From: Actinomadura luteofluorescens
Lineage (GTDB): Bacteria > Actinomycetota > Actinomycetes > Streptosporangiales > Streptosporangiaceae
Direction: 5' to 3'
DNA: 64,000 nt
Assembly (NCBI RefSeq): GCF_013409365.1
Contig: NZ_JACCBA010000001.1
Span: 4,836,001 to 4,900,000 of the forward strand
The translations under genes and the position numbers were made by a program. The notes under the pieces were generated by a model. The model did not search any database, was not told the origin of the DNA, and saw nothing but the letters and a program-made list of their open reading frames with translations. Each line of letters starts with the position of its first letter. The stretch's first letter is position 1. Below, one piece after another: positions 1 through 64,000 of the stretch.

Positions 1-988
1 ACAGAGCGATACCGTCGAATCCCGCATGAGCGAAATCCGCCAGGCCGTCCGCGACGTCGTCGGGGTCGCCGACCAGCGGGCAGCTGCCGTGGCCGGCCGC
101 GAACCTGTCGCGGTACACCTGGAGCATGTCCGGCGTGAACGACTGCGCGTGCAGCCCCTGCAGCCGCATCACCTCGTCGACGGCGGGCCAGTCGGCGCGC
201 TCGTCGGCGTAGTAGTGCAGGAAGTCCTCCGCCTCCTTTTTCGTCGGCCGGCACACGACGTGGCCGAGGGTGAAGACGCCCACCTCCCGGCCGTGCGAGG
301 CGGCCTCGGCGCGGATGGCCTTCACGATGTCGGCCCCGTCCTGCGGCCCGCCGACGACGGTGAACGCCCGGTCGGCGTTGCGCGCGGCGAACGAGCGTCC
401 CTGCTTGGACGACCCGGCGTTGATGACGGGAAGGCTCTGCCCGTTGTACGGCTTGGGCCTGCCCACGACGTTCTTGAGCTGGAAGAACCGCCCCTCGTGA
501 TCGAACGGCTCGTCGGACGACCAGATGCGCCTGACGACGTCCCACCACTCCTGCGCGAGGGCGTAGCGCGTGTCGTGGTCGCCGGGCAGCGAGAGGCCGA
601 ACATCTCGTATTCGGGAGCGTGCCAACCGGCCACGATGTTCAGCCCGACCCGCCCCTTGCTGAGGTGGTCGGCGGTGGCGAGCTGCTTGGCCGCGACGAC
701 GGGGTGGTGGAACGCGGTGTGGACGGTGGTGAACACGCGGAGCCGGGTCGTCTGGGCGAGCAGCCCGGACGCCCACACCAGCGGATCGAGGGCGCTGCGG
801 TGGAAGTCGGTGTCCGGCCCCCAGTCCGTCCAGCGCGCGACCGGGAGGAGGAAGTCGATGCCGACCTCGTCCGCGATCCGGGCGAGCCGCAGATTGTCGT
901 CCCAGGTGGCGTGCCATCGCTCCGGTGCGGTGGTGATGGCGAGCCCCGATTCGGTGTTGGGGGAGAACAGGCCGAGTTGGAATCCCAT
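1..988 (-). CDS. LLM-class flavin-dependent monooxygenase (3' end outside window)
   Basis: The product starts MGFQLGLFSPN at 988 and stays open to the left edge, so at least 329 residues are present and the C-terminus is missing. It has the luciferase-like TIM-barrel pattern: an early WDDNLRLARIADEVG helix, a FTTVHTAFHHPVVAAKQ segment, and GRVGLNIVAGWHAPEYEMFG, as in the RutA/SfnG branch of FMNH2-dependent monooxygenases. Family knowledge predicts oxygen insertion into a small organic substrate using FMNH2 from a separate reductase. No reductase gene is visible nearby. It is divergent from the EEP gene at 1096, with about 107 bp between the starts. The substrate cannot be told from sequence. 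Confidence 0.85.
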   Translation of the reverse strand, partial: MGFQLGLFSPNTESGLAITTAPERWHATWDDNLRLARIADEVGIDFLLPVARWTDWGPDTDFHRSALDPLVWASGLLAQTTRLRVFTTVHTAFHHPVVAAKQLATADHLSKGRVGLNIVAGWHAPEYEMFGLSLPGDHDTRYALAQEWWDVVRRIWSSDEPFDHEGRFFQLKNVVGRPKPYNGQSLPVINAGSSKQGRSFAARNADRAFTVVGGPQDGADIVKAIRAEAASHGREVGVFTLGHVVCRPTKKEAEDFLHYYADERADWPAVDEVMRLQGLHAQSFTPDMLQVYRDRFAAGHGSCPLVGDPDDVADGLADFAHAGFDGIAL

Positions 989-1095
989 GCAGAACCTTTC
1001 CTATCCGATGCTTCCGTTAATGCCGGTCCGGTCGTTGCGCCCAGTATCGGAAGGCGTCGCCACGATGGGCAACGCGGTGACATACAGTGGCCGCC

Positions 1096-1866
1096 ATGCA
1101 GGCGCGCGTCCTCACGTTCAACACCCTTTTCAAAGGCGAGGCCCTGGCCCGGATGGCCGTCCTGGCCGAGACGATCGAGCGGTCGGACTACGACGTCGTC
1201 TGCTTGCAGGAGGTCATCTCGTGGCGGGTGCTGCGCCTGCTGCGACGCGTCGCGACCTCGTATGCCCACATCGCCTACCTGCCGATGTTCCCGCTCGTGC
1301 GCGGCGGGCTGGTGACCCTTTCCCGCCACCCGGTGGTCCGCCGCCATTTCCGGGCGTACGCTCCCGCCCCTCCGGCTCGTCCTGAATGGCTGCTGGGCAA
1401 GGGCGCCCTGTTCACCCGGATCCGCCTCCCCGAGGGGCACCTGACCGTCGTGAACACCCACCTTTCGGCGAACCTGGACATGGACTGGTCCTCGTCCAAC
1501 GTCTACGCGCGGGTCGAGAAGGCGGAGTTGGAGCGGCTGGCGGCGGCCGTCGACCGGATCCCCGAGACGGAACCGCTGGTGGCGATGGGCGATTTCAACG
1601 TCCCCCGTGACTCCCCCTACCTTGCGGAATTCATTTCGAGCACTGGTCTGCGTGACGCGTTCGGCGGTGACACGGAACCGACGTTCCGTCCCGAGTACGC
1701 CGAGATCGGCGCCATCGACCAGCTCCTGGTCAGGCCGGGCCTCGATGCGACGACGCGCCTGGTCTTCAAGGAGAAGGTCCGTCTTCCGAGCGGGCGTTCG
1801 GCTGTCCTGTCGGACCATTACGGGATCGCAGCCGACCTCACCGCCGGGAGCACGCGCGACGCTTAA
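1096..1866 (+). CDS. Endonuclease/exonuclease/phosphatase (EEP) family hydrolase
   Basis: A 256-residue protein starting MQARVLTFNTLFKG. EEP hallmarks are present in order: N in TFNTLFKG, E in VVCLQEVIS, the N-H pair in VNTHLSAN, GDFN in VAMGDFNVPRD, and DH in LSDHYGIAADL. These bind metal and attack a phosphodiester, as in exonuclease III, sphingomyelinase and inositol phosphatases. No signal peptide is seen, so it is probably cytoplasmic. A GTG nine bases upstream (1087) is an alternative start. Its stop overlaps by a few bases the stop of the convergent methyltransferase. The substrate (DNA, phospholipid or sugar phosphate) is unresolved. Confidence 0.85.
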   Translation: MQARVLTFNTLFKGEALARMAVLAETIERSDYDVVCLQEVISWRVLRLLRRVATSYAHIAYLPMFPLVRGGLVTLSRHPVVRRHFRAYAPAPPARPEWLLGKGALFTRIRLPEGHLTVVNTHLSANLDMDWSSSNVYARVEKAELERLAAAVDRIPETEPLVAMGDFNVPRDSPYLAEFISSTGLRDAFGGDTEPTFRPEYAEIGAIDQLLVRPGLDATTRLVFKEKVRLPSGRSAVLSDHYGIAADLTAGSTRDA

Positions 1867-2663
1867 CCGTCCTTGCGGGCCACGGCCGTCCAGCCCGCGT
1901 CGGTGATGTATTCGCCGCCGTAGGGACGCCATTCATGCAGGCGGACCACGCCCGGGTCGACGATGGTGAGTCCGTCGAGAAGGGCGGCCACCTGATCACG
2001 AGTCCGGGCCACGAGGCTCGCGCTCGCCGCCTGCGACCGGTAGGTCTCCCCGACCCGCACGTTGCGCTGCTCCTCCAGCGCCGCGTGCGACAGGATGACG
2101 TGGCTGCCCGCGGGCAGGGCGTCGGTGAAGCGCCGGACGAGCCCCGCCGGGTCCTCCTCGTCATGGAGGAAGTGCAGGACCGCGACGAACAGCACGCACA
2201 GCGGGCGCCGGAAATCGATCAGCGCGTGCACCTGCGGGTCGTCCAGGACGGTGTCCGGCTCGCGCATGTCGGCCTGGACGATCGTGGTCAGCTCGTCCGT
2301 GGCGACCAGGGCCCGCGCGTGGACGGTCACCATCGGGTCGTTGTCGACGTACGCGACCCGCGTGCCGGGCCGCTCCACGCGCGCGATCTCGTGCACGTTG
2401 CCCTGCGTGGGCAGGCCGGTGCCGATGTCCAGGAACTGGTCGATGCCGCGTCCGGCCACGTAGCGGACGGCGCGCTGGAGGAACGCGCGGTTCGCGCGGG
2501 CGACCCCCTCGACCGTGGGCAGCGCCTGCGCGACCGCCTCCGCGGCGGCGCGGTCGGAGGCGTAGTTGTCCTTGCCGCCCAGGAAGTAGTCGTACATGCG
2601 GGCCACGCTCGGCGTGCCGGTGTCCACACCGGGCACCGACGAGGTCTCTCCGGAGTCCGCCAT
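1863..2663 (-). CDS. SAM-dependent methyltransferase, DUF574 / Methyltransf_19 family
   Basis: About 266 residues from MADSGETSS. The family signature ARMYDYFLGGKDNYASDR lies near the N-terminus, followed by FLDIGTGLPTQGN (SAM-binding motif I) and VAYVDNDPMV (motif II). The family is expanded in Streptomyces, Actinomadura and relatives, and its substrates are generally unknown. An in-frame ATG at 2705 would add 14 residues; 2663 is chosen because conservation of the family begins just after it. Transcribed divergently from the MBL hydrolase at 2768. Confidence 0.87.
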   Translation of the reverse strand: MADSGETSSVPGVDTGTPSVARMYDYFLGGKDNYASDRAAAEAVAQALPTVEGVARANRAFLQRAVRYVAGRGIDQFLDIGTGLPTQGNVHEIARVERPGTRVAYVDNDPMVTVHARALVATDELTTIVQADMREPDTVLDDPQVHALIDFRRPLCVLFVAVLHFLHDEEDPAGLVRRFTDALPAGSHVILSHAALEEQRNVRVGETYRSQAASASLVARTRDQVAALLDGLTIVDPGVVRLHEWRPYGGEYITDAGWTAVARKDG

Positions 2664-2767
2664 CCCGTCGCCACGACCTTCCCGAACCTCGCAAATCGTG
2701 ATCATTCAGTTTACGCCGCCCAGGCATCGCGCGAGGGCGGCCGGCGACGGGCCGTTAGGCTGCCGTC

Positions 2768-3823
2768 ATGTGCGAGACCGCGGGCGGAACGGGGGAGGCG
2801 GCGGCGTCGATGCCGCGCCCGGCGCGGGGGGAGGCGGTCGATCCCGTCGCGCTGGAGCCGGTGGACGAGGTCGAGATCGTCACCCTGGTCGACAACGTCT
2901 ACGACGCCCTGCTGGGCGATGACGAGCGGACCCGCCGGGCGGGCTCCGGAGCGGGCGTGGTGGCGGCGCCGCAGTTCGAGGGCGCCCGCACCACCGCGGG
3001 GATGATCGCCGAGCACGGATTCTCCGCGCTGGTCACGGTGCGCCGGGCCGGCCGCTCCGCGACCCTGCTGTTCGACACCGGCCGGTCCCCCGACGCGATG
3101 GTCACGAACGCCGACAGGCTCGGCATCGACCTCGGCGACGTCCAGGGCGTCGTGCTCAGCCACGGCCACTTCGACCACGCGGGCGGGCTGACGGGGCTGA
3201 TGGGCCTGCGCGGCGTGCGGTCGCTGCCGATGGTGCTGCACCCCCTCGTCTGGACGAGGCGCCGCATCGCCGTGCCCGGCCGGGACGTCGAGGAGCTGCC
3301 CACGCTGAGCAGGCGGGCGCTGGACGGGGAGGGCTTCCAGGTCATCGAGCGCCGCGAGCCCTCGCTGCTGCTGGACGGCAGCGTCCTGATCACCGGCGAG
3401 GTGGACCGGACGACCGAGTTCGAGCGCGGCATGCCGCCCCCGCACCAGGCATGGACGGGCGGGGAATGGGCCCACGACCCGCTCGTCCTCGACGACCAGG
3501 CGCTCGTCGTCGACGTCCGGGGCCGCGGGCTGGTCGTGCTGACCGGCTGCGGGCACTCCGGGGCCGTCAACATCGTCCGGCACGCGCAGCGGCTGACGGG
3601 GGTCGACAGGCTGCACGCGCTCGTCGGCGGGCTGCACCTCGGCGGCCCGGCCTTCGAACCGGTCATCCCGCCCACCGTCGCCGCCCTCACCGGCCTCGCG
3701 CCGGGACTCGTCGTCCCGGGCCACTGCACCGGCTGGCGCGCCCAGCACGCCCTGGCCGCCGCCCTGCCCGACGCCTGGGTGCAGGGCAGCAGCGGCACCG
3801 CCTACCGTCTGACCGCTGCGTAG
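2768..3823 (+). CDS. MBL-fold metallo-hydrolase
   Basis: 351 residues. The metallo-beta-lactamase metal motif is SHGHFDHAGG, preceded by LLFDTGRSPD. Later ligands are in LTGCGHSGAVN, GGLHLGG and VPGHCTGW. This layout is that of the group that includes the archaeal RFA-P (dihydropterin-aminobenzene phosphate) synthase-like proteins, which are typical single-domain cytoplasmic hydrolases. The first roughly 40 residues are low-complexity and may not all be translated; MPRPARG fifteen residues in is an alternative start. Convergent with the methyltransferase that ends at 3834. The true substrate is unknown. Confidence 0.85.
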   Translation: MCETAGGTGEAAASMPRPARGEAVDPVALEPVDEVEIVTLVDNVYDALLGDDERTRRAGSGAGVVAAPQFEGARTTAGMIAEHGFSALVTVRRAGRSATLLFDTGRSPDAMVTNADRLGIDLGDVQGVVLSHGHFDHAGGLTGLMGLRGVRSLPMVLHPLVWTRRRIAVPGRDVEELPTLSRRALDGEGFQVIERREPSLLLDGSVLITGEVDRTTEFERGMPPPHQAWTGGEWAHDPLVLDDQALVVDVRGRGLVVLTGCGHSGAVNIVRHAQRLTGVDRLHALVGGLHLGGPAFEPVIPPTVAALTGLAPGLVVPGHCTGWRAQHALAAALPDAWVQGSSGTAYRLTAA

Positions 3824-3833
3824 CCCACCCGCC

Positions 3834-4595
3834 TCACGACGGCTTGCGGGCCTCGATGAGGGTGCGGGACGAGTGGGCGGTGAAGACGCCGTCGCGCCGG
3901 ATCAGCTCGTCCAGTTCGCGCAGGCGGTCGCGGTGGCCGTCGACGGTGAAGCCGGGGACGATCCAGATCACCTTGCGCAGGAAGTAGACGACCGCGCCGA
4001 CGTCGAAGAACTCCATCCGCAGGCGCTCGGCGCGCAGATCCACGATGTCGAGCCCGGCGGCCCGGGCGGCGGCGCTCTCGGCCTCGGGGTCCCGTGCGCG
4101 GCGGGCCTCGGGCTGGGGGCCGAGGAAGAACTCGGTCAGTTCGAAGACGCTCGCCGGGCCCACATGCTGGGCGAGGTAGGTCCCGCCCGGGGCGAGGACC
4201 CGCGCGATCTCGGCCCACCGGACCGTCGCCGGATGGCGGCTGACGACCAGATCGAACGCCTCGTCGGCGAACGGGAGCGGAGGCTCGCCGGAGTCCGCGA
4301 CGACGACCGCGCCCCTGGGATGCAGGAGGCGGGTGGCCTTCGCGATGTTCGGCGGCCACGACTCGGTCGCCGCCATCGCCGGCGGGAGCTTCGCGGCCCC
4401 GGCGAGCACCTCGCCGCCGCCGGTCTCGACGTCGAGCGCCGCCCGGGCCCGGCCCAGCCGCTCGCTCATCAGCCGCTGGTAGCCCCAGGACGGGCGCTGT
4501 TCGGTCGCGCGGCCGTCCAGCCAGGAGAAGTCCCAGCCCGCCACGGACACGGCCGCGGCCTCGGCGACCAGATCGTCGAACGTCCGCTCCGTCAT
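3834..4595 (-). CDS. Class I SAM-dependent methyltransferase
   Basis: 253 residues from MTERTFDDLV. It carries the methyltransferase fold signature: ALDVETGGGEVLAGA (glycine-rich SAM loop), AVVVADSGEP, FDLVVSRHP (motif IV) and RVLAPGGTYLAQHVG (motif V/VI). The C-terminal part (VYFLRKVIWIVPGF) is the small-molecule binding half. The start ATG at 4593-4595 overlaps the stop of the upstream GNAT gene by four bases (ATGA), so the two are translationally coupled and probably function in one pathway or operon. The substrate is not recognisable. Confidence 0.85.
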   Translation of the reverse strand: MTERTFDDLVAEAAAVSVAGWDFSWLDGRATEQRPSWGYQRLMSERLGRARAALDVETGGGEVLAGAAKLPPAMAATESWPPNIAKATRLLHPRGAVVVADSGEPPLPFADEAFDLVVSRHPATVRWAEIARVLAPGGTYLAQHVGPASVFELTEFFLGPQPEARRARDPEAESAAARAAGLDIVDLRAERLRMEFFDVGAVVYFLRKVIWIVPGFTVDGHRDRLRELDELIRRDGVFTAHSSRTLIEARKPS

Positions 4596-5239
4596 TTGGG
4601 GAGCCCCAGCATCGGCCGGCAGGGGGCGAGCCCCTCGATCGTGACGGGGACGGTGCGGTGGCGTTCCCAGTCGGCCCGGGTGAGCCGGTACCGCTGCTCG
4701 ATGGTCACGGCACCGCGTATGACGTGGCGGTCCACTCCGTTGGGCTGGTAGCCGAGCTTGCGCGACACCGCGTTCGAGGCATGGCTGTTCTCGAACGCGG
4801 CGGAGACGGCCTCCTCGGCGTCCAGGCCCGCGAAGGCCAGGTGCAGGACGGCGGCCCTCATCTCCGTGCCGATCCCACGCCCGTGGTAGCGCCGGCCCAG
4901 CCATGAGCCGGTCTCGACCTGCCGGAGGACGACGAGGTCGCGCGCCCAGAGGGACTGCTGCCCGACGACTTCGCCCTCGTGGAACACGGTGAGGTCGAAC
5001 TCCCACTTCTCCGGCGTCCACTCCGCGAGGTTCCTCCAGTGGTGCTGGACGACGCCGCGCGCGACCTCGGCGGGCGGGCGGTCCGTCCACGGCACCATGA
5101 ACGGCATCGTCTCCGGATCGTGGACGCCCTCGGCGGCGAGGCCGGCCAGCGCGGCGAGTTCCTCGGACGAAGGCAGCCTGAGCTCCAGCCGCGGCGTCGT
5201 GAGCCGCAACCCGAGCGGCGGGAAGTGATCGACCAGCAT
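4592..5239 (-). CDS. GNAT family N-acetyltransferase
   Basis: 215 residues from MLVDHFPPLG. The RimJ/RimL type is indicated by LRLTTPRLELRLPS near the start, then the acetyl-CoA loop region WLGRRYHGRGIGTEMRA and the late helix NSHASNAVSRKLGYQPNG. Members acetylate protein N-termini, amino sugars or antibiotics. It is first in a two-gene unit with the methyltransferase that starts inside its stop codon. Confidence 0.88.
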   Translation of the reverse strand: MLVDHFPPLGLRLTTPRLELRLPSSEELAALAGLAAEGVHDPETMPFMVPWTDRPPAEVARGVVQHHWRNLAEWTPEKWEFDLTVFHEGEVVGQQSLWARDLVVLRQVETGSWLGRRYHGRGIGTEMRAAVLHLAFAGLDAEEAVSAAFENSHASNAVSRKLGYQPNGVDRHVIRGAVTIEQRYRLTRADWERHRTVPVTIEGLAPCRPMLGLPK

Positions 5240-5292
5240 CCCTTCACCATGGCCCTTCCCGCCGTCCAGGGCACCTGGTTTTGACGGTCTGG

Positions 5293-5490
5293 TCAGTGGC
5301 CCAGGAGGAGGAAGACGACGCCGCCGACCACGTGGGCGAGGACGGTCACGGCCAGGACGGCTACGAACAGGGCCTTCGCGGTGGGGTGGTCGAAGTGGGA
5401 ACCGGGGCGTCCGCGTTGGGACGACCTGCTCTGCGCCTGCTGTTCGAGTTCGTCCAGGGACGGCAGGAAGGACGGTCGCTTGAGGGCCAT
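5293..5490 (-). CDS. Small single-pass membrane protein
   Basis: 65 residues. The N-terminal half is polar (PSLDELEQQAQSRSSQRG); the C-terminal half is one hydrophobic helix (ALFVAVLAVTVLAHVVGGVV) ending close to the stop. An AAGGAGGA Shine-Dalgarno sequence lies about 12 bases before the ATG. It resembles small tail-anchored actinobacterial proteins of unknown role. The codon pattern is coding-like and no other frame competes. I assign no function. Confidence 0.6.
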   Translation of the reverse strand: MALKRPSFLPSLDELEQQAQSRSSQRGRPGSHFDHPTAKALFVAVLAVTVLAHVVGGVVFLLLGH

Positions 5491-5577
5491 CGAGGGAGCG
5501 TCCTCCTTGGTCCGGGGGCTGTTTCCACCTCTTTCAACGCGCCGCGAGCCCGGTTCTAATCCGCTGCCCGGCGAGCG

Positions 5578-6303
5578 TCATGGCCAGGTCACGCCCAGGG
5601 CCGCGCCAGGGTCGAGCAGCGCGGAGTCGGTCTCGGCCAGCAGGTGCAGGACCGCCTCGTCGTCTGTCCGGGCGAAGGCCGCGGCGACGGCCTCCGCAGC
5701 GGGGCCGCCGGTCAGCCAGTCGACGACCCGGCGGTATGAGGGAGCCGAGGCGTCCCAGAACGCGTTGCTCAGTCGCGGGGTGCCCCTTGTCCAGGTCAGG
5801 CCATGGACGGCGAACTCGTGCAGATGCCTGATGGGCGCCTCGGATGCCAGCCGTCCCCACTCGTCCAGGTAGCGGGGTATGTCGGCCTCGGCCGCCGCCA
5901 GAGCGCAGAGGGACGTGTCCACCGAGGGACGGTTGGGGAACCGCTCCAGCGTCCGGGTCCAGAACGCGTCGAAGAAGGCGGCGAGGGCGTCGCGCTGGCC
6001 CCAGGTGCGCCAGCCCGCCTGGGCGAACTTGCCGAACACGATCTCTGGGTCGGGCCAGATGAAGGCGTCGTGGGCGGCCAGTTCCAGAAGCCGCGGCGCG
6101 AAGTACCGCAGGTCCTCGGGGCCGCCCCACGTGTTCAGCACCTTGGCCGCGTACCGGGACAGCTCCTCGACGCCGAGGTCGCGCGGCCGGCGCCGGAGCA
6201 GGGCCTGCCCCTCCTCGGGGTCGACGCAGCACGGGCATCCGGACGGCGCGGCGGGACGGGGAACGTGCGCGAACGCCGCGTACAGCTCCTCGATCTCGCG
6301 CAT
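5578..6303 (-). CDS. Hypothetical protein, coupled to the kinase-cyclophilin gene
   Basis: 241 residues from MREIEELYAAF. A cysteine cluster, GCPCCVDPEEG, lies near residue 20. The rest is helical with many Trp and acidic residues and no signal peptide or membrane helix. The start codon overlaps the kinase stop codon by one base (TGATG in coding sense), which indicates translational coupling. The family looks like a cytoplasmic helical-repeat protein found beside other actinobacterial genes, but I do not recognise a function. It could be a partner or substrate of the kinase; that is only inferred from position. Confidence 0.75.
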   Translation of the reverse strand: MREIEELYAAFAHVPRPAAPSGCPCCVDPEEGQALLRRRPRDLGVEELSRYAAKVLNTWGGPEDLRYFAPRLLELAAHDAFIWPDPEIVFGKFAQAGWRTWGQRDALAAFFDAFWTRTLERFPNRPSVDTSLCALAAAEADIPRYLDEWGRLASEAPIRHLHEFAVHGLTWTRGTPRLSNAFWDASAPSYRRVVDWLTGGPAAEAVAAAFARTDDEAVLHLLAETDSALLDPGAALGVTWP

Positions 6304-8000
6304 CAGGACGTGCGCAGCTCGTTGATCGTCACCTTCTCCGCCGGGGCGCCGTCCGTGCCGCCGCCCTCGACGCCCCGCTTGGCGACCTTGTCCACGACGT
6401 CCATTCCGGAGGTGACCCGGCCGAAGACCGTGTAGGACGCGGGGAGGTCCGTGGTGTCGCCGTACAGGATGAAGAACTGGCTGCCGTTGGTGTTCGGGCC
6501 CGCGTTGGCCATGGCCACGGTCCCCCGCGTGTAGCGCGCGGATCTCAGGCTCTCGTCGTCGAACTGGTAGGTGGGTCCGCCCGTTCCGGTGCCGCTGGGG
6601 TCGCCGCACTGGAGGACCTGGAGGCTCGTGCCCGTCGTGAGCCGGTGGCATGAGGTGCGGTCGTAGAACTTCTGGGCCGCGAGGTAGGCCAGGGAGTTCA
6701 CCGTGCAGGGCGCCGTCCCGGCGTCCAGCGAGATCTGGAGCGTGCCGAGGCCGGTCTCGACGGTGGCGCGGGACGGGGCCGTCGCCGGGAGCGCGGTCGG
6801 CGGCGTCCCGACGTCCTTGGTGTTCGTGCCGGTCGCGGGCCGGTACGCGCACGAACCGGACCGCGTCGACCGGGCGACCGGCGTCCCGCCGCCGCCCCGC
6901 CCGCCGCCTTCCGCCTCGCCATCGCCCATGAGGAGGAGCGCGGCGACGAGCCCGCCGGCCAGGACCACGGCCGCGGCGGCCGCTCCGGTGATGAGGAGCA
7001 CCCGGCCGCCTCGCCCGGCCGGTGGCGGGCCGCCCGGATACGTTCCCGGAAGCGGCGGGGGCGCGGGGACCGGCGGCGTCCAGCCTGCGGCCTGCGGGTG
7101 GGGCGCGGCCGGCGGTGCCCAGTTCGCCGCCCGCGGTGGCGCGGCCGGCCGCGCGGCCGCCGAGGTGCCTTCCACGAGGAGGTTCGCGTTCGGGCCGAGC
7201 CCGAGCAGCCGCTGGAGCACCTGGAGGGCGGTCGGCCGGGCCGCGGGGTCCTTCTCCAGGCTGGCCGCGACGAGCGTCCGCAGTTCCCCGGTCAGCGCGC
7301 CGAGGTCCGGCTCCCCGTAGAGGATCCGCTGCATGATGGCCGGCACGGAGTCGCTGCCGAACGGCGGGACGCCGTTCGCGGCGAACGCCATCGTGCACCC
7401 CCACGCGAACATGTCCAGCGGCGCTCCGCCCGCGGATCCCGCCACCTGCTCGGGCGCCATGTAGGCGGGGGTGCCGACCGCGCCGGTCAGGGTGGCGGAG
7501 GTGGCCTCCAGCGGGCGCGCCACGCCGAAGTCGATGACCTTCGGGCCGTCGGGTCCGAGCAGGACGTTGGCCGGCTTGAAGTCGCGGTGGACGACGCCCG
7601 CCTCATGGATGGCCGCCAGGGCCGTCGCGGTGCCGACGGCCAGCCTGACCAGCTCCGCCGGGGACGCCGCGCCCTCCTCGAGGACCCGGTCGCGCAGCGA
7701 GGGCCCGTCGATGTACTCGCTGACGATGTGGGGGGTGTCGCCCTCGGCGTCCGCCGCGAGGATGCGGGCGGTGCAGAACGGGGCGACGCTGCGGGCCGCC
7801 GCCAGTTCCCGGTCGAAGAGGGTGCGGGCCCGCTCGTCCCGTCCGAAGTCGGCGTGCAGGAGCTTCACGGCGACCCGCTGCCCGGTGCCCGATTCGCCCA
7901 GGAAGACGAGGCCCTGGGCGCCCTCGCCGATCCGGGCCGTCAGCCGGAACCCGCCGATCTCGCGGGGATCGGTGGCGCGCAGCGGGCGGGACTCCGGCAT
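6303..8000 (-). CDS. Membrane Ser/Thr protein kinase fused to a cyclophilin-type peptidyl-prolyl isomerase
   Basis: 565 residues. Residues about 15-268 form a PknB-type kinase: glycine loop IGEGAQG, Lys46 in VAVKLL, the catalytic HRDFKPAN (Asp140) and DFGV (Asp157), then GTPAYMAPEQ. A Pro/Ala-rich juxtamembrane linker follows, and one hydrophobic helix at about 333-358. The C-terminal 160 residues are a cyclophilin: TSCHRLT carries the His-Arg pair, then GSQFFILYGD and YTVFGRV. Topology predicts the kinase inside and the isomerase outside the membrane. Actinobacterial extracytoplasmic cyclophilins usually sit behind a plain membrane anchor; here a kinase takes that place. It is translationally coupled to the next gene. 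Confidence 0.9.
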   Translation of the reverse strand: MPESRPLRATDPREIGGFRLTARIGEGAQGLVFLGESGTGQRVAVKLLHADFGRDERARTLFDRELAAARSVAPFCTARILAADAEGDTPHIVSEYIDGPSLRDRVLEEGAASPAELVRLAVGTATALAAIHEAGVVHRDFKPANVLLGPDGPKVIDFGVARPLEATSATLTGAVGTPAYMAPEQVAGSAGGAPLDMFAWGCTMAFAANGVPPFGSDSVPAIMQRILYGEPDLGALTGELRTLVAASLEKDPAARPTALQVLQRLLGLGPNANLLVEGTSAAARPAAPPRAANWAPPAAPHPQAAGWTPPVPAPPPLPGTYPGGPPPAGRGGRVLLITGAAAAAVVLAGGLVAALLLMGDGEAEGGGRGGGGTPVARSTRSGSCAYRPATGTNTKDVGTPPTALPATAPSRATVETGLGTLQISLDAGTAPCTVNSLAYLAAQKFYDRTSCHRLTTGTSLQVLQCGDPSGTGTGGPTYQFDDESLRSARYTRGTVAMANAGPNTNGSQFFILYGDTTDLPASYTVFGRVTSGMDVVDKVAKRGVEGGGTDGAPAEKVTINELRTS

Positions 8001-8033
8001 TCAGAACCTCCACGACGAAGCGGAGAGAGCAGA

Positions 8034-8324
8034 CTATCCGCGGCGGGTCGCGTGCTCGGTCAGCTCCAGATCGATGAAGGCGCCGATCATCGCCCGCCAC
8101 ACCGTCTCGGCGACCTCGGGCGAGAGCCCGGCGTCCGCGGCCCGCTCCCGCGCGAGCGCGACGACCCGCTCCACCCGGTCGGGCGCCCGGACGGCCCCCT
8201 CGTCGCGCTTGAAGGCGGCGGCCGCGCGCACCAGCCCCTCTCGCTCGGCCAGCAGCCGGACCAGTTGCCCGTCGATGGCGTCGATCCGCGTGCGCACGTC
8301 CGCGAGCGTTTCTGGAGTCTCCAT
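8034..8324 (-). CDS. Chorismate mutase, AroQ type
   Basis: 96 residues from METPETLADVR. The all-helical AroQ pattern is clear: RTRIDAIDGQLVRLLAERE, then AAAFKRDEG with the active-site Lys, RVERVVALARERA, and a last helix VAETVWRAMIGAFIDLEL. It converts chorismate to prephenate for Phe/Tyr synthesis. An in-frame ATG two codons earlier (8330) is possible. It stands alone, with no prephenate dehydratase or dehydrogenase nearby, as is usual for stand-alone actinobacterial mutases. Confidence 0.88.
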   Translation of the reverse strand: METPETLADVRTRIDAIDGQLVRLLAEREGLVRAAAAFKRDEGAVRAPDRVERVVALARERAADAGLSPEVAETVWRAMIGAFIDLELTEHATRRG

Positions 8325-8392
8325 GCGCATCAGCCTGCCGCACGGCCGGTCGGGAGGAGAGGAGCGGGGCCTGGGGCCGAACGCAGGGTTCG

Positions 8393-9697
<1,305 letters not shown>

Positions 9698-9846
9698 CCG
9701 CGCTTCCTTCCCCCATGGTCCGACCGAAAATGCGAATAGCCTTCGGATATTAGTGGCGGGGTGGTGCGGGCGGAAGACTCCCGCGACCCAGAGGTGTGGC
9801 ACGCTGTGCATGCCCGGCACCGTTGCGACCGGGGGACAATGGCAGG

Positions 9847-10470
9847 GTGACCGAGATCCGAACCCCGCTCCGCCGCCGTCCCGCCCAGCGCCGCAGCGCC
9901 GAACGCGTCCAGCGGATGCTGGACGCCTGCGCCGAGATCCTGGACGAGGACGGCTACGACGGCCTGACCACGACGCGCATCGCCCAGCGCGCCGAGGTGG
10001 CGATCGGCTCGGTGTACCAGTTCTTCCCCGACAAGCGCGCGGTCGCGCAGGCGCTTGCGCTGCGCAACCTGGAGGAGTTCGGCGACCGGATCTCCGCGCG
10101 GCTCACCGCGGGCCGGTTCGGCGACTGGTCCGACACGGTCGGCGCGATCATCGAGATCTTCGTGGAGATGCACCGGACCGTGCCGGGCTTCCGGGTGCTG
10201 CGCTTCGGCGACGTCGCCGACGTCAACCTGCTCGACTCCGATGCCGACAACAACGCCGTGGTCGCCGACCGGCTCCGCCGGATGATCGTGGACACGTTCG
10301 GCGTCCAGGACACCCCGGGCCTCGCGACCGCGCTCGCCATCTCGGTCGAGGCCGGCGACGCCGTGCTGAAGATGGCGTTCCGCCGCAGCCCGGAAGGCGA
10401 CCCGGAGATCGTCGCCGAGGCCGAGCGGCTGATCCACGGATACCTGGCCGCGCACATCCAGGAGTCCTGA
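9847..10470 (+). CDS. TetR family transcriptional regulator
   Basis: 207 residues from a GTG at 9847. The N-terminal helix-turn-helix is DGLTTTRIAQRAEVAIGSVYQFF, typical of TetR, followed by PDKRAVAQALALR. The C-terminal ligand domain has no recognised specificity (EMHRTVPGFRVLRFGD). It lies between a divergent beta-glucosidase and, downstream on the same strand, a LURP-one-like gene and a diiron protein whose promoter holds a perfect 11-bp palindrome; either could be its target. It ends 48 bases before the next start. Confidence 0.9.
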   Translation: MTEIRTPLRRRPAQRRSAERVQRMLDACAEILDEDGYDGLTTTRIAQRAEVAIGSVYQFFPDKRAVAQALALRNLEEFGDRISARLTAGRFGDWSDTVGAIIEIFVEMHRTVPGFRVLRFGDVADVNLLDSDADNNAVVADRLRRMIVDTFGVQDTPGLATALAISVEAGDAVLKMAFRRSPEGDPEIVAEAERLIHGYLAAHIQES

Positions 10471-10518
10471 CCCGGACGTCGGACGCATCCGGGAAACGCC
10501 GGATGAAAGGGACTTGCT

Positions 10519-11163
10519 ATGGCAGACTCCCCTCCGCAAACCGACACGGAACGGGTGAGTTCGCTGGACGAGGAAAGACTCCAGGCACAGCGCAAGCTGC
10601 TGATCCGGCAGCGGGTGCGCCTGATGGTGAACCAGTACGAGGTGCACGCGGAGGGGCCGGGCGGCGACGAGGGCGAGCTGCTCGCCTTCGCGCAGCAGAA
10701 GCGGCTGGCGTTCAAGGAGCAGGTCACCCTCTACTCGGACGACTCCAAGACGCGCCCGATCCTCGGGTTCAAGGCGCGCAAGCGCATCGACCTCGCGTCG
10801 GCGTACGACATCACGGACGCGCACGGGCAGCCGATCGGAGTGTTCCGCAAGGACTTCAAGAAGTCGCTGCTCGCCTCCACCTGGCATCTGGAGCAGCCCG
10901 GCCTCGGCGTGACGACCGGCAGCGAGCGCAACAAGTTCGTCGCCCTGCTGCGGAGGGTCTGGCAGTTCATCCCGTACGTGGAGAACCTGCCGTTCGCATG
11001 GCCGTACCACTTCGACTTCTACGCCGGTGACCAGGTCGTCTTCAGCGTCGAGAAGAAGTTCGGCTTCCGCGACCGCTACATCGTCGAGATCAGCGACCCG
11101 CGCCTGGACCGCCGCCTCGTCATCGCCCAGGCCGTCGGCCTGGACGCCCTCCAGTCCCGCTGA
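10519..11163 (+). CDS. LURP-one / tubby-like C-terminal fold protein
   Basis: 214 residues. The pattern of beta strands with KLLIRQRVRLMVNQYEV, ILGFKARKRIDLASAYDITD, IGVFRKDFKKSLLASTW and YIVEISDPRLDRRLVIAQ is that of LURP-one-related proteins, a fold shared with phospholipid scramblases. Bacterial members are cytoplasmic or membrane associated and mostly uncharacterised. A GGGACTTGCT stretch precedes the ATG. It probably shares a transcript with the TetR gene upstream. Confidence 0.75.
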   Translation: MADSPPQTDTERVSSLDEERLQAQRKLLIRQRVRLMVNQYEVHAEGPGGDEGELLAFAQQKRLAFKEQVTLYSDDSKTRPILGFKARKRIDLASAYDITDAHGQPIGVFRKDFKKSLLASTWHLEQPGLGVTTGSERNKFVALLRRVWQFIPYVENLPFAWPYHFDFYAGDQVVFSVEKKFGFRDRYIVEISDPRLDRRLVIAQAVGLDALQSR

Positions 11164-11184
11164 CCCCGGGAACGTTCCGCCCGC

Positions 11185-11214
11185 TCGCCCGCACCCCTCC
11201 CGGGGCGCGGGCGA
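11185..11214 (+). terminator. Hairpin after the LURP-one-like gene
   Basis: The stem TCGCCCGC pairs with GCGGGCGA, with a second small stem (CCC/GGG) inside the loop. No T-run follows. It sits between the gene ending at 11163 and the palindrome before the diiron gene, so it may limit read-through. Confidence 0.4.
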
Positions 11215-11267
11215 CCGTGTTCGGTGGCGCCGGCGTCACGGGTTCCGGTGACTCACTGGCCTCCGCG

Positions 11268-11298
11268 GGCTTTACATGTTACGAAGGCATGTAAAGCC
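11268..11298. promoter_or_regulatory. Perfect 11-bp inverted repeat, candidate operator
   Basis: The arm GGCTTTACATG (11268-11278) is repeated inverted as CATGTAAAGCC (11288-11298) around nine bases. It ends 60 bp before the GTG of the diiron protein gene. It is AT-richer than its surroundings and not followed by a T-run, which favours a protein-binding site over a terminator. The TetR encoded at 9847 is the nearest candidate binder. Confidence 0.6.
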
Positions 11299-11358
11299 AA
11301 GGGCGGTGCACACCCGCGTCGCGATCGTGCGGCGTCACCCCTGGAGGAGGATCCCCCC

Positions 11359-12465
11359 GTGAGTTCCTACGACCTCTACGCCACGCCGGTCCCGACCGAG
11401 ACGTGGAACGTCCCGATGGCGGGCGACACCCGCTTCACCTGGGAGTACGACGAGGGCCGCGACCGGCTGCTGAACCTGTACCAGAAGGGCAAGGACAAGC
11501 AGTGGGACGCGCAGAAGCGCATCGACTGGGACCTTGAGGTCGATCCGATCAACATCGCCGGGCTGCCGGAGAACTTCAACCCGCTGTTCGGGTCCGACAT
11601 CTGGGACAAGATGTCGCAGAAGGAGAAGGACGAGTTCGGCCGCCACCAGGGCTCGTGGCTGTTCAGCCAGTTCCTGCACGGCGAGCAGGGCGCGCTGAAC
11701 GTCTCGGCGCGCATCGTCCAGACCGTCCCGGACCTGGACTCGAAGTTCTACGCCGCCACCCAGACCATGGACGAGGCGCGCCACGTCGAGCTGTACGCGA
11801 AGTTCGTGCACGAGAAGATCGGCATGTACTACCCGGTCAACCAGGACCTGGCGAAGCTGCTCGCCGAGTCGCTGGAGGACAGCCGCTGGGACCTGCCCTA
11901 CCTCGGCATGCAGGTCCTCATCGAGGGCCTCGCCCTCGCCGCGTTCGGGCTGTACCGCGACATGTCGACCAACCCGCTGGTCAAGCAGCTCCTCGCGTAC
12001 GTCATGCAGGACGAGGCACGGCACGTCGCGTTCGGGCGCCTCGCGCTCAAGGACTACTACGCCGAGCTCACCGACAAGGAGCGGGCCGAGCGCGAGGAGT
12101 TCGTCGTCGAGGGCTGCTACCTGATGCGCGACCGCTTCAAGGGGCGCGAGATCTTCGAGCAGCTCGACATGCCGGTCGACCGGTGCATGGAGTACGTCGA
12201 CAACTCCGACATGTACACGCTCTATCAGTCGCTCCTTTTCAGCCGCATCGTCCCGTGCGTCCGGGACGTGGGCCTCTGGGGTGACAAGGTGCAGGCCGCC
12301 TACCAGGACATGGGCGTCCTCGACAACGCCAAGGCCGACCTCGAAGCCCTGATGAGGCAGGACGAGGAGATCGCCGAGAAGGTCGACGAGGAGCGCTACG
12401 CGACCGAGCTCGCCGCCCGCCAGGACGAGGTCGACGAGGCCATCTCCCTCGGCGCGGCCGAGTAG
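11359..12465 (+). CDS. Ferritin-like diiron-carboxylate protein
   Basis: 368 residues from a GTG at 11359 with GGAGGAGG eight bases before it. A complete two-His, four-carboxylate diiron site is visible: Glu109 (HGEQGAL), Glu139 and His142 (DEARHVE), Glu189 (IEGLAL), Glu219 and His222 (DEARHVA). This is the arrangement of R2-like and AurF-like N-oxygenases and related oxidases. The C-terminal 100 residues are extra helices. The protein would be a cytosolic oxidase or oxygenase with an unidentified substrate. It is monocistronic, with a strong terminator after it and a palindromic operator before it. Confidence 0.85.
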   Translation: MSSYDLYATPVPTETWNVPMAGDTRFTWEYDEGRDRLLNLYQKGKDKQWDAQKRIDWDLEVDPINIAGLPENFNPLFGSDIWDKMSQKEKDEFGRHQGSWLFSQFLHGEQGALNVSARIVQTVPDLDSKFYAATQTMDEARHVELYAKFVHEKIGMYYPVNQDLAKLLAESLEDSRWDLPYLGMQVLIEGLALAAFGLYRDMSTNPLVKQLLAYVMQDEARHVAFGRLALKDYYAELTDKERAEREEFVVEGCYLMRDRFKGREIFEQLDMPVDRCMEYVDNSDMYTLYQSLLFSRIVPCVRDVGLWGDKVQAAYQDMGVLDNAKADLEALMRQDEEIAEKVDEERYATELAARQDEVDEAISLGAAE

Positions 12466-12478
12466 CCGGACCGCGGTC

Positions 12479-12510
12479 GGGCGGGGGCGTCCTCCGGGAC
12501 GCCCCCGCCC
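12479..12510 (+). terminator. Intrinsic terminator of the diiron protein gene
   Basis: A 14-bp perfect GC stem (GGGCGGGGGCGTCC pairing with its complement) has a four-base loop and is followed by TTTGCTTTAT. It begins 13 bases after the stop codon. Confidence 0.85.
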
Positions 12511-12724
12511 TTTGCTTTATCCGAAATTGTCAGCATTTGGCATTTCGCCGAACAGCTATGATCAGTTCATCTAGATCTTTCTGGTTTCCCCAAGTCATTT
12601 TCGAATCGGCCGCATCCGGCCGCGCTGTGTACTAGCGTCCCCGCTCGACGGTGCGCCGGGATTCACCAGCCGCTCGGGCGCACGCCACAGGTGCACGGCC
12701 AATCCGAAAACCCCGGGGGAAAGA

Positions 12725-13735
12725 ATGAACCGCTCCGCCAGAAGCCTGTTCAGGGTCTCCGTCCTCGCCTCGTTCGCCGCCGCGATCGCCGTGGCGGCCG
12801 CCCCGACGGACGCCGCACCCGCGAAGGCGGCGCCGAGCGCGGCGTCCGGCCCGTCCACGCTGCTCCTGTACGAGACCGCCTCCACGGGCCATACCGTCAT
12901 GCGCACCCTCCCCGCCCCCGTCGCCGGGACGGGCGGCCGGACCGCGGAGCTGGGCACCGGCGCCGCGGACGGGCTGCTGCGGGCCGCGCCGGCGGGCTCG
13001 GGCATGCGCACCGCCCGCGCCCGGTGCCGGGTGCGCCCGGACGAGACGCTCGGGTCGAGCACCGGGCTTGGGCTGCCGGACGCGCAGCTGCCGTCCGTCG
13101 GCCAGGCCCCGATCAGTGGGCTCCCCCAGGGCGACTGCCCAAGTGCGACCCACCGTGACGCCCGCGCTAGCAAGCCCGGGACGGCGCTGCCCATCCCGCC
13201 CGGTGGAGGGGGCGACGTCCCCGGCACGCTGCTCGGCGGCGTCGGCAAGCTCGGCAAGGGCCTGCCCACCGGCAAGCTCCTGCCCGGCGGCAAGCTCGGA
13301 CACCGCGAGGCCGCGCGGAACGCCCGCGCCGCCGAGACGCCCATCAGCCTGGCCGGCCCGGGGCCGAACTCCGGGCTGCCGGACCTCGGGTCCCTGCTCG
13401 GCGGCGCGACCCCCGGTGGCCTGCCCCTCGGCTCGGTGCTCTTCCCGCGGGCCGCCCGGTACGCCGGGCCCGCCCCGTCCGGCGACCTGGTCGGGCAGGC
13501 TGGCGGCACCGTGGACAAGGCCAAGTCCGGCCTCGGCCGGCCCGAGGGCGGCGTCGGCAACGTTGTGGACGTCCTGAAGGCGCGTGACGGCGCCGCCCGC
13601 AGGACGGCTGACGGCGGGCCGGAGGACGGCCCGCTGTCCATGCCCGACGCGTCCGTGCTCGGCGTGCCGAAGGTGCCGGCGGTGCCTGCGGTGCCCGCGG
13701 TTCCGGCGGTTCCGGCCGCCGGCGGGCGCGGCTGA
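12725..13735 (+). CDS. Secreted Gly/Pro-rich hypothetical protein
   Basis: 336 residues. A signal peptide is clear: MNRSARSLFRVS, a hydrophobic core SVLASFAAAIAVAAAPTDA, and cleavage near AAPA. The mature part is low-complexity: Gly/Leu-rich segments (LLGGVGKLGKGLPTGKLLPGG) and a C-terminal VPAVPAVPAVPAVP run. Similar exported proteins of actinomycetes are wall-associated and uncharacterised. GGGGGAAAG precedes the ATG. It is flanked by terminators on both sides, so it is transcribed alone. Confidence 0.75.
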   Translation: MNRSARSLFRVSVLASFAAAIAVAAAPTDAAPAKAAPSAASGPSTLLLYETASTGHTVMRTLPAPVAGTGGRTAELGTGAADGLLRAAPAGSGMRTARARCRVRPDETLGSSTGLGLPDAQLPSVGQAPISGLPQGDCPSATHRDARASKPGTALPIPPGGGGDVPGTLLGGVGKLGKGLPTGKLLPGGKLGHREAARNARAAETPISLAGPGPNSGLPDLGSLLGGATPGGLPLGSVLFPRAARYAGPAPSGDLVGQAGGTVDKAKSGLGRPEGGVGNVVDVLKARDGAARRTADGGPEDGPLSMPDASVLGVPKVPAVPAVPAVPAVPAAGGRG

Positions 13736-13758
13736 CGCGCCGCCTGTCGTCCCAGCTC

Positions 13759-13802
13759 ACGGGGCGGTCCGACGGAAGTGATCTTCCGTCGGGCCGCCCC
13801 GT
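13759..13802 (+). terminator. Long perfect hairpin terminator
   Basis: A 19-bp stem (starting ACGGGGCGG, with one G-U pair) has the six-base loop GTGATC. It starts 24 bases after the stop of the secreted protein gene. There is only a weak T-run after it. Confidence 0.75.
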
Positions 13803-14220
13803 TCCCATGTGCCGGATCCTTTGTTATCCGTCCGAGATCAGCGGTATGCGCGCAGTAAAGACGATCTTGAAATGTGGTCACCCGATGAAGTTGATCAGCT
13901 TCGGCGGGCAAAAGGTGAGGTGACAAATCCCACAAACAACGGCTCTACGGCTTGATCTATGGAGGACACAACGTACGGTCAGGGACTTGTGCGGCGCTTC
14001 AGCGATTTCGAAAAGTGAAGATGCCTTTCCAGCCGCACCTGCCGGACGCCGATCCGCGATCATGCGGACGCGCCTGAGAGAACGGCGCGAAGCGGGCCGA
14101 TGAGCCCGCGGGCGGCGGGGGATCCGGGGGACGGCCTACGTCGCCCGGCCCTGCCATGAGAGAGCGGCGGTGAGATCCGCCGGGCGTCCGGGGTCCTGTC
14201 CCCTAACAAAGGACTCCTCT
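13803..14220 (+). other. Long 5' leader region before the RlpA-like gene
   Basis: About 415 bases without a convincing gene. The sequence is rich in possible stems, including GGCGG-TGAGAT-CCGCC at about 14166-14181. GTCCT at 14193-14197 can pair with AGGAC at 14210-14214, which overlaps the Shine-Dalgarno of the next gene. RlpA and Rpf genes in actinobacteria often have regulatory leaders; I could not match this one to a known riboswitch. Confidence 0.35.
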
Positions 14221-14850
14221 GTGGGTAGCCCTGTCAGGCGTCTTCTTCGAGCGCGCCTACGCACCATCCTGATCGTCTCCGGCGCCGCCGTCGCCGTCCT
14301 CGCCGCGGGCGCTTTCGCCCTGGCCGGACGCGAAGGCCCCGCCGACTCGGCACAGGCGGCGCAGACCGCGCCCCAGGCCGCGGACCCGCTGGCGGACCGT
14401 CCGCACGGCGAGCCGACCCGCGCCGGCCGAGGCCGGCCCCGCTCTCCGGAGCCGTCACCTTCGAAGACTCCCAGGAAGGGCAAGAAGAAGAAGTCGTCGA
14501 AGGCCGACAGCCAGGCCGCGAACCTGGCGAAGCCCAAGAAGAAGAAGCAGTACAAGGTCGTGAAGTCGGGTTCCTGCGAGGCCTCCTACTACTGGGAGGG
14601 CCAGATGACCGCGAGCGGCGAGCCCTTCGACCCGAGCGAGCTGACGGCCGCGCACAAGACGCTGCCGCTGGGCTCGAAGGTCCGGGTGACCAACAAGAAC
14701 AACGACCGTTCGGTCGTCGTCCGCATCAACGACCGCGGCCCGTACGCGGGCGGACGCTGCCTGGACCTGTCCAAGGCCGCCATGAAGAAGGTCGGCGGCA
14801 CCGGGTCGGGCGTCATTCCCGTCCGCTACGAGGTCCTGTCCAAGGGCTGA
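14221..14850 (+). CDS. RlpA-like secreted double-psi beta-barrel protein
   Basis: 209 residues from a GTG preceded by AAAGGA. An N-terminal membrane anchor or signal (LRTILIVSGAAVAVLAAGAFALA) leads to a Pro/Lys-rich linker with KGKKKKSSK and KPKKKKQYK. The double-psi beta-barrel then contains GSCEASYYWEGQMTASGEPFD, LPLGSKVRVTN and VVRINDRGPYAGGRCLDLS, with the conserved Asp in NDRGP. RlpA proteins cleave denuded glycan strands or bind the wall. The lysine-rich linker suits binding to anionic wall polymers. It follows a long structured leader and ends before a strong hairpin. Confidence 0.85.
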   Translation: MGSPVRRLLRARLRTILIVSGAAVAVLAAGAFALAGREGPADSAQAAQTAPQAADPLADRPHGEPTRAGRGRPRSPEPSPSKTPRKGKKKKSSKADSQAANLAKPKKKKQYKVVKSGSCEASYYWEGQMTASGEPFDPSELTAAHKTLPLGSKVRVTNKNNDRSVVVRINDRGPYAGGRCLDLSKAAMKKVGGTGSGVIPVRYEVLSKG

Positions 14851-14866
14851 CCCGCTCGGTCACCAC

Positions 14867-14902
14867 CCGCCCGGCGGGCGCGGCAGCGTGCCCGCCGGGC
14901 GG
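14867..14902. terminator. Bidirectional terminator between convergent genes
   Basis: The 13-bp stem CCGCCCGGCGGGC pairs with GCCCGCCGGGCGG around a ten-base loop. It lies exactly between the stop of the RlpA-like gene and the stop of the convergent hydrolase, so it can serve both. Confidence 0.75.
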
Positions 14903-15892
14903 TCAGAACCCGTGGCCCAGCCCGGCGCCCGTCCGTGCCTCCGGGGCGTTCCCCGTGCCGGACGACCACGAACCGTGCCGCCGCTCCATCGGCTGCGTGT
15001 CACCGCTCGCCTCGGCCGCCCCGCCACCGGGCCCGGCCTGCGCGGCCCCCTCGGCCGCCCCGGGCGCGAGCGTGGCGAGACGGTCGCGGAACCAGTCGGT
15101 GAGGACGCCGTCGACCCGGACGGCCTCGGTGATCGGCGGACGCGGCTCGGTGCCGGGCTCGGCGGCCAGCGCGTGCCCCATCCGGAACGTGGTCGACTCC
15201 GCCTGGCCGCCGTGCCTGCGCAGCTCGTCGCGGAGCGCCGTGATCTCCCGTGCGGGGACGACGCGGTCCTTCGCGCCGCCGACGAGCAGGACCGGGACGT
15301 CCCGTCCGGCGATGTCACCGGCGAGGGCCCCGAGGTCGAGCCGGTCGGCGAGCGCGACGGCGTGCTCGCTCCAGGCGCGCTCCGAACCGGACCTCTTCTC
15401 CACCGCCCGCGCGGCCCGCGCCGGGGCGACGACGGGCGCGACGAGCGCGGCGGTGCTCACCGGGACCACACCGTGCGCCACGGCGAGCAGGGCGGCCGCG
15501 CCGCCCGCGCTGAAGCCCGCGAGGCCCACCGGGCCGTCCGGGACGTCGAGGTCGCGGCGGATCTGCGCGAGCGCGTCGGGCAGCCGCCGGGCGGCGTTCT
15601 CCACGGCCGCGCAGTACGCCTCGATGCTCTCGGTCTCCAGGATCGAGCCGGAGCCGAGACCGCCGGGCGAGCGCCCCGGCAGGTCGAGATAGACGCGCCA
15701 CACGGGCACGCCCGTCATCGGGATCGCCGTCGCCAGCGCGCTCGCCGCCCGTGGCGGGTCGAAGCCGGGCCAGGCCACGATCAGCCGGGTCGGGCCGGAC
15801 GCGGTCGCGTCGACGGCCGTCGGGGGCAGCGCGACATAGGCGTCGCCTGCCACGGTGCCGTGGACGGGGCGGTTCGTATCGTCGCCGCTCAT
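14903..15892 (-). CDS. Alpha/beta hydrolase (dienelactone hydrolase-like)
   Basis: 329 residues. The nucleophile elbow is GLAGFSAGGAA. The acid Asp lies in LVGGAKDRVVPA and the catalytic His in FRMGHALAAEP. The last 60 residues are low-complexity (Gly/Ala-rich) and look like an unstructured tail. No signal peptide is present. A GCAGGAGC Shine-Dalgarno about 11 bases before the ATG overlaps the stop of a small upstream frame, suggesting a two-gene operon. The substrate is unknown; esterase or peptidase-type activity is likely from the fold. Confidence 0.8.
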   Translation of the reverse strand: MSGDDTNRPVHGTVAGDAYVALPPTAVDATASGPTRLIVAWPGFDPPRAASALATAIPMTGVPVWRVYLDLPGRSPGGLGSGSILETESIEAYCAAVENAARRLPDALAQIRRDLDVPDGPVGLAGFSAGGAAALLAVAHGVVPVSTAALVAPVVAPARAARAVEKRSGSERAWSEHAVALADRLDLGALAGDIAGRDVPVLLVGGAKDRVVPAREITALRDELRRHGGQAESTTFRMGHALAAEPGTEPRPPITEAVRVDGVLTDWFRDRLATLAPGAAEGAAQAGPGGGAAEASGDTQPMERRHGSWSSGTGNAPEARTGAGLGHGF

Positions 15893-15901
15893 ATCGGTAC
15901 G

Positions 15902-16132
15902 TCAGCTCCTGCGATGCTCGACGGGCTTTGCCGGTCGTGCCGGGCGGAGGCGGCGCTCCCCCGGATCGCCCATGCTCGCAGCGGCCGCCAGCCGACACGC
16001 CGCGAACCGCCGCACGTCGACCACGAGAGTGATGAACACCTCACCTGAGGTCACCCGGATCGAGCGCGATCGCCCGATCCGATCGATGATCGTGCTGGCG
16101 AGAGCCGGATCGGCCCGGGGTGTGACCCGCAC
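15902..16132 (-). CDS. Possible small protein upstream of the hydrolase
   Basis: A 76-residue frame from a GTG at 16132: it begins VRVTPRADPALASTIID and continues SIRVTSGEVFITLVVDVRRFA, a pattern with alternating hydrophobic strands, then a basic tail. It ends ten bases before the hydrolase start, and its stop overlaps that gene's Shine-Dalgarno. No strong ribosome site of its own is visible, and the family is not recognised. The composition is coding-like, but the call is tentative. Confidence 0.45.
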   Translation of the reverse strand: MRVTPRADPALASTIIDRIGRSRSIRVTSGEVFITLVVDVRRFAACRLAAAASMGDPGERRLRPARPAKPVEHRRS

Positions 16133-16149
16133 CTCATGATCGATCGAAG

Positions 16150-16176
16150 GGAACAATTCCGGCACTCGTCGCGTCC
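16150..16176 (+). promoter_or_regulatory. Possible ECF-type promoter of the DUF1232 gene
   Basis: GGAAC at 16150-16154 is followed after 18 bases by GTCC at 16173. This spacing matches the GGAAC/GTT-GTC elements of actinobacterial ECF sigma factors such as SigE. It lies about 60 bp before the start of the DUF1232 gene. Confidence 0.3.
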
Positions 16177-16237
16177 TAGTCGTACGTGGGCGTTGCGGGG
16201 GCGCGCCCGCCCAGACGTCCCGATTCAAGGAGTGCTG

Positions 16238-16600
16238 GTGGACAGGAAGCGCAGTGCGGCCGCCGCCGGGCAGGCCTGGCATATCTACCGCGAGACGCTC
16301 GAACCCGACGCGCCAGGATTCTGGGAACGCTTCCGCGCCGTTCCCAGGATGCTCAAGTCGGTCCTGCGCGGGCAGTACAAGGGGATGTCCTTCGGGACGC
16401 TCGGACTGCTCGCCCTGGGGCTCGTCTACATCATCTCCCCGATCGACGCCATTCCCGACGTCATCCCCGTCGTGGGCATCGCCGACGACACCGGGCTGGC
16501 CCTGTGGCTGGCGACCGTGCTGGTGAAGTCCGCAGGGGACTTCGTCACCTGGGAGCGCAGCGGGCGCCCGACCGTCATCGTCGGCGAGCCCGTCGACTGA
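16238..16600 (+). CDS. DUF1232 (YkvA-like) membrane protein
   Basis: 120 residues from a GTG at 16238 with AAGGAG a few bases before it. The DUF1232 signature lies in one long hydrophobic stretch: LVYIISPIDAIPDVIPVVG followed by DDTGLALWLATVL. Members are small membrane proteins of unknown function, often stress-linked. The N-terminus is basic and helical. It is convergent with the IclR gene. Confidence 0.82.
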   Translation: MDRKRSAAAAGQAWHIYRETLEPDAPGFWERFRAVPRMLKSVLRGQYKGMSFGTLGLLALGLVYIISPIDAIPDVIPVVGIADDTGLALWLATVLVKSAGDFVTWERSGRPTVIVGEPVD

Positions 16601-16613
16601 CGACCGCACGGAC

Positions 16614-17363
16614 TCAGGAGGCGTTCGGCCCCAGTTCCTTGGCGAAACGGTCGGCGGCGTCGCGCATGATGGGCACGACGTTCGGAACGGCCTCGTGCGT
16701 CATACGTCCTGAAGGCCCCGACACCGAGATGGCCGTCAACGTCGGCGCACCTTGCAACGCCACCGCGACGCACCGGACACCGAGCTCCTGCTCCTCGTCG
16801 TCGAGCGCGTAGCCCTGCCGGCGGATCTGCTCAAGTTCCGCTAGCAGGGCTTCTGCGTCGGTGAAGGTGTTGGGCGTGTGCGCGTCCATGCCCGTCCTGG
16901 CGAGGATCTCGCGGACCCGATGGTCCGGCAACTGCGCCAGGAGCGCCTTCCCCACACCCGTGCAGTGCGGCTGGACGCGCCGCCCCACCTCGGTGAACAT
17001 CCGCATCGAGTGCTTGGACGGCACCTGCGCCACGTACACGGCCTCGTCCCCCTCCAGGACCGCCATGTTGGCCGTCTCGCCGACCTCCTCCACCAGCCGC
17101 GACAGCACCGGCCGCGCCCACGTGCCGAGCAGGCGGCTCGCGCCCTCGCCGAGCCGGATGAGGCGCGGGCCCAGGGCGTAGCGCTTGGACGGCTCCTGCC
17201 GGACATAGCCCTGGTTGACCAGCGTCCGCATCAGCCGGTAGATCGTCGGCATCGGCAGCCCGGAGACCTCCGTCAGCTCCGACAGCGCCATCTCGCCGCC
17301 CGCGTCCGCCAGATGCTCCAGCAGCTCGAACGCGCGGGCCAGCGACCGAACGCCCTCCGTCAC
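16614..17363 (-). CDS. IclR family transcriptional regulator
   Basis: 249 residues from a GTG at 17363 with GAGAGGAG just before it. The winged helix is ALSELTEVSGLPMPTIYRLMRTL. The ligand domain carries the family's HCTGVGKALLAQLP and a Cys in LGVRCVAVALQG. IclR members repress or activate catabolic operons in response to small organic acids. A frame continuing to 17495 is open but lacks a ribosome site and lies outside the family. It is divergent from the repetitive surface-protein gene at 17545, with a 180-bp gap. Confidence 0.9.
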   Translation of the reverse strand: MTEGVRSLARAFELLEHLADAGGEMALSELTEVSGLPMPTIYRLMRTLVNQGYVRQEPSKRYALGPRLIRLGEGASRLLGTWARPVLSRLVEEVGETANMAVLEGDEAVYVAQVPSKHSMRMFTEVGRRVQPHCTGVGKALLAQLPDHRVREILARTGMDAHTPNTFTDAEALLAELEQIRRQGYALDDEEQELGVRCVAVALQGAPTLTAISVSGPSGRMTHEAVPNVVPIMRDAADRFAKELGPNAS

Positions 17364-17544
17364 CCGTGACTCCTCTCCATCGCGATCACCCGATTCTACG
17401 AAGATTCGATTTCGCTGTGCGAAAGAGGGTGGGTTGCCGGGATGCGGCACGTTACTCCGGCGAGTGACGCGGCAATAACTCCTTGTGTCCGACATCGTGA
17501 GCGCGGCCCCCGGGTGCCCACGAGGAGACCGCTAGGGGGAGCGT

Positions 17545-19719
17545 GTGCGAGGGGAGCGCCGAGGAGCCCGCTGGGGCGCGATCACGGTGAGCAGCGCGCT
17601 GGCCGCGCCGCTCACGCTGATGAGCCCGGCCGCCCAGGCGGTGCCGGAGACGGCCCCGCCGAACGTCCGGTTGCGTGTGGCCACGAAACCCGACGGCGTC
17701 ACGTTGCAGGGATCCGACTACACGCTGGCCTTCACCGTCCGCGTCAGCGCCCAGGGCGGCGTCGCCCGCAAGGCCGGCCTGCGCCTCACTGCCGACCGCC
17801 CCTTGTCCTGGACGAGCCGCACACCTGATTGCTCGCCGCTCGGCTCCGGCCAGGGGCTGCGCTGCGTCCTTGGCGATGTGGGCCCGGAGGGGCGTGAACG
17901 TAGGGGGACCGTCCGGTTCCCGGCCTCGCTGGTGCAGGGACCGTCCGCGAAACCCCTGAGCATCCTCGCCGTAGCGGACGCCTCCAACGCCCCGCGCCGC
18001 TCGACCCGCACCTTCCTCGACTTCACCAAGACCGCCCGGACCGCGTTGAACGGCGCTTCACCTAACCCGTCCAGCGTCGGCCAGAGCGGCGATGAGTTCA
18101 CACCCTGCACCAACGACAAGGCGAGCCCCGCCACGCAGTGGTGCCCAACGGCCCCCCTGCCCGGCGCCACCAAAGAGACGCAATGCAAGAAGAGCAACAC
18201 AAGCCCGCCCACCCGCCCGTGCACGCCACCTTCTGGAAGCGATCCAGCGTACGCAGCCAAGCCGCAGCCCGGTACGCCATCACAGTGCGCGGTCGCGGCA
18301 TCCGACAAGGGCAGCCGCCCGTGTACGTCGCCTTCTGGCAGCGATCCGGCGCAGGCCAAGCCGGGCTCCAGCGCGAAGCCCAGCGCGGGTGGCGGGCCGT
18401 CGCAGTGCGCGGGCGCCACGTCGGGCGGGGGCGGCCCATGCGTGTCGCCTTCCGGTGGCGAGGCGGTGCACGCTGCTAAGCCGCGGTCCGTAATGGGGCC
18501 TGGCGCGGGTGGCGGGCCGTTGCAGTGTGCGGGGGGCGCGTCGGGCGGGGGCGGTCCTTGTGTGTCGCCTTCTGGTGGGGAGCCGGTTCATGCTGCTAAG
18601 CCGCGGGCCAGTGTTCAGCCCAGTGCGGGTGGGACGGTGGCGCATTGTGTCGCTGGTGACTTCGGGGGGAGTGGACGGCCGTGTGCGTCGCCATCCGGTG
18701 GGAAGGCGACGCACGGGGCCAAGTCGAGTCCTAGTTCGCAGCTGAGTGGGCCTTGTGTGCGGGGCAACGCTGGCGGCGGGGGGCGGGCGTGTCCGTCGCC
18801 GTCCAGGTGGAACCCGACGCCTGGTGTCACGTCATCTGGGTCTTCCCCAGGAGCGGGTAGCGCGCCGCCGCAGTGTGTGGGGGGCGGCTCTGGCGGGAGT
18901 GGACGGCCGTGTGTGTCGTCCAGCCACGGTGTTAAGCCGTCCCCTAGGGCTCATCCGCGGCCGGTGGGGCCGGGGGGTCCGTCTACGCCGTGCGTGGGAA
19001 GCAGTACGACCGTGGAGGGGTGGCCGTGTCCGGCGACAATCCATGGAAAGACGCCCCACGTTGCGGTGCCGTCCGACAGCGGTAAGCCGCGTCAGAGTTC
19101 GAAGCCGTCATCTCACGTCCTGCCGCCGCACAGCGCGAAGCCGAGCCACAGCGCGAAGCCGAGCCACAGCGCGAAGCCGAGCCACGGTGTGAAGCCGAGT
19201 CACGGTGGGGCGCCGTCCGGTGGTGTGGGGCCGAGTGGGAGTGTTGAGCCGCCGCACAGTGTGAAGCCGAGCGTGGCCGCTAAGCCGGGTGAGAGTGGGA
19301 AGCCGAGCCCGGGCGGTAAACCCGAGGTGGGTGCCCAGCCGGGCGGGGGCGGTCTGCCGCCTGGGGGCGGGCCGGTTGTGGACGGGCCGGGGATGCCGGG
19401 CGGGAGTGGGCAGCCGAATGCCGGGGTTCCGGTCGCTCCGAATGTGCCCGGGCAGGTGCTGCCAGTGCCGTCGGCGCCGGTCGTGCTGCCGCCGGTGAAG
19501 CCTCCGGCCCTGCCGCCGGTGGCGGACGCGAGTCATACGTCCCTGATGTCGCCGACCGGCGTGGAGGAAGGCGACGGGACGGACTGGGCCGTCGTCCTGG
19601 CCGTGGCGCTGGTGGCCGAGATCGGCCTGCTGTGGGGCGCGGCCTGCATCGTCCTGGCACGGCGCCGGGTGGCGCTCAGCCACGCCGAGTCCAGGGCAGA
19701 GCAGGACAGAACGGGCTGA
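17545..19719 (+). CDS. Repetitive Cys-containing cell-surface stalk protein
   Basis: 724 residues. Residues 1-32 form a signal peptide (ITVSSALAAPLTLMSPAAQA, cleavage near AVPE). Residues about 35-160 form a beta-rich domain (VRLRVATKPDGVTLQGSDY). Next come about eight degenerate 35-45-residue repeats. Each has a Cys, a Gly-rich spacer of roughly ten residues, a second Cys and then SPSGG (for example QCAGATSGGGGPCVSPSGG). A PSHSAK hexapeptide run and a Gly/Pro region follow. One transmembrane helix (VVLAVALVAEIGLLWGAACI) and a basic-acidic tail end the protein. Codon use in the repeats drifts to T/G in third position compared with neighbours. It is probably a wall-spanning, disulfide-braced stalk; no function is known to me. 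Confidence 0.75.
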   Translation: MRGERRGARWGAITVSSALAAPLTLMSPAAQAVPETAPPNVRLRVATKPDGVTLQGSDYTLAFTVRVSAQGGVARKAGLRLTADRPLSWTSRTPDCSPLGSGQGLRCVLGDVGPEGRERRGTVRFPASLVQGPSAKPLSILAVADASNAPRRSTRTFLDFTKTARTALNGASPNPSSVGQSGDEFTPCTNDKASPATQWCPTAPLPGATKETQCKKSNTSPPTRPCTPPSGSDPAYAAKPQPGTPSQCAVAASDKGSRPCTSPSGSDPAQAKPGSSAKPSAGGGPSQCAGATSGGGGPCVSPSGGEAVHAAKPRSVMGPGAGGGPLQCAGGASGGGGPCVSPSGGEPVHAAKPRASVQPSAGGTVAHCVAGDFGGSGRPCASPSGGKATHGAKSSPSSQLSGPCVRGNAGGGGRACPSPSRWNPTPGVTSSGSSPGAGSAPPQCVGGGSGGSGRPCVSSSHGVKPSPRAHPRPVGPGGPSTPCVGSSTTVEGWPCPATIHGKTPHVAVPSDSGKPRQSSKPSSHVLPPHSAKPSHSAKPSHSAKPSHGVKPSHGGAPSGGVGPSGSVEPPHSVKPSVAAKPGESGKPSPGGKPEVGAQPGGGGLPPGGGPVVDGPGMPGGSGQPNAGVPVAPNVPGQVLPVPSAPVVLPPVKPPALPPVADASHTSLMSPTGVEEGDGTDWAVVLAVALVAEIGLLWGAACIVLARRRVALSHAESRAEQDRTG
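19128..19206 (+). repeat. 18-bp tandem repeat inside the stalk protein gene
   Basis: The unit CACAGCGCGAAGCCGAGC occurs three times perfectly and then in diverged copies, encoding PSHSAK. It is in frame, so copy-number change alters stalk length without breaking the gene. Confidence 0.85.
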
Positions 19720-19874
19720 TGCCGACGAAGGGGCTAGGGCGACGCGAACGGGCGCGTGTCCCGGTCCCGCGTCCGAATCGGCGGACGAGTGTCCTGTATC
19801 GACCCGAAAAGGGTCCAGTGTCAGTATGCTGACCGGCGACGGTAAAGGCGGGCGTGACGGACAGGGGATCCGGT

Positions 19875-20123
19875 ATGTCAGACGCGACGCTGCAGTGCCC
19901 GAAGTGCGACTCCAAGCTCGACACGCACGAACGCCACGGGGTCGTGATCGAGGAATGCCCGGGATGCAAGGGCGTCTTCCTCGATCGCGGCGAACTCGAG
20001 CAGCTCATCGACGCGGAGAGCCGCTACCTAGCCGAGCTTCCGGACGAGGTGAACCCGGAGACGACGTACCAGGGGCGGCACCGGCGGGGCATCATGCAGC
20101 AGATCTTCTCCGCCGACCGGTAG
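19875..20123 (+). CDS. TFIIB-type zinc-ribbon protein
   Basis: 82 residues. Two CxxC knuckles, CPKCDSK and CPGCKGVFLDRGELEQL, form the zf-TFIIB motif; the second contains the conserved FLDRGE. The C-terminal 30 residues are polar. Such small proteins are common in actinomycetes with no known role, possibly nucleic-acid binding. AGGGGA lies before the ATG. Confidence 0.85.
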   Translation: MSDATLQCPKCDSKLDTHERHGVVIEECPGCKGVFLDRGELEQLIDAESRYLAELPDEVNPETTYQGRHRRGIMQQIFSADR

Positions 20124-20179
20124 CCCCGGGCACGGTCGGTGACCGGCCGGAAGCCCAGGTGTGAAAGGGGATTTCCTCT

Positions 20180-20197
20180 TGTCACGGGGATGACAAA
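20180..20197. promoter_or_regulatory. Palindromic operator TTGTCA-N6-TGACAA before the acyl-AMP ligase
   Basis: TTGTCA and TGACAA are separated by CGGGGA. The same palindrome with the same spacing lies before the PKS at 30511-30534. A possible -10 box, TAATAT, follows at 20226-20231. The start codon of the ligase is 194 bases downstream. Confidence 0.6.
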
Positions 20198-20390
20198 CCG
20201 TGCTTCGGCGAATGTGACCGGCAGCTAATATCGCGCACTGACTACCATCCGGTAGCTTTGTGATCATCGCCGGTCACCGGGGCGTCCAGGCAGAGTCGTC
20301 CGGCGGGCGCGGCGCGCCTGCGCCGGCGGAGTGCGACCCCTCACGCATCGTCCACGGCCCCGTCCGGCCCGTCCCCTCGGGAGATGATCA

Positions 20391-22187
20391 ATGGCATTGG
20401 GCTCGCTGCTTCCCGAACTCCTGCCCGGCGGCTCCGGCCGCACCCCGCTGATCGAGCGGGTCGCGCGGTGGGCGAGGGAGAAGCCGGACGCCCCGGCCTA
20501 CACCTTCGTCGACTACTCGGCCGACCCGTCCGGCGCGCACCTCACGCTGAGCTGGGCCGAGACCGACCGGCGGGCGCGCGCCATGGCGGTGACGCTTCGG
20601 CAGGTCACCGGGCCGGGGGAGCGCGCCGCGCTGCTGCTGCCGCAGACGCTCGAATACATGATGACCATGCTCGGCGCCCTGTACTCGCACGTCATCGCGG
20701 TCCCGCTGTTCTCGCCCGACCTGCCGGGGCACGCCGACCGGCTGATCGGCGCCTACACCGACGCCGAGCCCGCGGTGATCGTCACGACGCGGAACGCGCT
20801 GCCGCACGTGGAGAAGTTCCTCGCCGACCACGACGTCCCGCAGCCGAAGGAGATCGTGTTCGCCGAGGAGGTCGACCTGTCCCTGGCGGACCGCTGGCGC
20901 GACGAGACGGTCGCCTTCGACGACGTCGCCTACTTGCAGTACACGTCGGGATCGACGCGCCGTCCCGCCGGAGTGGAGATCACCCACGGGAACGTGACGG
21001 CGAACGCCGCGCAGCTGTGGGCCGGGTGGGCGCCCGAGAAGCCGGACCCCGAGCTGGTGAGCTGGCTGCCGCTGTTCCACGACATGGGGTTGATCGCGAC
21101 GATGGCGCTGCCGCTGGTGCGCGGCGACCACGCCATCTACACCGACCCCGTCTCGTTCATCATGAACCCGATGCGGTGGCTGCAGCTCATCGCGGGACGT
21201 CCCGGCAAGAACGTCTACACCGCCGGTCCGAACTTCGCCTACGAGTACGTCGCGTCCATGGCCGCGCCGGAGAAGATCGCCGATCTGGACCTGTCCGGCC
21301 TGACGACCTGCCTGAACGGCGCCGAGCCGATCCGCACCTCGACGCTGTCGACGTTCGCCGACGCGCTGGCGCCGGCCGGGCTGCGTCCGGGCGCGCAGGC
21401 GCCGGGCTACGGGCTGGCCGAGGCCACCGTGTTCGTCACGGCCGCCGCCGAGGACGTCCCACCGAGGATCATCTCGGTGGACCGTGAGGCGCTCACCCAG
21501 GGCGACCTGCGGCTCCGCGAGGACGGCGCCGAGGGGACGACCGCGCTGGTGTCGTGCGGACGCCCGTGCGGGCAGATCGTCGCGATCGTCGACCCCGAGG
21601 CCCGCGTCGAGCAGCCGGACGGGAGGGTCGGCGAGATCTGGGTCCACGGACCCAACACGGCACCCGGCTACTGGCGCAACTCCGAGCGGAGCCAGGAGAC
21701 GTTCGGCGGCGAGCTGCCCGAACCAGGGGACCTGCCGTCCGGGCCGTGGATGAAGACCGGCGACTACGGGGTCGTCCACGAGGGTGAGCTTTATGTGACC
21801 GGCCGTATCAAGGACCTCATCATCGTGGACGGCCGCAACCACTACCCGCAGGACATCGAGGTCACCGCGCAGGAGGCCCATCCGGCGGTCCGCCCCGACC
21901 ACGTGGCGGCGTTCGCGCTCACCGGGGAGGAGACCGAGCGGCTGGTGGTCGTCGCCGAGCGCAACCGCCGCGTCCCCCTCGGGCGGCTCGACGTCGACGA
22001 GGTGGAGTCGGCGGTCCGCGCGGCCGTCAACGTCGAGCACGAGATGAGCGTCCACGCGTTCGTATTGATCGAACCGGGTGGCGTGTCGCGCACCTCCAGC
22101 GGGAAGATCGCACGGGCCGCGACCCGGCAGCGCTACCTGGACGGCGACCTGGCGACGACCGCGGACCGCCTCGCGTCCCGCAGGTGA
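20391..22187 (+). CDS. Fatty acyl-AMP ligase (FAAL), FadD32-like
   Basis: 598 residues, the usual FAAL length. The ATP loop is YLQYTSGSTRRPAGVEITHG, then SWLPLFHDMGL, YGLAEATVFVTA and GRIKDLIIVDGRNHYPQDIE; the C-terminal lysine is in RTSSGKIARAA. FAALs differ from acyl-CoA ligases by passing the acyl-adenylate straight to an ACP. FadD32 does this for mycobacterial Pks13, and the PKS encoded at 30643 has a matching N-terminal ACP. It is the first gene of an operon with MmpL (62 bases apart), behind the shared palindrome. Confidence 0.92.
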   Translation: MALGSLLPELLPGGSGRTPLIERVARWAREKPDAPAYTFVDYSADPSGAHLTLSWAETDRRARAMAVTLRQVTGPGERAALLLPQTLEYMMTMLGALYSHVIAVPLFSPDLPGHADRLIGAYTDAEPAVIVTTRNALPHVEKFLADHDVPQPKEIVFAEEVDLSLADRWRDETVAFDDVAYLQYTSGSTRRPAGVEITHGNVTANAAQLWAGWAPEKPDPELVSWLPLFHDMGLIATMALPLVRGDHAIYTDPVSFIMNPMRWLQLIAGRPGKNVYTAGPNFAYEYVASMAAPEKIADLDLSGLTTCLNGAEPIRTSTLSTFADALAPAGLRPGAQAPGYGLAEATVFVTAAAEDVPPRIISVDREALTQGDLRLREDGAEGTTALVSCGRPCGQIVAIVDPEARVEQPDGRVGEIWVHGPNTAPGYWRNSERSQETFGGELPEPGDLPSGPWMKTGDYGVVHEGELYVTGRIKDLIIVDGRNHYPQDIEVTAQEAHPAVRPDHVAAFALTGEETERLVVVAERNRRVPLGRLDVDEVESAVRAAVNVEHEMSVHAFVLIEPGGVSRTSSGKIARAATRQRYLDGDLATTADRLASRR

Positions 22188-22248
22188 CGACGGAACCGGC
22201 CGTGCGGGGGCGAGGGAGCCTCCGGGCGGCCGTGGAAACAGGAGGAAC

Positions 22249-25074
22249 ATGCTTTCGGGGCTGGGGCGTCTCATCCACCGGCGGCGCTGGACCAGCCTCG
22301 TCCTGATCCTGATCATGACCGTGGTGGCGGGCGCCTGGGGGCTCGGCGTGTTCGCCAAGTTCAAGGAGGGCGGCTTCGAGGACCCCGACGCGTCCTCGAC
22401 GCTCGTCGCCAAGCTCGGCGCGACCTACTTCGGCAGCACCAACCCCGACGTCCTCGTGCTGTATTCGAGCGACACCATGACGGTGGACGACCCGCGCTTC
22501 GAGGCGAGCGTCGTCACCACCATCGCACGGCTGCCCAGGGCCCAGGTCGAGGAGATCATCTCCTACTGGTCGTTCAACGGCGAGGCCGCGCGCACGTTCG
22601 CCTCCCACGACCGGCACTCGACCTTCGTCGCGGTGAAGCTGAAGGGCGAGGAGGCAGCGGACAAGACGGAGAACTACCACGCCGTCAAGGACCGCATGGC
22701 CGCGCCAGGACTCGACGTCCGGTTCGGCGGCAGCGTCCCGCTGGGCGAGGAGTTCGGCAAGCAGGTCGTCGCCGACATCGTCCGCGCCGAGACCATCACC
22801 ATGCCGCCCCTGCTCATCCTGCTCGTCATCCTGTTCGGCGCCGTGGTGGCCTCGTCACTGCCCATCGTCGTGGCCGTCTTCTCGACGGTCGGGGGACTGG
22901 CCGTCCTGCACGTGGTGACGTACGCGGCCGACGTGACGTCCTTCGCGCTGGAAGTCGTCACGATGATGGGCGTCGGCCTCGCGATCGACTACTCGCTGTT
23001 CATCATCAGTCGTTTCCGTGAAGAACTTCAGCGCGGCATGGCCGCGCAAGGTCTGCCGCCAGGAAAACCCTGGAAGCGGGAGGACGGCAAGGTAGCGCGC
23101 AAAGCCGCCAAGAAAGCGCACAGGACGGCTCTCAAGCCCATACGCGAAGCCGCCCTGGCGGCCACCATGGCGACGGCGGGCCGCACCATCATGGTCAGCG
23201 GCATCACCGTCTCGTCGGCTCTCGCGGGCCTCCTGCTCTTCCCGCAGATGTTCCTCCGGACGATCGGGCTCGCCGGCATAGCCACCGTCATGGTCGCGGT
23301 GTTCGGAGCCACCGTTCTGCTGCCGACGCTCTTGGCCCTCCTCGGGCCACGTGTCGAAGGCGGGCAGATGTGGTGGCGGCGTCCCTCGTCCAAGCGCGCG
23401 CGGCGAGACCCCGAGAGCGGCTTCTGGTACCGGCTCGGCCACAGCGTGATGAAGCACCCGCTCCCATACTTCGCGGTCGTGCTCGTCATCCTGGGCGTGA
23501 TGTTCGTGCCGTTCCTGAACGTCCAGTTCGGCAGTGTGGACGCCCGGGTCCTTCCCAAGGACAGCCCCACCCGCGCCGTGGTGGAGACCATCAAGAAGGA
23601 CTTCCCCAACGGGTCCGTTGAGCCCATCGATGTGGTGGTGTCCGGAGACCTCATCCCGCGCGACTGGACGCCGTCCGGCAAGGGCGACCCCATCCCGCCC
23701 TACCTGGAGCAGTTCAGGAAGCAGCTCGGGTCGCTCCCCGGCGTCACCGAGGCCCAGTTCACCGGCTACTCCGGTTCGTACGGGGGCGTGCGCATCTCCG
23801 TCACGCACAAGTACGAGCCGATGGACCAGCACGCCCAGGACCTCGTCACCGAGATCCGCGGGATGAGCCTGTCCAAGGACGGCTACCCGATGCACATCGA
23901 CGTCGGCGGCAGCACCGCGTCCCAGATGGACCTGATGTCGAGCCTGATGAGATCCCTGCCGAAGATGGCGCTCGTCGTCGGGATCGCCACGTTCGTCCTG
24001 CTCTTCATGTTCTTCGGCTCGATCGTTCTGCCGCTGAAGGCCATCGTCATGAACGTCCTGTCGATCGGCGCCTCGTTCGGCGCGATCGTCTGGGGCTTCC
24101 AGTACGGGCACCTGGCCGGGCTGCTGAACTTCACCCCCACCGGCGGCGTCGAGGCCACCAGCATGATCCTCATCCTCGCGGTCGTGTTCGGCCTCTCCAT
24201 GGACTACGAGGTCTTCCTGCTGAGCCGCATTCGCGAGGAATGGGACCTCACGCACGACAACCGCGTCGCCGTCGCGTCCGGCATGCAGCACACGGGCGGC
24301 ATCATCACCAGCGCCGCGCTGCTCTTCCTCCTCGTCATCGCCGCGTTCAGCATGGCCGGGATCACCGTCGTGAAGCTGATCGGCGTCGGCATGTTCGTGG
24401 CCGTCGTCGTGGACGCCGCCCTCGTCCGCTCCCTCCTCGTCCCGGCCACGATGCGCTTCATGGGCTCGGCCAACTGGTGGCTGCCGGGCTTCCTCGCCGG
24501 CCTGCACGCCCGCATGGACCTGCGCGAACGCAGCACCCTCGCCCCGGCCGGCGCCACCGCGACCCCGCCCCGCCTGCCGGACGAGCAGCCCTTCCCCTAC
24601 GCCATCAACTGGGCGGAACCGACCCCGCCCCCCGCGGGCACCGTGCCGCCGGACGGGCACGTCCGCCCGGACGCCGCCGACCCGGCCGGGATGCGGGCCG
24701 CGCCGGAGCCGCTCACCCCTCAGGACCCCGAACCGTCCGGCACGCCCGTCGGCCCGGAGTGGCAGGACGCTCCTGCACGCAGGACGGCCAAGGTCGCCGG
24801 TGACGTGCCGCGCGCCCGCCATCGACCGGACGCGAACGCCGCGTTCCAGGCCGCCCCGCAGCCGAGCACGGGCGAGTCGCCGAAGCTCGTCTTCCAGACG
24901 GCTCCCGGCGGCGCGGGGTCTGGCGCGTCAAAGCCCCAGGGAGCGCCGTGGGCGCCGTGGGCGGACGGCCCGCCGCAGCCGAAGCCGCGCACCGCCCCGC
25001 GCACCAGGCGCGTGATCGTCGCCAATTCGGACGGCTCAGGCTGGCACTGGGGCGAGGAAGACGACACACCCTGA
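22249..25074 (+). CDS. MmpL-family RND lipid transporter
   Basis: 941 residues from an ATG preceded by AGGAGGAA. Two RND halves are clear, each with a membrane helix, a periplasmic loop and a block of five helices. The proton-relay Asp-Tyr pairs of MmpL3 are present in both halves: Asp247-Tyr248 (GLAIDYSLFIISRFRE) and Asp652-Tyr653 (GLSMDYEVFLLSRIRE). The last 150 residues are a Pro-rich cytoplasmic tail. MmpL proteins flip or export large acyl lipids such as trehalose monomycolate. Coupling to the ligase suggests this one exports the product of the PKS at 30643. Confidence 0.92.
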   Translation: MLSGLGRLIHRRRWTSLVLILIMTVVAGAWGLGVFAKFKEGGFEDPDASSTLVAKLGATYFGSTNPDVLVLYSSDTMTVDDPRFEASVVTTIARLPRAQVEEIISYWSFNGEAARTFASHDRHSTFVAVKLKGEEAADKTENYHAVKDRMAAPGLDVRFGGSVPLGEEFGKQVVADIVRAETITMPPLLILLVILFGAVVASSLPIVVAVFSTVGGLAVLHVVTYAADVTSFALEVVTMMGVGLAIDYSLFIISRFREELQRGMAAQGLPPGKPWKREDGKVARKAAKKAHRTALKPIREAALAATMATAGRTIMVSGITVSSALAGLLLFPQMFLRTIGLAGIATVMVAVFGATVLLPTLLALLGPRVEGGQMWWRRPSSKRARRDPESGFWYRLGHSVMKHPLPYFAVVLVILGVMFVPFLNVQFGSVDARVLPKDSPTRAVVETIKKDFPNGSVEPIDVVVSGDLIPRDWTPSGKGDPIPPYLEQFRKQLGSLPGVTEAQFTGYSGSYGGVRISVTHKYEPMDQHAQDLVTEIRGMSLSKDGYPMHIDVGGSTASQMDLMSSLMRSLPKMALVVGIATFVLLFMFFGSIVLPLKAIVMNVLSIGASFGAIVWGFQYGHLAGLLNFTPTGGVEATSMILILAVVFGLSMDYEVFLLSRIREEWDLTHDNRVAVASGMQHTGGIITSAALLFLLVIAAFSMAGITVVKLIGVGMFVAVVVDAALVRSLLVPATMRFMGSANWWLPGFLAGLHARMDLRERSTLAPAGATATPPRLPDEQPFPYAINWAEPTPPPAGTVPPDGHVRPDAADPAGMRAAPEPLTPQDPEPSGTPVGPEWQDAPARRTAKVAGDVPRARHRPDANAAFQAAPQPSTGESPKLVFQTAPGGAGSGASKPQGAPWAPWADGPPQPKPRTAPRTRRVIVANSDGSGWHWGEEDDTP

Positions 25075-25082
25075 CGCCCTGA

Positions 25083-25928
25083 TCAGGCGAGCTTGCCTTC
25101 GATCCAGCGGACGCCGAAGTCCACAACGTCGGACGCCTCGAACAGGTGACTCGCGGCAGCGCCGACCTGCCCTTCTCGCCCGAGTCCGGCGTGGAGCATG
25201 TCGCGGGCGATGGTCTCGAAGGGTTCCACTCCTTCGGGCACGACCGGGGTGTAGTCGAAGGCGCCGTTCTCAGAGTCGATGTCGTGAAAGCGCCGCCATA
25301 CGCGCTCGCCGTTCACGCTGATGGGTTGCTCGTAGGTGACGAACCGCTTCGCCGGCGCCTTGGCGAGCGCCTCAGCGTGGTGCAGGAGGGTGAGGGTGTC
25401 CAGGGGTGCGCCCAGCAACAGGACCCGACCGCCCATCGCGGTGAGACGGGCAAGGGGACTGCCGGGGCCGTGCGGGTCGTCCCAGGGGTGGTCGTCCATC
25501 AGCGCGTGGGCCGCCGGGCCGAGGGCGGCGAAACTCGCGTCCGGGTGGCGGCTGCGGACCGCGCCCGGCCATCGGCGCAGCGCCTCGGGCAGCCGTCCGT
25601 TGGCGTGGTCGGCCTCGCTGGTCCGGGGGTCATAGGCCGGATGCTCGGCACGCATGGCGGCCTGCCAGTCCGCCGGCCAGTCGGTGAAGTCGTACGGCAG
25701 GGCGTCGTTCCAGCCGCAGGTCACCATAAGAGTGCCCCTGTCGCCGACCGCGTCCCGCAGCGCATCGATGACCGTCTGAGAGCCACCCGCGACAAACCCC
25801 AGGGCCGACATCCGGGTGTGGAACATGACGATGTCGCCGTCAGCCAGCCCGAGCCGGGTCAGCGCCCGAACGAGCCCCCCGCGCGTGACCGGACCGCTGG
25901 AACGTCCAAGAAGTTCGCGCTCACCCAC
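25083..25928 (-). CDS. Aminoglycoside N(3)-acetyltransferase (AAC(3)) family protein
   Basis: 281 residues from a GTG at 25928. Family motifs are MFHTRMSALGFVAGG, LMVTCGWND, SRHPDASFAALG, and GGRVLLLGAPLDTLTLLHHAE with the catalytic His. The family acetylates the 3-amino group of aminoglycosides, but many chromosomal members act on unknown amines. No ribosome site is seen before the GTG. It is convergent with MmpL, eight bases away, and could equally acetylate an amino sugar on a lipid. Confidence 0.82.
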   Translation of the reverse strand: MGERELLGRSSGPVTRGGLVRALTRLGLADGDIVMFHTRMSALGFVAGGSQTVIDALRDAVGDRGTLMVTCGWNDALPYDFTDWPADWQAAMRAEHPAYDPRTSEADHANGRLPEALRRWPGAVRSRHPDASFAALGPAAHALMDDHPWDDPHGPGSPLARLTAMGGRVLLLGAPLDTLTLLHHAEALAKAPAKRFVTYEQPISVNGERVWRRFHDIDSENGAFDYTPVVPEGVEPFETIARDMLHAGLGREGQVGAAASHLFEASDVVDFGVRWIEGKLA

Positions 25929-26145
25929 GGCCGAAACTTAAGCGCCCCCCTCCCACGGCGGCCACTCCTTTTCAGACCACGCCAAGAGCGCCACCCCGAC
26001 TGCCCCTCCCCCTCGGGCCGCGCAGGGAGCGACGTCCCCGACGTGACGTTTCCGCGAGGCTTGCCTTTCTCGGACGTAAGGCACCCGGCACCTCGCCACC
26101 CCGTCGGAGCAGGACCCGTCGGCGCGATGTGACTACGACGTCCCG

Positions 26146-27375
26146 TCAAAGGAGCGAGTCGATGATCTCTTGTGCCCGTCCGACGCCGTCCTCGTCCCGA
26201 ATGCGCTGCCCCAGCACACTCGCCTGGTCGGCCATCCCCTGATCCCGGACCGCACGCCGGATCTTCTTGGCGAGCCGCGGCACGGTCATCGCGCGGAATG
26301 GCAGGGGGGCGGGCCCCGCCCCCAACGCCGCGACGCGTTCGCCCCAGTACGGCTGGTCGCCGAAGAACGGGCACACCACGGTGGGCACCCCTGCCCGAAG
26401 CCCCGCCGCCGTCGTGCCGGCGCCACCGTGGTGCACGACCGCCGCCATGCGCGGGAACAGCCATGAGTGCGGCACGTCCCGAACGGCGAAGACGTCCTCG
26501 TCCGATGTCGCCGGGTCGCCCTGCACGATCCCTCGGACCCCGGCGAGCTTCAGGGCCGCACACACGGCCATCCCGGTCATCTCGGCGTCTTTGGGCACCA
26601 TGCTCCCGAACCCGACGTACACCGGCGCGGGCCCCGCCGCCAGGAACTCCGCGAGCTCCCCGGGCGGCTCCCATTCGGGCTCGTCGAGGAACCAGTAGCC
26701 CGTCAGGTTCACGTTGGAGGCCCAGTCCTTGGGGCGCGGAACCACCACCGGACTGAAGCACGCCAGCACCGGGCCGCCGTCGGCCCGCCGGCCTCGCAGC
26801 GGCAGCCGCGGCAAGCCCAGCGTCTCGTCCCGCCACGGGTTGATGAACGGGCGCGAAAGCTGCCACGCGATCTGATCGACCGCGTGGAAGGTCGCCCGGT
26901 TCGCCCATGGCCCGAGCACGCGCGCCTGCGGGACGAACGGGTGCGGGAACGCCCCGGTCGGCTCGCTCGGCTGGAAATGGATCAACGCCCACGGAACACC
27001 GAGATGTTCGCCCAGATGCCGAGGAAGGAAACCCAGTGTGGGGCCCAAGATCAGGTCCGCGCCTTTACAGGCGTCCGAACACTCCGCCAGCAGCCGCTCG
27101 GCCATCGGCCCGAGGATCCGCCGGAAGCCGCCGAGGAACTTCACCGGATTACGCCCGCCGGCCAGCAACTCCTGCCCGGCGTCCGATTCGAGAATCTCCA
27201 TCGGATCAGCCGTCAGGGGCGCCAGCTCCAGCCCCGCCGCGACGACCATCGGCGAGTACCGTGCACTCGCCACCAGCCGCACGTCGTCCCCCCGCGCCCG
27301 CAGCGCGCGTCCCAGCGCCACGCAGGGCTGGATGTCCCCCCGCGACCCCGCCGCGAAGATCACGATCCGGCTCAC
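26146..27375 (-). CDS. GT1 (MGT/Gtf-type) glycosyltransferase
   Basis: 409 residues from a GTG with TAGGAGGT before it. The N-terminal half has IVIFAAGSRGDIQPCVALGRAL. The C-terminal nucleotide-sugar site is VVHHGGAGTTAAGLRAGVPTVV followed by FFGDQPYWGERV. These enzymes glycosylate lipids, polyketides or sterols from UDP- or TDP-sugars. Its start lies eight bases after the stop of the MFS gene, whose end overlaps its Shine-Dalgarno, so the two form an operon. Neighbourhood suggests it glycosylates the product of the lipid locus; that is inference. Confidence 0.88.
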   Translation of the reverse strand: MSRIVIFAAGSRGDIQPCVALGRALRARGDDVRLVASARYSPMVVAAGLELAPLTADPMEILESDAGQELLAGGRNPVKFLGGFRRILGPMAERLLAECSDACKGADLILGPTLGFLPRHLGEHLGVPWALIHFQPSEPTGAFPHPFVPQARVLGPWANRATFHAVDQIAWQLSRPFINPWRDETLGLPRLPLRGRRADGGPVLACFSPVVVPRPKDWASNVNLTGYWFLDEPEWEPPGELAEFLAAGPAPVYVGFGSMVPKDAEMTGMAVCAALKLAGVRGIVQGDPATSDEDVFAVRDVPHSWLFPRMAAVVHHGGAGTTAAGLRAGVPTVVCPFFGDQPYWGERVAALGAGPAPLPFRAMTVPRLAKKIRRAVRDQGMADQASVLGQRIRDEDGVGRAQEIIDSLL

Positions 27376-27383
27376 GCTACCTC

Positions 27384-30374
27384 CTACCAGGCATCACTAC
27401 GCGGGACGATGTGCGGCTTCTCCGCCGGCTCCTCTTCGGGCACATAAGGCTCGTACCACCCCTCAGGCGGCGCGGGCCGCCCGCCGCTCCCGCCATCGGC
27501 TTCGCCGGCCCCCGCCGACCCACCGTCCACCAACGACTCCGCGCCCCCGTCCCCGCCCTCTGAACCGCCTCCGAGCAGCCCGTCGCCCATCTCTGGCGAG
27601 GTAGCCTCCGGAAGACCAATCGACCGCCCGCCCGGCGCCGCCTTCGCCCCCTCGGCAGGCCGCGTGGTGGCTACGCCTGCGTTGGCCTCTGGCCCGTCGA
27701 GCCACTGCGCACCGCTTTCGCCGAGATCGGCACGCTCGCCAGGTTCTGCTGGGTGTCCGTACCGGGGAGCGGTCGGGTGTTCGTCACTGGGGGCGGCCGT
27801 GCTCCCGCTCGTGGGTTGTCCGGTGCTTTCGGCGGCGGCTCCGGAATTGCCGCTGAATGGAGCCCTGCCGCCCTCGGTGGGTGTCGTTGGCTGCTCGTCC
27901 AGTGGCGTCTTGACGTCTTCGGCCGGCCGTGTGGCGGCGACGCCTGCGGTGGTCTGCGGGTTGCTGTCGAGCCGGTGCTCGCTGCTAGCGCCGGGGTCGG
28001 TGAGTTCACCGGGTGCCGCTGGGTGCCTGTGGCCAGGGGCGGTCGTGGTCTCGGTCGGGAGTTTTTCGGTGCTTCCGGCGGTGGTTCCCGAGTTGTTGGT
28101 GAGGGGGGACTTGATGCCTTCGGTGGGCTGCCCGGGGGCGGCCTGTTGGCCGGGGTCTTTCTTGGGCTGTCTGGTGGCGCGTTCGAGATGTGGGGAGGTG
28201 GGCTTGTGTTCTTGTTCGGCGGCGCTGGGGCGGGGCGCTGAGCCGTTGCCGAGCGGACGGTCTTCGGGGGCGCCAGTGCCGGGTGTGATTTCGCGCGGAG
28301 GTGCCCATTCGTGGCCTGGGGAGTCGGAGGCTTCTGCGGTTTCGCTTGCGTCGCGCGGGCCCGGGCTGTGCAGGGGTTCTGCTTGACCGCAGGGAGCCGT
28401 GAGGTTTCCCGGGGGCTCGTTCAAGGGTGGGGCGGCGCTGCCAGACGGCTTGGGGGTTGGGGGGTGCGGCAGGTTCCGCTGCGGGGGTGGGGCGGGGGGA
28501 GTGTTTGGGGGGAGGCTGAGCGGCGGTGGGGTGGGGGGTGTGTTCGAGGGGGGTTTGTTGGCTGGGGGTGGGGTGGGGGTGGCGGTGGGCGGTGGCTCCG
28601 CGGCGGTGGGCGGTGGCTCCGCGGCGGTGGGCGGTGGCTCCGTGGGGGTGGTGGGGGGTGGGTCTGTGGGGGTGGGCCAGTCTTTCCAGGGGTTGGGGGT
28701 GGGTGGGGGTGGAGGCCAGGGGGTTTCGGTCGTCCAGGTGTAGGTGTCGTCGTGGGGCTTCGGGGGAGTGTCGGTCCACCAGTGGGGGCCCGGGGTGGGT
28801 TCGGGCATGGGGTCTTCCTCCCAGGTGAGGGGGAGTGGGAGGGGCTCGCCCGGCGGAGTGGCGACGGCGATCGGGGCGGTCAGGGCGGGGACGGGGTCGC
28901 GAGGAGGTTCTGCGGGGCGGCGGGGGGTGGGTTCGACGAGGGGCGAGGACTTGCCGTGCTTGGGGCCCAGCCATCCCCGGCGGCTGGGGAGGGTGAGGCC
29001 GCTGATCAGGCCGCCGATGAGGACGAGGACGGCGCCGAGGATGAGGCCGGAGGCGGTGCCGCTGCGGAACGTCTCCAGTTCGGCGGCGCTCGCGCCCTCG
29101 TCGGGGACGTGGTGGATGAGCAGGCCCACGATGGCGATGCCGAAGGCGCCCGAGGCCTCGCGGATGACGTTGATGATGCCGCTCGCGACGCCCGCCTGCT
29201 GCTCCGGGACGGCCTTCAGGACGTACATGACGAGCGGCATGCCCATCGCGGCGCCCACGCCGACGATCATGACGCCGGGCATGAGGTCGGCGTAGCCGTC
29301 GCCCTGCTGGATGGTGGAGAACAGGAACATGCCGAAGGCCATGAGGGCGAGGCCGCCGCCGATCGCGGGGCGGGGGCCGAGCTTGGCGGCCAGCCAGAAC
29401 GCGACGGGCGTCATGACCATGATGGCGATGGACGGCGGCAGCATCACCAGGCCCGCCTGGGGCGGGGAGAAGCCGAGGAAGCGCTGCAGGAACGTCGCCG
29501 AATAGAAGATCATCCCGTTGAATCCGATGCCGTAGAGCATCTGGGAGAGCAGGCCGCCGGCGAAGACCCGGTTGCGGAAGAACCGCAAATTGATCATTGG
29601 GTCGGGGGCCCAGCTCTCCACCAGGATGAAGCAGGCCAGGGCGATGAACGCGAGCGCGAACACGCTGAGGACGGACGGGTCGGCCCAGCCGTGCTTGTTC
29701 CCCGACTCCAGCCCGTAGGTGAAGGCGAACAGCATCGTGGCGGAGATGAGGACGCCGGGCAGGTCGACGCGGGCGTCGCGGTTCTCGCCCTTGCCGGTGA
29801 GGACGACGAGGCCGAGCAGGATGACGAGGATGCCGGGGACGATGTTGATCAGGAAGATCCAGCCCCAGCTCCACTGCTGGACGATGAAGCCGCCGATGGT
29901 GGGGCCGAGGGCGGTGGCGCTGGAGCCGGCGCCGACCCAGACGATCGTGCCGAGGGAGCGCTGCTTGTCGGTGCGGCCGACGGTGACCATGACCTGCGTG
30001 GCGGGGAGGGCCAGGGCGGCGCCGGCGCCCTGCGCGACGCGGGCGAGGATGAGGGTCGCCGAGTCGGGGGCGAGGCCGCAGACGGCGGACGCGGCGGTGA
30101 AGACGACCATCCCGGACACGAAGGTCACGCGGCAGCCGAAGACGTCGGTGAGCCGCCCGCCCGCCACCATCAGGCAGGAGAACATCAGGATGTAGCCGGT
30201 GGCGACCCAGTCCTTGGCCGAGTTGGACATGTCGAGGTCGCTCATGATGGTGGGCAGCGCGTTCGCGACCACCGTGTTGTCCATGGTGATCATGAATGCG
30301 CTGACGGCCACCACCGCCAGCGCCCATCGGTATCGGCCGCGGGTCAACAGTCCGTACGGCGTGAACTTCCGCAC
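27384..30374 (-). CDS. DHA2-type MFS transporter with a 530-residue Pro-rich tail
   Basis: 996 residues from a GTG. Residues 1-465 are a 14-helix EmrB/QacA-type drug:proton antiporter (MITMDNTVVANALPTI, GGRLTDVFGCR, ARVAQGAGAALALPATQ, ALGPTIGGFIVQQWSWGWIF). The other half is a low-complexity cytoplasmic tail rich in Pro, Thr, Glu and Gly. It holds three heptapeptide PPTAAEP copies and a degenerate 75-residue duplication (blocks beginning NSGTTAGST and NSGAAAEST). Family members are about 480-520 residues, so the tail is exceptional. It is divergent from the PKS and probably exports a related metabolite or confers tolerance. Confidence 0.85.
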   Translation of the reverse strand: MRKFTPYGLLTRGRYRWALAVVAVSAFMITMDNTVVANALPTIMSDLDMSNSAKDWVATGYILMFSCLMVAGGRLTDVFGCRVTFVSGMVVFTAASAVCGLAPDSATLILARVAQGAGAALALPATQVMVTVGRTDKQRSLGTIVWVGAGSSATALGPTIGGFIVQQWSWGWIFLINIVPGILVILLGLVVLTGKGENRDARVDLPGVLISATMLFAFTYGLESGNKHGWADPSVLSVFALAFIALACFILVESWAPDPMINLRFFRNRVFAGGLLSQMLYGIGFNGMIFYSATFLQRFLGFSPPQAGLVMLPPSIAIMVMTPVAFWLAAKLGPRPAIGGGLALMAFGMFLFSTIQQGDGYADLMPGVMIVGVGAAMGMPLVMYVLKAVPEQQAGVASGIINVIREASGAFGIAIVGLLIHHVPDEGASAAELETFRSGTASGLILGAVLVLIGGLISGLTLPSRRGWLGPKHGKSSPLVEPTPRRPAEPPRDPVPALTAPIAVATPPGEPLPLPLTWEEDPMPEPTPGPHWWTDTPPKPHDDTYTWTTETPWPPPPPTPNPWKDWPTPTDPPPTTPTEPPPTAAEPPPTAAEPPPTATPTPPPANKPPSNTPPTPPPLSLPPNTPPAPPPQRNLPHPPTPKPSGSAAPPLNEPPGNLTAPCGQAEPLHSPGPRDASETAEASDSPGHEWAPPREITPGTGAPEDRPLGNGSAPRPSAAEQEHKPTSPHLERATRQPKKDPGQQAAPGQPTEGIKSPLTNNSGTTAGSTEKLPTETTTAPGHRHPAAPGELTDPGASSEHRLDSNPQTTAGVAATRPAEDVKTPLDEQPTTPTEGGRAPFSGNSGAAAESTGQPTSGSTAAPSDEHPTAPRYGHPAEPGERADLGESGAQWLDGPEANAGVATTRPAEGAKAAPGGRSIGLPEATSPEMGDGLLGGGSEGGDGGAESLVDGGSAGAGEADGGSGGRPAPPEGWYEPYVPEEEPAEKPHIVPRSDAW
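28580..28642 (-). repeat. 21-bp tandem repeat in the MFS tail
   Basis: Three near-perfect copies of a 21-base unit containing GGCGGTGGCTCCGC on the plus strand. They encode PPTAAEP heptapeptides on the minus strand. The repeat is in frame. Confidence 0.75.
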
Positions 30375-30421
30375 CGGACGCGGAAATCCGCCGCTTCCCC
30401 CTAAAAACAGTCGTCGCTATT

Positions 30422-30504
30422 GTTACTATTGGTTGGCGCTTCGTTACTCGGCCCTGACTCCAGGCCGTGGTACCACAACTATCCCATCAGGCCACATTGG
30501 TTAC
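30422..30504. promoter_or_regulatory. GTTACT direct repeats in the MFS-PKS divergent promoter
   Basis: GTTACT occurs at 30422, 30443 and 30499; the first two are 21 bases apart (two helical turns). The surrounding 60 bases are the AT-richest part of the locus and probably hold promoters for the MFS gene. Confidence 0.35.
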
Positions 30505-30510
30505 TGCTGA

Positions 30511-30534
30511 GTCTTGTCATCGCCGTGACAAGAC
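30511..30534. promoter_or_regulatory. Palindromic operator TTGTCA-N6-TGACAA before the PKS
   Basis: A perfect 9-bp inverted repeat, GTCTTGTCA with TGACAAGAC, around TCGCCG. The core equals the site at 20180. It lies 109 bases before the PKS start and 137 bases before the divergent MFS start, so one regulator could control both. Confidence 0.65.
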
Positions 30535-30642
30535 GAGAGGGAGAAAAGTGGCCTGGGTGCGCATCGTGAGTCGGTCATCGTAAGACAAAGTGGTCCCTCC
30601 GCTTCGACGAACGATCCCGGTTTCATGGGGGGACCCCACCGC

Positions 30643-33600
30643 ATGCAGAGCAACGATCGTTCCGGAGCCGCGCGGGAGAACGCGCAGGACGAGACACGGA
30701 TCAGCGAGGATTCGGTCCGCCGGCACTTGATCGAGCAGATCGCGCGCCGCTCCAGGACCACCGCCGCCGAAGTCGACCCCGACCGGCCGCTGGAGGAGTT
30801 CGGTCTGGCCTCCAGGGACGCGGTCGCGATCGCGGGCGAACTCGAGCAGATGCTCGGGCGGGCCCTCCCCGCCACCCTCGTCTGGGAACACCCGACGATC
30901 AACAAGCTCTCCGTCGCGCTGGCAGGCGGGACCCCCGAGGACGCCCCGGCGCCGGAGCCGGTCGTGACGCGGGCCGCGAGCGACGAGCCGATCGCCGTCG
31001 TCGGCGCCGGCCTGCGCTTCCCCGGCGGCGGCCGCGACCTGACCGGCCCGGACGACTACTGGCGCTTCCTGACCGGGCGCGGCGACGCGATCCGCGAGGT
31101 GCCGGACGGCCGGTGGGACCCGTTCGACGACGGCTCCCCCGAGGTCGGCGACCTGCTCGGCAACACGACACGGCTCGGCGGCTTCCTGCAGGACGTCGCC
31201 GAGTTCGACGCGGCGTTCTTCGGCATCACCCCGCGCGAGGCCGCGGTGATGGACCCGCAGCAGCGGCTCGTCCTCGAAGTGGCGTGGGAGGCGTTCGAGC
31301 ACGCGGGCATCGGCCCGGCGTCGCTGCGCGGCAGCCGCACGGGCGTCTTCGTCGGCGTGTCCGCGCCGGAGTACGCCGCGTTCACGGCGTCCGACCCGGC
31401 GTCTCTCGAACCGTTCACGGCGACGGGCGCGGCGCTCAGCATCATCGCGGGCCGGCTGTCGTACCTGCTCGACCTGCGCGGCCCCAGCATGATCGTCGAC
31501 ACCGCGTGCTCGTCGTCGCTGGTCTCGGCGCATCTCGCCGTGCGGGCGCTGCGCGACGGCGAGGCCGACGTGGCGCTGGCCGGGGGCGTGAACCTGCTGC
31601 TGTCGCCGACCGTCACGATGACGTTCGACCTTGCCGACGCGACGGCGGCGGACGGGCACTGCAAGGCGTTCGACGCCTCCGCCGACGGCATGGTCCGCGC
31701 GGAGGGCTGCGGCGCCGTCGTCCTGAAGCGGCTGTCGGACGCGGAGCGGGACGGCGACCGGATCCTCGCCGTGATCCGCGGCTCCGGCGTCAACTCCGAC
31801 GGGCGCTCGAACGGCCTCGTCGCCCCGAACTCCGACGCGCAGCGCGCCCTGCTGCGGGACGTGTACGCGAGCGCGGGCATCGACACGCGGGAGGTCGACT
31901 ACGTCGAGGCCCACGGGACGGGGACGTTCCTGGGCGACCCCATCGAGGCCAAGGCGGTCGGCGAGGTCCTCGGCGCGGGCCGCGACCTGGACGAGCCGCT
32001 GCTGATCGGGTCCGCGAAGTCCAATCTCGGGCACATGGAGTCCGCGGCGGGGATCGCGGGCCTCATCAAGACGGCCCTGGCGCTGCACCACCGGGTCATC
32101 CCGCCGAGCGCGCACTACAAGGAGCCCAACCCGCATATCCCGTTCGACGAGCTGCGCCTTGCGGTCGTCGCGGAGGAGACGCCGTGGCCTGACAGGGGAC
32201 GTCCAGCACGGGCGGGCGTGTCCGGATTCGGCTTCGGCGGAACGAACGCGCACGTCATCTTGGAAGAGGCGCCCGCGCAGGAGGCGACCGTCCATCCGGC
32301 CGTCGTCAGGACGTTCCCACTGTCCGACACCAGCGACGACCGCATTCGCGACCATGCGGCCCTCCTGGCTGGGTGGCTCCCGAACCAGGACGTGAAACTC
32401 GCCGACGTCGCTCGCACCCTGCACCGGCGCGCCGGACGTGGACGGGCCCGCGCGGCCGTCGCCGCCAGGGACCGCGCAGGGCTGGTCGAAGGGCTGACCG
32501 CTCTCGCCGAGGGCCGTCCCCACCCGGGCGTGGTGACGGGTACGGCGCTCGGGGCGCCCGGCCGTCCCGTGTGGGTGTTCTCGGGGTACGGGGCGCAGCG
32601 CGCGGGCATGGCGCAGCGGCTCCTGGAGGAGGAGCCCGCGTTCGCCGAGGCCATCGACGACCTGGACGGCCTGTTCGCCGAGGAGGGCGGCCCCGACCTG
32701 TGGGCTCTCCTCGAAGAGGGGCGCAAGCCGGACGGCCCGGCCGACACGATGCCGGTGCTGTTCGCGGTCCAGATCGCCCTCGCCCGCATGTGGCGTGCGT
32801 ACGGCGTCACGCCCGGCGCGGTGGTCGGCCATTCGATGGGCGAGGTCGCGGCGGCCGTCGTCGCGGGCGCGCTCACCGTGGAGGACGGCGTCCGCGTCAT
32901 CTGCCGCCGGTCCCGCCTGCTGACGCGGCTCGTCGGCGGCGGCGCGATGGCGGTTCTCGGCGCGTCCGCCGCGGAGGTCGCGCGCCTCGGCGAGGGCCTG
33001 CCCGAGGTGTACGCGGCCGTGCACTCCTCGCCGAAGCAGACCGTGGTGACCGGCGACGCCGGCCAGGTCGCGGAGATCGTGGAGCGGGCCGAGGCGGAGG
33101 GCCGGCTCGCCCGGATGGTGCAGGCCGAGGGCGCCGGTCACTCGCCCCAGGTCGACCCGCTCGTTCCCGAGCTGCGCGAACTCCTCGCCGACGTGGGCGC
33201 CGAGCGGGGCGCCCCGCTCGCCGAGGGCATCAGGCTCTACACGACCGCCCTGGACGACCCCCGCGCCTACCTCGACTCCGCGGCCGCCCTCGGCGTCGAC
33301 CACTGGGCGGCGAACCTGCGGAACGCGGTGCGGCTCACGGACGCGGTCGCCGCCGCCTCCGAGGACGGGTTCCGGACGTTCGTCGAGGTCAACGCGCACC
33401 CGATCCTGGCGCACGCGGTCGGCGAGACCCTGGAGGGGACGGGCGCGCTCGTCACCCACACGCTCAAGCGGGCGCCGAAGGGCCAGGAGACCGACGACAC
33501 GCTGACGTTCCACGCGCAGCTCGCCACCCTGTCCGCGCACGGCCACGTGATCGGCAGGCCTGTGGACGGGCGGATCGTCGACGTCCCGCAGTCGCCGTGG

Positions 33601-36600
33601 CGGCACCAACGGCACTGGGTCGACCTGTCGGCGCGCAGATCGGCCCGGAGCGACGAGCATCCGCTGCTCGGTGCGCATGTGGAGCTTCCGGGCGAAGACC
33701 GGCACGCCTGGCGCGCGGACGTGGGGCTCGCCGCGCAGCCGTGGCTGGGCGCGATGGCCGTCCACGGCCTGCCCGCCCTGCCGGTCGCGGCGTTCGCGGA
33801 GATGGCGCTCGCCGCCGGGGCGGCCGCGCTCGGCGTCGAGGACGTCCGTGTCAACAGCCTGTGGATGGAGCGGCCGCTCGCGCTCGCCGACCATACGACC
33901 GTGACGACGACGTTCACCGAGGCGGAGCAGCGGGTGGAGATCCACGCCCTGACCCCGGCGGGCACGTGGGCGCGGCTGGCCAGCGCGGACGTCGGCGAGG
34001 ACCACCGTCCGCCCGCCGCGGCCGGGCCGGGCGCGGCCACCGAGGTCACCGCCGCCGAGCGCGGCAGCCGCCACTACCGGCTGCATCCCGAGGTCTTCGA
34101 CCGCTGCCTGTCCGTCCTGTCGGACGAGGCGGCGGGCGGCGACGGCGGCGCGTGGCGGGCCGAGACGATCGGCAGCCTCCGCGTGTTCGGGCCGACGCAT
34201 CGCGGCGGGCACGTCCAGGCGAAGATCGTCCGGGACGGGGAGCACGTGACGGGCTCGGTCGCGCTGCTGGCGGCGGACGGCCGGGTCCTCGCAGAGGCGA
34301 CCGGCATCGTGCTGCGCCGGGTCGAGCGCCACGACGTCCCCGTCCCGCTCGCCGACAAGCTCGTCGAACTCGTCTGGGACGAGACGCCCCTACCCGAGCG
34401 CGCCGAACCGTCCGAAGGCGGCACCTGGCTGGTGCTGGCCGAGGTGGACGACGCGCTGGGCAACGCGACGGCCGCCGGGCTGGAGGAGCGCGGGAAGCGC
34501 GTCATCCGGCACCGGCCGACGAACCGGCCGCCGGACGACCATCCGGCCATGGCCGAGCCGGTCGAAGGCGTCGTGCTCGTCCCGTCCGCCGATCTCGTGG
34601 ACGAAGAACTCGTCCTGGCCGTCGCAGGGGTGAGCCGTTCGCTGCCCGACGGCCCCCGCCTTTTCGTCGCGACCCGCTCTGCCCTGCCCCTGGCGGGCGA
34701 AGGCGTGCCCGGCCACGGGTTCGTCAGCGCGCTCACCAGGGTTCTGGCGTTCGAACGCACCGTCCAGCGCGCCACCCATGTGGACGTCGACCGTCCGGCG
34801 GATCTCGTCACGGAACTCCTAGCGGGCGACGACGCGCGGGAGGTCACCTGGCGCGCCGGCACCCGGCAGGTGGCGCGCCTCGCGCAGACCGTCCTGCCGG
34901 AGACGCCGGCCAAGAAGAAGCGCGTCGTCCGGCGCGGCGGCGCGTACGTCATCACCGGCGGTTACGGCGGGATCGGCCTGGTCACCGCGCGGCTGCTGGC
35001 CGAGCGGGGCGCCGGGCGCATCGTCCTGTCCGGGCGCGGCGGGCCCGACGCCGACGCCGAGAAGGTGATCGCCCGCCTCCGCGAGGACGGCGTGGACGTC
35101 GGGGTCGTGCTCGGTGACATCGCCCGGCCCGGTACGGCGGAACGCCTGGTCAGGGTCGCCCAGGAGGGCGGGACCAGGCTGTGCGGCGTGGTGCACGGCG
35201 CCGGGGCGATCGACGACCGGCTGATCGCCGACCTCGGCCCGGACGATCTCCACAGGGTGTGGACGGCGAAGGTCGAGGGCGCGCGGCGGCTCAGCGAGGC
35301 CACCTGGGACCTCGACCTCGACTGGCTCGTCACGCACTCCTCGGCCGCCGCGCTGCTCGGCTCGCCGGGGCAGGCCGCCTACGCCGCCGCGAACGCCGCG
35401 ATCGACGCGCTCATGGCGTACCGGCGCGCGAACGGGCGCCCCGGGACCACCATCAACTGGGGCACGTGGTCGCGGGTCGGCGGGGCCGCCGAGACGACGG
35501 TCACCGTGATCGACCCGATCAGCCCGGCGGAGGGCGCGGAGGCGCTGGAGGCGCTCCTCGTGCACGGCAGGGCGGCGACGGGCGTGCTGCGCTTCGACCC
35601 CGCCACCGCGGTCGGGCTGTTCCCCGAGATCCGGAACATGCCGTACTTCGCCGCGCTGACGGCGGCGGCCGACGAGCTCGGCACGGGCGACGCCGGTGAC
35701 TGGCCCGGCGTCGAGGCGCTCAAGGACCTCGACCCGGCCACCGCCCGCAAGTTGATCGCCACGCAGGTCAGGCACCGGATCGCGGCCGTGCTCGGCTTCG
35801 ACCCGCAGCGCCTGGACCCGGCCGTCCCGCTGACCGACCTCGGCCTGGACTCCCTCGTCGCGGTCCGGATCAAGAGCGGCGTCGAGCACGACCTCGGGCT
35901 GACCGTCCCGGCGTCGGTGCTGCTCCAGGGCGCCAGCGTGAACGTGTTCGAGGAGTGGGCGGCCGGTGAGCTCGGCCTGGCCGGCGCCCCCGCCCCCGCT
36001 CCCGCGGCGGTGTCGAACGCCGAGTCCGGGTACGTCATGCCGCGCGACGCCGCCGAGCGCCTCGCCGTCCGCATCTTCGAGGACGTCCTCGGCCTCGACC
36101 GCGTCGGCGTCACCGCCGACTTCTTCGCCGACCTCGGCGGGCAGGACCACCATGCCGACCAGGTCGTCGCGATCGTCGCGAGGGAGCTCGGGGGCGAGGT
36201 CACCCGCGGGGAGTTGTTCGAGACGCCGACCGCGCAGAACGTTGCCGAGTACCTCAGGGCGGCCGACGAGGAGGCGGCGCGGCAGATCGTCCGCCCGCTG
36301 AAGGGGCGCGCGGGGTCGTCCCCCCGCGATGACCGGCCCGCCGGCGACCGGCGGCCGATCTTCATCGCGCATCCGGCGGGCGGCACCACGGCCTGCTACC
36401 GCCAGCTCGTCGACCTCCTCGGCGACGACCAGCCGGTGTACGGGCTGGAGCGGTTCGAGGACGCGCCCCCGGTCGAGGAGCGCGCCGCCCGCTACGTCCG
36501 CGAACTGCTGGAGGCGCAGCCGGAGGGCGCGTTCCGGCTCGGCGGCTGGTCGTTCGGCGGCGTCCTCGCCTACGAGACGGCCCGGCAGCTGAAGGCGGCG

Positions 36601-37152
36601 GGACGCGAGGTCGAGTTCGTCGCGCTGTTCGACGCGGGCCTTCCCCTGGCCGTGGACGACGAGTCCGACACGCTCGCCCGCCGCTTCTCCGCGTTCGCCG
36701 ACTACATCAACGAGACCTACGGCCTGGAGGTCGCCCTCACCTACGAGGAGCTGTCCGGGCTGGACGAGGAGTCGCAGTTCGCGCTGGTCATGGAGCGTGC
36801 GGCGCCGCTGGTCGACCACATCCCCCCTGCGGCGCTCACCCACCAGCTCACGTCCCACCAGGACACCCGTTCCCTGGAGGCGTACAACCCGGAGCCCTAC
36901 GACGGGCACGTCATCCTCTACTACGCGCCCGAGGAGACCCCCTGGGCCGTGCGGGATGCGCGCTATGTGCTCGACGGGACCAACGGTTTCGGCGGGCTCT
37001 GCGCCGACCTGGAGATCGTCACGATCCCCGGTGCGCACCATCTCAACCTGCTCGATCCGCCCGGTGTGGGCCTGCTCGCCGCGCACCTGGAGGCCCGGCT
37101 CGCGGGACGGCGGGAGAGCGACGCCGTCCCCATGCCGATCACGGCCCGCTGA
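30643..37152 (+). CDS. Pks13-like type I polyketide synthase: ACP-KS-AT-DH(dead)-KR-ACP-ACP(dead)-TE
   Basis: 2169 residues from the ATG at 30643 (GGGGGACC before it; an ATG at 30625 also exists). N-terminal ACP: Ser57 in FGLASRDAV, as in Pks13. KS: Cys289 (DTACSSS), His424, His464. AT: Ser731 (GHSMGEVA). DH-like: Met1038 replaces the catalytic His (WLGAMAVHG), and Ser1157 replaces Gln/His after Asp1153. KR: GGYGGIG, Ser1567, Tyr1580, Asn1584, with an IDD motif suggesting a B-type. ACP: Ser1737 (LGLDS). Second ACP: Asp1835 replaces the attachment Ser (LGGQDHHAD). TE: Ser1970 (GWSFGG), Asp1997, His2132 or His2133. Predicted job: one condensation of a FAAL-loaded acyl chain with an alkylmalonyl unit, ketoreduction and release. 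No enoylreductase is present. Confidence 0.92.
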
Positions 37153-37192
37153 GGGCCGCCCCCCCGAACCCCGTTCCACGGAGGACACCCCC

Positions 37193-38527
37193 ATGGCCCA
37201 GTCCGGCCCGTCCCACGCCCTGCTCGACGCCGTCCGGTCCGGCGCGAGCGGTCCCGAGCTGCAGGAGATCGACCTGCCGACCCGCTTCCGCGCGGCGTTC
37301 ACCCGCAAGGACGAGGTCGGGATCTTCGAGGGCCAGACCGACAAGGACGTGCGCCGCTCCCTGCACGTCGGCGAGGTCGAGATGCCCGAGCTCGCGCCCG
37401 ACGAGTGCGTCGTCGCGGTGATGTCCGCCGCGATCAACTTCAACACCGTCTGGTCGGCGATCTTCGAGCCGGTCCCGACGTTCGCGTTCCTGGAGAAGTT
37501 CGGCCGGCAGGGCTGGTACGGCGCCCGGCACGACCTGCCGTACCACATCCTCGGCTCGGACGGCTCGGGCGTCGTCGTGCGCACCGGCAGCGGCGTGAAG
37601 AGCTGGAAGGTCGGCGACAAGGTCGTGCTGTCCCCGTCCTACGTGGACGAGGAGGACCACGGCTCCTACGACGACGGCATGATGTCGGAGAGCCAGCTCG
37701 CGTGGGGATTCGAGACGAACTTCGGGTCGCTCGGCGAGTACTGCATCGTCAAGGCCAACCAGCTGATCCGCAAGCCCGCCCACCTGACCTGGGAGGAGGC
37801 CGGGTCGAACACGCTCTGCGCCGCGACCGCCTACCGGATGCTCGTCGGGTCCCACGGCGCCCGCATGAAGCAGGGCGACGTGGTGCTGATCTGGGGCGCG
37901 ACCGGCGGGCTCGGCTCGTTCGCCACGCAGCTCGTCAAGAACGGAGGTGGCATCCCGGTCGCCGTGGTCTCCTCCGAGGAGAAGGCGGAGATCGTCCGGT
38001 CGCAGGGCTGCGAGCACATCATCAACCGCAACGACCTGGAACTCGGCGAGCAGGGCCTGCGGCACCCGAAGGCGGGCAGGATGCTGGGCGAGGCGATCCG
38101 CCGGCTCGTCGGCGAGGACCCCGGCATCGTGTTCGAGTACCTCGGCCGCGAGACGTTCGGGGCGTCCGTCTACGTCGCCAAGCGCGGCGGCAAGATCGTC
38201 ACGTGCGGTTCCTCCACCGGGTACCGGCACGAGTACGACAACCGGTTCCTGTGGATGCGGCTGAAGAGCATCATCGGCTCGCACGGCTTCAACTACCACG
38301 AGGCCGTCGAGATCAACCGGCTGATCGGGCTCGGCATGATCCACCCGACGCTGTCGACGGTCTTCCCGCTGGACGAGGCCGGGGACGCGACCCGCGCCGT
38401 CCAGACGAACCAGCACATCGGCAAGGTCGCGGTCCTGTGCGGCGCCACCGGCGAGGGCCAGGGCGTCGACGACCCGGCGCTGCGGGAGCGCATCGGCGAG
38501 GAGAAGCTCAACCTCTACCGCCGCTGA
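37193..38527 (+). CDS. Crotonyl-CoA carboxylase/reductase (CCR)
   Basis: 444 residues from an ATG behind GGAGGACA. It is a medium-chain dehydrogenase-like reductase with FNTVWSAIFEP, the Rossmann loop IWGATGGLGSFATQL and GKVAVLCGATG. The CO2-binding set known from CCR structures is present: Asn84, Phe173-Glu174 (WGFETNFG) and His364 (IGSHGFNY). The enzyme reductively carboxylates enoyl-CoAs to ethyl- or longer alkylmalonyl-CoA extenders. After His364 the sequence is Gly-Phe-Asn-Tyr; the ethylmalonyl enzymes I remember have Phe-Ala-Asn-Tyr, so the acyl pocket may differ. It starts 40 bases after the PKS and is surely cotranscribed. Confidence 0.93.
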   Translation: MAQSGPSHALLDAVRSGASGPELQEIDLPTRFRAAFTRKDEVGIFEGQTDKDVRRSLHVGEVEMPELAPDECVVAVMSAAINFNTVWSAIFEPVPTFAFLEKFGRQGWYGARHDLPYHILGSDGSGVVVRTGSGVKSWKVGDKVVLSPSYVDEEDHGSYDDGMMSESQLAWGFETNFGSLGEYCIVKANQLIRKPAHLTWEEAGSNTLCAATAYRMLVGSHGARMKQGDVVLIWGATGGLGSFATQLVKNGGGIPVAVVSSEEKAEIVRSQGCEHIINRNDLELGEQGLRHPKAGRMLGEAIRRLVGEDPGIVFEYLGRETFGASVYVAKRGGKIVTCGSSTGYRHEYDNRFLWMRLKSIIGSHGFNYHEAVEINRLIGLGMIHPTLSTVFPLDEAGDATRAVQTNQHIGKVAVLCGATGEGQGVDDPALRERIGEEKLNLYRR

Positions 38528-38538
38528 GGCGTGCCTGC

Positions 38539-38568
38539 GGGACGGGCCCGGAGCGCGGGGCCCGTCCC
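38539..38568 (+). terminator. Intrinsic terminator of the PKS-CCR operon
   Basis: The 11-bp stem GGGACGGGCCC pairs with GGGCCCGTCCC around eight bases and is followed by TTTCTTCT. It begins 11 bases after the CCR stop and closes the lipid locus. Confidence 0.88.
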
Positions 38569-38695
38569 TTTCTTCTACGGCTTCTGAAGGCGGGTTGAAA
38601 AACGTTTCGTTGACAGTACGAGACGTGGATGGCGATTCTTTTGGACGGTATCAGCGCGCGCTAGCAGACCGCCCCCCGCTCAAAGGAGTCGCGTG

Positions 38696-39583
38696 ATGCA
38701 GCGTCGAACCCTGCTCGCCTGCGCCGTTCTCGCCGCCTTTACCGCCATTCCCGCCGCGAGCGTTTCCGCGGCGTCGGCTCCCTCCGCTCCCGACCCGTCC
38801 GCCCCTCGAATCGGAAACGTCGAGGGCGCCCGCACATTCGTTCCCGACGCCCGCAACGCCCAGGCCGTGCAGAGGTTTCGCGACCTGCACCGCTCCCGCC
38901 TGAACCGCGAGCAGATCCACCACTTCTGGGGCGTCGAGCCCGCCGCGGGTTCCCACGACGGAATGACGGCCACCCACAGCGTCGACACGAGCTACCGGGT
39001 GTCCAACAGCGCCGACTTCACCTACACGCCCACCATCAAGGCCGCCGGGTCCTGCATGGAGATCACGACCGTCTACTCGCAGGCCGTCGGGAACGAGATC
39101 TGGGCCTGGGACTGGTGCGGCGGCAACGGCCCCGCCAAGGAGGTGAAGATGGACGCGAACTTCCTCCAGACCTACACCAAGAGCGTGAACGGGCACCCCG
39201 CCTACAGCGTCCAGCTCGTCAAGACGAACGCCTCCACCAACGCATGGTCGGCCTACCTCTACAACTACACGACGAATTCCTGGAGCCTCTTCTACAGCAA
39301 GTCGGGCCGGGACACGAGCTCGCTCGCCTACGGCTGGGACATCTTCGAGATCTACGCGACCCGCAACCCGAGCACCGGCAACGCCTACTACTGCGCGGAC
39401 GCGAAGAACGTCGTCTTCGAGAGCAGTTCCATCCAGCTTCGCCGGAACGGCGCCTGGAGCCCGGCGACCCCGTCGGACTCGCCCTGGCAGCCGACCGCCA
39501 CCCCGAACCCCGGCGACTATCTGTGCCCGTCGCTGCGATTCGTCCGCGCCGGCGCGAACGACCACTGGATCGTCGAGCAGTAG
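38696..39583 (+). CDS. Secreted beta-rich hypothetical protein
   Basis: 295 residues from the ATG at 38696 (AAAGGAG seven bases before; a GTG directly upstream is also possible). Signal peptide: MQRRTLLACAVLAAFTAIPAA. The mature part has a motif HRSRLNREQIHHFWGVEP, then many alternating aromatic and polar strands (YSVQLVKTNAS, AYLYNYTTNSWSLFYS, GNAYYCADAKNVVF). It contains four cysteines, likely forming two disulfides. It looks like an extracellular beta-sandwich, perhaps sugar- or wall-binding, but no family is recognised. TTGACA at about 38617 could be its -35 box. Confidence 0.75.
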   Translation: MQRRTLLACAVLAAFTAIPAASVSAASAPSAPDPSAPRIGNVEGARTFVPDARNAQAVQRFRDLHRSRLNREQIHHFWGVEPAAGSHDGMTATHSVDTSYRVSNSADFTYTPTIKAAGSCMEITTVYSQAVGNEIWAWDWCGGNGPAKEVKMDANFLQTYTKSVNGHPAYSVQLVKTNASTNAWSAYLYNYTTNSWSLFYSKSGRDTSSLAYGWDIFEIYATRNPSTGNAYYCADAKNVVFESSSIQLRRNGAWSPATPSDSPWQPTATPNPGDYLCPSLRFVRAGANDHWIVEQ

Positions 39584-39584
39584 C

Positions 39585-40037
39585 TCAGGTGGGCAGCGGC
39601 CGATCGTTCACGACGTGTTTCATCACGAGCGTGGAGTTCAGCCGCTGCACCCCCGGCAACGCCGCGAGGACGTCGTCCTCCAGCTCCTGGTAGGCCTTCA
39701 GGTCCGCGGTGACGATGCGCAGCAGGTAGTCGGGGTCGCCGAACAGGCGCTGGGCCTGCACCACCGCGGGCACCTGCGCGACGGCGGCCTCGAAGCCGAG
39801 CAGCGTGTCGCGGTCCTCCTGCCGCATGGTGACGAAGACCAGCGCCTGGAAGGTCAGGCCGAGCGCGGCGGCGTCCACGATCGCGCGGTATCCGCGGATC
39901 GTGCCGCCGCGCTCCAGCTCCCGCAGCCGCCGGTGGCACGGCGAGACGCTCAACCCGACCCGCGCCGCGAGTTCGGTGACCGTCAACCGCCCGTCCTCCT
40001 GGAGCACGGCAAGGATCTGCCGATCGATGGCGTCCAC
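39585..40037 (-). CDS. Lrp/AsnC family transcriptional regulator
   Basis: 150 residues from a GTG. The N-terminal helix-turn-helix is DGRLTVTELAARVGLSVSPCHRRLRELE; the C-terminal RAM domain has GDPDYLLRIVTADLKAYQ. It is divergent from a LysE-type exporter gene, the classic arrangement in which an Lrp protein senses an amino acid and controls its export. Confidence 0.92.
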   Translation of the reverse strand: MDAIDRQILAVLQEDGRLTVTELAARVGLSVSPCHRRLRELERGGTIRGYRAIVDAAALGLTFQALVFVTMRQEDRDTLLGFEAAVAQVPAVVQAQRLFGDPDYLLRIVTADLKAYQELEDDVLAALPGVQRLNSTLVMKHVVNDRPLPT

Positions 40038-40142
40038 GGAGCAGATTCTTCCACAAAAGGGCTAGAGTGGGCCAAAAGTTAAAACCATTTCCTCTCGTTT
40101 CAATCGTATTCTTCCCGTAATGGCCGACCGGGGAGGAATGCG

Positions 40143-40754
40143 ATGGCAACGGGATCGGTGCTCGCGTTCTGGGCGGTGGCGCTGCTGCTCATCGTCGTCC
40201 CGGGCGCGGACTGGGCCTTCACCATCGGCGCCGGACTGCGCGGCGGTTCCGTCGTACCCGCCGTGGGCGGTCTGGTCACCGGCTACGCCGCGGTGACCGC
40301 GATCGTCGCCGCAGGCGTCGGCGCACTGGTCGCGGGCTCCCCGTCCGTCCTGACAGGCCTCACCACCGTCGGCGGCCTCTACCTCATCTGGCACGGCGCG
40401 ACGACCTTCGCCCGCCCCGCCGCCCTCGACGTCCGGGCCGGGGCCGGCACCGGCTGGGGCACCTTCCTGCGCGGCGTCGGCGTGAGCGGCCTCAACCCCA
40501 AGGGCCTGCTGATCTTCCTGGCCCTCCTGCCCCAGTTCACCGATCCCCGCTACGCCTGGCCCGTCCCCGTGCAACTCGCCGTCCTGGGACTGACCTTCAT
40601 GACCACCTGCGCCGCGTTCTACCTCTGCCTCGGCACCCTGACCCGCACCGTCCTGGACCCCCGCCCCGCGGCCGCCCGCACGGTCACCCGTCTCTCCGGA
40701 GCCGCGATGACCGCCATAGGCGCCTGGCTCCTCCTGGACCACCTCCTACCCTGA
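40143..40754 (+). CDS. LysE family amino-acid exporter
   Basis: 203 residues, six hydrophobic helices. The family motif PGADWAFTIGAGLRGG lies near the N-terminus, and GVSGLNPKGLLIFLALLPQF in the middle. It exports amino acids or related metabolites across the plasma membrane. It is probably controlled by the divergent Lrp gene, with 105 bases between starts. Confidence 0.9.
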   Translation: MATGSVLAFWAVALLLIVVPGADWAFTIGAGLRGGSVVPAVGGLVTGYAAVTAIVAAGVGALVAGSPSVLTGLTTVGGLYLIWHGATTFARPAALDVRAGAGTGWGTFLRGVGVSGLNPKGLLIFLALLPQFTDPRYAWPVPVQLAVLGLTFMTTCAAFYLCLGTLTRTVLDPRPAAARTVTRLSGAAMTAIGAWLLLDHLLP

Positions 40755-40889
40755 CCAGCGCCGCAACCGTCTCCGGCGACCAGGCCGGTGACGCGATCGG
40801 GCTACCGAGATCCGCCAGCCATGGCCCGTAGGGAGGGAATCGCTCCGTTAGCTCTATGTTGCCGAACGATTACTCTTAGCTTGCATGCA

Positions 40890-41602
40890 TGCCCACCAAC
40901 AATCACGAGCTGCCGCTGGAGATGGTCCGCAACAGGCCGCAGCTCGTCCCCGAGATGTTGCGGACCGTCTTCGGACTCGACGTGTCCGGCCAAGCCCGCG
41001 CCACGCTGGCGTCGGAGTCCTACGCCGACACGAATCCGGCCGAACTGCGCTGCGACGCCACCGTCCTGCTCGGCGACCCGAAGTCTCCCGTCATGGGCAT
41101 CGTGGTGGAATCCCAGCTGAGGGTCCTCAAGCAGAAGTCCTACAGCTGGCCCGCCTACCTGGCGTCATTACGTGCCCCCGCCCACGCGGACGGCCCGCAG
41201 TCGGAAGCCGTCCTCCAAGGCCTGTCCGCCGCCATCGGCTCACTCAGCGGTGACACAGGGAAGCTCTACTATGACTACGTACTGTCGCGGTTCTCTGACG
41301 CCGCCCGCAAACTCATGGAGGAAACGGTGAAGCTCGACAACTACGAGTGGCAGTCAGAGTTCGCCATAACCCACCGCGCCGAAGGCCGCGCCGAGGGCCT
41401 TGCCGAGGGAGAAGCGAGGGGGGAGGCCAAGGGGAAGGCCAAGGGGGAGGTCAGGGCCCTCCTGCTGATGCTTGAGGCGCGCGGTCTCGACGTTCCCGCG
41501 GATGTCCGGGCTCGGGTTCAGGGGTGTACTGATCTCGAGCAGATCGAGCGCTGGATCCAGCGCGCCATCAGCGCCGATTCGGCTGAGGATCTCTTCACCT
41601 GA
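40890..41602 (+). CDS. Rpn/PD-(D/E)XK nuclease-like protein
   Basis: 237 residues from MPTNNHELPLEM. A PD-(D/E)XK-like core is suggested by ELRCDATVLLGD and GIVVESQLR (Asp, then Glu-x-Gln). A charged run of Ala-Glu-Gly repeats (EGRAEGLAEGEARGEAKG) follows, as in many Rpn/transposase-associated proteins, and a helical C-terminus ends SADSAEDLFT. Such proteins are thought to promote recombination. The C-terminal part is duplicated just downstream. Confidence 0.65.
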
Positions 41603-41684
41603 AGTCTCGGCCCGCAGATAGGTCTCGTGTGGGCATCCTGCGATCACCTTTGGGTGCCCCGCCTCTGCTGCTGCGTGCGGTCTT

Positions 41685-41912
41685 ATGGAGGACATGGTGA
41701 AGCTCGACAACTACGAGTGGCAGTCAGAGTTCGCCCTCACCCACCGCGCCGAGGGGTTGGTCAACGGACTCCTGCTCTTGCTTAAGGCCCGCGAGCTTGA
41801 TGTTCCCGCGGATGTGCGGGGTCGAGTGGAGGGGTGTACCGACTCCGAGCAGCTCGAGCGCTGGATACGGCGTGCCGTCACCGCCGACTCGGTGGAGGAC
41901 ATCTTTACCTGA
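41685..41912 (+). pseudogene. Truncated tandem copy of the nuclease-like gene's 3' end
   Basis: A 75-residue frame beginning MEDMVKLDNYEWQSEF. It matches the last 100 residues of the upstream gene (METVKLDNYEWQSEF-like start, then ELDVPADVRGRVEGCTDSEQLERWIRR) but lacks most of the Ala-Glu-Gly linker and the whole catalytic half. It is a partial duplication; it may be untranslated debris or a stand-alone C-terminal domain. Confidence 0.7.
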
Positions 41913-41963
41913 CGCCCTGACCAGCAGCGCGGTGGACGATGCGCCTCGGTGCACACAGAAGAA

Positions 41964-42043
41964 CCGGCTCGTGCCCCGAAGGGTACGAGCCGGCCCGTGG
42001 TGCTGTGCCGGTCGTGCCGGTCCGCGCCCGAAGGCGCGGACCG
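41964..42043. terminator. Two consecutive CGAA-loop hairpins between convergent genes
   Basis: Hairpin one: a 13-bp stem starting CCGGCTCGT at 41964-41993 with loop CGAA. Hairpin two: CGGTCCGCGCC pairs with GGCGCGGACCG at 42018-42043, also with loop CGAA. They lie between the truncated copy and the GH15 stop. There are no T-runs, so they may instead be paired RNA-stability elements. Confidence 0.55.
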
Positions 42044-42096
42044 ACACGATCAGCTTTCGCCGCTCCGCGAACTGCACGGTGCGGCCGGTGTGCGGC

Positions 42097-44124
42097 CTAG
42101 ACGAGAACCGCCTCGGCGGTCCGCGCCTCCTCCTGGTCGGCCATGATGGCCTGGTAGAGGAGGACGAACCAGATGACGGCCTGGTAGACATAGGCCTGGT
42201 TGAGGTTGCCCAGGGCCAGCCCGTCGGGCCACTGCTCCTCCGAGGACTGCTCCACGCGGTTGAAGCTCGCGAGGAGCTCGCCCATGCGGGACTCGGCACG
42301 ACGGATCATGCCGAGCTGGAGGAAAACGATCGCCAGCCATCCGGTGATGTTGGTGAAGTTCCCCTCCTCCTCCGTGGAGATGCCGTCGCTGAACTGGTCA
42401 GCGTTGTACCGGCGGTGCCCCTTGCCGACCCGGAGACCCTTGATGGGACGCCGGGCGGTGTGGGGCGTGTCGATGGCGAGCGCCGTGGCGCGCACCAGCT
42501 TCTCGTCGGTGGACTCGAACATGTCCGGCGCCTGCATGAAGGCGAGGAGGATCGACGAGTCCAGAACGGGCATGTCCGGTGCGGCCACGATGACGCCGTG
42601 CTTCACGCAGTTCTTCCGCACCCAGGGCATGACCTCCGCGGCCCGGGCCCTGCACTCCCGGGCCCTGTCCATCATCCCCGCGATCTCGAAGATCTCGGCG
42701 AAACGGATCAGGGCCTGGCCGGCCAGGATCTGCACCGAGGCGTAGATCCGCAGCTTCGCGCCGTTCTCCTGGTTCTCCTGGTTCTCCGCGGGGCGGATCT
42801 CCCAGACGCCGGAGCACGGCTTGAACAGGGCCGCCATGGTCTGCTCGGCCAGGGCCGCCGTGCGCTCCAGGTCGATCTCGCCCTGGAGCGCCATGAGGTA
42901 GTGCACCTCCGCCGCGTACGAGGTCCAGTCGTGCTGCTCCTGGTCGCCCGCGCCGTTGCCGACGCGGTAGATGGAGCCGCGGTAACCGACCCCGGGGATG
43001 ACGACCTCGCCGAGGCTGGCGACGTTGCCGCCGTCGACCTCGTGCATGATCGACAACCGGTGGCGGATGTCGTGCAGCTTCTTGTACCACTGGTACCGCG
43101 CCCGGAGGACCTTCTGGTCCCCCGCGTCGGTCAGGCTGAGAATCGTCAGGACGGCGTCACGCTCCCAGTCCTTCAGGTAGTCCCAGCACCGCACGGCCAG
43201 GCCGTGGCGCGGGTCGTCCTCCGGCAGGCTCCGGGTGGCAGCCGCGTAGAACGACCCACCGTCTCCGTAGCCCAGGATCCGCAGGTTGATCGCGGCGCGG
43301 ACCCCGACCTCGGCGTACTTGCCGGATCGGAACCGCAGGGTCTGGACCCACTTGTGCCAGCCGTCCTCGGTCTCGTCGAAGAGGCGGTTGGCCTCCTCGA
43401 CGTTCCGCGGCGACAGGCAGTCGTGCCCGCCGACCGAGACGAATGCGCTCTCCCCGGTCTTCAGGGCCATGGTGCCCGTGAGGACCCCTCCGCCTTCGCT
43501 CAGGCTGGGTTCGACGTTGGTGGTGAGAAACAGCTTCGTGTTCCCCGCCATCGCCGTGTACTCCCAGTAGCCGCCACCGTGCCGGTTGAGGGTCCACACG
43601 ACGGACTTCTCGCCCATGTGGCCGTAGCGGAGGCGGATGCGGAACGCGGCGGTGACACGTCCACCCTTGCAGGTGAGCTGGCGGAGCAGCTGGTTGCCGT
43701 CGGATCCCGTCGGGGACCCGACCATGACGGTCCTCTCCTCGGCCCGCCCCGTGCGACTCCTCCACCTCGACACCAGGGTGTTCGAGTTGGGCTTGAAGAC
43801 GGGCTCGCCCGGGCGGCTCACGCCGTCCAGACCGAGCCAGAACGTGGTGTCCTCGGGCCCGTCGTACAGGCCGTTGCAGACCGGCACGCCGTGGCCGAAG
43901 GGAACGTTCCACGAGACGATGTCCCCGTAGCGTTCCGTCCGGTCGGTTCGCACGACCGCGATGCGGCCGTGGGCGTTCCCGAGGACGGCGGTGGCGCCGA
44001 TGTCGGGAGAGGTGTACTTCGGGCCGACGATGCCGTTGGCACCGAGGGCGGCTGCGGCGAGGGCGGCGTCATCGGAGACCCGCCACCGCTTCCGCAGTTC
44101 CTTGATGGTGAGCGCGCTACGCAT
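42097..44124 (-). CDS. GH15-family (glucoamylase/trehalase-like) protein
   Basis: 675 residues from an ATG with GAGAGGAGAG before it. An N-terminal beta domain (residues 1-260) precedes an (alpha/alpha)6-type helical domain. GH15 landmarks are CSGVWEIRP (acid Glu region), DGISTEEEGNFTNITGW and SSEEQWPDGLALGNLNQAY (base Glu region). No signal peptide is present, so it is intracellular, like mycobacterial GH15 trehalases. The match is at the level of motifs and layout; the substrate (trehalose, maltose or another glucoside) is open. It is monocistronic. Confidence 0.75.
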   Translation of the reverse strand: MRSALTIKELRKRWRVSDDAALAAAALGANGIVGPKYTSPDIGATAVLGNAHGRIAVVRTDRTERYGDIVSWNVPFGHGVPVCNGLYDGPEDTTFWLGLDGVSRPGEPVFKPNSNTLVSRWRSRTGRAEERTVMVGSPTGSDGNQLLRQLTCKGGRVTAAFRIRLRYGHMGEKSVVWTLNRHGGGYWEYTAMAGNTKLFLTTNVEPSLSEGGGVLTGTMALKTGESAFVSVGGHDCLSPRNVEEANRLFDETEDGWHKWVQTLRFRSGKYAEVGVRAAINLRILGYGDGGSFYAAATRSLPEDDPRHGLAVRCWDYLKDWERDAVLTILSLTDAGDQKVLRARYQWYKKLHDIRHRLSIMHEVDGGNVASLGEVVIPGVGYRGSIYRVGNGAGDQEQHDWTSYAAEVHYLMALQGEIDLERTAALAEQTMAALFKPCSGVWEIRPAENQENQENGAKLRIYASVQILAGQALIRFAEIFEIAGMMDRARECRARAAEVMPWVRKNCVKHGVIVAAPDMPVLDSSILLAFMQAPDMFESTDEKLVRATALAIDTPHTARRPIKGLRVGKGHRRYNADQFSDGISTEEEGNFTNITGWLAIVFLQLGMIRRAESRMGELLASFNRVEQSSEEQWPDGLALGNLNQAYVYQAVIWFVLLYQAIMADQEEARTAEAVLV

Positions 44125-44590
44125 AGCGCTCTCCTCTCTGGGTTGTTGGGTGTGTTGCGCGCGCCACGTGAGGTGGCACACATTCGTGACCGTCCGTGGA
44201 TGTCAGACGGAGGCAACACACCGGACACACGCAGGACTCGCGGGCGTCACCGTCTTGTCTTTCACGCCGACTCGGTCATTGTTGGGAGGGGTGGGGGCTG
44301 GTAGGTTTCCCTGCTTTTCGGCGCGGTGGAGGGCCCGGGCCCGGGACTGTCGCGCGTCGGGTGGACGGCCGCGGCACGGGGAGCCGCCAGGAAGAACGAG
44401 GCCCGCGGCGCCGATCATGTGGGGATGCGCGGTCACTGTCCGGAGTGGCGCGGATCGCGTCGTGTACCGGCGTCGCGGGTGTGAGGACGTCAGTTGGCCG
44501 CATCCGGCCAACCCGAAGGATTCGGGCTCGAGGCCTCTGCCGGGGGCGGTACGGGCGCGCGCGACGCGCGCGAGCCTCCGGCGCGGGCGG
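44125..44590. other. 466-bp intergenic region
   Basis: No convincing gene. It holds the GH15 promoter side and, near 44550-44570, a GCGCGCG/CGCGCGC palindrome that could end transcription of the permease gene. GGGCCCGGGCCCGGG occurs at about 44333-44347. Confidence 0.5.
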
Positions 44591-45604
<1,014 letters not shown>

Positions 45605-45886
45605 GTGTCTCGGTCCCGTCCGGCCCGGTGCGCTCGCGCCGGGCCTGATCCCAGCGTGCGCGCCCTGGTGATCAGGCCGGTCTCGGTGAAGTCACGGAAC
45701 CGCTTCCCCCGGTGGCGAAGAGTGTGAATTTTTCTCATGTCACCGGCCGAACCTGGTCGTTCGCCGACCTAGACTTTGCGCCTCGGGCACGTCGCGGGTC
45801 ATGATTTGCCCCACACAGGTCCCATAAGTAAGTAATTACCCCGTGTGTACGGCGCGCAACGCAGGGGGACGGAGCTGGGAGGTTCT

Positions 45887-47164
45887 GTGGCGAACGACGG
45901 TTCGACCACCAGCGGGCGCCCGTGGGCGGATCTGCCGAGGGAACTGGCGGATCACATGCGACCCCACCTCGACGAGGTGGCGGACGACATGATCCAGGAG
46001 ATTCAGACGCGCGTCAGGGAGTACGACCGGCCCGGGGACGGCTCCTACTCGGGGACCCTCCGCCTCGCCGTCGAGCGCGTGCTCCACTTCTTCGTCGAGC
46101 GGGTGGCCGATCCCGGCCATGATCCCGCTCCGGTGACCGACTTCTTCCGGGCCATCGGCCGCGGCGAGGCGGGCGAGGGACGCAGCCTCGACGCGATGCA
46201 GACGGCGATGCGGGTCGGCGGCATGGTGGCGTGGCGCCGGATGACCGAGGGCGCCGAGGCCCTGCAGGTGCCGCCCCGCACGCTCGGCGCCGTCGGCGAG
46301 GTCCTGATGCAGTTCCAGGACGAGCTGGCGCACGCGGCCGCCGAGGGGTTCTCGCAGGCCAAGGCGGCCGTCGCGGGCGAGATGCAGCGCCGCCGCAAGC
46401 GCCTGCTCGACCTGCTGTTCGCCGATCCGCCGGCCGCGCAGGAGGCGATCGCCGACCTGGCCGCCGCCGCGCACTGGCCCGTCCCGCGGACGGTCGCGGC
46501 GGTCGCGCTCGGCCGGCACCACGCCGACACCCGCCAGCCCGCGTTCCCGCCGGACGTGCTGGCCGACCTCACCCGCCGCACCCCCAGCCTGATCATCCCC
46601 GACCCGGACGGCCCCGGCCGCGCCAAGCTCGTGGACCGCGCCCTGTCCGGCACGCTCGCCGTCGTCGGCCCGACGGTCCCGCTGATGGAGGCGGCGCGCT
46701 CGATCCAGTGGGCGCGCAAGACGCTCTGCCTGGTCCAGCGCGGGGTGATCGAGGCCGACAGCGGCGTGATCCGCAGCGTGGAGCACATGTCCACGCTGAT
46801 CCTGTTCCAGGACGAGGGGCTCATCACCTCGCTGGCCGACCTGCGGCTCGCGCCGCTGGCGCACCTGCGGGCCAGCCAGCAGGACCGGCTCGCCGAGACC
46901 CTGCTGGCGTGGTTGCAGTCGGGGCGCAACGCCAACGAGGTCGCGATGCGGCTGCACGTCCACCCGCAGACCGTCCGGTACCGGCTGCGGCAGCTGGAGG
47001 AGCTGTTCGGCGACCAGCTCCTGGACCCGGACCTGCGCTTCGACCTGGAGATCGTGCTGCGCGCCCGGGCGCTGCTGGCCGACAACGCGGGGGAGCGGAT
47101 CATGCCGCCGGCCCGCGCGGCGGTCGGCGAGTCCGGGGAGGTCGTCAGCCTGCGGCGGGGCTGA
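45887..47164 (+). CDS. PucR-type transcriptional regulator
   Basis: 425 residues from the GTG at 45887 with GGGAGG seven bases before it. The C-terminal DNA-binding domain is the PucR helix-turn-helix (LLAWLQSGRNANEVAMRLHVHPQTVRYRLRQL). The N-terminal 300 residues hold a helical sensor-like region (RVGGMVAWRRMTEG) and a GGDEF-like degenerate domain seen in this family. These regulators often control purine, amine or stress genes. Its target is not evident. Confidence 0.87.
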   Translation: MANDGSTTSGRPWADLPRELADHMRPHLDEVADDMIQEIQTRVREYDRPGDGSYSGTLRLAVERVLHFFVERVADPGHDPAPVTDFFRAIGRGEAGEGRSLDAMQTAMRVGGMVAWRRMTEGAEALQVPPRTLGAVGEVLMQFQDELAHAAAEGFSQAKAAVAGEMQRRRKRLLDLLFADPPAAQEAIADLAAAAHWPVPRTVAAVALGRHHADTRQPAFPPDVLADLTRRTPSLIIPDPDGPGRAKLVDRALSGTLAVVGPTVPLMEAARSIQWARKTLCLVQRGVIEADSGVIRSVEHMSTLILFQDEGLITSLADLRLAPLAHLRASQQDRLAETLLAWLQSGRNANEVAMRLHVHPQTVRYRLRQLEELFGDQLLDPDLRFDLEIVLRARALLADNAGERIMPPARAAVGESGEVVSLRRG

Positions 47165-47389
47165 TCAGGCGTGGTGGGAGGCCCGCAGCCGCTCGGCGGT
47201 GGCGACGCGCTCGGCCAGCCGGGTCTGCGCGTCGCACAGCAGCCACAGCTCGCCCTCGTCGGCGGCGACGATCTCCTCGAGGCAGCCGTTGAGGAGCTGG
47301 TAGTCCGACAGGGGGGTGAGGCGGGTCGCGCGCAGGCCGGTGCCGGAGCGTTCGCTGTGCCAGCCGGGCATGCACATGGTCGCCGACAT
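47165..47389 (-). CDS. Small hypothetical protein divergent from GntR
   Basis: 74 residues from the ATG at 47389 (AGGGAG ten bases before). Its sequence LNGCLEEIVAADEGELWLLCDAQTRLAERVATAERL forms amphipathic helices; there is no membrane segment. An in-frame ATG at 47416 lies inside the palindromic operator and is less likely to be the start. No family is recognised. It is probably controlled by the divergent GntR. Confidence 0.55.
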   Translation of the reverse strand: MSATMCMPGWHSERSGTGLRATRLTPLSDYQLLNGCLEEIVAADEGELWLLCDAQTRLAERVATAERLRASHHA

Positions 47390-47414
47390 GAAGCGGGGCT
47401 CCCTCGGTCGGTTC

Positions 47415-47430
47415 ATGGTAGGTCTACCAT
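47415..47430. promoter_or_regulatory. Palindromic operator ATGGTAG-GT-CTACCAT
   Basis: A perfect 7-bp inverted repeat separated by two bases, of the GGTAnnTACC type bound by HutC-like GntR regulators. It lies between the small gene starting at 47389 and the GntR gene at 47543, so it could autoregulate both. Confidence 0.6.
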
Positions 47431-47542
47431 AGAACCACCAAACACTGACCACAATGCGTTCGCCGCAACCCCAAGAGGGTGCGGGAGCAAGTGGGATCTG
47501 TACGGTATGAGGTCAATGCACCGACCAGGAGCAGGATCTGGT

Positions 47543-48292
47543 ATGCCGCGACCCCCCGCGAAGGCACAGGCGATCAGCAACGCGCTCGCCGCTCGTATCG
47601 TCGAGGGCGAGCTGGACCCGGCCGCCTGGCTGCCGTCCGAGCGGGAGCTGGCGCGGGTGTACGAGGCCGACCGCTCCACCGTCCGGCGGGCGCTGCGGCT
47701 GCTGGCGGAGCAGGGCCTCGTCCAGCTGCGGCACGGCGCGGGCGCGCAGGTGCGGGCGGCCCCGAGGGTGCGGCGCGCGGCGTCCGACATCACGCGGCAG
47801 GTCGGTGACTGGCGCGGGTTCCACGTGTCGGCGCGGCGGGACGGGCACACCCCTTTCACCCGCACGACCGTCGCCGAGGTGGAGGCCGACGACCGGCTCG
47901 CGTTCCACCTGGACGTCCCGGCCGGGACGCGGGTGCTGGAGCGGGCGCGCCTCCAGGGCGTCGAGGGCGAGCCGCCCGTCCAGACCGCGACGACCTGGGT
48001 GATCCTTGAGGTCGTGGAGCGGATCCCGGTGCTGCGCGAGATCGACACGGGCCCGGGCGGCATCTACTCCCGGCTGGAGGAGGCGGGCTACCAGATCACG
48101 TTCGAGGAGTCGGTGACGTGCCGCCTGCCCGGCCCGGACGAGCAGGAGGCCCTGTTGATCAAGCCCGACCAGCCCGTCCTGACGCTGTGGCGCCGCGCCC
48201 ACGACCAGCGCGACCGGGTCGTCGAGGCCACCCACCGGGTGGTGGTCGGCGACCGGCACGAACTCGTCTACCGCTACGGGGCGGGCGTATGA
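47543..48292 (+). CDS. GntR/HutC-family transcriptional regulator
   Basis: 249 residues from MPRPPAKAQAIS. The winged helix is WLPSERELARVYEADRSTVRRALRLLAEQGLVQ; the C-terminal UTRA domain runs from FTRTTVAEVEADDRL to HRVVVGDRHELVYRY. UTRA domains bind small metabolites. Its stop overlaps by four bases the start of a NUDIX hydrolase gene, so the effector may be related to that enzyme's substrate. A matching palindrome lies 110 bp upstream. Confidence 0.9.
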   Translation: MPRPPAKAQAISNALAARIVEGELDPAAWLPSERELARVYEADRSTVRRALRLLAEQGLVQLRHGAGAQVRAAPRVRRAASDITRQVGDWRGFHVSARRDGHTPFTRTTVAEVEADDRLAFHLDVPAGTRVLERARLQGVEGEPPVQTATTWVILEVVERIPVLREIDTGPGGIYSRLEEAGYQITFEESVTCRLPGPDEQEALLIKPDQPVLTLWRRAHDQRDRVVEATHRVVVGDRHELVYRYGAGV

Positions 48293-48843
48293 GCGGCGAG
48301 GAGCGGCCCGCGGTCCGCCAGGTGGCGTCGCGCGTCGTCTACGAGAACGCGTGGATGGTCGTCCGGGAGGACGAGGTCGAGCGGCTGGACGGCTCGCGCG
48401 GCATCTACGGGGTGGTCGACAAGCCCGACTTCGTGCTGGTCATCCCGGTGGAGGGGGACGGGTTCCACCTCGTCGAGGAGTACCGGTACCCGATCGGCAG
48501 GCGCACGTGGAACTTCCCGCAGGGCTCGGCCCCGGGCCGGCGCGAGGTCGACCCGGAGGAGCTGGCCCGGCGGGAGCTCGCCGAGGAGACCGGGCTGCGG
48601 GCCGGGACGCTGCGGCGCATCGGGTACCTGAACTGCTCGCACGGGACGAGCGGTCAGGGCTTCACCGTCTTCGTCGCGTCCGACCTGGAGGCCGGGGAGG
48701 CCGACCGGGAGCCCGAGGAGCAGGACATGCGGCAGAAGTGGGTGTCGCGGGAGGAGTTCAGGGCGCTCGTCCGGGACGGGCGCATCACCGACGACTCGAC
48801 CCTCGCCGCGTACGCCCTGCTCACCATGGAGCCGGACGGGTAG
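48289..48843 (+). CDS. NUDIX hydrolase, ADP-ribose pyrophosphatase-like
   Basis: 184 residues. The Nudix box is complete: GSAPGRREVDPEELARRELAEETGL, read as G-x5-E-x7-RELxEExGL with a few extra residues in the spacing. The early ENAWMVVREDEV and EEYRYPIGRRTWNFPQG are typical of NUDT5/ADP-ribose-type enzymes. It hydrolyses a nucleoside diphosphate linked to another group. It is translationally coupled to GntR and overlaps the convergent histidine kinase by 23 bases at the 3' end. Confidence 0.88.
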   Translation: MSGEERPAVRQVASRVVYENAWMVVREDEVERLDGSRGIYGVVDKPDFVLVIPVEGDGFHLVEEYRYPIGRRTWNFPQGSAPGRREVDPEELARRELAEETGLRAGTLRRIGYLNCSHGTSGQGFTVFVASDLEAGEADREPEEQDMRQKWVSREEFRALVRDGRITDDSTLAAYALLTMEPDG

Positions 48844-49891
48844 CGGGGGCCGCGGGGATCACGACGCGGATGCGGCAGCCGGTGGGGGTGTCCATGACGG
48901 TGATGTCGCCGCCGTGCAGCTCGGTGGCCCAGTTCGCGATGGCCAGCCCCAGCCCGGTGCCGCCGCCGGGCGTGCCGGAGCCGGGCGCGGACCCGCGGGA
49001 GAAGCGCTCGAACACGCGGGCGCGCTCCTCGGGCGGGATGCCGGGGCCCTCGTCGGCCACCTCGATGACCAGCCCGCCGGGCGGGCCCGCGGGACGGGCC
49101 GTGACCGTGACGGGGCGGCCGTCCGGGCCGTGCCGGGCGGCGTTGTCGAGCAGGTTCGCGACGACCTGGTGGAGGCGGTCGCGGTCGGCGGCGGCGCGCA
49201 GGCCGGGCGTGACGTCCGGTTCGAACACCGCCTCCGGGCGTCCCGCCCGCGCCTCCGCGACGACGTCGGCGACGAACGCGGCGATGTCGATGTCGGCCAC
49301 GTCGAGCGCCGCCGCGCCGGCCTCGACCCGAGACAGGTCCAGGAGCTGGGTGACGAGGCGTCCGAGCCGCTCGGTCTGGTCGAGGGCCGTCTCCAGGACG
49401 TCCGGCGTCGCGGGCGTGACGCCGTCCGCGACGTTCTCCAGCACGGCGTGCAGCGCGCTGATCGGGGTGCGCAGCTCGTGCGAGACGTTCGCGACGAACT
49501 CGCGGCGCTGCCGGTCGACCTCGGCGAGGTCGGCGGCCATCCGGTTGAACGCCTGCGCCAGTTCCCCGACCTCGTCGCGCGAGGTGGCGCGCACGCGGCG
49601 GCTGTAGTCGCCGCGGGCCATCGCCCGCGCCGCCGCGGTCATCTCGCGCAGCGGCGCGGTCATGCCGTGGGCGAGCAGCTGGGTGACGACCAGCGAGATG
49701 AGCACGCCGACCGGCATCGTCTGCCGGGCGCGGAATCCGAACGGGTACCCCCACAGCACGATCAGGACGGCGACGCACGCGGTCACGACGACCACGACGC
49801 CGAACTTCACCTTGATCGAGCGGAGCGGGTCCAGCGGGCGGGGCAGCCGCGCCCACAGCCTGCGGGCGAACCGGGCGCCCTCGGCGGTCAC
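48821..49891 (-). CDS. Sensor histidine kinase of a two-component system
   Basis: 356 residues from a GTG. Two membrane helices (VVVVVTACVAVLIVLWGYPF; VGVLISLVVTQLLAHGM) flank a very short loop. HAMP, then the H-box FVANVSHELRTPISAL, N-box VVANLLDNAARHG, G-boxes DEGPGIPPEERARVFERF and GGGTGLGLAIA follow. The short external loop suggests sensing within the membrane. The start overlaps the response-regulator stop by four bases (GTGA), so the pair is cotranscribed. The 3' end overlaps the NUDIX gene. Confidence 0.93.
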   Translation of the reverse strand: MTAEGARFARRLWARLPRPLDPLRSIKVKFGVVVVVTACVAVLIVLWGYPFGFRARQTMPVGVLISLVVTQLLAHGMTAPLREMTAAARAMARGDYSRRVRATSRDEVGELAQAFNRMAADLAEVDRQRREFVANVSHELRTPISALHAVLENVADGVTPATPDVLETALDQTERLGRLVTQLLDLSRVEAGAAALDVADIDIAAFVADVVAEARAGRPEAVFEPDVTPGLRAAADRDRLHQVVANLLDNAARHGPDGRPVTVTARPAGPPGGLVIEVADEGPGIPPEERARVFERFSRGSAPGSGTPGGGTGLGLAIANWATELHGGDITVMDTPTGCRIRVVIPAAPATRPAPW

Positions 49892-50574
49892 GGCGCGGCC
49901 TCCAGGCTGTAGCCGACGCCGTGCACGGTGCGGATCAGCTCCTGGCCGAGCTTGCGGCGCAGCGCCTTGACGTGGCTGTCGACGACCCGCGTCCCGGAGG
50001 CGTCCGCCCAGTCCCACACCTGCTCCAGCAGGACGGCGCGGGTGAGCACCGTGCCCCGGTTGCGCAGCAGGCACGCCAGCAGGTCGAACTCGGTCGGCGT
50101 GAGGTGCACCTCGCGGCCGTCGCGGCGGACCCGGCGGGCCCGCCGGTCGACCTCCAGATCCCCGACGCGCACCGCCCCGTCGCCGGTGTCCATCGCGGGC
50201 CGTTCGACGCGGCGCAGCACGGCGCGGATGCGCGCCACCAGCTCGCGCATGCTGAACGGCTTGGTCACGTAGTCGTCGGCGCCGACGCCGAGGCCGACGA
50301 GCAGGTCGGTCTCGTCGTCGCGCGCCGTCAGCATCAGCACGGGGACGGGGCGTTCCGCCTGGACGCGGCGGCAGACCTCGAGGCCGTCGAACCCGGGCAG
50401 CATCACGTCCAGCACGATGAGGTGGGGCTCGTACGCGCGGGCGCGTTCGACCGCGCAGGGCCCGTCCCCGGCCGTCTCGACGCCGAACCCCTCGGCCGCG
50501 AGCCGGTCGGCCACGGCCCGCGCGATCGTCGGCTCGTCCTCCACGATCAGGACGCGCGTCTCGTGTCCGCTCAC
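49888..50574 (-). CDS. OmpR/PhoB-family response regulator
   Basis: 228 residues. The receiver has VEDEP, the phospho-acceptor Asp in LIVLDVMLPGFDG, and the TxxK pair in LTARDD and VTKPFS. The winged helix has LTPTEFDLLACLLRNRGTVLTR and VDSHVKALRRKLG. It is partnered with the histidine kinase that overlaps its stop. The regulon is unknown. Confidence 0.93.
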   Translation of the reverse strand: MSGHETRVLIVEDEPTIARAVADRLAAEGFGVETAGDGPCAVERARAYEPHLIVLDVMLPGFDGLEVCRRVQAERPVPVLMLTARDDETDLLVGLGVGADDYVTKPFSMRELVARIRAVLRRVERPAMDTGDGAVRVGDLEVDRRARRVRRDGREVHLTPTEFDLLACLLRNRGTVLTRAVLLEQVWDWADASGTRVVDSHVKALRRKLGQELIRTVHGVGYSLEAAP

Positions 50575-50644
50575 GCCCCGACTCTAGAAGGCCGGTTCGT
50601 GAGGTTGTCGTGTGATGTGTGCGGGAGCTGTGAAGATCTTCGTG

Positions 50645-52115
50645 TCACCAGGTGTGGACGGGCTCGTTGTCGCGCATGTGCTCGACGTAGGCGCGGGTCA
50701 TCATGCGCAGGGCGTCGTGGCGGCCGACGCCGTGCTCCTCCTCCAGGGCCCGGACGGTGTCGATCTGCCAGGCGGCCCCGGTCTGGCCGGTGACGCAGCG
50801 GCGCTCGATGATGCCGAGGAGGCGGTCGCGGCGGGCGGGGTCGACGCCCCAGCGGTCGAGGCCCTCGTGGGCGAGGGGCAGCAGCTTGCGCAGGATGAGC
50901 TCGGCGGCGGGCACCTCGCCCATGCCGGGCCAGTAGAGGGTCGATTCGAGGCCGTCGCGGGCGGCGCGGTGCAGGTTCTCCTCGGCGGTGGCGAAGGACA
51001 TGCGGGACCAGACGGGGCGGTCCTCCTCGGCCAGCATCCGGACGACGCCGTAGTAGAAGGCGCCGTTGGCGACGACGTCGGCGACGGACGGCCCGGCCGG
51101 CAGGACGCGGTTCTCCACGCGCAGGTGGGGGCGGCCCTTCACGACGGCGTAGATCGGACGGTTCCAGCGGTAGATCGTTCCGTTGTGGAGGGAAAGCTCG
51201 CCGAGCTCGGGGATGCCGCCCTGGTCGAGCACCTCGCGGGGGTCCTCGTCGTCGCACAGCGGCAGCAGCGCCGGGAAGTACCGGGCGTTCTCCTCGAAGA
51301 GGTCGAAGACGGAGGTGATCCAGCGTTCGCCGAACCACACCCGGGGCCGGACGCCCTGCGTCTTCAGCTCGTCCGGGCGGGTGTCGGTGGCCTGCTCGAA
51401 CAGGGTGATGCGGGTCTCGTGCCAGAGCCGGTGCCCGAACAGGAACGGTGAGTTTGCGCCCATCGCCACCTGCGCGCCCGCGATGGCCTGGGCCGCGTTC
51501 CAGTACGCGCCGAACTCGTCCGGGCTCACCTGCAGGTGGAACTGGACGCTGGTGCAGGCCGCCTCGGGGATGATCGTGTCGGTGTGCATGCGCAGCGGCT
51601 CGGGACCGTCGATGGCGATGCGCATCTCCTCCCCCCGCGCGGCGAAGATCTGGTCGTTCAGCATCTTGTAGCGGGCGTTGGAGGACAGGGTCTCCTCGCC
51701 GATGTCGGTCCGCCGCAGGGTCGGCAGGATGCCGATCATCACGAGCCGGCCGCCGACCTCGCGGGCCCCGGTCGTCGGCGTGCGCGAGATGGTCGCGGAC
51801 CTCCGTCTCCAGGGCTCCGGTGCCCTCGCCGCCGAGTTCGCGGGGCGGGATGTTGATCTCCAGGTTGAACTGGCCCAGCTCGGTCGCCCACGCCGGGTCC
51901 GCGATCGCCTTGAGCACGTCCGCGTTGCGCATCAGCGGGTCGCCGAGCGAGTCGATCAGGTTGAGCTCGATCTCCAGGCCTATGTGGGGGCGCTCGAAGT
52001 CGAACTGGGATTCGCCCAGCATCCGGGCCAGTACGTCGAGGCACCTGCGCACCTTGTCGCGATACCGCCGCCGGTCCTCGCCGCTGATGGCGACCGAAGC
52101 CACGTCCCTGCCCAT
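50645..52115 (-). pseudogene. GCS2-type glutamate-cysteine ligase, interrupted by an apparent +1 frameshift
   Basis: Two frames make one protein of the GCS2/carboxylate-amine ligase family (about 489 residues once joined). N-terminal part: GRDVASVAISGEDRR, GLEIELNLIDSLGDP, FNLEINIPPRELGG. It shifts frame near 51766-51769 (CCCC on the plus strand), where removing one base restores DDRAREVGGRLVMIGILPTL. C-terminal part: MHTDTIIPEAACTSVQFHLQ, GANSPFLFGHRLW, HLRVENRVLPAGPS. Catalysis would be gamma-glutamyl amide ligation for low-molecular thiols or related products. Either a real inactivation or a sequencing error in a GC homopolymer; the rest of the gene is intact. Confidence 0.8.
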
Positions 52116-52275
52116 GTGTGTCCGTCCCTGTACTCCGGAGGGAATCGTCATAAAACGGGATGTCCCAGGAGGCGAAGGTGAAAACACTGCGTGCAATTTC
52201 GGGCTCCCCGTTTCGTGACCGGCCGGTAGCGTGTGTCGTCCTGCCGGGAGACCGGTACGTCGTCATGGAGGGCCC

Positions 52276-53619
52276 ATGCGCATGCGCCCCCGGTCGATCC
52301 GGGCCAGGGACACGCTCGTCGCCGCCGTGATCGCCGTACTGGTGCTCGGCGTCACCGCGATCGGCGCGGACGTCGCCGTGCGCAGCGCAGTGAAGGCGGA
52401 ACTGCTGCGCCGGACGCAGGTGGACGCCCGGCGCGTCAGCGGCGGCGTCCGCGACGGGACGCTGGAGGGCGCGATCCGCGACGACTCCGGCGGCCGCGTC
52501 ATGATCCAGGTCGTCGAGCCCGGCGGGCGGGTGACGAACGCCACACCGGGCGCTACGGACAGGCCCCCGGTGAGCAGACTCTGGCCGCCGAGCAACATGC
52601 GGGTCCAGGACTTCACCCGGTGCCGCGGCCGGTGGCCGGACCGCGAGTGCTTCGTGGCCGAGGCCATCCGCGTGAGCACCGCGCCCGACTCCGTCGTCGT
52701 GTACGCGGCCGCGCGGCAGCCGGCCTACCTGGTGAACGGTCTCCTGGAGGGGGTGCTCGGCTCGGGCGTGCTGCTGCTGGCCGCCGTCGCCGCGGGGATC
52801 ACCTGGCGCGTCGTCGGGCGCACGCTCGGCCCCGTCGAGGCGATCCGCGCCCAGCTCGCGGAGATCAGCGCCACCGACCTCAGCCGCCGGGTGCCGCAGC
52901 CGCCGGGCCAGGACGAGATCGCGCAGCTCGCCCGCACCGCCAACGAGACGCTGGACCGGCTGGAGCGGGCCGTCGCGCGGCAGCGGCAGTTCGCCTCCGA
53001 CGCCTCGCACGAGCTGCGCACCCCGATCGCCGGGCTCCGGGCCAACCTGGAGGACGCCTCCATGCACCCGGAGGACAACGACCTGCGGGGCGTCATCGCG
53101 TCGGCGCTGCGCGACACCGACCGGCTGGAGTCGATCGTCACCGACCTGCTGCTGCTCGCCCGCATCGGCACCGGCGGGAGCGCCGCGCAGGAGCCGATCG
53201 ACCTGGCCGCGCTCGCCGGCGCCGAGGTCGGCCGCCGCTCCTCCGAGCTGGAGATCGTCACGGAGCTGACCCGCGGCGTCGTGGTGCGCGGGGTGCGCAT
53301 GCAGCTCGTCCGGCTGCTGGGCAACCTGCTCGACAACGCCGAGCGTTACGCCGGGTCGTGCGTGACGGTGCGGGTGGGCAGGCAGGACGACCGGGCGCTG
53401 CTCGTCGTCACCGACGACGGCATCGGCGTAGCGCCCGCCGACCGGGAACGCGTCTTCGAGCGCTTCACCCGCCTGGACACCGCGCGCAGCCGCGGCGCCG
53501 GCGGCGCCGGGCTCGGCCTCGCGATCGCCCGCGAGATCGCCCGGGCGCACGGCGGGACGCTGCGGATCGAGGACCACCCGTCCGGCGCCCGCTTCGCCCT
53601 GCGCCTGCCCCTGGAGTAG
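52276..53619 (+). CDS. Orphan sensor histidine kinase
   Basis: 447 residues from an ATG with GGAGGG before it. Helix one is LVAAVIAVLVLGVTAIGADVAV; a 120-residue external domain with RGRWPDRECFVAEA (two Cys) follows, then helix two (LGSGVLLLAAVAAGITWRVV). HAMP, the H-box FASDASHELRTPIAGL, N-box LLGNLLDNAERYAG and G-box GGAGLGLAIAREIA complete it. No response-regulator gene adjoins on either strand, so it is an orphan here. It is followed by a strong hairpin. Confidence 0.9.
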   Translation: MRMRPRSIRARDTLVAAVIAVLVLGVTAIGADVAVRSAVKAELLRRTQVDARRVSGGVRDGTLEGAIRDDSGGRVMIQVVEPGGRVTNATPGATDRPPVSRLWPPSNMRVQDFTRCRGRWPDRECFVAEAIRVSTAPDSVVVYAAARQPAYLVNGLLEGVLGSGVLLLAAVAAGITWRVVGRTLGPVEAIRAQLAEISATDLSRRVPQPPGQDEIAQLARTANETLDRLERAVARQRQFASDASHELRTPIAGLRANLEDASMHPEDNDLRGVIASALRDTDRLESIVTDLLLLARIGTGGSAAQEPIDLAALAGAEVGRRSSELEIVTELTRGVVVRGVRMQLVRLLGNLLDNAERYAGSCVTVRVGRQDDRALLVVTDDGIGVAPADRERVFERFTRLDTARSRGAGGAGLGLAIAREIARAHGGTLRIEDHPSGARFALRLPLE

Positions 53620-53660
53620 CGCCTCGGCCTGCCGGCGGCGCGGTCCTGCCCCTGGAAAGC

Positions 53661-53691
53661 GGAAAGGCCGCCCGGTTCGGGCGGCCTTTCC
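53661..53691. terminator. Bidirectional intrinsic terminator
   Basis: The 14-bp perfect stem GGAAAGGCCGCCCG pairs with its complement around GTT, with A- and T-rich ends (AAA/TTT) on both sides. It lies between the histidine kinase and the convergent YceI gene and works in both directions. Confidence 0.88.
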
Positions 53692-53705
53692 GGCAGCGGG
53701 GACGC

Positions 53706-54254
53706 TCAGGCGCGGACGGCCTGGATCTCCAGCTGGATGTCGACCTTGTCGCCGAGCAGGGCCTTGTCGCCCGCCAGCGGGATGTTGAACTCGATGCCCC
53801 AGTCCTTGCGGTTGATCGTGGTCGCGGCGGAGAAGCCGGCGCGGGTGCCGCCCCACGGGTCCTCGCCGACGCCGTTGTACTCGACCGTCAGGGTGATGGG
53901 ACGGGTGACGTCCTTGATCGTCAGCTCGCCGTCCAGGAGGTACTCGCCGTCCTGCGCGCGGACGCCCTTGGTCGTGAACGTCATGGTCGGGTGGTTCTCC
54001 ACGTCCAGGACGTCCGAGGTCCGCACGTGGGCGTCGCGGTCGGCGTGGCGGGTGTCGATCGAGGCGACCTGGATCTGCGCCGCGGCGGTGGACTCCGACA
54101 GCTCCTCGGCGATCTGCACGGACCCGGTGAAGTCGGTGAACGTCCCGCGCACCTTGGTCATCAGGTGCCGGATCACGAAGGTGACCTCGGAGTGGGCGGG
54201 GTCGATGTTCCAGGTTCCGACGGTCAGTTCGGGGGCGACGGCGGCGATGCTCAT
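53706..54254 (-). CDS. YceI family protein
   Basis: 182 residues, no signal peptide. The lipocalin-like barrel signature is complete: GTWNIDPAHSEVTFVIRHL, VRGTFTDFTGSV, IDTRHADRDAHVRTSDVLDVENHPTM and NRKDWGIEFN. YceI proteins bind polyisoprenoid lipids. In streptomycetes such genes are commonly next to MarR regulators; none is present here, but two MarR-like palindromes lie upstream. Confidence 0.93.
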   Translation of the reverse strand: MSIAAVAPELTVGTWNIDPAHSEVTFVIRHLMTKVRGTFTDFTGSVQIAEELSESTAAAQIQVASIDTRHADRDAHVRTSDVLDVENHPTMTFTTKGVRAQDGEYLLDGELTIKDVTRPITLTVEYNGVGEDPWGGTRAGFSAATTINRKDWGIEFNIPLAGDKALLGDKVDIQLEIQAVRA

Positions 54255-54273
54255 GGGGTCTCCTGTCCAATGC

Positions 54274-54316
54274 TTGAAACTTCAACGAACTCGTCGAAGG
54301 TTAGTTGAGGGTTCAA
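54274..54316. promoter_or_regulatory. Two TTGAA-N2-TTCAA type sites before yceI
   Basis: TTGAAACTTCAA (54274-54285) is a perfect palindrome. TTGAGGGTTCAA (54305-54316) is a near match 31 bases away, about three helical turns. Such sites are typical of MarR-family binding. Confidence 0.5.
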
Positions 54317-54489
54317 ACAGATGTCAATCCCCGCTTGTTCCCGGCAATGCCTCACCGGCGGAAGACGGTGGCGAAGCACGGATCGCGATTAGTTCCCCAC
54401 ACCGTGCAACCTCTCCGGGCCCTCGCGCGTAGAGAGCGGGCACAGAGACGAGCCGGAGCCCCTCTCCGGCGGGAGCACTTGGAGTCTTC

Positions 54490-55293
54490 GTGAACGACGA
54501 ACCACCGCGAGCCGCCGGGCGGACGGCCAGAACGGCCCTGACGGCGGCACCGGCCCTGCTGGTGACGGCCCTGATCGTGACCGGTTGCGGGGGAGGGCAC
54601 AAGGGGGCGTCCGCCGGCGCGTCCCCTGCCGGCGGCAAGGAGAAGCTGCCCGAGGCCACCACGTACACGACGCTGGACGACCTGCCGCGGGACGAGGCCC
54701 CGTCCGCCAAGAGCGACGGGACCGTGGTGCACCCGAACGACGCGGTCCCGGTGTCGGCGAAACCGGGCGCGCCCGCCGTGGCGGAGCTGCCGAGCACCCA
54801 GCTCAAGGGCCCCACCTGGGTGCCCGTCGTGGAGAGCCGCCCCGGCTGGCGTCGCGTGCTGCTGCCGAGCCGCCCGAACGGCGTGACGGGCTGGATCCCC
54901 GACTCCGGCCTGAAGTCCGCGCGCAGCTCCAGCGCCGTCAAGGTGGACCTCGGCGACAAGAAGCTGACCCTGTCCCAAGGCGGTCGCCAGGTGGGCTCGT
55001 GGTCCGTGGCGATCGGCGCGCCGAAGACGCCGACGCCCACCGGACGGACGTTCATGCTCGCCTCCCTCGCCCCCGCGAAGCCCACGTTCAGCCCGCTGGT
55101 CCTGCCCGTCGGCGCGCACTCGGCCACCCTCGACACCTTCGGCGGAGGCCCCGGGACGGTCGCGTTCCACGGCTGGCCGTCGAAGTCGGTGTTCGGCAAG
55201 GCCGTCACGCACGGCTGCGTACGGGTGCCCGCCGACGCCCTGAACAAGCTCGCCAAGGTCCCGCTCGGGACGCCCGTCCAGATCACGGACTGA
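54490..55293 (+). CDS. Lipoprotein L,D-transpeptidase (YkuD domain)
   Basis: 267 residues from a GTG with GGAG before it. A lipobox is visible (LIVTGC near residue 35), so the protein is an anchored lipoprotein. An SH3-like segment (WVPVVESRPGWRRVLLPSR) comes first, then the YkuD domain: VKVDLGDKKLTLSQGG, TFGGGPGTVAFHGW and the catalytic AVTHGCVRVP. It makes 3-3 cross-links in peptidoglycan or attaches proteins. It is 90 bases before a secreted protein gene on the same strand. Confidence 0.9.
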   Translation: MNDEPPRAAGRTARTALTAAPALLVTALIVTGCGGGHKGASAGASPAGGKEKLPEATTYTTLDDLPRDEAPSAKSDGTVVHPNDAVPVSAKPGAPAVAELPSTQLKGPTWVPVVESRPGWRRVLLPSRPNGVTGWIPDSGLKSARSSSAVKVDLGDKKLTLSQGGRQVGSWSVAIGAPKTPTPTGRTFMLASLAPAKPTFSPLVLPVGAHSATLDTFGGGPGTVAFHGWPSKSVFGKAVTHGCVRVPADALNKLAKVPLGTPVQITD

Positions 55294-55383
55294 CGGTCCC
55301 GCGTTCCACCCCCGGCCGTACGGCCGGGCCGCACGACCCCCCACCCCATCCCCGCGATCACGAACCCCCCTGAGGAGAGAACC

Positions 55384-56112
55384 GTGCGTTTGCAGGCACT
55401 CACCAAGTGCGCGGCCGTCGCCGGCGCGCTGGCCCTGCCGTTCGCCCTGTCCGCCGCCCCCGCCTCCGCCTCCCCGGGCGGCGCCGGCTCGGCGGTCGCC
55501 ATCGCCGCCACCGGCACCGTCGTCGTCCCGCCGACGTCCTCGGTGGCCTCCGCGGCGCAGCGGCCCACCAGCAAGAGCGTGGCGGAACTGCCCGCCAACC
55601 CGCTCGTCCAGGCGCGGCTGCTGAACGGCTCCGCCTGGGCCGGGCACGGCCGCGCGTCCGTCGCCGACCTGCGGGTCGCCAAGCTCGGCCTGTCCGCCCA
55701 CGCCGTCTCCGCCAAGTGCGAGAACGGCAACGGGGTCTCCCACGTGGTGGGCGCGACGCTGGGCACCCGGGCGCTGAAGGTCGGCGCGACGCCCAACACC
55801 ACCGTCACCACCGACCTGAAGGGCCTCGGCAACGTCACGGTCACGCTGAACAAGCAGGTGCGCGGCCAGAACGGGAACCTCACGGTCACGGCCATCGAAG
55901 TGTCGGCGACCCTGGCGGGGAAGACGCAGACGATCAGCATCGCGTCCGCCAGCTGCGGAAAGAGCGGTCAGCCGTCCCAGCCCGGCCAGCCCGGCCAGCC
56001 CGGTCAGCCGTCCCAGCCCTCCCAGCCGGGCCAGCCCTCGTCGCCCGCGACCCCGCCCGGAGAGGCCCCCGCCCCGACCCCGGTCCCCGGTGACCTCCCG
56101 GTGACCGGCTGA
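55384..56112 (+). CDS. Secreted protein ending in LPVTG (choice-of-anchor-P-like)
   Basis: 242 residues from a GTG. Signal peptide: ALTKCAAVAGALALPFALSAAPASA. The core has SAVAIAATGTVVVPPTSSV and ANPLVQARLLNGSAWAG, resembling the choice-of-anchor P family. A GQPSQPGQPG-type Pro/Gln-rich linker leads to the last residues GDLPVTG. The final five residues match LPxTG, but no hydrophobic helix or basic tail follows, so a normal sorting signal is incomplete. It is closed by a strong hairpin. Confidence 0.8.
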   Translation: MRLQALTKCAAVAGALALPFALSAAPASASPGGAGSAVAIAATGTVVVPPTSSVASAAQRPTSKSVAELPANPLVQARLLNGSAWAGHGRASVADLRVAKLGLSAHAVSAKCENGNGVSHVVGATLGTRALKVGATPNTTVTTDLKGLGNVTVTLNKQVRGQNGNLTVTAIEVSATLAGKTQTISIASASCGKSGQPSQPGQPGQPGQPSQPSQPGQPSSPATPPGEAPAPTPVPGDLPVTG

Positions 56113-56133
56113 GCCGAACCGTCCCTCACATGA

Positions 56134-56168
56134 GGCCGGGGTCCGCGTGGCGCGCGCGGACCCCGGCC
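56134..56168 (+). terminator. Intrinsic terminator after the LPVTG gene
   Basis: The 14-bp stem GGCCGGGGTCCGCG pairs with its complement around TGGCGCG, followed by TTTCCTGT. It starts 22 bases after the stop. Confidence 0.85.
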
Positions 56169-56182
56169 TTTCCTGTGGGCCG

Positions 56183-57154
56183 TCAGCCGATGGGACGCCC
56201 GAAGGTCACGCGGTAGTCCTTCGGGCGCCGCCCGGTGAGCTTGGCGAAGAGGGCGGAGAACGTCCCGGGGTCCCGGTAACCGACCGCGCCGGCGATGGCG
56301 GCGACCGTCCTGTCCGTGGTCTCCAGGAGGTGGCGGGCGCGGCGGACGCGCGCCGACTGGAGGTACTCCAGCGGGCTCTGGCCCGTCTCGTGCGCGAAGC
56401 GCCGCAGCAGCGTCCGGGTGCTGACGTCGAACGCGTCCGCCAGCCCGGCGAGGTCGTACCGGGCGGCGAGGTTCTGGTCGAGGTGCCGCATGACCCGGCG
56501 GGAGAAGTCGTGCCCGGGCCGCGGGAGGAGCCGGGCGTCGACGTACGGGGCCTGGGACGAGCGGGCGTCGTCCACGAGCGCCATCCGCGCGGTCGCCCGG
56601 GCCACGCCGGTGCCGCTGTGCCGGCGGACCAGTTCCAGGGCGAAGTCGTACATGGCGCTGAACGCCGCCGTGGTGGTCACCCCCGCGTCGGTGACGACCA
56701 GGAGGTCCGGCCGGACGTCGGCGGACGGGCAGCGCCTGGCCAGCTCGTCCGCGAACAACCACGCCGTCGTGGCCCGGCGCCGGTCGAGCAGCCCGGCCGC
56801 GGCGAGCAGGAACGCGCCGACGCAGATCGAGACGACCGCGCCTCCCGCGGCGGCGTGCGAGCGGACGGCCGCGAGCTCCGGGGCCAGCCCCGCGAGCTTC
56901 GCGTCCACGTCGAGGCCCGCGTGGAGCTCGAACCCCGGCACGACGAGGACGTCGACCTCGCGGAGCGGGGAGGCGGCCAGCGCCACGCCCCCGGAGGCGA
57001 CGACACGGCGGCGCGGCGACACCACCGACACCTCGTAGCCGGCGCGGTCCGGACCGGCGACGTGCCCGGCCATCGTCAGCAGATCGGGGACGCCGAACAC
57101 CTCCGACGCGAAACAACCTGGATAGGCCAGCACCCCCACCCGCAACGCACCCAT
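56183..57154 (-). CDS. GlxA family transcriptional regulator (DJ-1/PfpI plus AraC)
   Basis: 323 residues. Residues 1-190 are a DJ-1/PfpI-like domain (VGVLAYPGCFASEVFG, VLVVPGFE, GAVVSICVGAFLLAAAGLL with the nucleophile-elbow Cys). The last 100 are two AraC helix-turn-helix motifs (YDLAGLADAFDVSTRTLLRRF; TVAAIAGAVGYRDPGTFSALF). These regulators control catabolism of amides or betaines. It is divergent from a dienelactone-hydrolase gene, its likely target. Confidence 0.92.
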   Translation of the reverse strand: MGALRVGVLAYPGCFASEVFGVPDLLTMAGHVAGPDRAGYEVSVVSPRRRVVASGGVALAASPLREVDVLVVPGFELHAGLDVDAKLAGLAPELAAVRSHAAAGGAVVSICVGAFLLAAAGLLDRRRATTAWLFADELARRCPSADVRPDLLVVTDAGVTTTAAFSAMYDFALELVRRHSGTGVARATARMALVDDARSSQAPYVDARLLPRPGHDFSRRVMRHLDQNLAARYDLAGLADAFDVSTRTLLRRFAHETGQSPLEYLQSARVRRARHLLETTDRTVAAIAGAVGYRDPGTFSALFAKLTGRRPKDYRVTFGRPIG

Positions 57155-57248
57155 TGCCCGCCTCCCGTCCGCTCGCTGGCGAGATTACCCCTGAACATGG
57201 CGATCCGGCCTATCCCGGCGCAGGCCGCCGCCCGGCCACGCTGTCCTC

Positions 57249-58067
57249 ATGAACACTGACAGCGGGCGCCTTGATGATGCGATCGCCGACTTCTCGCGGC
57301 GGCAGGTGGACGTGGACGGGGTGGTGAAGACGGTCTACGTCGCGGGCGCCGGCCCGGCCGTCGTGCTGATGCCCGAGATGCCGGGCATCAGCCCGGACGT
57401 CCTGCGGCTGGCGCGGTGGGTGCGGGACGCGGGCTTCACCGTCCACCTCCCCTCGCTCTTCGGCCGCGACGGCGCCTATCCCACCGTCGAGGACGGGGAG
57501 CGGATCGTTCGCCGGGCGTGCGTGAGCGCCGAGTTCCGGGCCTTCGCCGGGGGCGGCACCAGCCCCGTCACGGCGTGGCTGCGCGGGCTCGCCCGGCAGG
57601 CCCACGCCGAGTGCGGCGGGCCGGGGGTCGGTGCGATCGGGCTCTGCTTCACCGGGAACTTCGCCCTGACCATGGCGCTCGAACCGGCGGTCATAGCGCC
57701 GGTCGTCAACCACCCGTCACTGCCGCTGGACGACCCCGCCGGCCTGGAACTCGGCGACGACGACGCCCGCGCGCTCAAGGAGCGCGTCACGCGCGACGGC
57801 CTGACCGTCCTCGCCTACCGCTTCGACAACGACCGGTGGTGCACGGGTCAGCGGTTCGCCGCCTACCAGGCGCTGCTCGGGGACGCCTTCGACGGACGCG
57901 TGCTCCCGGGCGGCGTCGCGAACACCGACCCGCCGCCATTCTTCCGCGACGTGGTCGCGACTCCTCACAGCGTCGTGACCGCGCACCTCGTGGACGAGGA
58001 CGGCCACCCCACGCTCCAGGCCAGGGACGAGATCCTCACCTACCTGACCGAGCGACTGAAGCCCTAG
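57249..58067 (+). CDS. Dienelactone hydrolase family protein
   Basis: 272 residues. The cysteine nucleophile elbow GAIGLCFTGNFAL is characteristic of dienelactone hydrolases, with the later His in DEDGHPTLQ. The family hydrolyses lactones in aromatic breakdown, but many members act on other esters. No signal peptide is seen. It is divergent from GlxA, with 94 bases between starts. Confidence 0.87.
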   Translation: MNTDSGRLDDAIADFSRRQVDVDGVVKTVYVAGAGPAVVLMPEMPGISPDVLRLARWVRDAGFTVHLPSLFGRDGAYPTVEDGERIVRRACVSAEFRAFAGGGTSPVTAWLRGLARQAHAECGGPGVGAIGLCFTGNFALTMALEPAVIAPVVNHPSLPLDDPAGLELGDDDARALKERVTRDGLTVLAYRFDNDRWCTGQRFAAYQALLGDAFDGRVLPGGVANTDPPPFFRDVVATPHSVVTAHLVDEDGHPTLQARDEILTYLTERLKP

Positions 58068-58108
58068 AGGCCGTTTTCCCGAGAGCGCGACGGAGCGGTC
58101 CGGCCGGG

Positions 58109-59020
58109 CTACCTGCTGGAGATGCTCCACGCGCCTTCGCCGGCCGCGGCGGCGTCGCCGAAGGCGGTCCACGCGGCGTCGTCGACCTTGAAGGCGTCGA
58201 GGAGGTAGGCGGAGATCGCGTCGGCGACGAGGACGACGCGGGCGGGGTCCTCGTCGGTGGTCTCGGCGACCGCCTCGCCGGCGACGCCGCCCAGGGTGTG
58301 CTCGCCCTCGGTGACGACGAGCAGGCTCTTCGGGGACGGGCTGAGGCGGTAGGCGTCGGTGAACCACTCCGGCCCGCGGGTGGAGAGCCGCGACCGGTCC
58401 TCGCCGCCCGCGACGACCAGGGCCGGGGCGGTCATGGTGGAGTAGTCCGGCCTCATGAACGGAAGGTGCTCGGCGGCGAACGGGGTGAGCGAGTCGCCGG
58501 TCCCGGTGGCGGCGATCAGCGCGCCGGCCGAGACCGCGGGGTGGGAGAAGTCCTCCCCGGGGACGCCGTCGGCGTCGAGCACGCGCGCGCCGAGGATCGC
58601 GCCGGCGGTCTGGGCGCCCCAGGAGTGGCCGACGACCGCGATGCGCTCGCGGTCGACGCGGGCCTCCAGGCCGCCGGCCTGGGCGAGGATGTCGCCGAGG
58701 CCGTCGAGGATCGCGTGAAGGTCGGAGATCCGGACGCGCCAGATCGTGGCGAAGCGCGGGTCGTCCCAGCCGATGGCGTTGCGGCGGGAGTCCAGGTGGG
58801 TGGGCTGCACCACGAGGAATCCGGCCGCGGCCCACCGGTCGACGAGGGGCTCGTACGCGTCCAGGGACCATGCGTTGCCGTGGGAGAACACGATGACCGG
58901 CAGGTTCCGGCCCGACATCGGGGCGGTGACCTTCACCTGCAGGTCGATGCCGCGGCCGGGCGCGGGGACGGTGATGGGCTTGACGGAGACGATCCGCTGG
59001 CCGAGCTGACGGTGGGACAT
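58109..59020 (-). CDS. Alpha/beta hydrolase (chlorophyllase / PAF-acetylhydrolase-like)
   Basis: 303 residues from MSHRQLGQ. An oxyanion HG in VIVFSHGNAWS, the nucleophile elbow AVVGHSWGAQTAG, the acid Asp in VVAGGEDRSRL and His in VTEGEHTLGG complete the triad. No signal peptide is present. It is divergent from a TetR gene, with two tandem palindromes between, so it is very probably repressed by that TetR. Confidence 0.87.
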   Translation of the reverse strand: MSHRQLGQRIVSVKPITVPAPGRGIDLQVKVTAPMSGRNLPVIVFSHGNAWSLDAYEPLVDRWAAAGFLVVQPTHLDSRRNAIGWDDPRFATIWRVRISDLHAILDGLGDILAQAGGLEARVDRERIAVVGHSWGAQTAGAILGARVLDADGVPGEDFSHPAVSAGALIAATGTGDSLTPFAAEHLPFMRPDYSTMTAPALVVAGGEDRSRLSTRGPEWFTDAYRLSPSPKSLLVVTEGEHTLGGVAGEAVAETTDEDPARVVLVADAISAYLLDAFKVDDAAWTAFGDAAAAGEGAWSISSR

Positions 59021-59059
59021 GGGAGACCTGCGCTTTCTCCATGGACCGCTCTGCCATAC

Positions 59060-59104
59060 TTTGGCGGAGCGTTGTTCCGCCAAACTAGCGGAACATTGTT
59101 CCGC
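59060..59104. promoter_or_regulatory. Tandem TetR operators
   Basis: Site A: TTTGGCGGA (59060-59068) pairs with TCCGCCAAA (59076-59084) and holds GCGGAGCGTTGTTCCGC. Site B: GCGGAACA-T-TGTTCCGC (59088-59104) is perfect. The two 17-bp cores are 24 bases apart between a hydrolase gene and the TetR gene. Confidence 0.75.
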
Positions 59105-59122
59105 GAGCAAAAGGAGGATCCC

Positions 59123-59692
59123 GTGCCGGAACCGGCCGGAGTGCGCCGAGCACAGGCGCAGCGCACCCGCAGCGGCGTGCTGGCGGCCGCGGCGGCGGTC
59201 TTCGTGGAACAGGGCGTCCAGGCCCCCGTCCGCGACATCGCCGAACGCGCCGGCGTCGGCGTCGGCACGATCTACCGGAACTTCCCGACCCGGGCGGACC
59301 TCGTCACCGCCGTCTACCGGCACCAGATCGACACGGCCACCGCACTCGCCCCCCGGCTCCTGGAGGAGTCGGCCTCCCCGTTCACCGCCCTGACCCGCTG
59401 GGTGGACGCGTTCGTGGAGTTCCTCGTGACCAAGCACGGCCTCGGAGCCGCCCTGGGGTCCGGTGATCCAGGGCTGGAGAACCTCCACGCCCTGATGCTC
59501 GACACCCTGGTCCCGGCCTGCGCGACGTTGCTCGACGCCTGCGCCGCCGCCGGCGAACTCGGCCCCGAGGTCTCCGCCTACACGCTCATGCGCGCCATCG
59601 GCAACCTCTGCATCACCGGCCCCGACTACGGCCAGGCCGACGCCAGGCGCATGGTCGCCACCCTCCTCGCCGGATGCCGGCGCGAGGCATGA
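59123..59692 (+). CDS. TetR family transcriptional regulator
   Basis: 189 residues from a GTG with AAGGAGG before it. The helix-turn-helix is VRDIAERAGVGVGTIYRNFPTRADLV. The C-terminal domain belongs to the TetR_C-type helical bundle (LTRWVDAFVEFLVTKHGLG). Tandem palindromes directly upstream, which extend almost to its ribosome site, predict autoregulation and control of the divergent hydrolase. Confidence 0.92.
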   Translation: MPEPAGVRRAQAQRTRSGVLAAAAAVFVEQGVQAPVRDIAERAGVGVGTIYRNFPTRADLVTAVYRHQIDTATALAPRLLEESASPFTALTRWVDAFVEFLVTKHGLGAALGSGDPGLENLHALMLDTLVPACATLLDACAAAGELGPEVSAYTLMRAIGNLCITGPDYGQADARRMVATLLAGCRREA

Positions 59693-59735
59693 ACCGGGCC
59701 CGCCGATCGCTCCGGGCCCGCCGCCGGAGAACGGC

Positions 59736-60566
59736 CTAGGAGGCGGCGGCCTCGGGACGGGCGCCGCGGAGCGGGTGTGCGCTGCCCTGCAGCAGGACCT
59801 TCGCCACGAGGGCGGGGTCGTCGGCCATGGGGACGTGGCCGCAGCCCTCCAGCCAGACGAACCGGGCGTCGGGAAGGCGGCGCTGGGCGCGGATGGCCTG
59901 GCTGCGCAGGAGCAGGCGGTCCTTCGTGCCCCAGGCGATGGTCACGGGGACGTCGGCGCAGGAGCCGAGGAACCGGGTGGAGCGGCCAGCGCGGAGGGTG
60001 GGTTCGAAGCCCGGGGCGTCGCGCATGGCGCGGGCGTCCCCCGTGAGGGTCTCGATGTCCATCAGGTCGGGACGGCCGTAGATCATGCCGAACATGAGGG
60101 TGCGGCGGCGCGGGGAGCGGGCCAGCCGGGTGAGGAACGTCTCGGGGACGCGGGCGCCGAACCGCGACGCGCGCAGCACCGACATGCCGTAGCGGAACTC
60201 CAGGTTGTTGAAGAAGCCGGCCGGGGACAGGGCGGTCGCCGAGCTGGCGAGGCCGCGGTCGGCGGCTTCGAGGGCGAAGAGGCCGCCGAGGGAGTTGCCC
60301 GCGATGTGCGGGCGGTCCAGGCCGAGGGCGGCGAAGGCGTCCGCGAGGGCGGAGACGGCCGTGTCGAGGGTGTAGGGGGTGCCGCCCGGCAGCGGCGGGG
60401 AGTCGCCGAAGCCGGGCAGGTCGACCGCGAAGACCTCGCGTTCGGCGGCGAGCAGGTCCATGACCGGTGCCCACCCCTGGCGGCGGTGGCCGATGCCGTG
60501 CAGCAGGACGAGGGGCGGCCCCTCGCCGCGGCGCTCGTAAGCGATGTTCACCCGCGCGTTGTCCAC
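59736..60566 (-). CDS. Alpha/beta fold hydrolase
   Basis: 276 residues. LLHGIGHRRQGWAPV gives the oxyanion region, HIAGNSLGGLFAL the nucleophile elbow, and IAWGTKDRLLL and LEGCGHVPMADDP the Asp and His. The cap domain is helical. It is probably an intracellular esterase or C-C hydrolase. It follows sigE on the same strand, 25 bases downstream, and so may belong to the SigE transcript. Confidence 0.87.
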   Translation of the reverse strand: MDNARVNIAYERRGEGPPLVLLHGIGHRRQGWAPVMDLLAAEREVFAVDLPGFGDSPPLPGGTPYTLDTAVSALADAFAALGLDRPHIAGNSLGGLFALEAADRGLASSATALSPAGFFNNLEFRYGMSVLRASRFGARVPETFLTRLARSPRRRTLMFGMIYGRPDLMDIETLTGDARAMRDAPGFEPTLRAGRSTRFLGSCADVPVTIAWGTKDRLLLRSQAIRAQRRLPDARFVWLEGCGHVPMADDPALVAKVLLQGSAHPLRGARPEAAAS

Positions 60567-60591
60567 GGGCGAAGGGTAGGCCGGAAGTTAC

Positions 60592-61158
60592 TCAGCGGTC
60601 ACTAGTGATGCTCGTCACGGCGCACTCGGCGGGACGGCGGTGCTCCAGGGCGGTGCGCAGCTGCGCGCGGCCCCGGTGGATGCGCGAGCGGACGGTGCCG
60701 AGCTTGACGTTCAGCGACGCGGCGATCTCCTCGTACGACAGGCCCTCGATGTCGCACAGGACGACCGCGGCGCGGTATTCGGGGGCGAGGCCGTCGAGCG
60801 CCTTCTGGATGTCGTGGTCGAGGTGCCGCTCGTCGTAGGCCTGCGCCGGGCCCGGCTCGCGGCCCTGCAGGCGCTCGGCGGCGTCGTCGCCGAGGGAGTC
60901 GAACCGGATGCGCTGCTTGCGGCGGGCGCGGTCGAGGAACAGGTTCGTCGTGATCCGGTGCAGCCAGCCCTCGAACGTGCCGGGACTGTAGGAGGACAGG
61001 GAGCGGAAGACCCGGATGAAGACGTCCTGGGTCAGGTCCTCGGCGTCGTGGCGGTTGCCCGTCAGCCGGTACGCCAGCCGGAACACCCGGGTCGAGTGCT
61101 CGCTGACGATCTGCTCCCACGTCGGCGGGGTCCACGCCATCGCACCTGCGCTCACCAC
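60592..61158 (-). CDS. sigE: ECF RNA polymerase sigma factor SigE
   Basis: 188 residues from the GTG at 61158 (MAWTPPTW at 61140 is an alternative start). Region 2 is [24 protein letters not shown], then [19 protein letters not shown]. Region 4 is [37 protein letters not shown]. This is nearly the same pattern as mycobacterial SigE, an envelope-stress sigma factor of 200-260 residues. RseA-type anti-sigma, htrA and tatB genes usually follow; here a hydrolase follows instead. The C-terminal EC in ECAVTS is also seen in SigE. Confidence 0.9.
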
Positions 61159-61358
61159 TACCCCCGTCTGATACTCAATCGTTACGGCCAAGCATGCCGG
61201 TACCCAGATAAGAGCCGTGTAAGAACCTTGAGCGTGGCCGGATCAGGCACGTGAGATGTGACTCATCTCATTGGACCGGATGTCGACAAGGATTGAGTCG
61301 GCGCCGGTCCGCATGGAGGATCGGGGGCAGTCCCCACCCCGACACGCGAGGACGTGGC

Positions 61359-62933
61359 ATGGCGCGAAGCTACAACCTGGCCGACCTGCTCGAGATCCTG
61401 GCGGCGGCGGGGCCGGACCGCCCCGCGCTGGTGGCCGGTGCGGAGCGGCGGACGTACCGGCGGCTCAGCGAGCGGGCGAGCCGGGTCGGGCACCATCTCG
61501 CGGAGGCCGGGGTGCGGCCGGGCGAGCACGTGGCGATCCTCGCCTACAACCGGGCCGAGTGGATCGAGGCGATGCTGGGCATCTTCAAGATCCGCGCGGT
61601 GCCGATCCCGGTGAACTTCCGCTACGTCGCCGCCGAGCTGCGCCACGTCCTGGCCGACTCCGACTCGGTGGCGCTGGTCGGGGAGCGCTCGCTGCTGGCC
61701 AAGGTGGAGGAGATCCGCGGCGAGCTGCCCGCGCTGCGGCACGTCGTCGTGCTGGAGGACGGGTCCGAGGCCGAGATCCCCGGCGCGGTCGAGTACGAGA
61801 AGGCGCTCGCGGGCGCCGCCTCCGACGACGACTTCCCCGAACGCTCCGGCGACGACCGCTACATCATGTACACGGGCGGGACGACGGGTTATCCGAAGGG
61901 CGTCGAGTGGCGCTGCGAGGACATCTTCTTCGGCGCGCTCGGCGGCGGGAACGTCCTCGGCGACCCCATCGGCAGCCCCGAGGAGCTGGCCGCCAACGCC
62001 GACCAGCCCGCGATGGCCGTGCTCGACTGCGCGCCCGTCATGCACGGCGCGGGCCAGTGGGTCGCGTTCATGGGGTTGTTCAGCGGCGCCAAGGTCGTCC
62101 TTTACACCGACCACGCGTTCGACGCGGACAAGGCCCTGCGGCTGCTCGCCGAGGAGCAGGCGAACGTGATGATGCTCGTCGGGGACGTCATGGCGCGCCC
62201 GGTCGCGAAGGCGCTCGCCTCCGGCGACCACGACACGTCCTCGCTGATGGCGATCGCGTCCGGCGGGGCACCGCTGACCGAGGGCGCGAAGGACGCGCTC
62301 CGGGAGCACCTGCCGAACATCATGTTCCTCGACAACTACGGCGCGTCGGAGACCGGTGCGTGCGGCCCGTCCGTCGGCGGCAAGGAGGGGACGGCCCGGT
62401 TCATGATGAAGCCCGGGATCACCGTCCTCGACGACGACCTGAACGTCGTGCGGCCCGGCGAGATCGGCAGGCTGGCCCGAAGCGGCCACATCCCGCTCGG
62501 CTACTACAACGACCCCGCCAAGACGGCGTCGACGTTCTTCACCGCCGCGGACGGGACGCGCTGGTCGGTGCCCGGCGACTTCGCGAGCCTGGAGGAGGAC
62601 GGGACGATCACGCTGCTCGGCCGCGGCTCCCTGGTGATCAACACGGGCGGCGAGAAGGTGTACCCGGAGGAGGTCGAGGTCGCCCTCAAGGACCATCCCG
62701 CCGTGGAGGACGCGGTCGTCGTGGGCCTGCCGGACGAGCGGTTCGGCCAGCGCGTCGCGGCCGTGGTCGCCCCGTGCCCGGGTGCGACGGTGACCCTTGA
62801 GGATTTGACCGAATATTGCCGCGAACGTCTTGCCGGCTACAAGCTTCCGCGGCAGATGACCCTGGTCGACGAGGTACAGCGAACCGCCGTCGGGAAGTCC
62901 GATTACAAGTGGGCCAGGAGCGTGCTCGCGTAG
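61359..62933 (+). CDS. Acyl-CoA synthetase (FadD19-like)
   Basis: 524 residues from an ATG with GAGGA before it. The AMP-binding signature is YIMYTGGTTGYPKGVEWRCEDIFF; NYGASETGACG, GRGSLVINTGGEKVYPEEVE and the C-terminal Lys in RTAVGKSDYK follow. The MYTGGTTGxPKGV form is that of mycobacterial FadD17/FadD19 ligases for steroid side chains or branched acids. It differs from the FAAL at 20391 in lacking the FAAL-type sequence layout, so it should make the CoA ester. It is monocistronic. Confidence 0.9.
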   Translation: MARSYNLADLLEILAAAGPDRPALVAGAERRTYRRLSERASRVGHHLAEAGVRPGEHVAILAYNRAEWIEAMLGIFKIRAVPIPVNFRYVAAELRHVLADSDSVALVGERSLLAKVEEIRGELPALRHVVVLEDGSEAEIPGAVEYEKALAGAASDDDFPERSGDDRYIMYTGGTTGYPKGVEWRCEDIFFGALGGGNVLGDPIGSPEELAANADQPAMAVLDCAPVMHGAGQWVAFMGLFSGAKVVLYTDHAFDADKALRLLAEEQANVMMLVGDVMARPVAKALASGDHDTSSLMAIASGGAPLTEGAKDALREHLPNIMFLDNYGASETGACGPSVGGKEGTARFMMKPGITVLDDDLNVVRPGEIGRLARSGHIPLGYYNDPAKTASTFFTAADGTRWSVPGDFASLEEDGTITLLGRGSLVINTGGEKVYPEEVEVALKDHPAVEDAVVVGLPDERFGQRVAAVVAPCPGATVTLEDLTEYCRERLAGYKLPRQMTLVDEVQRTAVGKSDYKWARSVLA

Positions 62934-63061
62934 GGTTTTGGTAAAGTCACCGCGTGTGGGTTATACCACGCCCGGGCACTTTTTCTCCGGCGGCCGCCAG
63001 TCAAGAATCAATTGATGGCGAGGGAGCGTGCCTTGGGCGCGTTCCGGCGAATAACCGCCCC

Positions 63062-64000
63062 ATGAGTGGGGATCGGCTGATACCGCTCGCGCGCCGGTAT
63101 CGCCTGCTCTCTGTCGTCGGCAGAGGCGGCATGGGCACCGTCTGGCGGGCGTACGACGAGATGCTCGACCGGGACGTCGCGGTCAAGGAGGTGCACCTCC
63201 CCCCGCGCATCACCGAGAGCGAGCGCAGGGTGATGTGCAGGCGCCTGTTCTCCGAGGCCCGCGCGACCGCGGCCCTGCGCCATCCCGGCGTCGTCGCCGT
63301 GCACGATCTCATCATCGAGGACGGCCGCCCCTGGATCGTCATGGAGTTCCTGGAGTCGTGCTCCCTGCACAGGCTCGTCACGGAGGACGGCCCGCTCGGC
63401 GTGCGCCGCGCGGCGGAGATCGGCGCGGCGGTCCTGTCGGTGCTCCGCGCGTCGCACGCGGCGGGCATCCTGCACCGCGACGTCAAGCCCAGCAACGTCC
63501 TGCTGTGCGACGACGGGCGGGTCCTGCTCAGCGACTTCGGCCTCGCCGTCCACACCGGGAAGGGCGCGCAGCCGGCCGACACCCTGCTCGCCGGGATCGA
63601 GGGCTCTCCCGCCTACCTCCCGCCGGAACGGGTGAACGGCCTGCCGAGCGTGGAGGCGTCCGACCTCTGGTCGCTCGGCGCGACGCTTTACACGGCGGTC
63701 GAGGGGTTTTCACCTTTCCTGCGCTGCCACGCTCTCGCGTCGATGGTGGCGGTTCTTCTGGGCGACTATGCGCGCCCTGTGCGGGCCGGGCCGCTGGCTT
63801 CGGTCATCGAAGGACTGCTGCGGCAGCGGCCGGAGGACAGATTGACGGCCGAGGCCACCGCGGAAATGCTGGAAAAGGTTATCGGAACGGCCCCCGAACC
63901 CGGTTTCACCCGCGCGCCGGTGCCGCATCCCCGCCGTTTCTCCGTGCACCGCACCGCCCTTCGGCGCCGCGTTCCGTGGGCGCTCAGCGCCGCCTGGGTG
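63062..64000 (+). CDS. Ser/Thr protein kinase (3' end outside window)
   Basis: At least 313 residues, open to the right edge. Kinase motifs: VVGRGGMGTVWRAYD, VAVKEV (catalytic Lys), ILHRDVKPSNVLL (catalytic Asp), LSDFGLAV and GSPAYLPPERV. The last visible residues, RRRVPWALSAAWV, look like the start of a membrane helix after a juxtamembrane segment. A PknB-like transmembrane kinase is expected; the sensor domain lies beyond the window. No Shine-Dalgarno is visible before the ATG. Confidence 0.9.
   Translation, partial: MSGDRLIPLARRYRLLSVVGRGGMGTVWRAYDEMLDRDVAVKEVHLPPRITESERRVMCRRLFSEARATAALRHPGVVAVHDLIIEDGRPWIVMEFLESCSLHRLVTEDGPLGVRRAAEIGAAVLSVLRASHAAGILHRDVKPSNVLLCDDGRVLLSDFGLAVHTGKGAQPADTLLAGIEGSPAYLPPERVNGLPSVEASDLWSLGATLYTAVEGFSPFLRCHALASMVAVLLGDYARPVRAGPLASVIEGLLRQRPEDRLTAEATAEMLEKVIGTAPEPGFTRAPVPHPRRFSVHRTALRRRVPWALSAAWV

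What the first reader, a model, noticed from the sequence alone, without database searches (positions are those of the whole stretch)
20180..38568. A mycolate-like lipid pathway rebuilt from FAAL, MmpL, a reducing Pks13-like PKS and a CCR
Seen: a FadD32-like FAAL, an MmpL with both Asp-Tyr relays, a PKS with an N-terminal ACP as in Pks13, and a crotonyl-CoA carboxylase/reductase, in two operons with a shared operator. Known: in mycolic-acid makers FadD32 loads Pks13, an acyl-CoA carboxylase makes the carboxyacyl unit, CmrA reduces the product and MmpL3 exports it. Here the reductase (KR) is inside the PKS and a CCR would supply the 2-alkyl malonyl unit. Inferred product: a 2-alkyl-3-hydroxy acyl lipid, perhaps glycosylated, in an organism that is probably not a classical mycolate producer. 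I know of no description of this arrangement, but have not searched.
Basis: partly seen in the sequence, partly recalled or inferred. Interest (0 to 1): 0.9.

Follow-up and report, generated by a model that had tools for sequence, protein, structure and literature searches.

The report
Mycolate-like lipid pathway in Actinomadura
Actinomadura bacteria, reported to lack the waxy mycolic acids of the tuberculosis group, carry a conserved set of genes resembling the mycolic-acid machinery; the same palindromic DNA site (a likely control site) stands in front of both gene groups, and the set is predicted to build and export a branched, hydroxylated, probably sugar-bearing lipid.

Summary
The window is from an Actinomadura. 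It encodes a FadD32-like FAAL, an MmpL3-like transporter, a glycosyltransferase, an MFS transporter, a PKS (ACP-KS-AT-dead DH-KR-ACP-dead ACP-TE) and the genome's only CCR over the family cut-off. The palindrome TTGTCA-N6-TGACAA precedes both gene groups; the genome has five perfect copies, two here. Of 36 same-genus genomes, 32 have FAAL and PKS and the same four lack both. The palindrome precedes the PKS in 44 of 44 rows and the FAAL in 47 of 49, and stays on both groups in three genomes where they lie 52-58 kb apart. The DH histidine is absent in 41 of 41 PKS rows, so a 3-hydroxy product fits. CCR pocket residues match 2-octenoyl-CoA carboxylase/reductase, and the AT reads AGHS, proposed elsewhere for hexylmalonyl-CoA. 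The KS groups with Pks13 (100/97), which suggests a reducing relative of Pks13 rather than an unrelated rebuild. In 18 of 37 relatives' loci a PS1/Ag85-like esterase gene follows MmpL. Product, sugar, export and regulation are inferred. Paper searches aimed at the cluster listed no description.

The parts
20179..20196 (.). Palindrome TTGTCACGGGGATGACAA, likely operator of FAAL-MmpL
   Evidence: upstream of FAAL in 47 of 49 rows, 46 of them perfect
20391..22187 (+). FadD32-like fatty acyl-AMP ligase (FAAL), 598 aa
   Evidence: PF00501 + PF23024; NCBIfam FadD32 570.2 bits, cut-off 975; best PDB match FadD32
22249..25074 (+). MmpL3-like RND transporter, about 941 aa, both Asp-Tyr pairs, proline-rich C-terminus
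   Evidence: PF03176; PDB MmpL3 318.1 bits; motifs
26146..27375 (-). Glycosyltransferase (GT28 N-terminal / EryCIII-like), best solved match sterol 3-beta-glucosyltransferase; conserved with the cluster
   Evidence: relatives
27384..30374 (-). DHA2 (EmrB-type) MFS transporter with a long proline-rich tail; conserved with the cluster
   Evidence: TIGR00711 251.9 bits, cut-off 230.2; relatives
30514..30531 (.). Palindrome TTGTCATCGCCGTGACAA, likely operator of PKS-CCR
   Evidence: 44 of 44 rows with at least 11 of 12 bases, 43 perfect
30625..37152 (+). PKS: ACP-KS-AT-dead DH-KR-ACP-dead ACP-TE, 2175 aa
30706..30939 (+). N-terminal ACP (GLASRDA), Ser63
   Evidence: Ser in 41 of 41 rows; 47% identical to R. 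ruber Pks13 ACP
30976..32268 (+). KS, Cys295/His430/His470
   Evidence: Invariant in 41 of 41 rows; groups with Pks13 KS
32563..33489 (+). AT with GAGHS motif
   Evidence: GAGH invariant in 41 of 41 rows
33655..34374 (+). Degenerate DH; catalytic His position is Met1044
   Evidence: No His in 41 of 41 rows
34939..35472 (+). KR, Ser1573/Tyr1586/Asn1590
   Evidence: Invariant in 41 of 41 rows
35749..35955 (+). In-line ACP, Ser1743
   Evidence: Ser in 41 of 41 rows
36052..36264 (+). Degenerate ACP, serine position Asp1841
   Evidence: Asp 24, Glu 16, Ala 1 of 41 rows; matching region in eight Pks13s
36352..37104 (+). Thioesterase, Ser1976/Asp2003/His2138
   Evidence: Ser and Asp 41 of 41, His 39 of 41; 36% identical to R. 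ruber Pks13 TE
37193..38527 (+). [quoted passage not shown] the only one in the genome over the family cut-off

Best explanation
The two gene groups encode a FadD32-like FAAL, an MmpL3-like transporter, a reducing relative of Pks13 and a CCR, and are predicted to make and likely export a 2-alkyl-3-hydroxy fatty acyl lipid by one mycolate-type condensation, probably under one shared regulator. Steps, inferred unless marked: the FAAL activates a fatty acid and loads it on the N-terminal ACP. The CCR reductively carboxylates a medium- or long-chain 2-enoyl-CoA to an alkylmalonyl-CoA, standing in for the acyl-CoA carboxylase whose gene follows pks13 in Rhodococcus ruber. The AT loads that unit and the KS condenses the two chains once. 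The built-in KR reduces the keto group, the job of a separate reductase (CmrA, recalled) in mycolate makers. The DH should not remove the hydroxyl because its catalytic His is missing (the loss is shown in sequence). The TE releases or transfers the acyl chain, the GT probably adds a sugar, and MmpL and perhaps the MFS export it. In many relatives a PS1/Ag85-like esterase, whose gene follows MmpL (shown) and which is predicted to be secreted, would then transfer the acyl group outside the membrane.
For: FAAL and PKS: both in 32 of 36, neither in the same 4 of 36. Palindrome on both groups, also in three genomes with the groups 52-58 kb apart (not shown to be independent events). 88 of 90 distinct perfect sites read Y-N4-R in the spacer, unlike this genome's three other perfect sites. 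KS of 19 such PKSs plus 8 Pks13s apart from 7 others, 100/97. Catalytic residues kept in ACP1, KS, AT, KR, ACP2 and nearly always TE, lost in DH and ACP3. CCR 557.4 bits to the octenoyl-CoA enzyme against 485.7 to the best crotonyl-CoA one; pocket Ala and Gly in 42 of 42 genus rows and 19 of 19 others. AT AGHS motif (PMC10888640, passages). R. ruber fadD32-pks13-carboxylase locus. PS1/Ag85-like gene behind MmpL in 18 of 37 loci.
Against: No lipid has been seen. The window lacks the PS1/Ag85-like gene at this site (best homologue elsewhere 56%). The genome has no PF04602 arabinosyltransferase, so no arabinogalactan acceptor is apparent. FAAL, PKS and MmpL score far below the curated FadD32, Pks13 and MmpL3 cut-offs. 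The AT is less like R. ruber Pks13 (39%) than like three other PKSs (44-47%). The branch that unites the 19 PKSs apart from Pks13 has only 89/80. AntE, which I recall as another long-chain CCR, matches at only about 235 bits. Gaps in the set: no GT match in the two Nocardiopsaceae loci; in L078 no match to the MmpL body between FAAL and GT, and in L059 none to the MFS body, in sequence without N; G011 has neither palindrome nor a GT match in the stretch fetched, and G006 no FAAL palindrome. No regulator was identified. Single condensation is argued from architecture only. In 5 of 27 further PKSs the DH column holds His (P0116, P0243, P0276, P0279, P0283; P0243 badly aligned).
Confidence: 0.72

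Rival explanations
1. It makes a secreted bioactive glycolipid rather than an envelope lipid: a 2-alkyl-3-hydroxy acid, sugar added at the 3-OH by the GT and released or cyclised by the TE, like glucolypsin, with MFS and MmpL as exporters.
For: Conserved GT and MFS; glucolypsin is described with a methyl group at C2 and a hydroxyl at C3 of acyl chains linked to glucose (PMC4365757, passages).
Against: Presence in 59 of 65 same-genus genomes is unusual for a niche metabolite; PS1/Ag85-like gene beside MmpL in 18 of 37 loci; two Nocardiopsaceae loci without a GT match.
Confidence: 0.25
2. The CCR supplies ethylmalonyl-CoA or general metabolism and the AT uses methylmalonyl- or ethylmalonyl-CoA, so the branch is only methyl or ethyl.
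For: It is the only CCR in the genome over the cut-off; the KS-AT region is also similar to MAS.
Against: Octenoyl-type pocket residues in 61 of 61 rows; AT motif GAGHS, not YASH; CCR directly downstream of the PKS in relatives. Whether the genome has the rest of the ethylmalonyl-CoA pathway was not tested.
Confidence: 0.15
3. The PKS is iterative and makes a longer polyhydroxy chain.
For: One KS-AT-KR set could be used repeatedly; several source records name relatives after the phthiocerol synthase PpsD.
Against: KS groups with Pks13, a single-condensation enzyme (recalled); one live in-line ACP plus a loading ACP.
Confidence: 0.08
4. The two gene groups are unrelated neighbours and the shared palindrome is chance.
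For: Window-only shuffles give at least two matches in 8 of 100 when 2 mismatches are allowed.
Against: 44 of 44 and 47 of 49 rows, persistence when 52-58 kb apart, co-occurrence.
Confidence: 0.02

Closest known systems
Mycolic acid condensation system FadD32-Pks13-carboxylase (R. ruber locus L152), with MmpL3 and Ag85/PS1
   Same: FadD32-type FAAL, N-terminal loading ACP, KS clade, C-terminal ACP, degenerate carrier-like region and TE, MmpL3-like transporter, PS1/Ag85-like gene beside MmpL in 18 of 37 relatives' loci
   Different: KR inside the PKS, dead DH, CCR directly behind the PKS where R. ruber has the carboxylase, GT and MFS added, no PF04602 arabinosyltransferase, genus reported without mycolic acids
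2-octenoyl-CoA carboxylase/reductase, PDB 4a0s (CinF, name recalled)
   Same: Best solved match (557.4 bits); same Ala and Gly at two pocket positions
   Different: Here beside a Pks13-like condensing enzyme; substrate untested
Glucolypsin-type acyl glycosides (PMC4365757, passages)
   Same: 2-branched 3-hydroxy acyl chain with a sugar would match the predicted product
   Different: The branch is methyl there; no gene link tested
Mycocerosic acid synthase (PDB 9d2y, 5bp1)
   Same: Similar KS-AT and KR
   Different: Its alignment starts at the KS, without the N-terminal ACP; here the DH is dead and no ER domain was matched

Membership tests
Classical mycolic acid pathway | FadD32 and Pks13 at curated cut-off | tested here: not met
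   570.2 of 975 and 1277.9 of 2100 bits
Classical mycolic acid pathway | Acyl-CoA carboxylase beta gene beside pks13 | tested here: not met
   CCR follows the PKS here and in relatives; R. ruber has the carboxylase. A carboxylase elsewhere in the genome was not searched for
Classical mycolic acid pathway | Arabinogalactan-type acceptor (PF04602 arabinosyltransferase) | tested here: not met
   0 matches in own genome; among 14 control genomes only C. glutamicum positive
Classical mycolic acid pathway | Mycolic acids in the cell | not testable with these tools
Classical mycolic acid pathway | Ag85/PS1-type mycoloyltransferase | tested here: inconclusive
   PS1-like gene behind MmpL in 18 of 37 loci, not in the window; six matches elsewhere in the genome, best 56%
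Pks13 lineage | KS shares a clade with Pks13 to the exclusion of other PKSs | tested here: met
   100/97 support, 34 rows, 7 other PKS rows outside; few outgroups
Pks13 lineage | Domain order ACP-KS-AT-ACP-TE without reductive domains | tested here: not met
   DH remnant and KR present
FAAL | AMP-binding domain and best matches to FAALs | tested here: met
   FAAL-specific insertion not examined
Crotonyl-CoA carboxylase/reductase | TIGR01751 over cut-off | tested here: met
   516.7 of 378.55 bits
Long-chain (octenoyl-type) CCR | Ala163/Gly362-type pocket (role recalled, positions counted in the alignment) | tested here: met
   substrate itself not testable
MmpL3 | NCBIfam MmpL3 at cut-off | tested here: not met
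   392.1 of 1400 bits; best PDB match is MmpL3 and both Asp-Tyr pairs present

The most novel reading that the evidence does not exclude
Streptosporangiales have a parallel outer-lipid system, sister to the mycolate system, in which a reducing Pks13 relative fed by a long-chain CCR makes short hydroxylated 'mycolates' that MmpL exports and PS1/Ag85-like enzymes attach at the surface, missed so far because standard tests look for mycolic acids.
Probability: 0.3. Interest if true: 0.92.

Novelty: new variant of a known kind. Interest (0 to 1): 0.78.

Why it matters
Mycolic acids define the Mycobacteriales envelope, and Pks13, FadD32 and MmpL3 are drug targets (recalled). A sister pathway, present in 59 of 65 sampled genomes of a genus that is reported to lack mycolates and includes mycetoma agents, would give a living comparison for how the mycomembrane arose, a new class of lipid to look for, and a naturally fused condensing-plus-reducing enzyme. 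The claim can be tested with one knock-out and lipid mass spectrometry.

Tried and rejected
Genome searches with the whole PKS gave no usable answer; I then used the FAAL and the DH-KR stretch. In the class-wide draw 34 of 394 genomes matched; apart from two Actinomadura and two genomes of genus g84 the best E was 4.6e-38. Most of these are probably other PKSs, but a true member, G119, scores only 6.4e-30, so distant members may be hidden there.

Rejected: AAC(3) at 25083-25928 as a pathway member (no other locus matched it). Rejected: the three other perfect palindromes as members of the same regulon, because their spacers do not fit Y-N4-R; their neighbouring genes were not analysed. Rejected: an active DH here. 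Conserved columns around the PKS palindrome (36 of 44 loci used) were not assigned to promoter elements. AGHS alone does not fix chain length: of 120 Pks13-type proteins listed, 14 read GAGHT and 106 GASHT. CCR chain length and the sugar could not be settled. Structure prediction was not used.

Papers aimed at the cluster: none for Actinomadura + FAAL + MmpL; two Nocardia papers for Pks13 + Actinomadura, seen as listing; one unrelated lichen paper for Pks13 + crotonyl-CoA, listing; other listings showed no description of it in the titles and abstract starts printed, of which only the top rows were shown. The library holds open-licence papers only.

Full report
Where it is. The window is bases 4836001-4900000 of a 9.62-Mb single-contig genome. 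The closest PKS record is 99% identical and named Actinomadura luteofluorescens; 45 of the 48 loci are Actinomadura or Spirillospora.

Anatomy. FAAL 20391-22187 and MmpL 22249-25074 run together on the + strand; GT 26146-27375 and MFS 27384-30374 on the - strand; PKS 30625-37152 and CCR 37193-38527 on the + strand. Best solved matches: FadD32 for the FAAL, MmpL3 for the MmpL, sterol 3-beta-glucosyltransferase for the GT, octenoyl-CoA reductase/carboxylase for the CCR (CinF by recall). It is the only CCR over the family cut-off in the genome; the next match has 77 bits.

PKS active sites. 41 full-span genus loci were tried; L092 was dropped because its frame is broken, leaving 40 plus the window, 41 rows; L070, L076, L086 and L090, with partial PKS, were not tried. 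Ser of ACP1, Cys and both His of KS, Ser and GAGH of AT, Ser, Tyr and Asn of KR, Ser of ACP2, and Ser and Asp of TE are kept in 41 of 41; TE His in 39 of 41, missing in L082 and L089 whose frames diverge or end early. The DH histidine position is never His (L 13, A 12, T 8, V 4, I 2, M 1, R 1). The third ACP's serine position is D 24, E 16, A 1. So the chain should be keto-reduced but not dehydrated, and there is one live in-line carrier. In a further set of 27 PKSs, the five Actinocorallia-type rows (P0098-P0102) have a gap there, and five rows hold His in the column: P0116, P0276, P0279, P0283 and the badly aligned P0243.

Relation to Pks13. NCBIfam Pks13 is the top family but below cut-off. 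Identity to R. ruber Pks13 is 47% in ACP1, 56% in KS, 39% in AT and 36% in TE; three other PKSs give 50-52% in KS, 44-47% in AT and no comparable TE match. A 34-row KS tree parts eight Pks13s plus 19 PKSs of this type from seven other PKSs with 100/97; within that, the 19 stand apart from Pks13 with only 89/80. Outgroups are few, and the Pks13 rows are Rhodococcus and near kin, without Mycobacterium or Corynebacterium. The stretch between ACP and TE, here the dead ACP, aligns with that of eight Pks13s, with a shared [12 protein letters not shown] motif. I read this as common descent, with reductive domains gained here or lost in Pks13.

Extender unit. The CCR has Ala170 and Gly365 where the octenoyl-CoA enzyme has Ala163 and Gly362 and the crotonyl-CoA enzymes shown (6na4, 6owe, 6na3) have Ile and Phe. 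That these positions size the pocket is recalled (Quade et al. 2012, seen only as a reference). Ala and Gly are invariant in 42 of 42 genus rows, window included, and in 19 of the 21 other loci, all that gave a near-complete CCR. The AT reads GAGHS; AGHS was proposed as a hexylmalonyl-CoA motif from three ATs (PMC10888640, passages), and VPGH is reported for another branched-unit AT (PMC3943440, passages). Of 120 Pks13-type proteins, 106 read GASHT and 14 GAGHT. A 2-alkyl branch longer than methyl is predicted; its length is open.

Conservation and linkage. The DH-KR stretch finds a match in 85 of 345 genomes of the order at E 1e-15, and in 59 of the 65 same-genus genomes listed, all 59 at E 2e-114 or better. 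Of 36 same-genus genomes searched for both, 32 have FAAL and PKS and 4 (G007, G025, G028, G035) neither (Fisher p 1.7e-5, not corrected for shared ancestry; in G023 and G034 the FAAL match is partial). Halostreptopolyspora and Lipingzhangella loci keep FAAL, MmpL, MFS, PKS and CCR without a GT match. Exceptions: L078 shows no MmpL body and L059 no MFS body, only tail fragments, in sequence without N. In R. ruber the order is fadD32, pks13, carboxylase; here the CCR holds the carboxylase's place.

The palindrome. At least 11 of 12 fixed bases stand upstream of the PKS in 44 of 44 rows (43 perfect; of 45 genus loci, L086 lacks the PKS start) and of the FAAL in 47 of 49 rows (46 perfect; L043 and L046 lack it; the window's own locus L018 is one row; L058, L062, L066 and L088 were left out for want of upstream sequence). 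In 200 plain shuffles each of the window's two upstream stretches the best was 10 and 9. The two locus sets overlap in genomes, so rows are not all independent; 90 distinct perfect sites remain after removing identical contexts, 88 with a pyrimidine first and a purine last in the spacer. Beyond the genus 16 of 21 loci hold a site with at least 11 of 12; L131, L140, L142, L150 and L151 do not. In G003, G010 and G016 the groups lie about 52-58 kb apart and each keeps a perfect site; G011 shows none, G006 only the PKS one. In the own genome perfect palindromes occur five times; the other three have a different spacer type. The regulator is unknown.

A seventh gene. In 18 of 37 loci with MmpL in view (9 of 24 genus, 9 of 13 others) an esterase gene of PF00756 follows MmpL on the same strand; three Actinocorallia loci have two copies. 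Its best solved match is Protein PS1 (121 bits), then Cmt1 (66) and Ag85C (57) (that PS1 and Cmt1 are corynebacterial mycoloyltransferases is recalled). Its N-terminus looks like a signal peptide by eye only. The window has an AAC(3) gene at that spot; its genome has six matches elsewhere, the best 56% identical, the weakest 31%. This ties the cluster to surface acyl transfer, though PF00756 is a broad family.

Host chemistry. The own genome has no PF04602 match, with C. glutamicum positive as control. A product shorter than classical mycolates could escape the usual test; that is my inference.

Verdict. A conserved mycolate-like lipid pathway, probably under one regulator, with a reducing Pks13 relative and a CCR. 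Sequence, conservation, linkage and active-site states are shown; substrate, product, sugar, export and regulation are inferred.

Noticed in passing
25083-25928 (-): AAC(3)-type aminoglycoside acetyltransferase gene (AAC_3 394.6 bits, cut-off 270), in the spot where many relatives carry the PS1-like gene; no other locus matched it.
   Followed up: partly
27384-30374 (-): The MFS protein carries a roughly 500-residue proline-rich hydrophilic tail, and bases 28001-30000 show the strongest GC skew of the profile (0.283).
   Followed up: no
G000:C1:6804030-6805739: A second FAAL, 55% identical, elsewhere in the genome.
   Followed up: no
L140, L142: A FAAL-PKS-CCR arrangement without an MmpL match in other genomes of the family; L142 has a PS1-like gene beside the FAAL.
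   Followed up: partly
L078 2699-5560; L059 7552-10001: No match to the MmpL body (L078) or MFS body (L059) where relatives have them, only tail fragments; what stands there was not identified.
   Followed up: partly
L093, L094: FAAL next to a distantly related PKS in Streptomyces sp. NBRC 110611 and in a gammaproteobacterial MAG.
   Followed up: no
L009, L010, L011: Three further perfect TTGTCA-N6-TGACAA palindromes in the genome with a different spacer type.
   Followed up: partly
30424-30571: Many columns on both sides of the PKS palindrome are conserved in at least 90% of 36 selected loci, perhaps promoter elements.
   Followed up: partly
P0276, P0279, P0283: Longimycelium and Amycolatopsis PKSs of similar length have a His at the DH position and other AT motifs (YASH, VAGH, VAAH), possible outgroup forms.
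   Followed up: no
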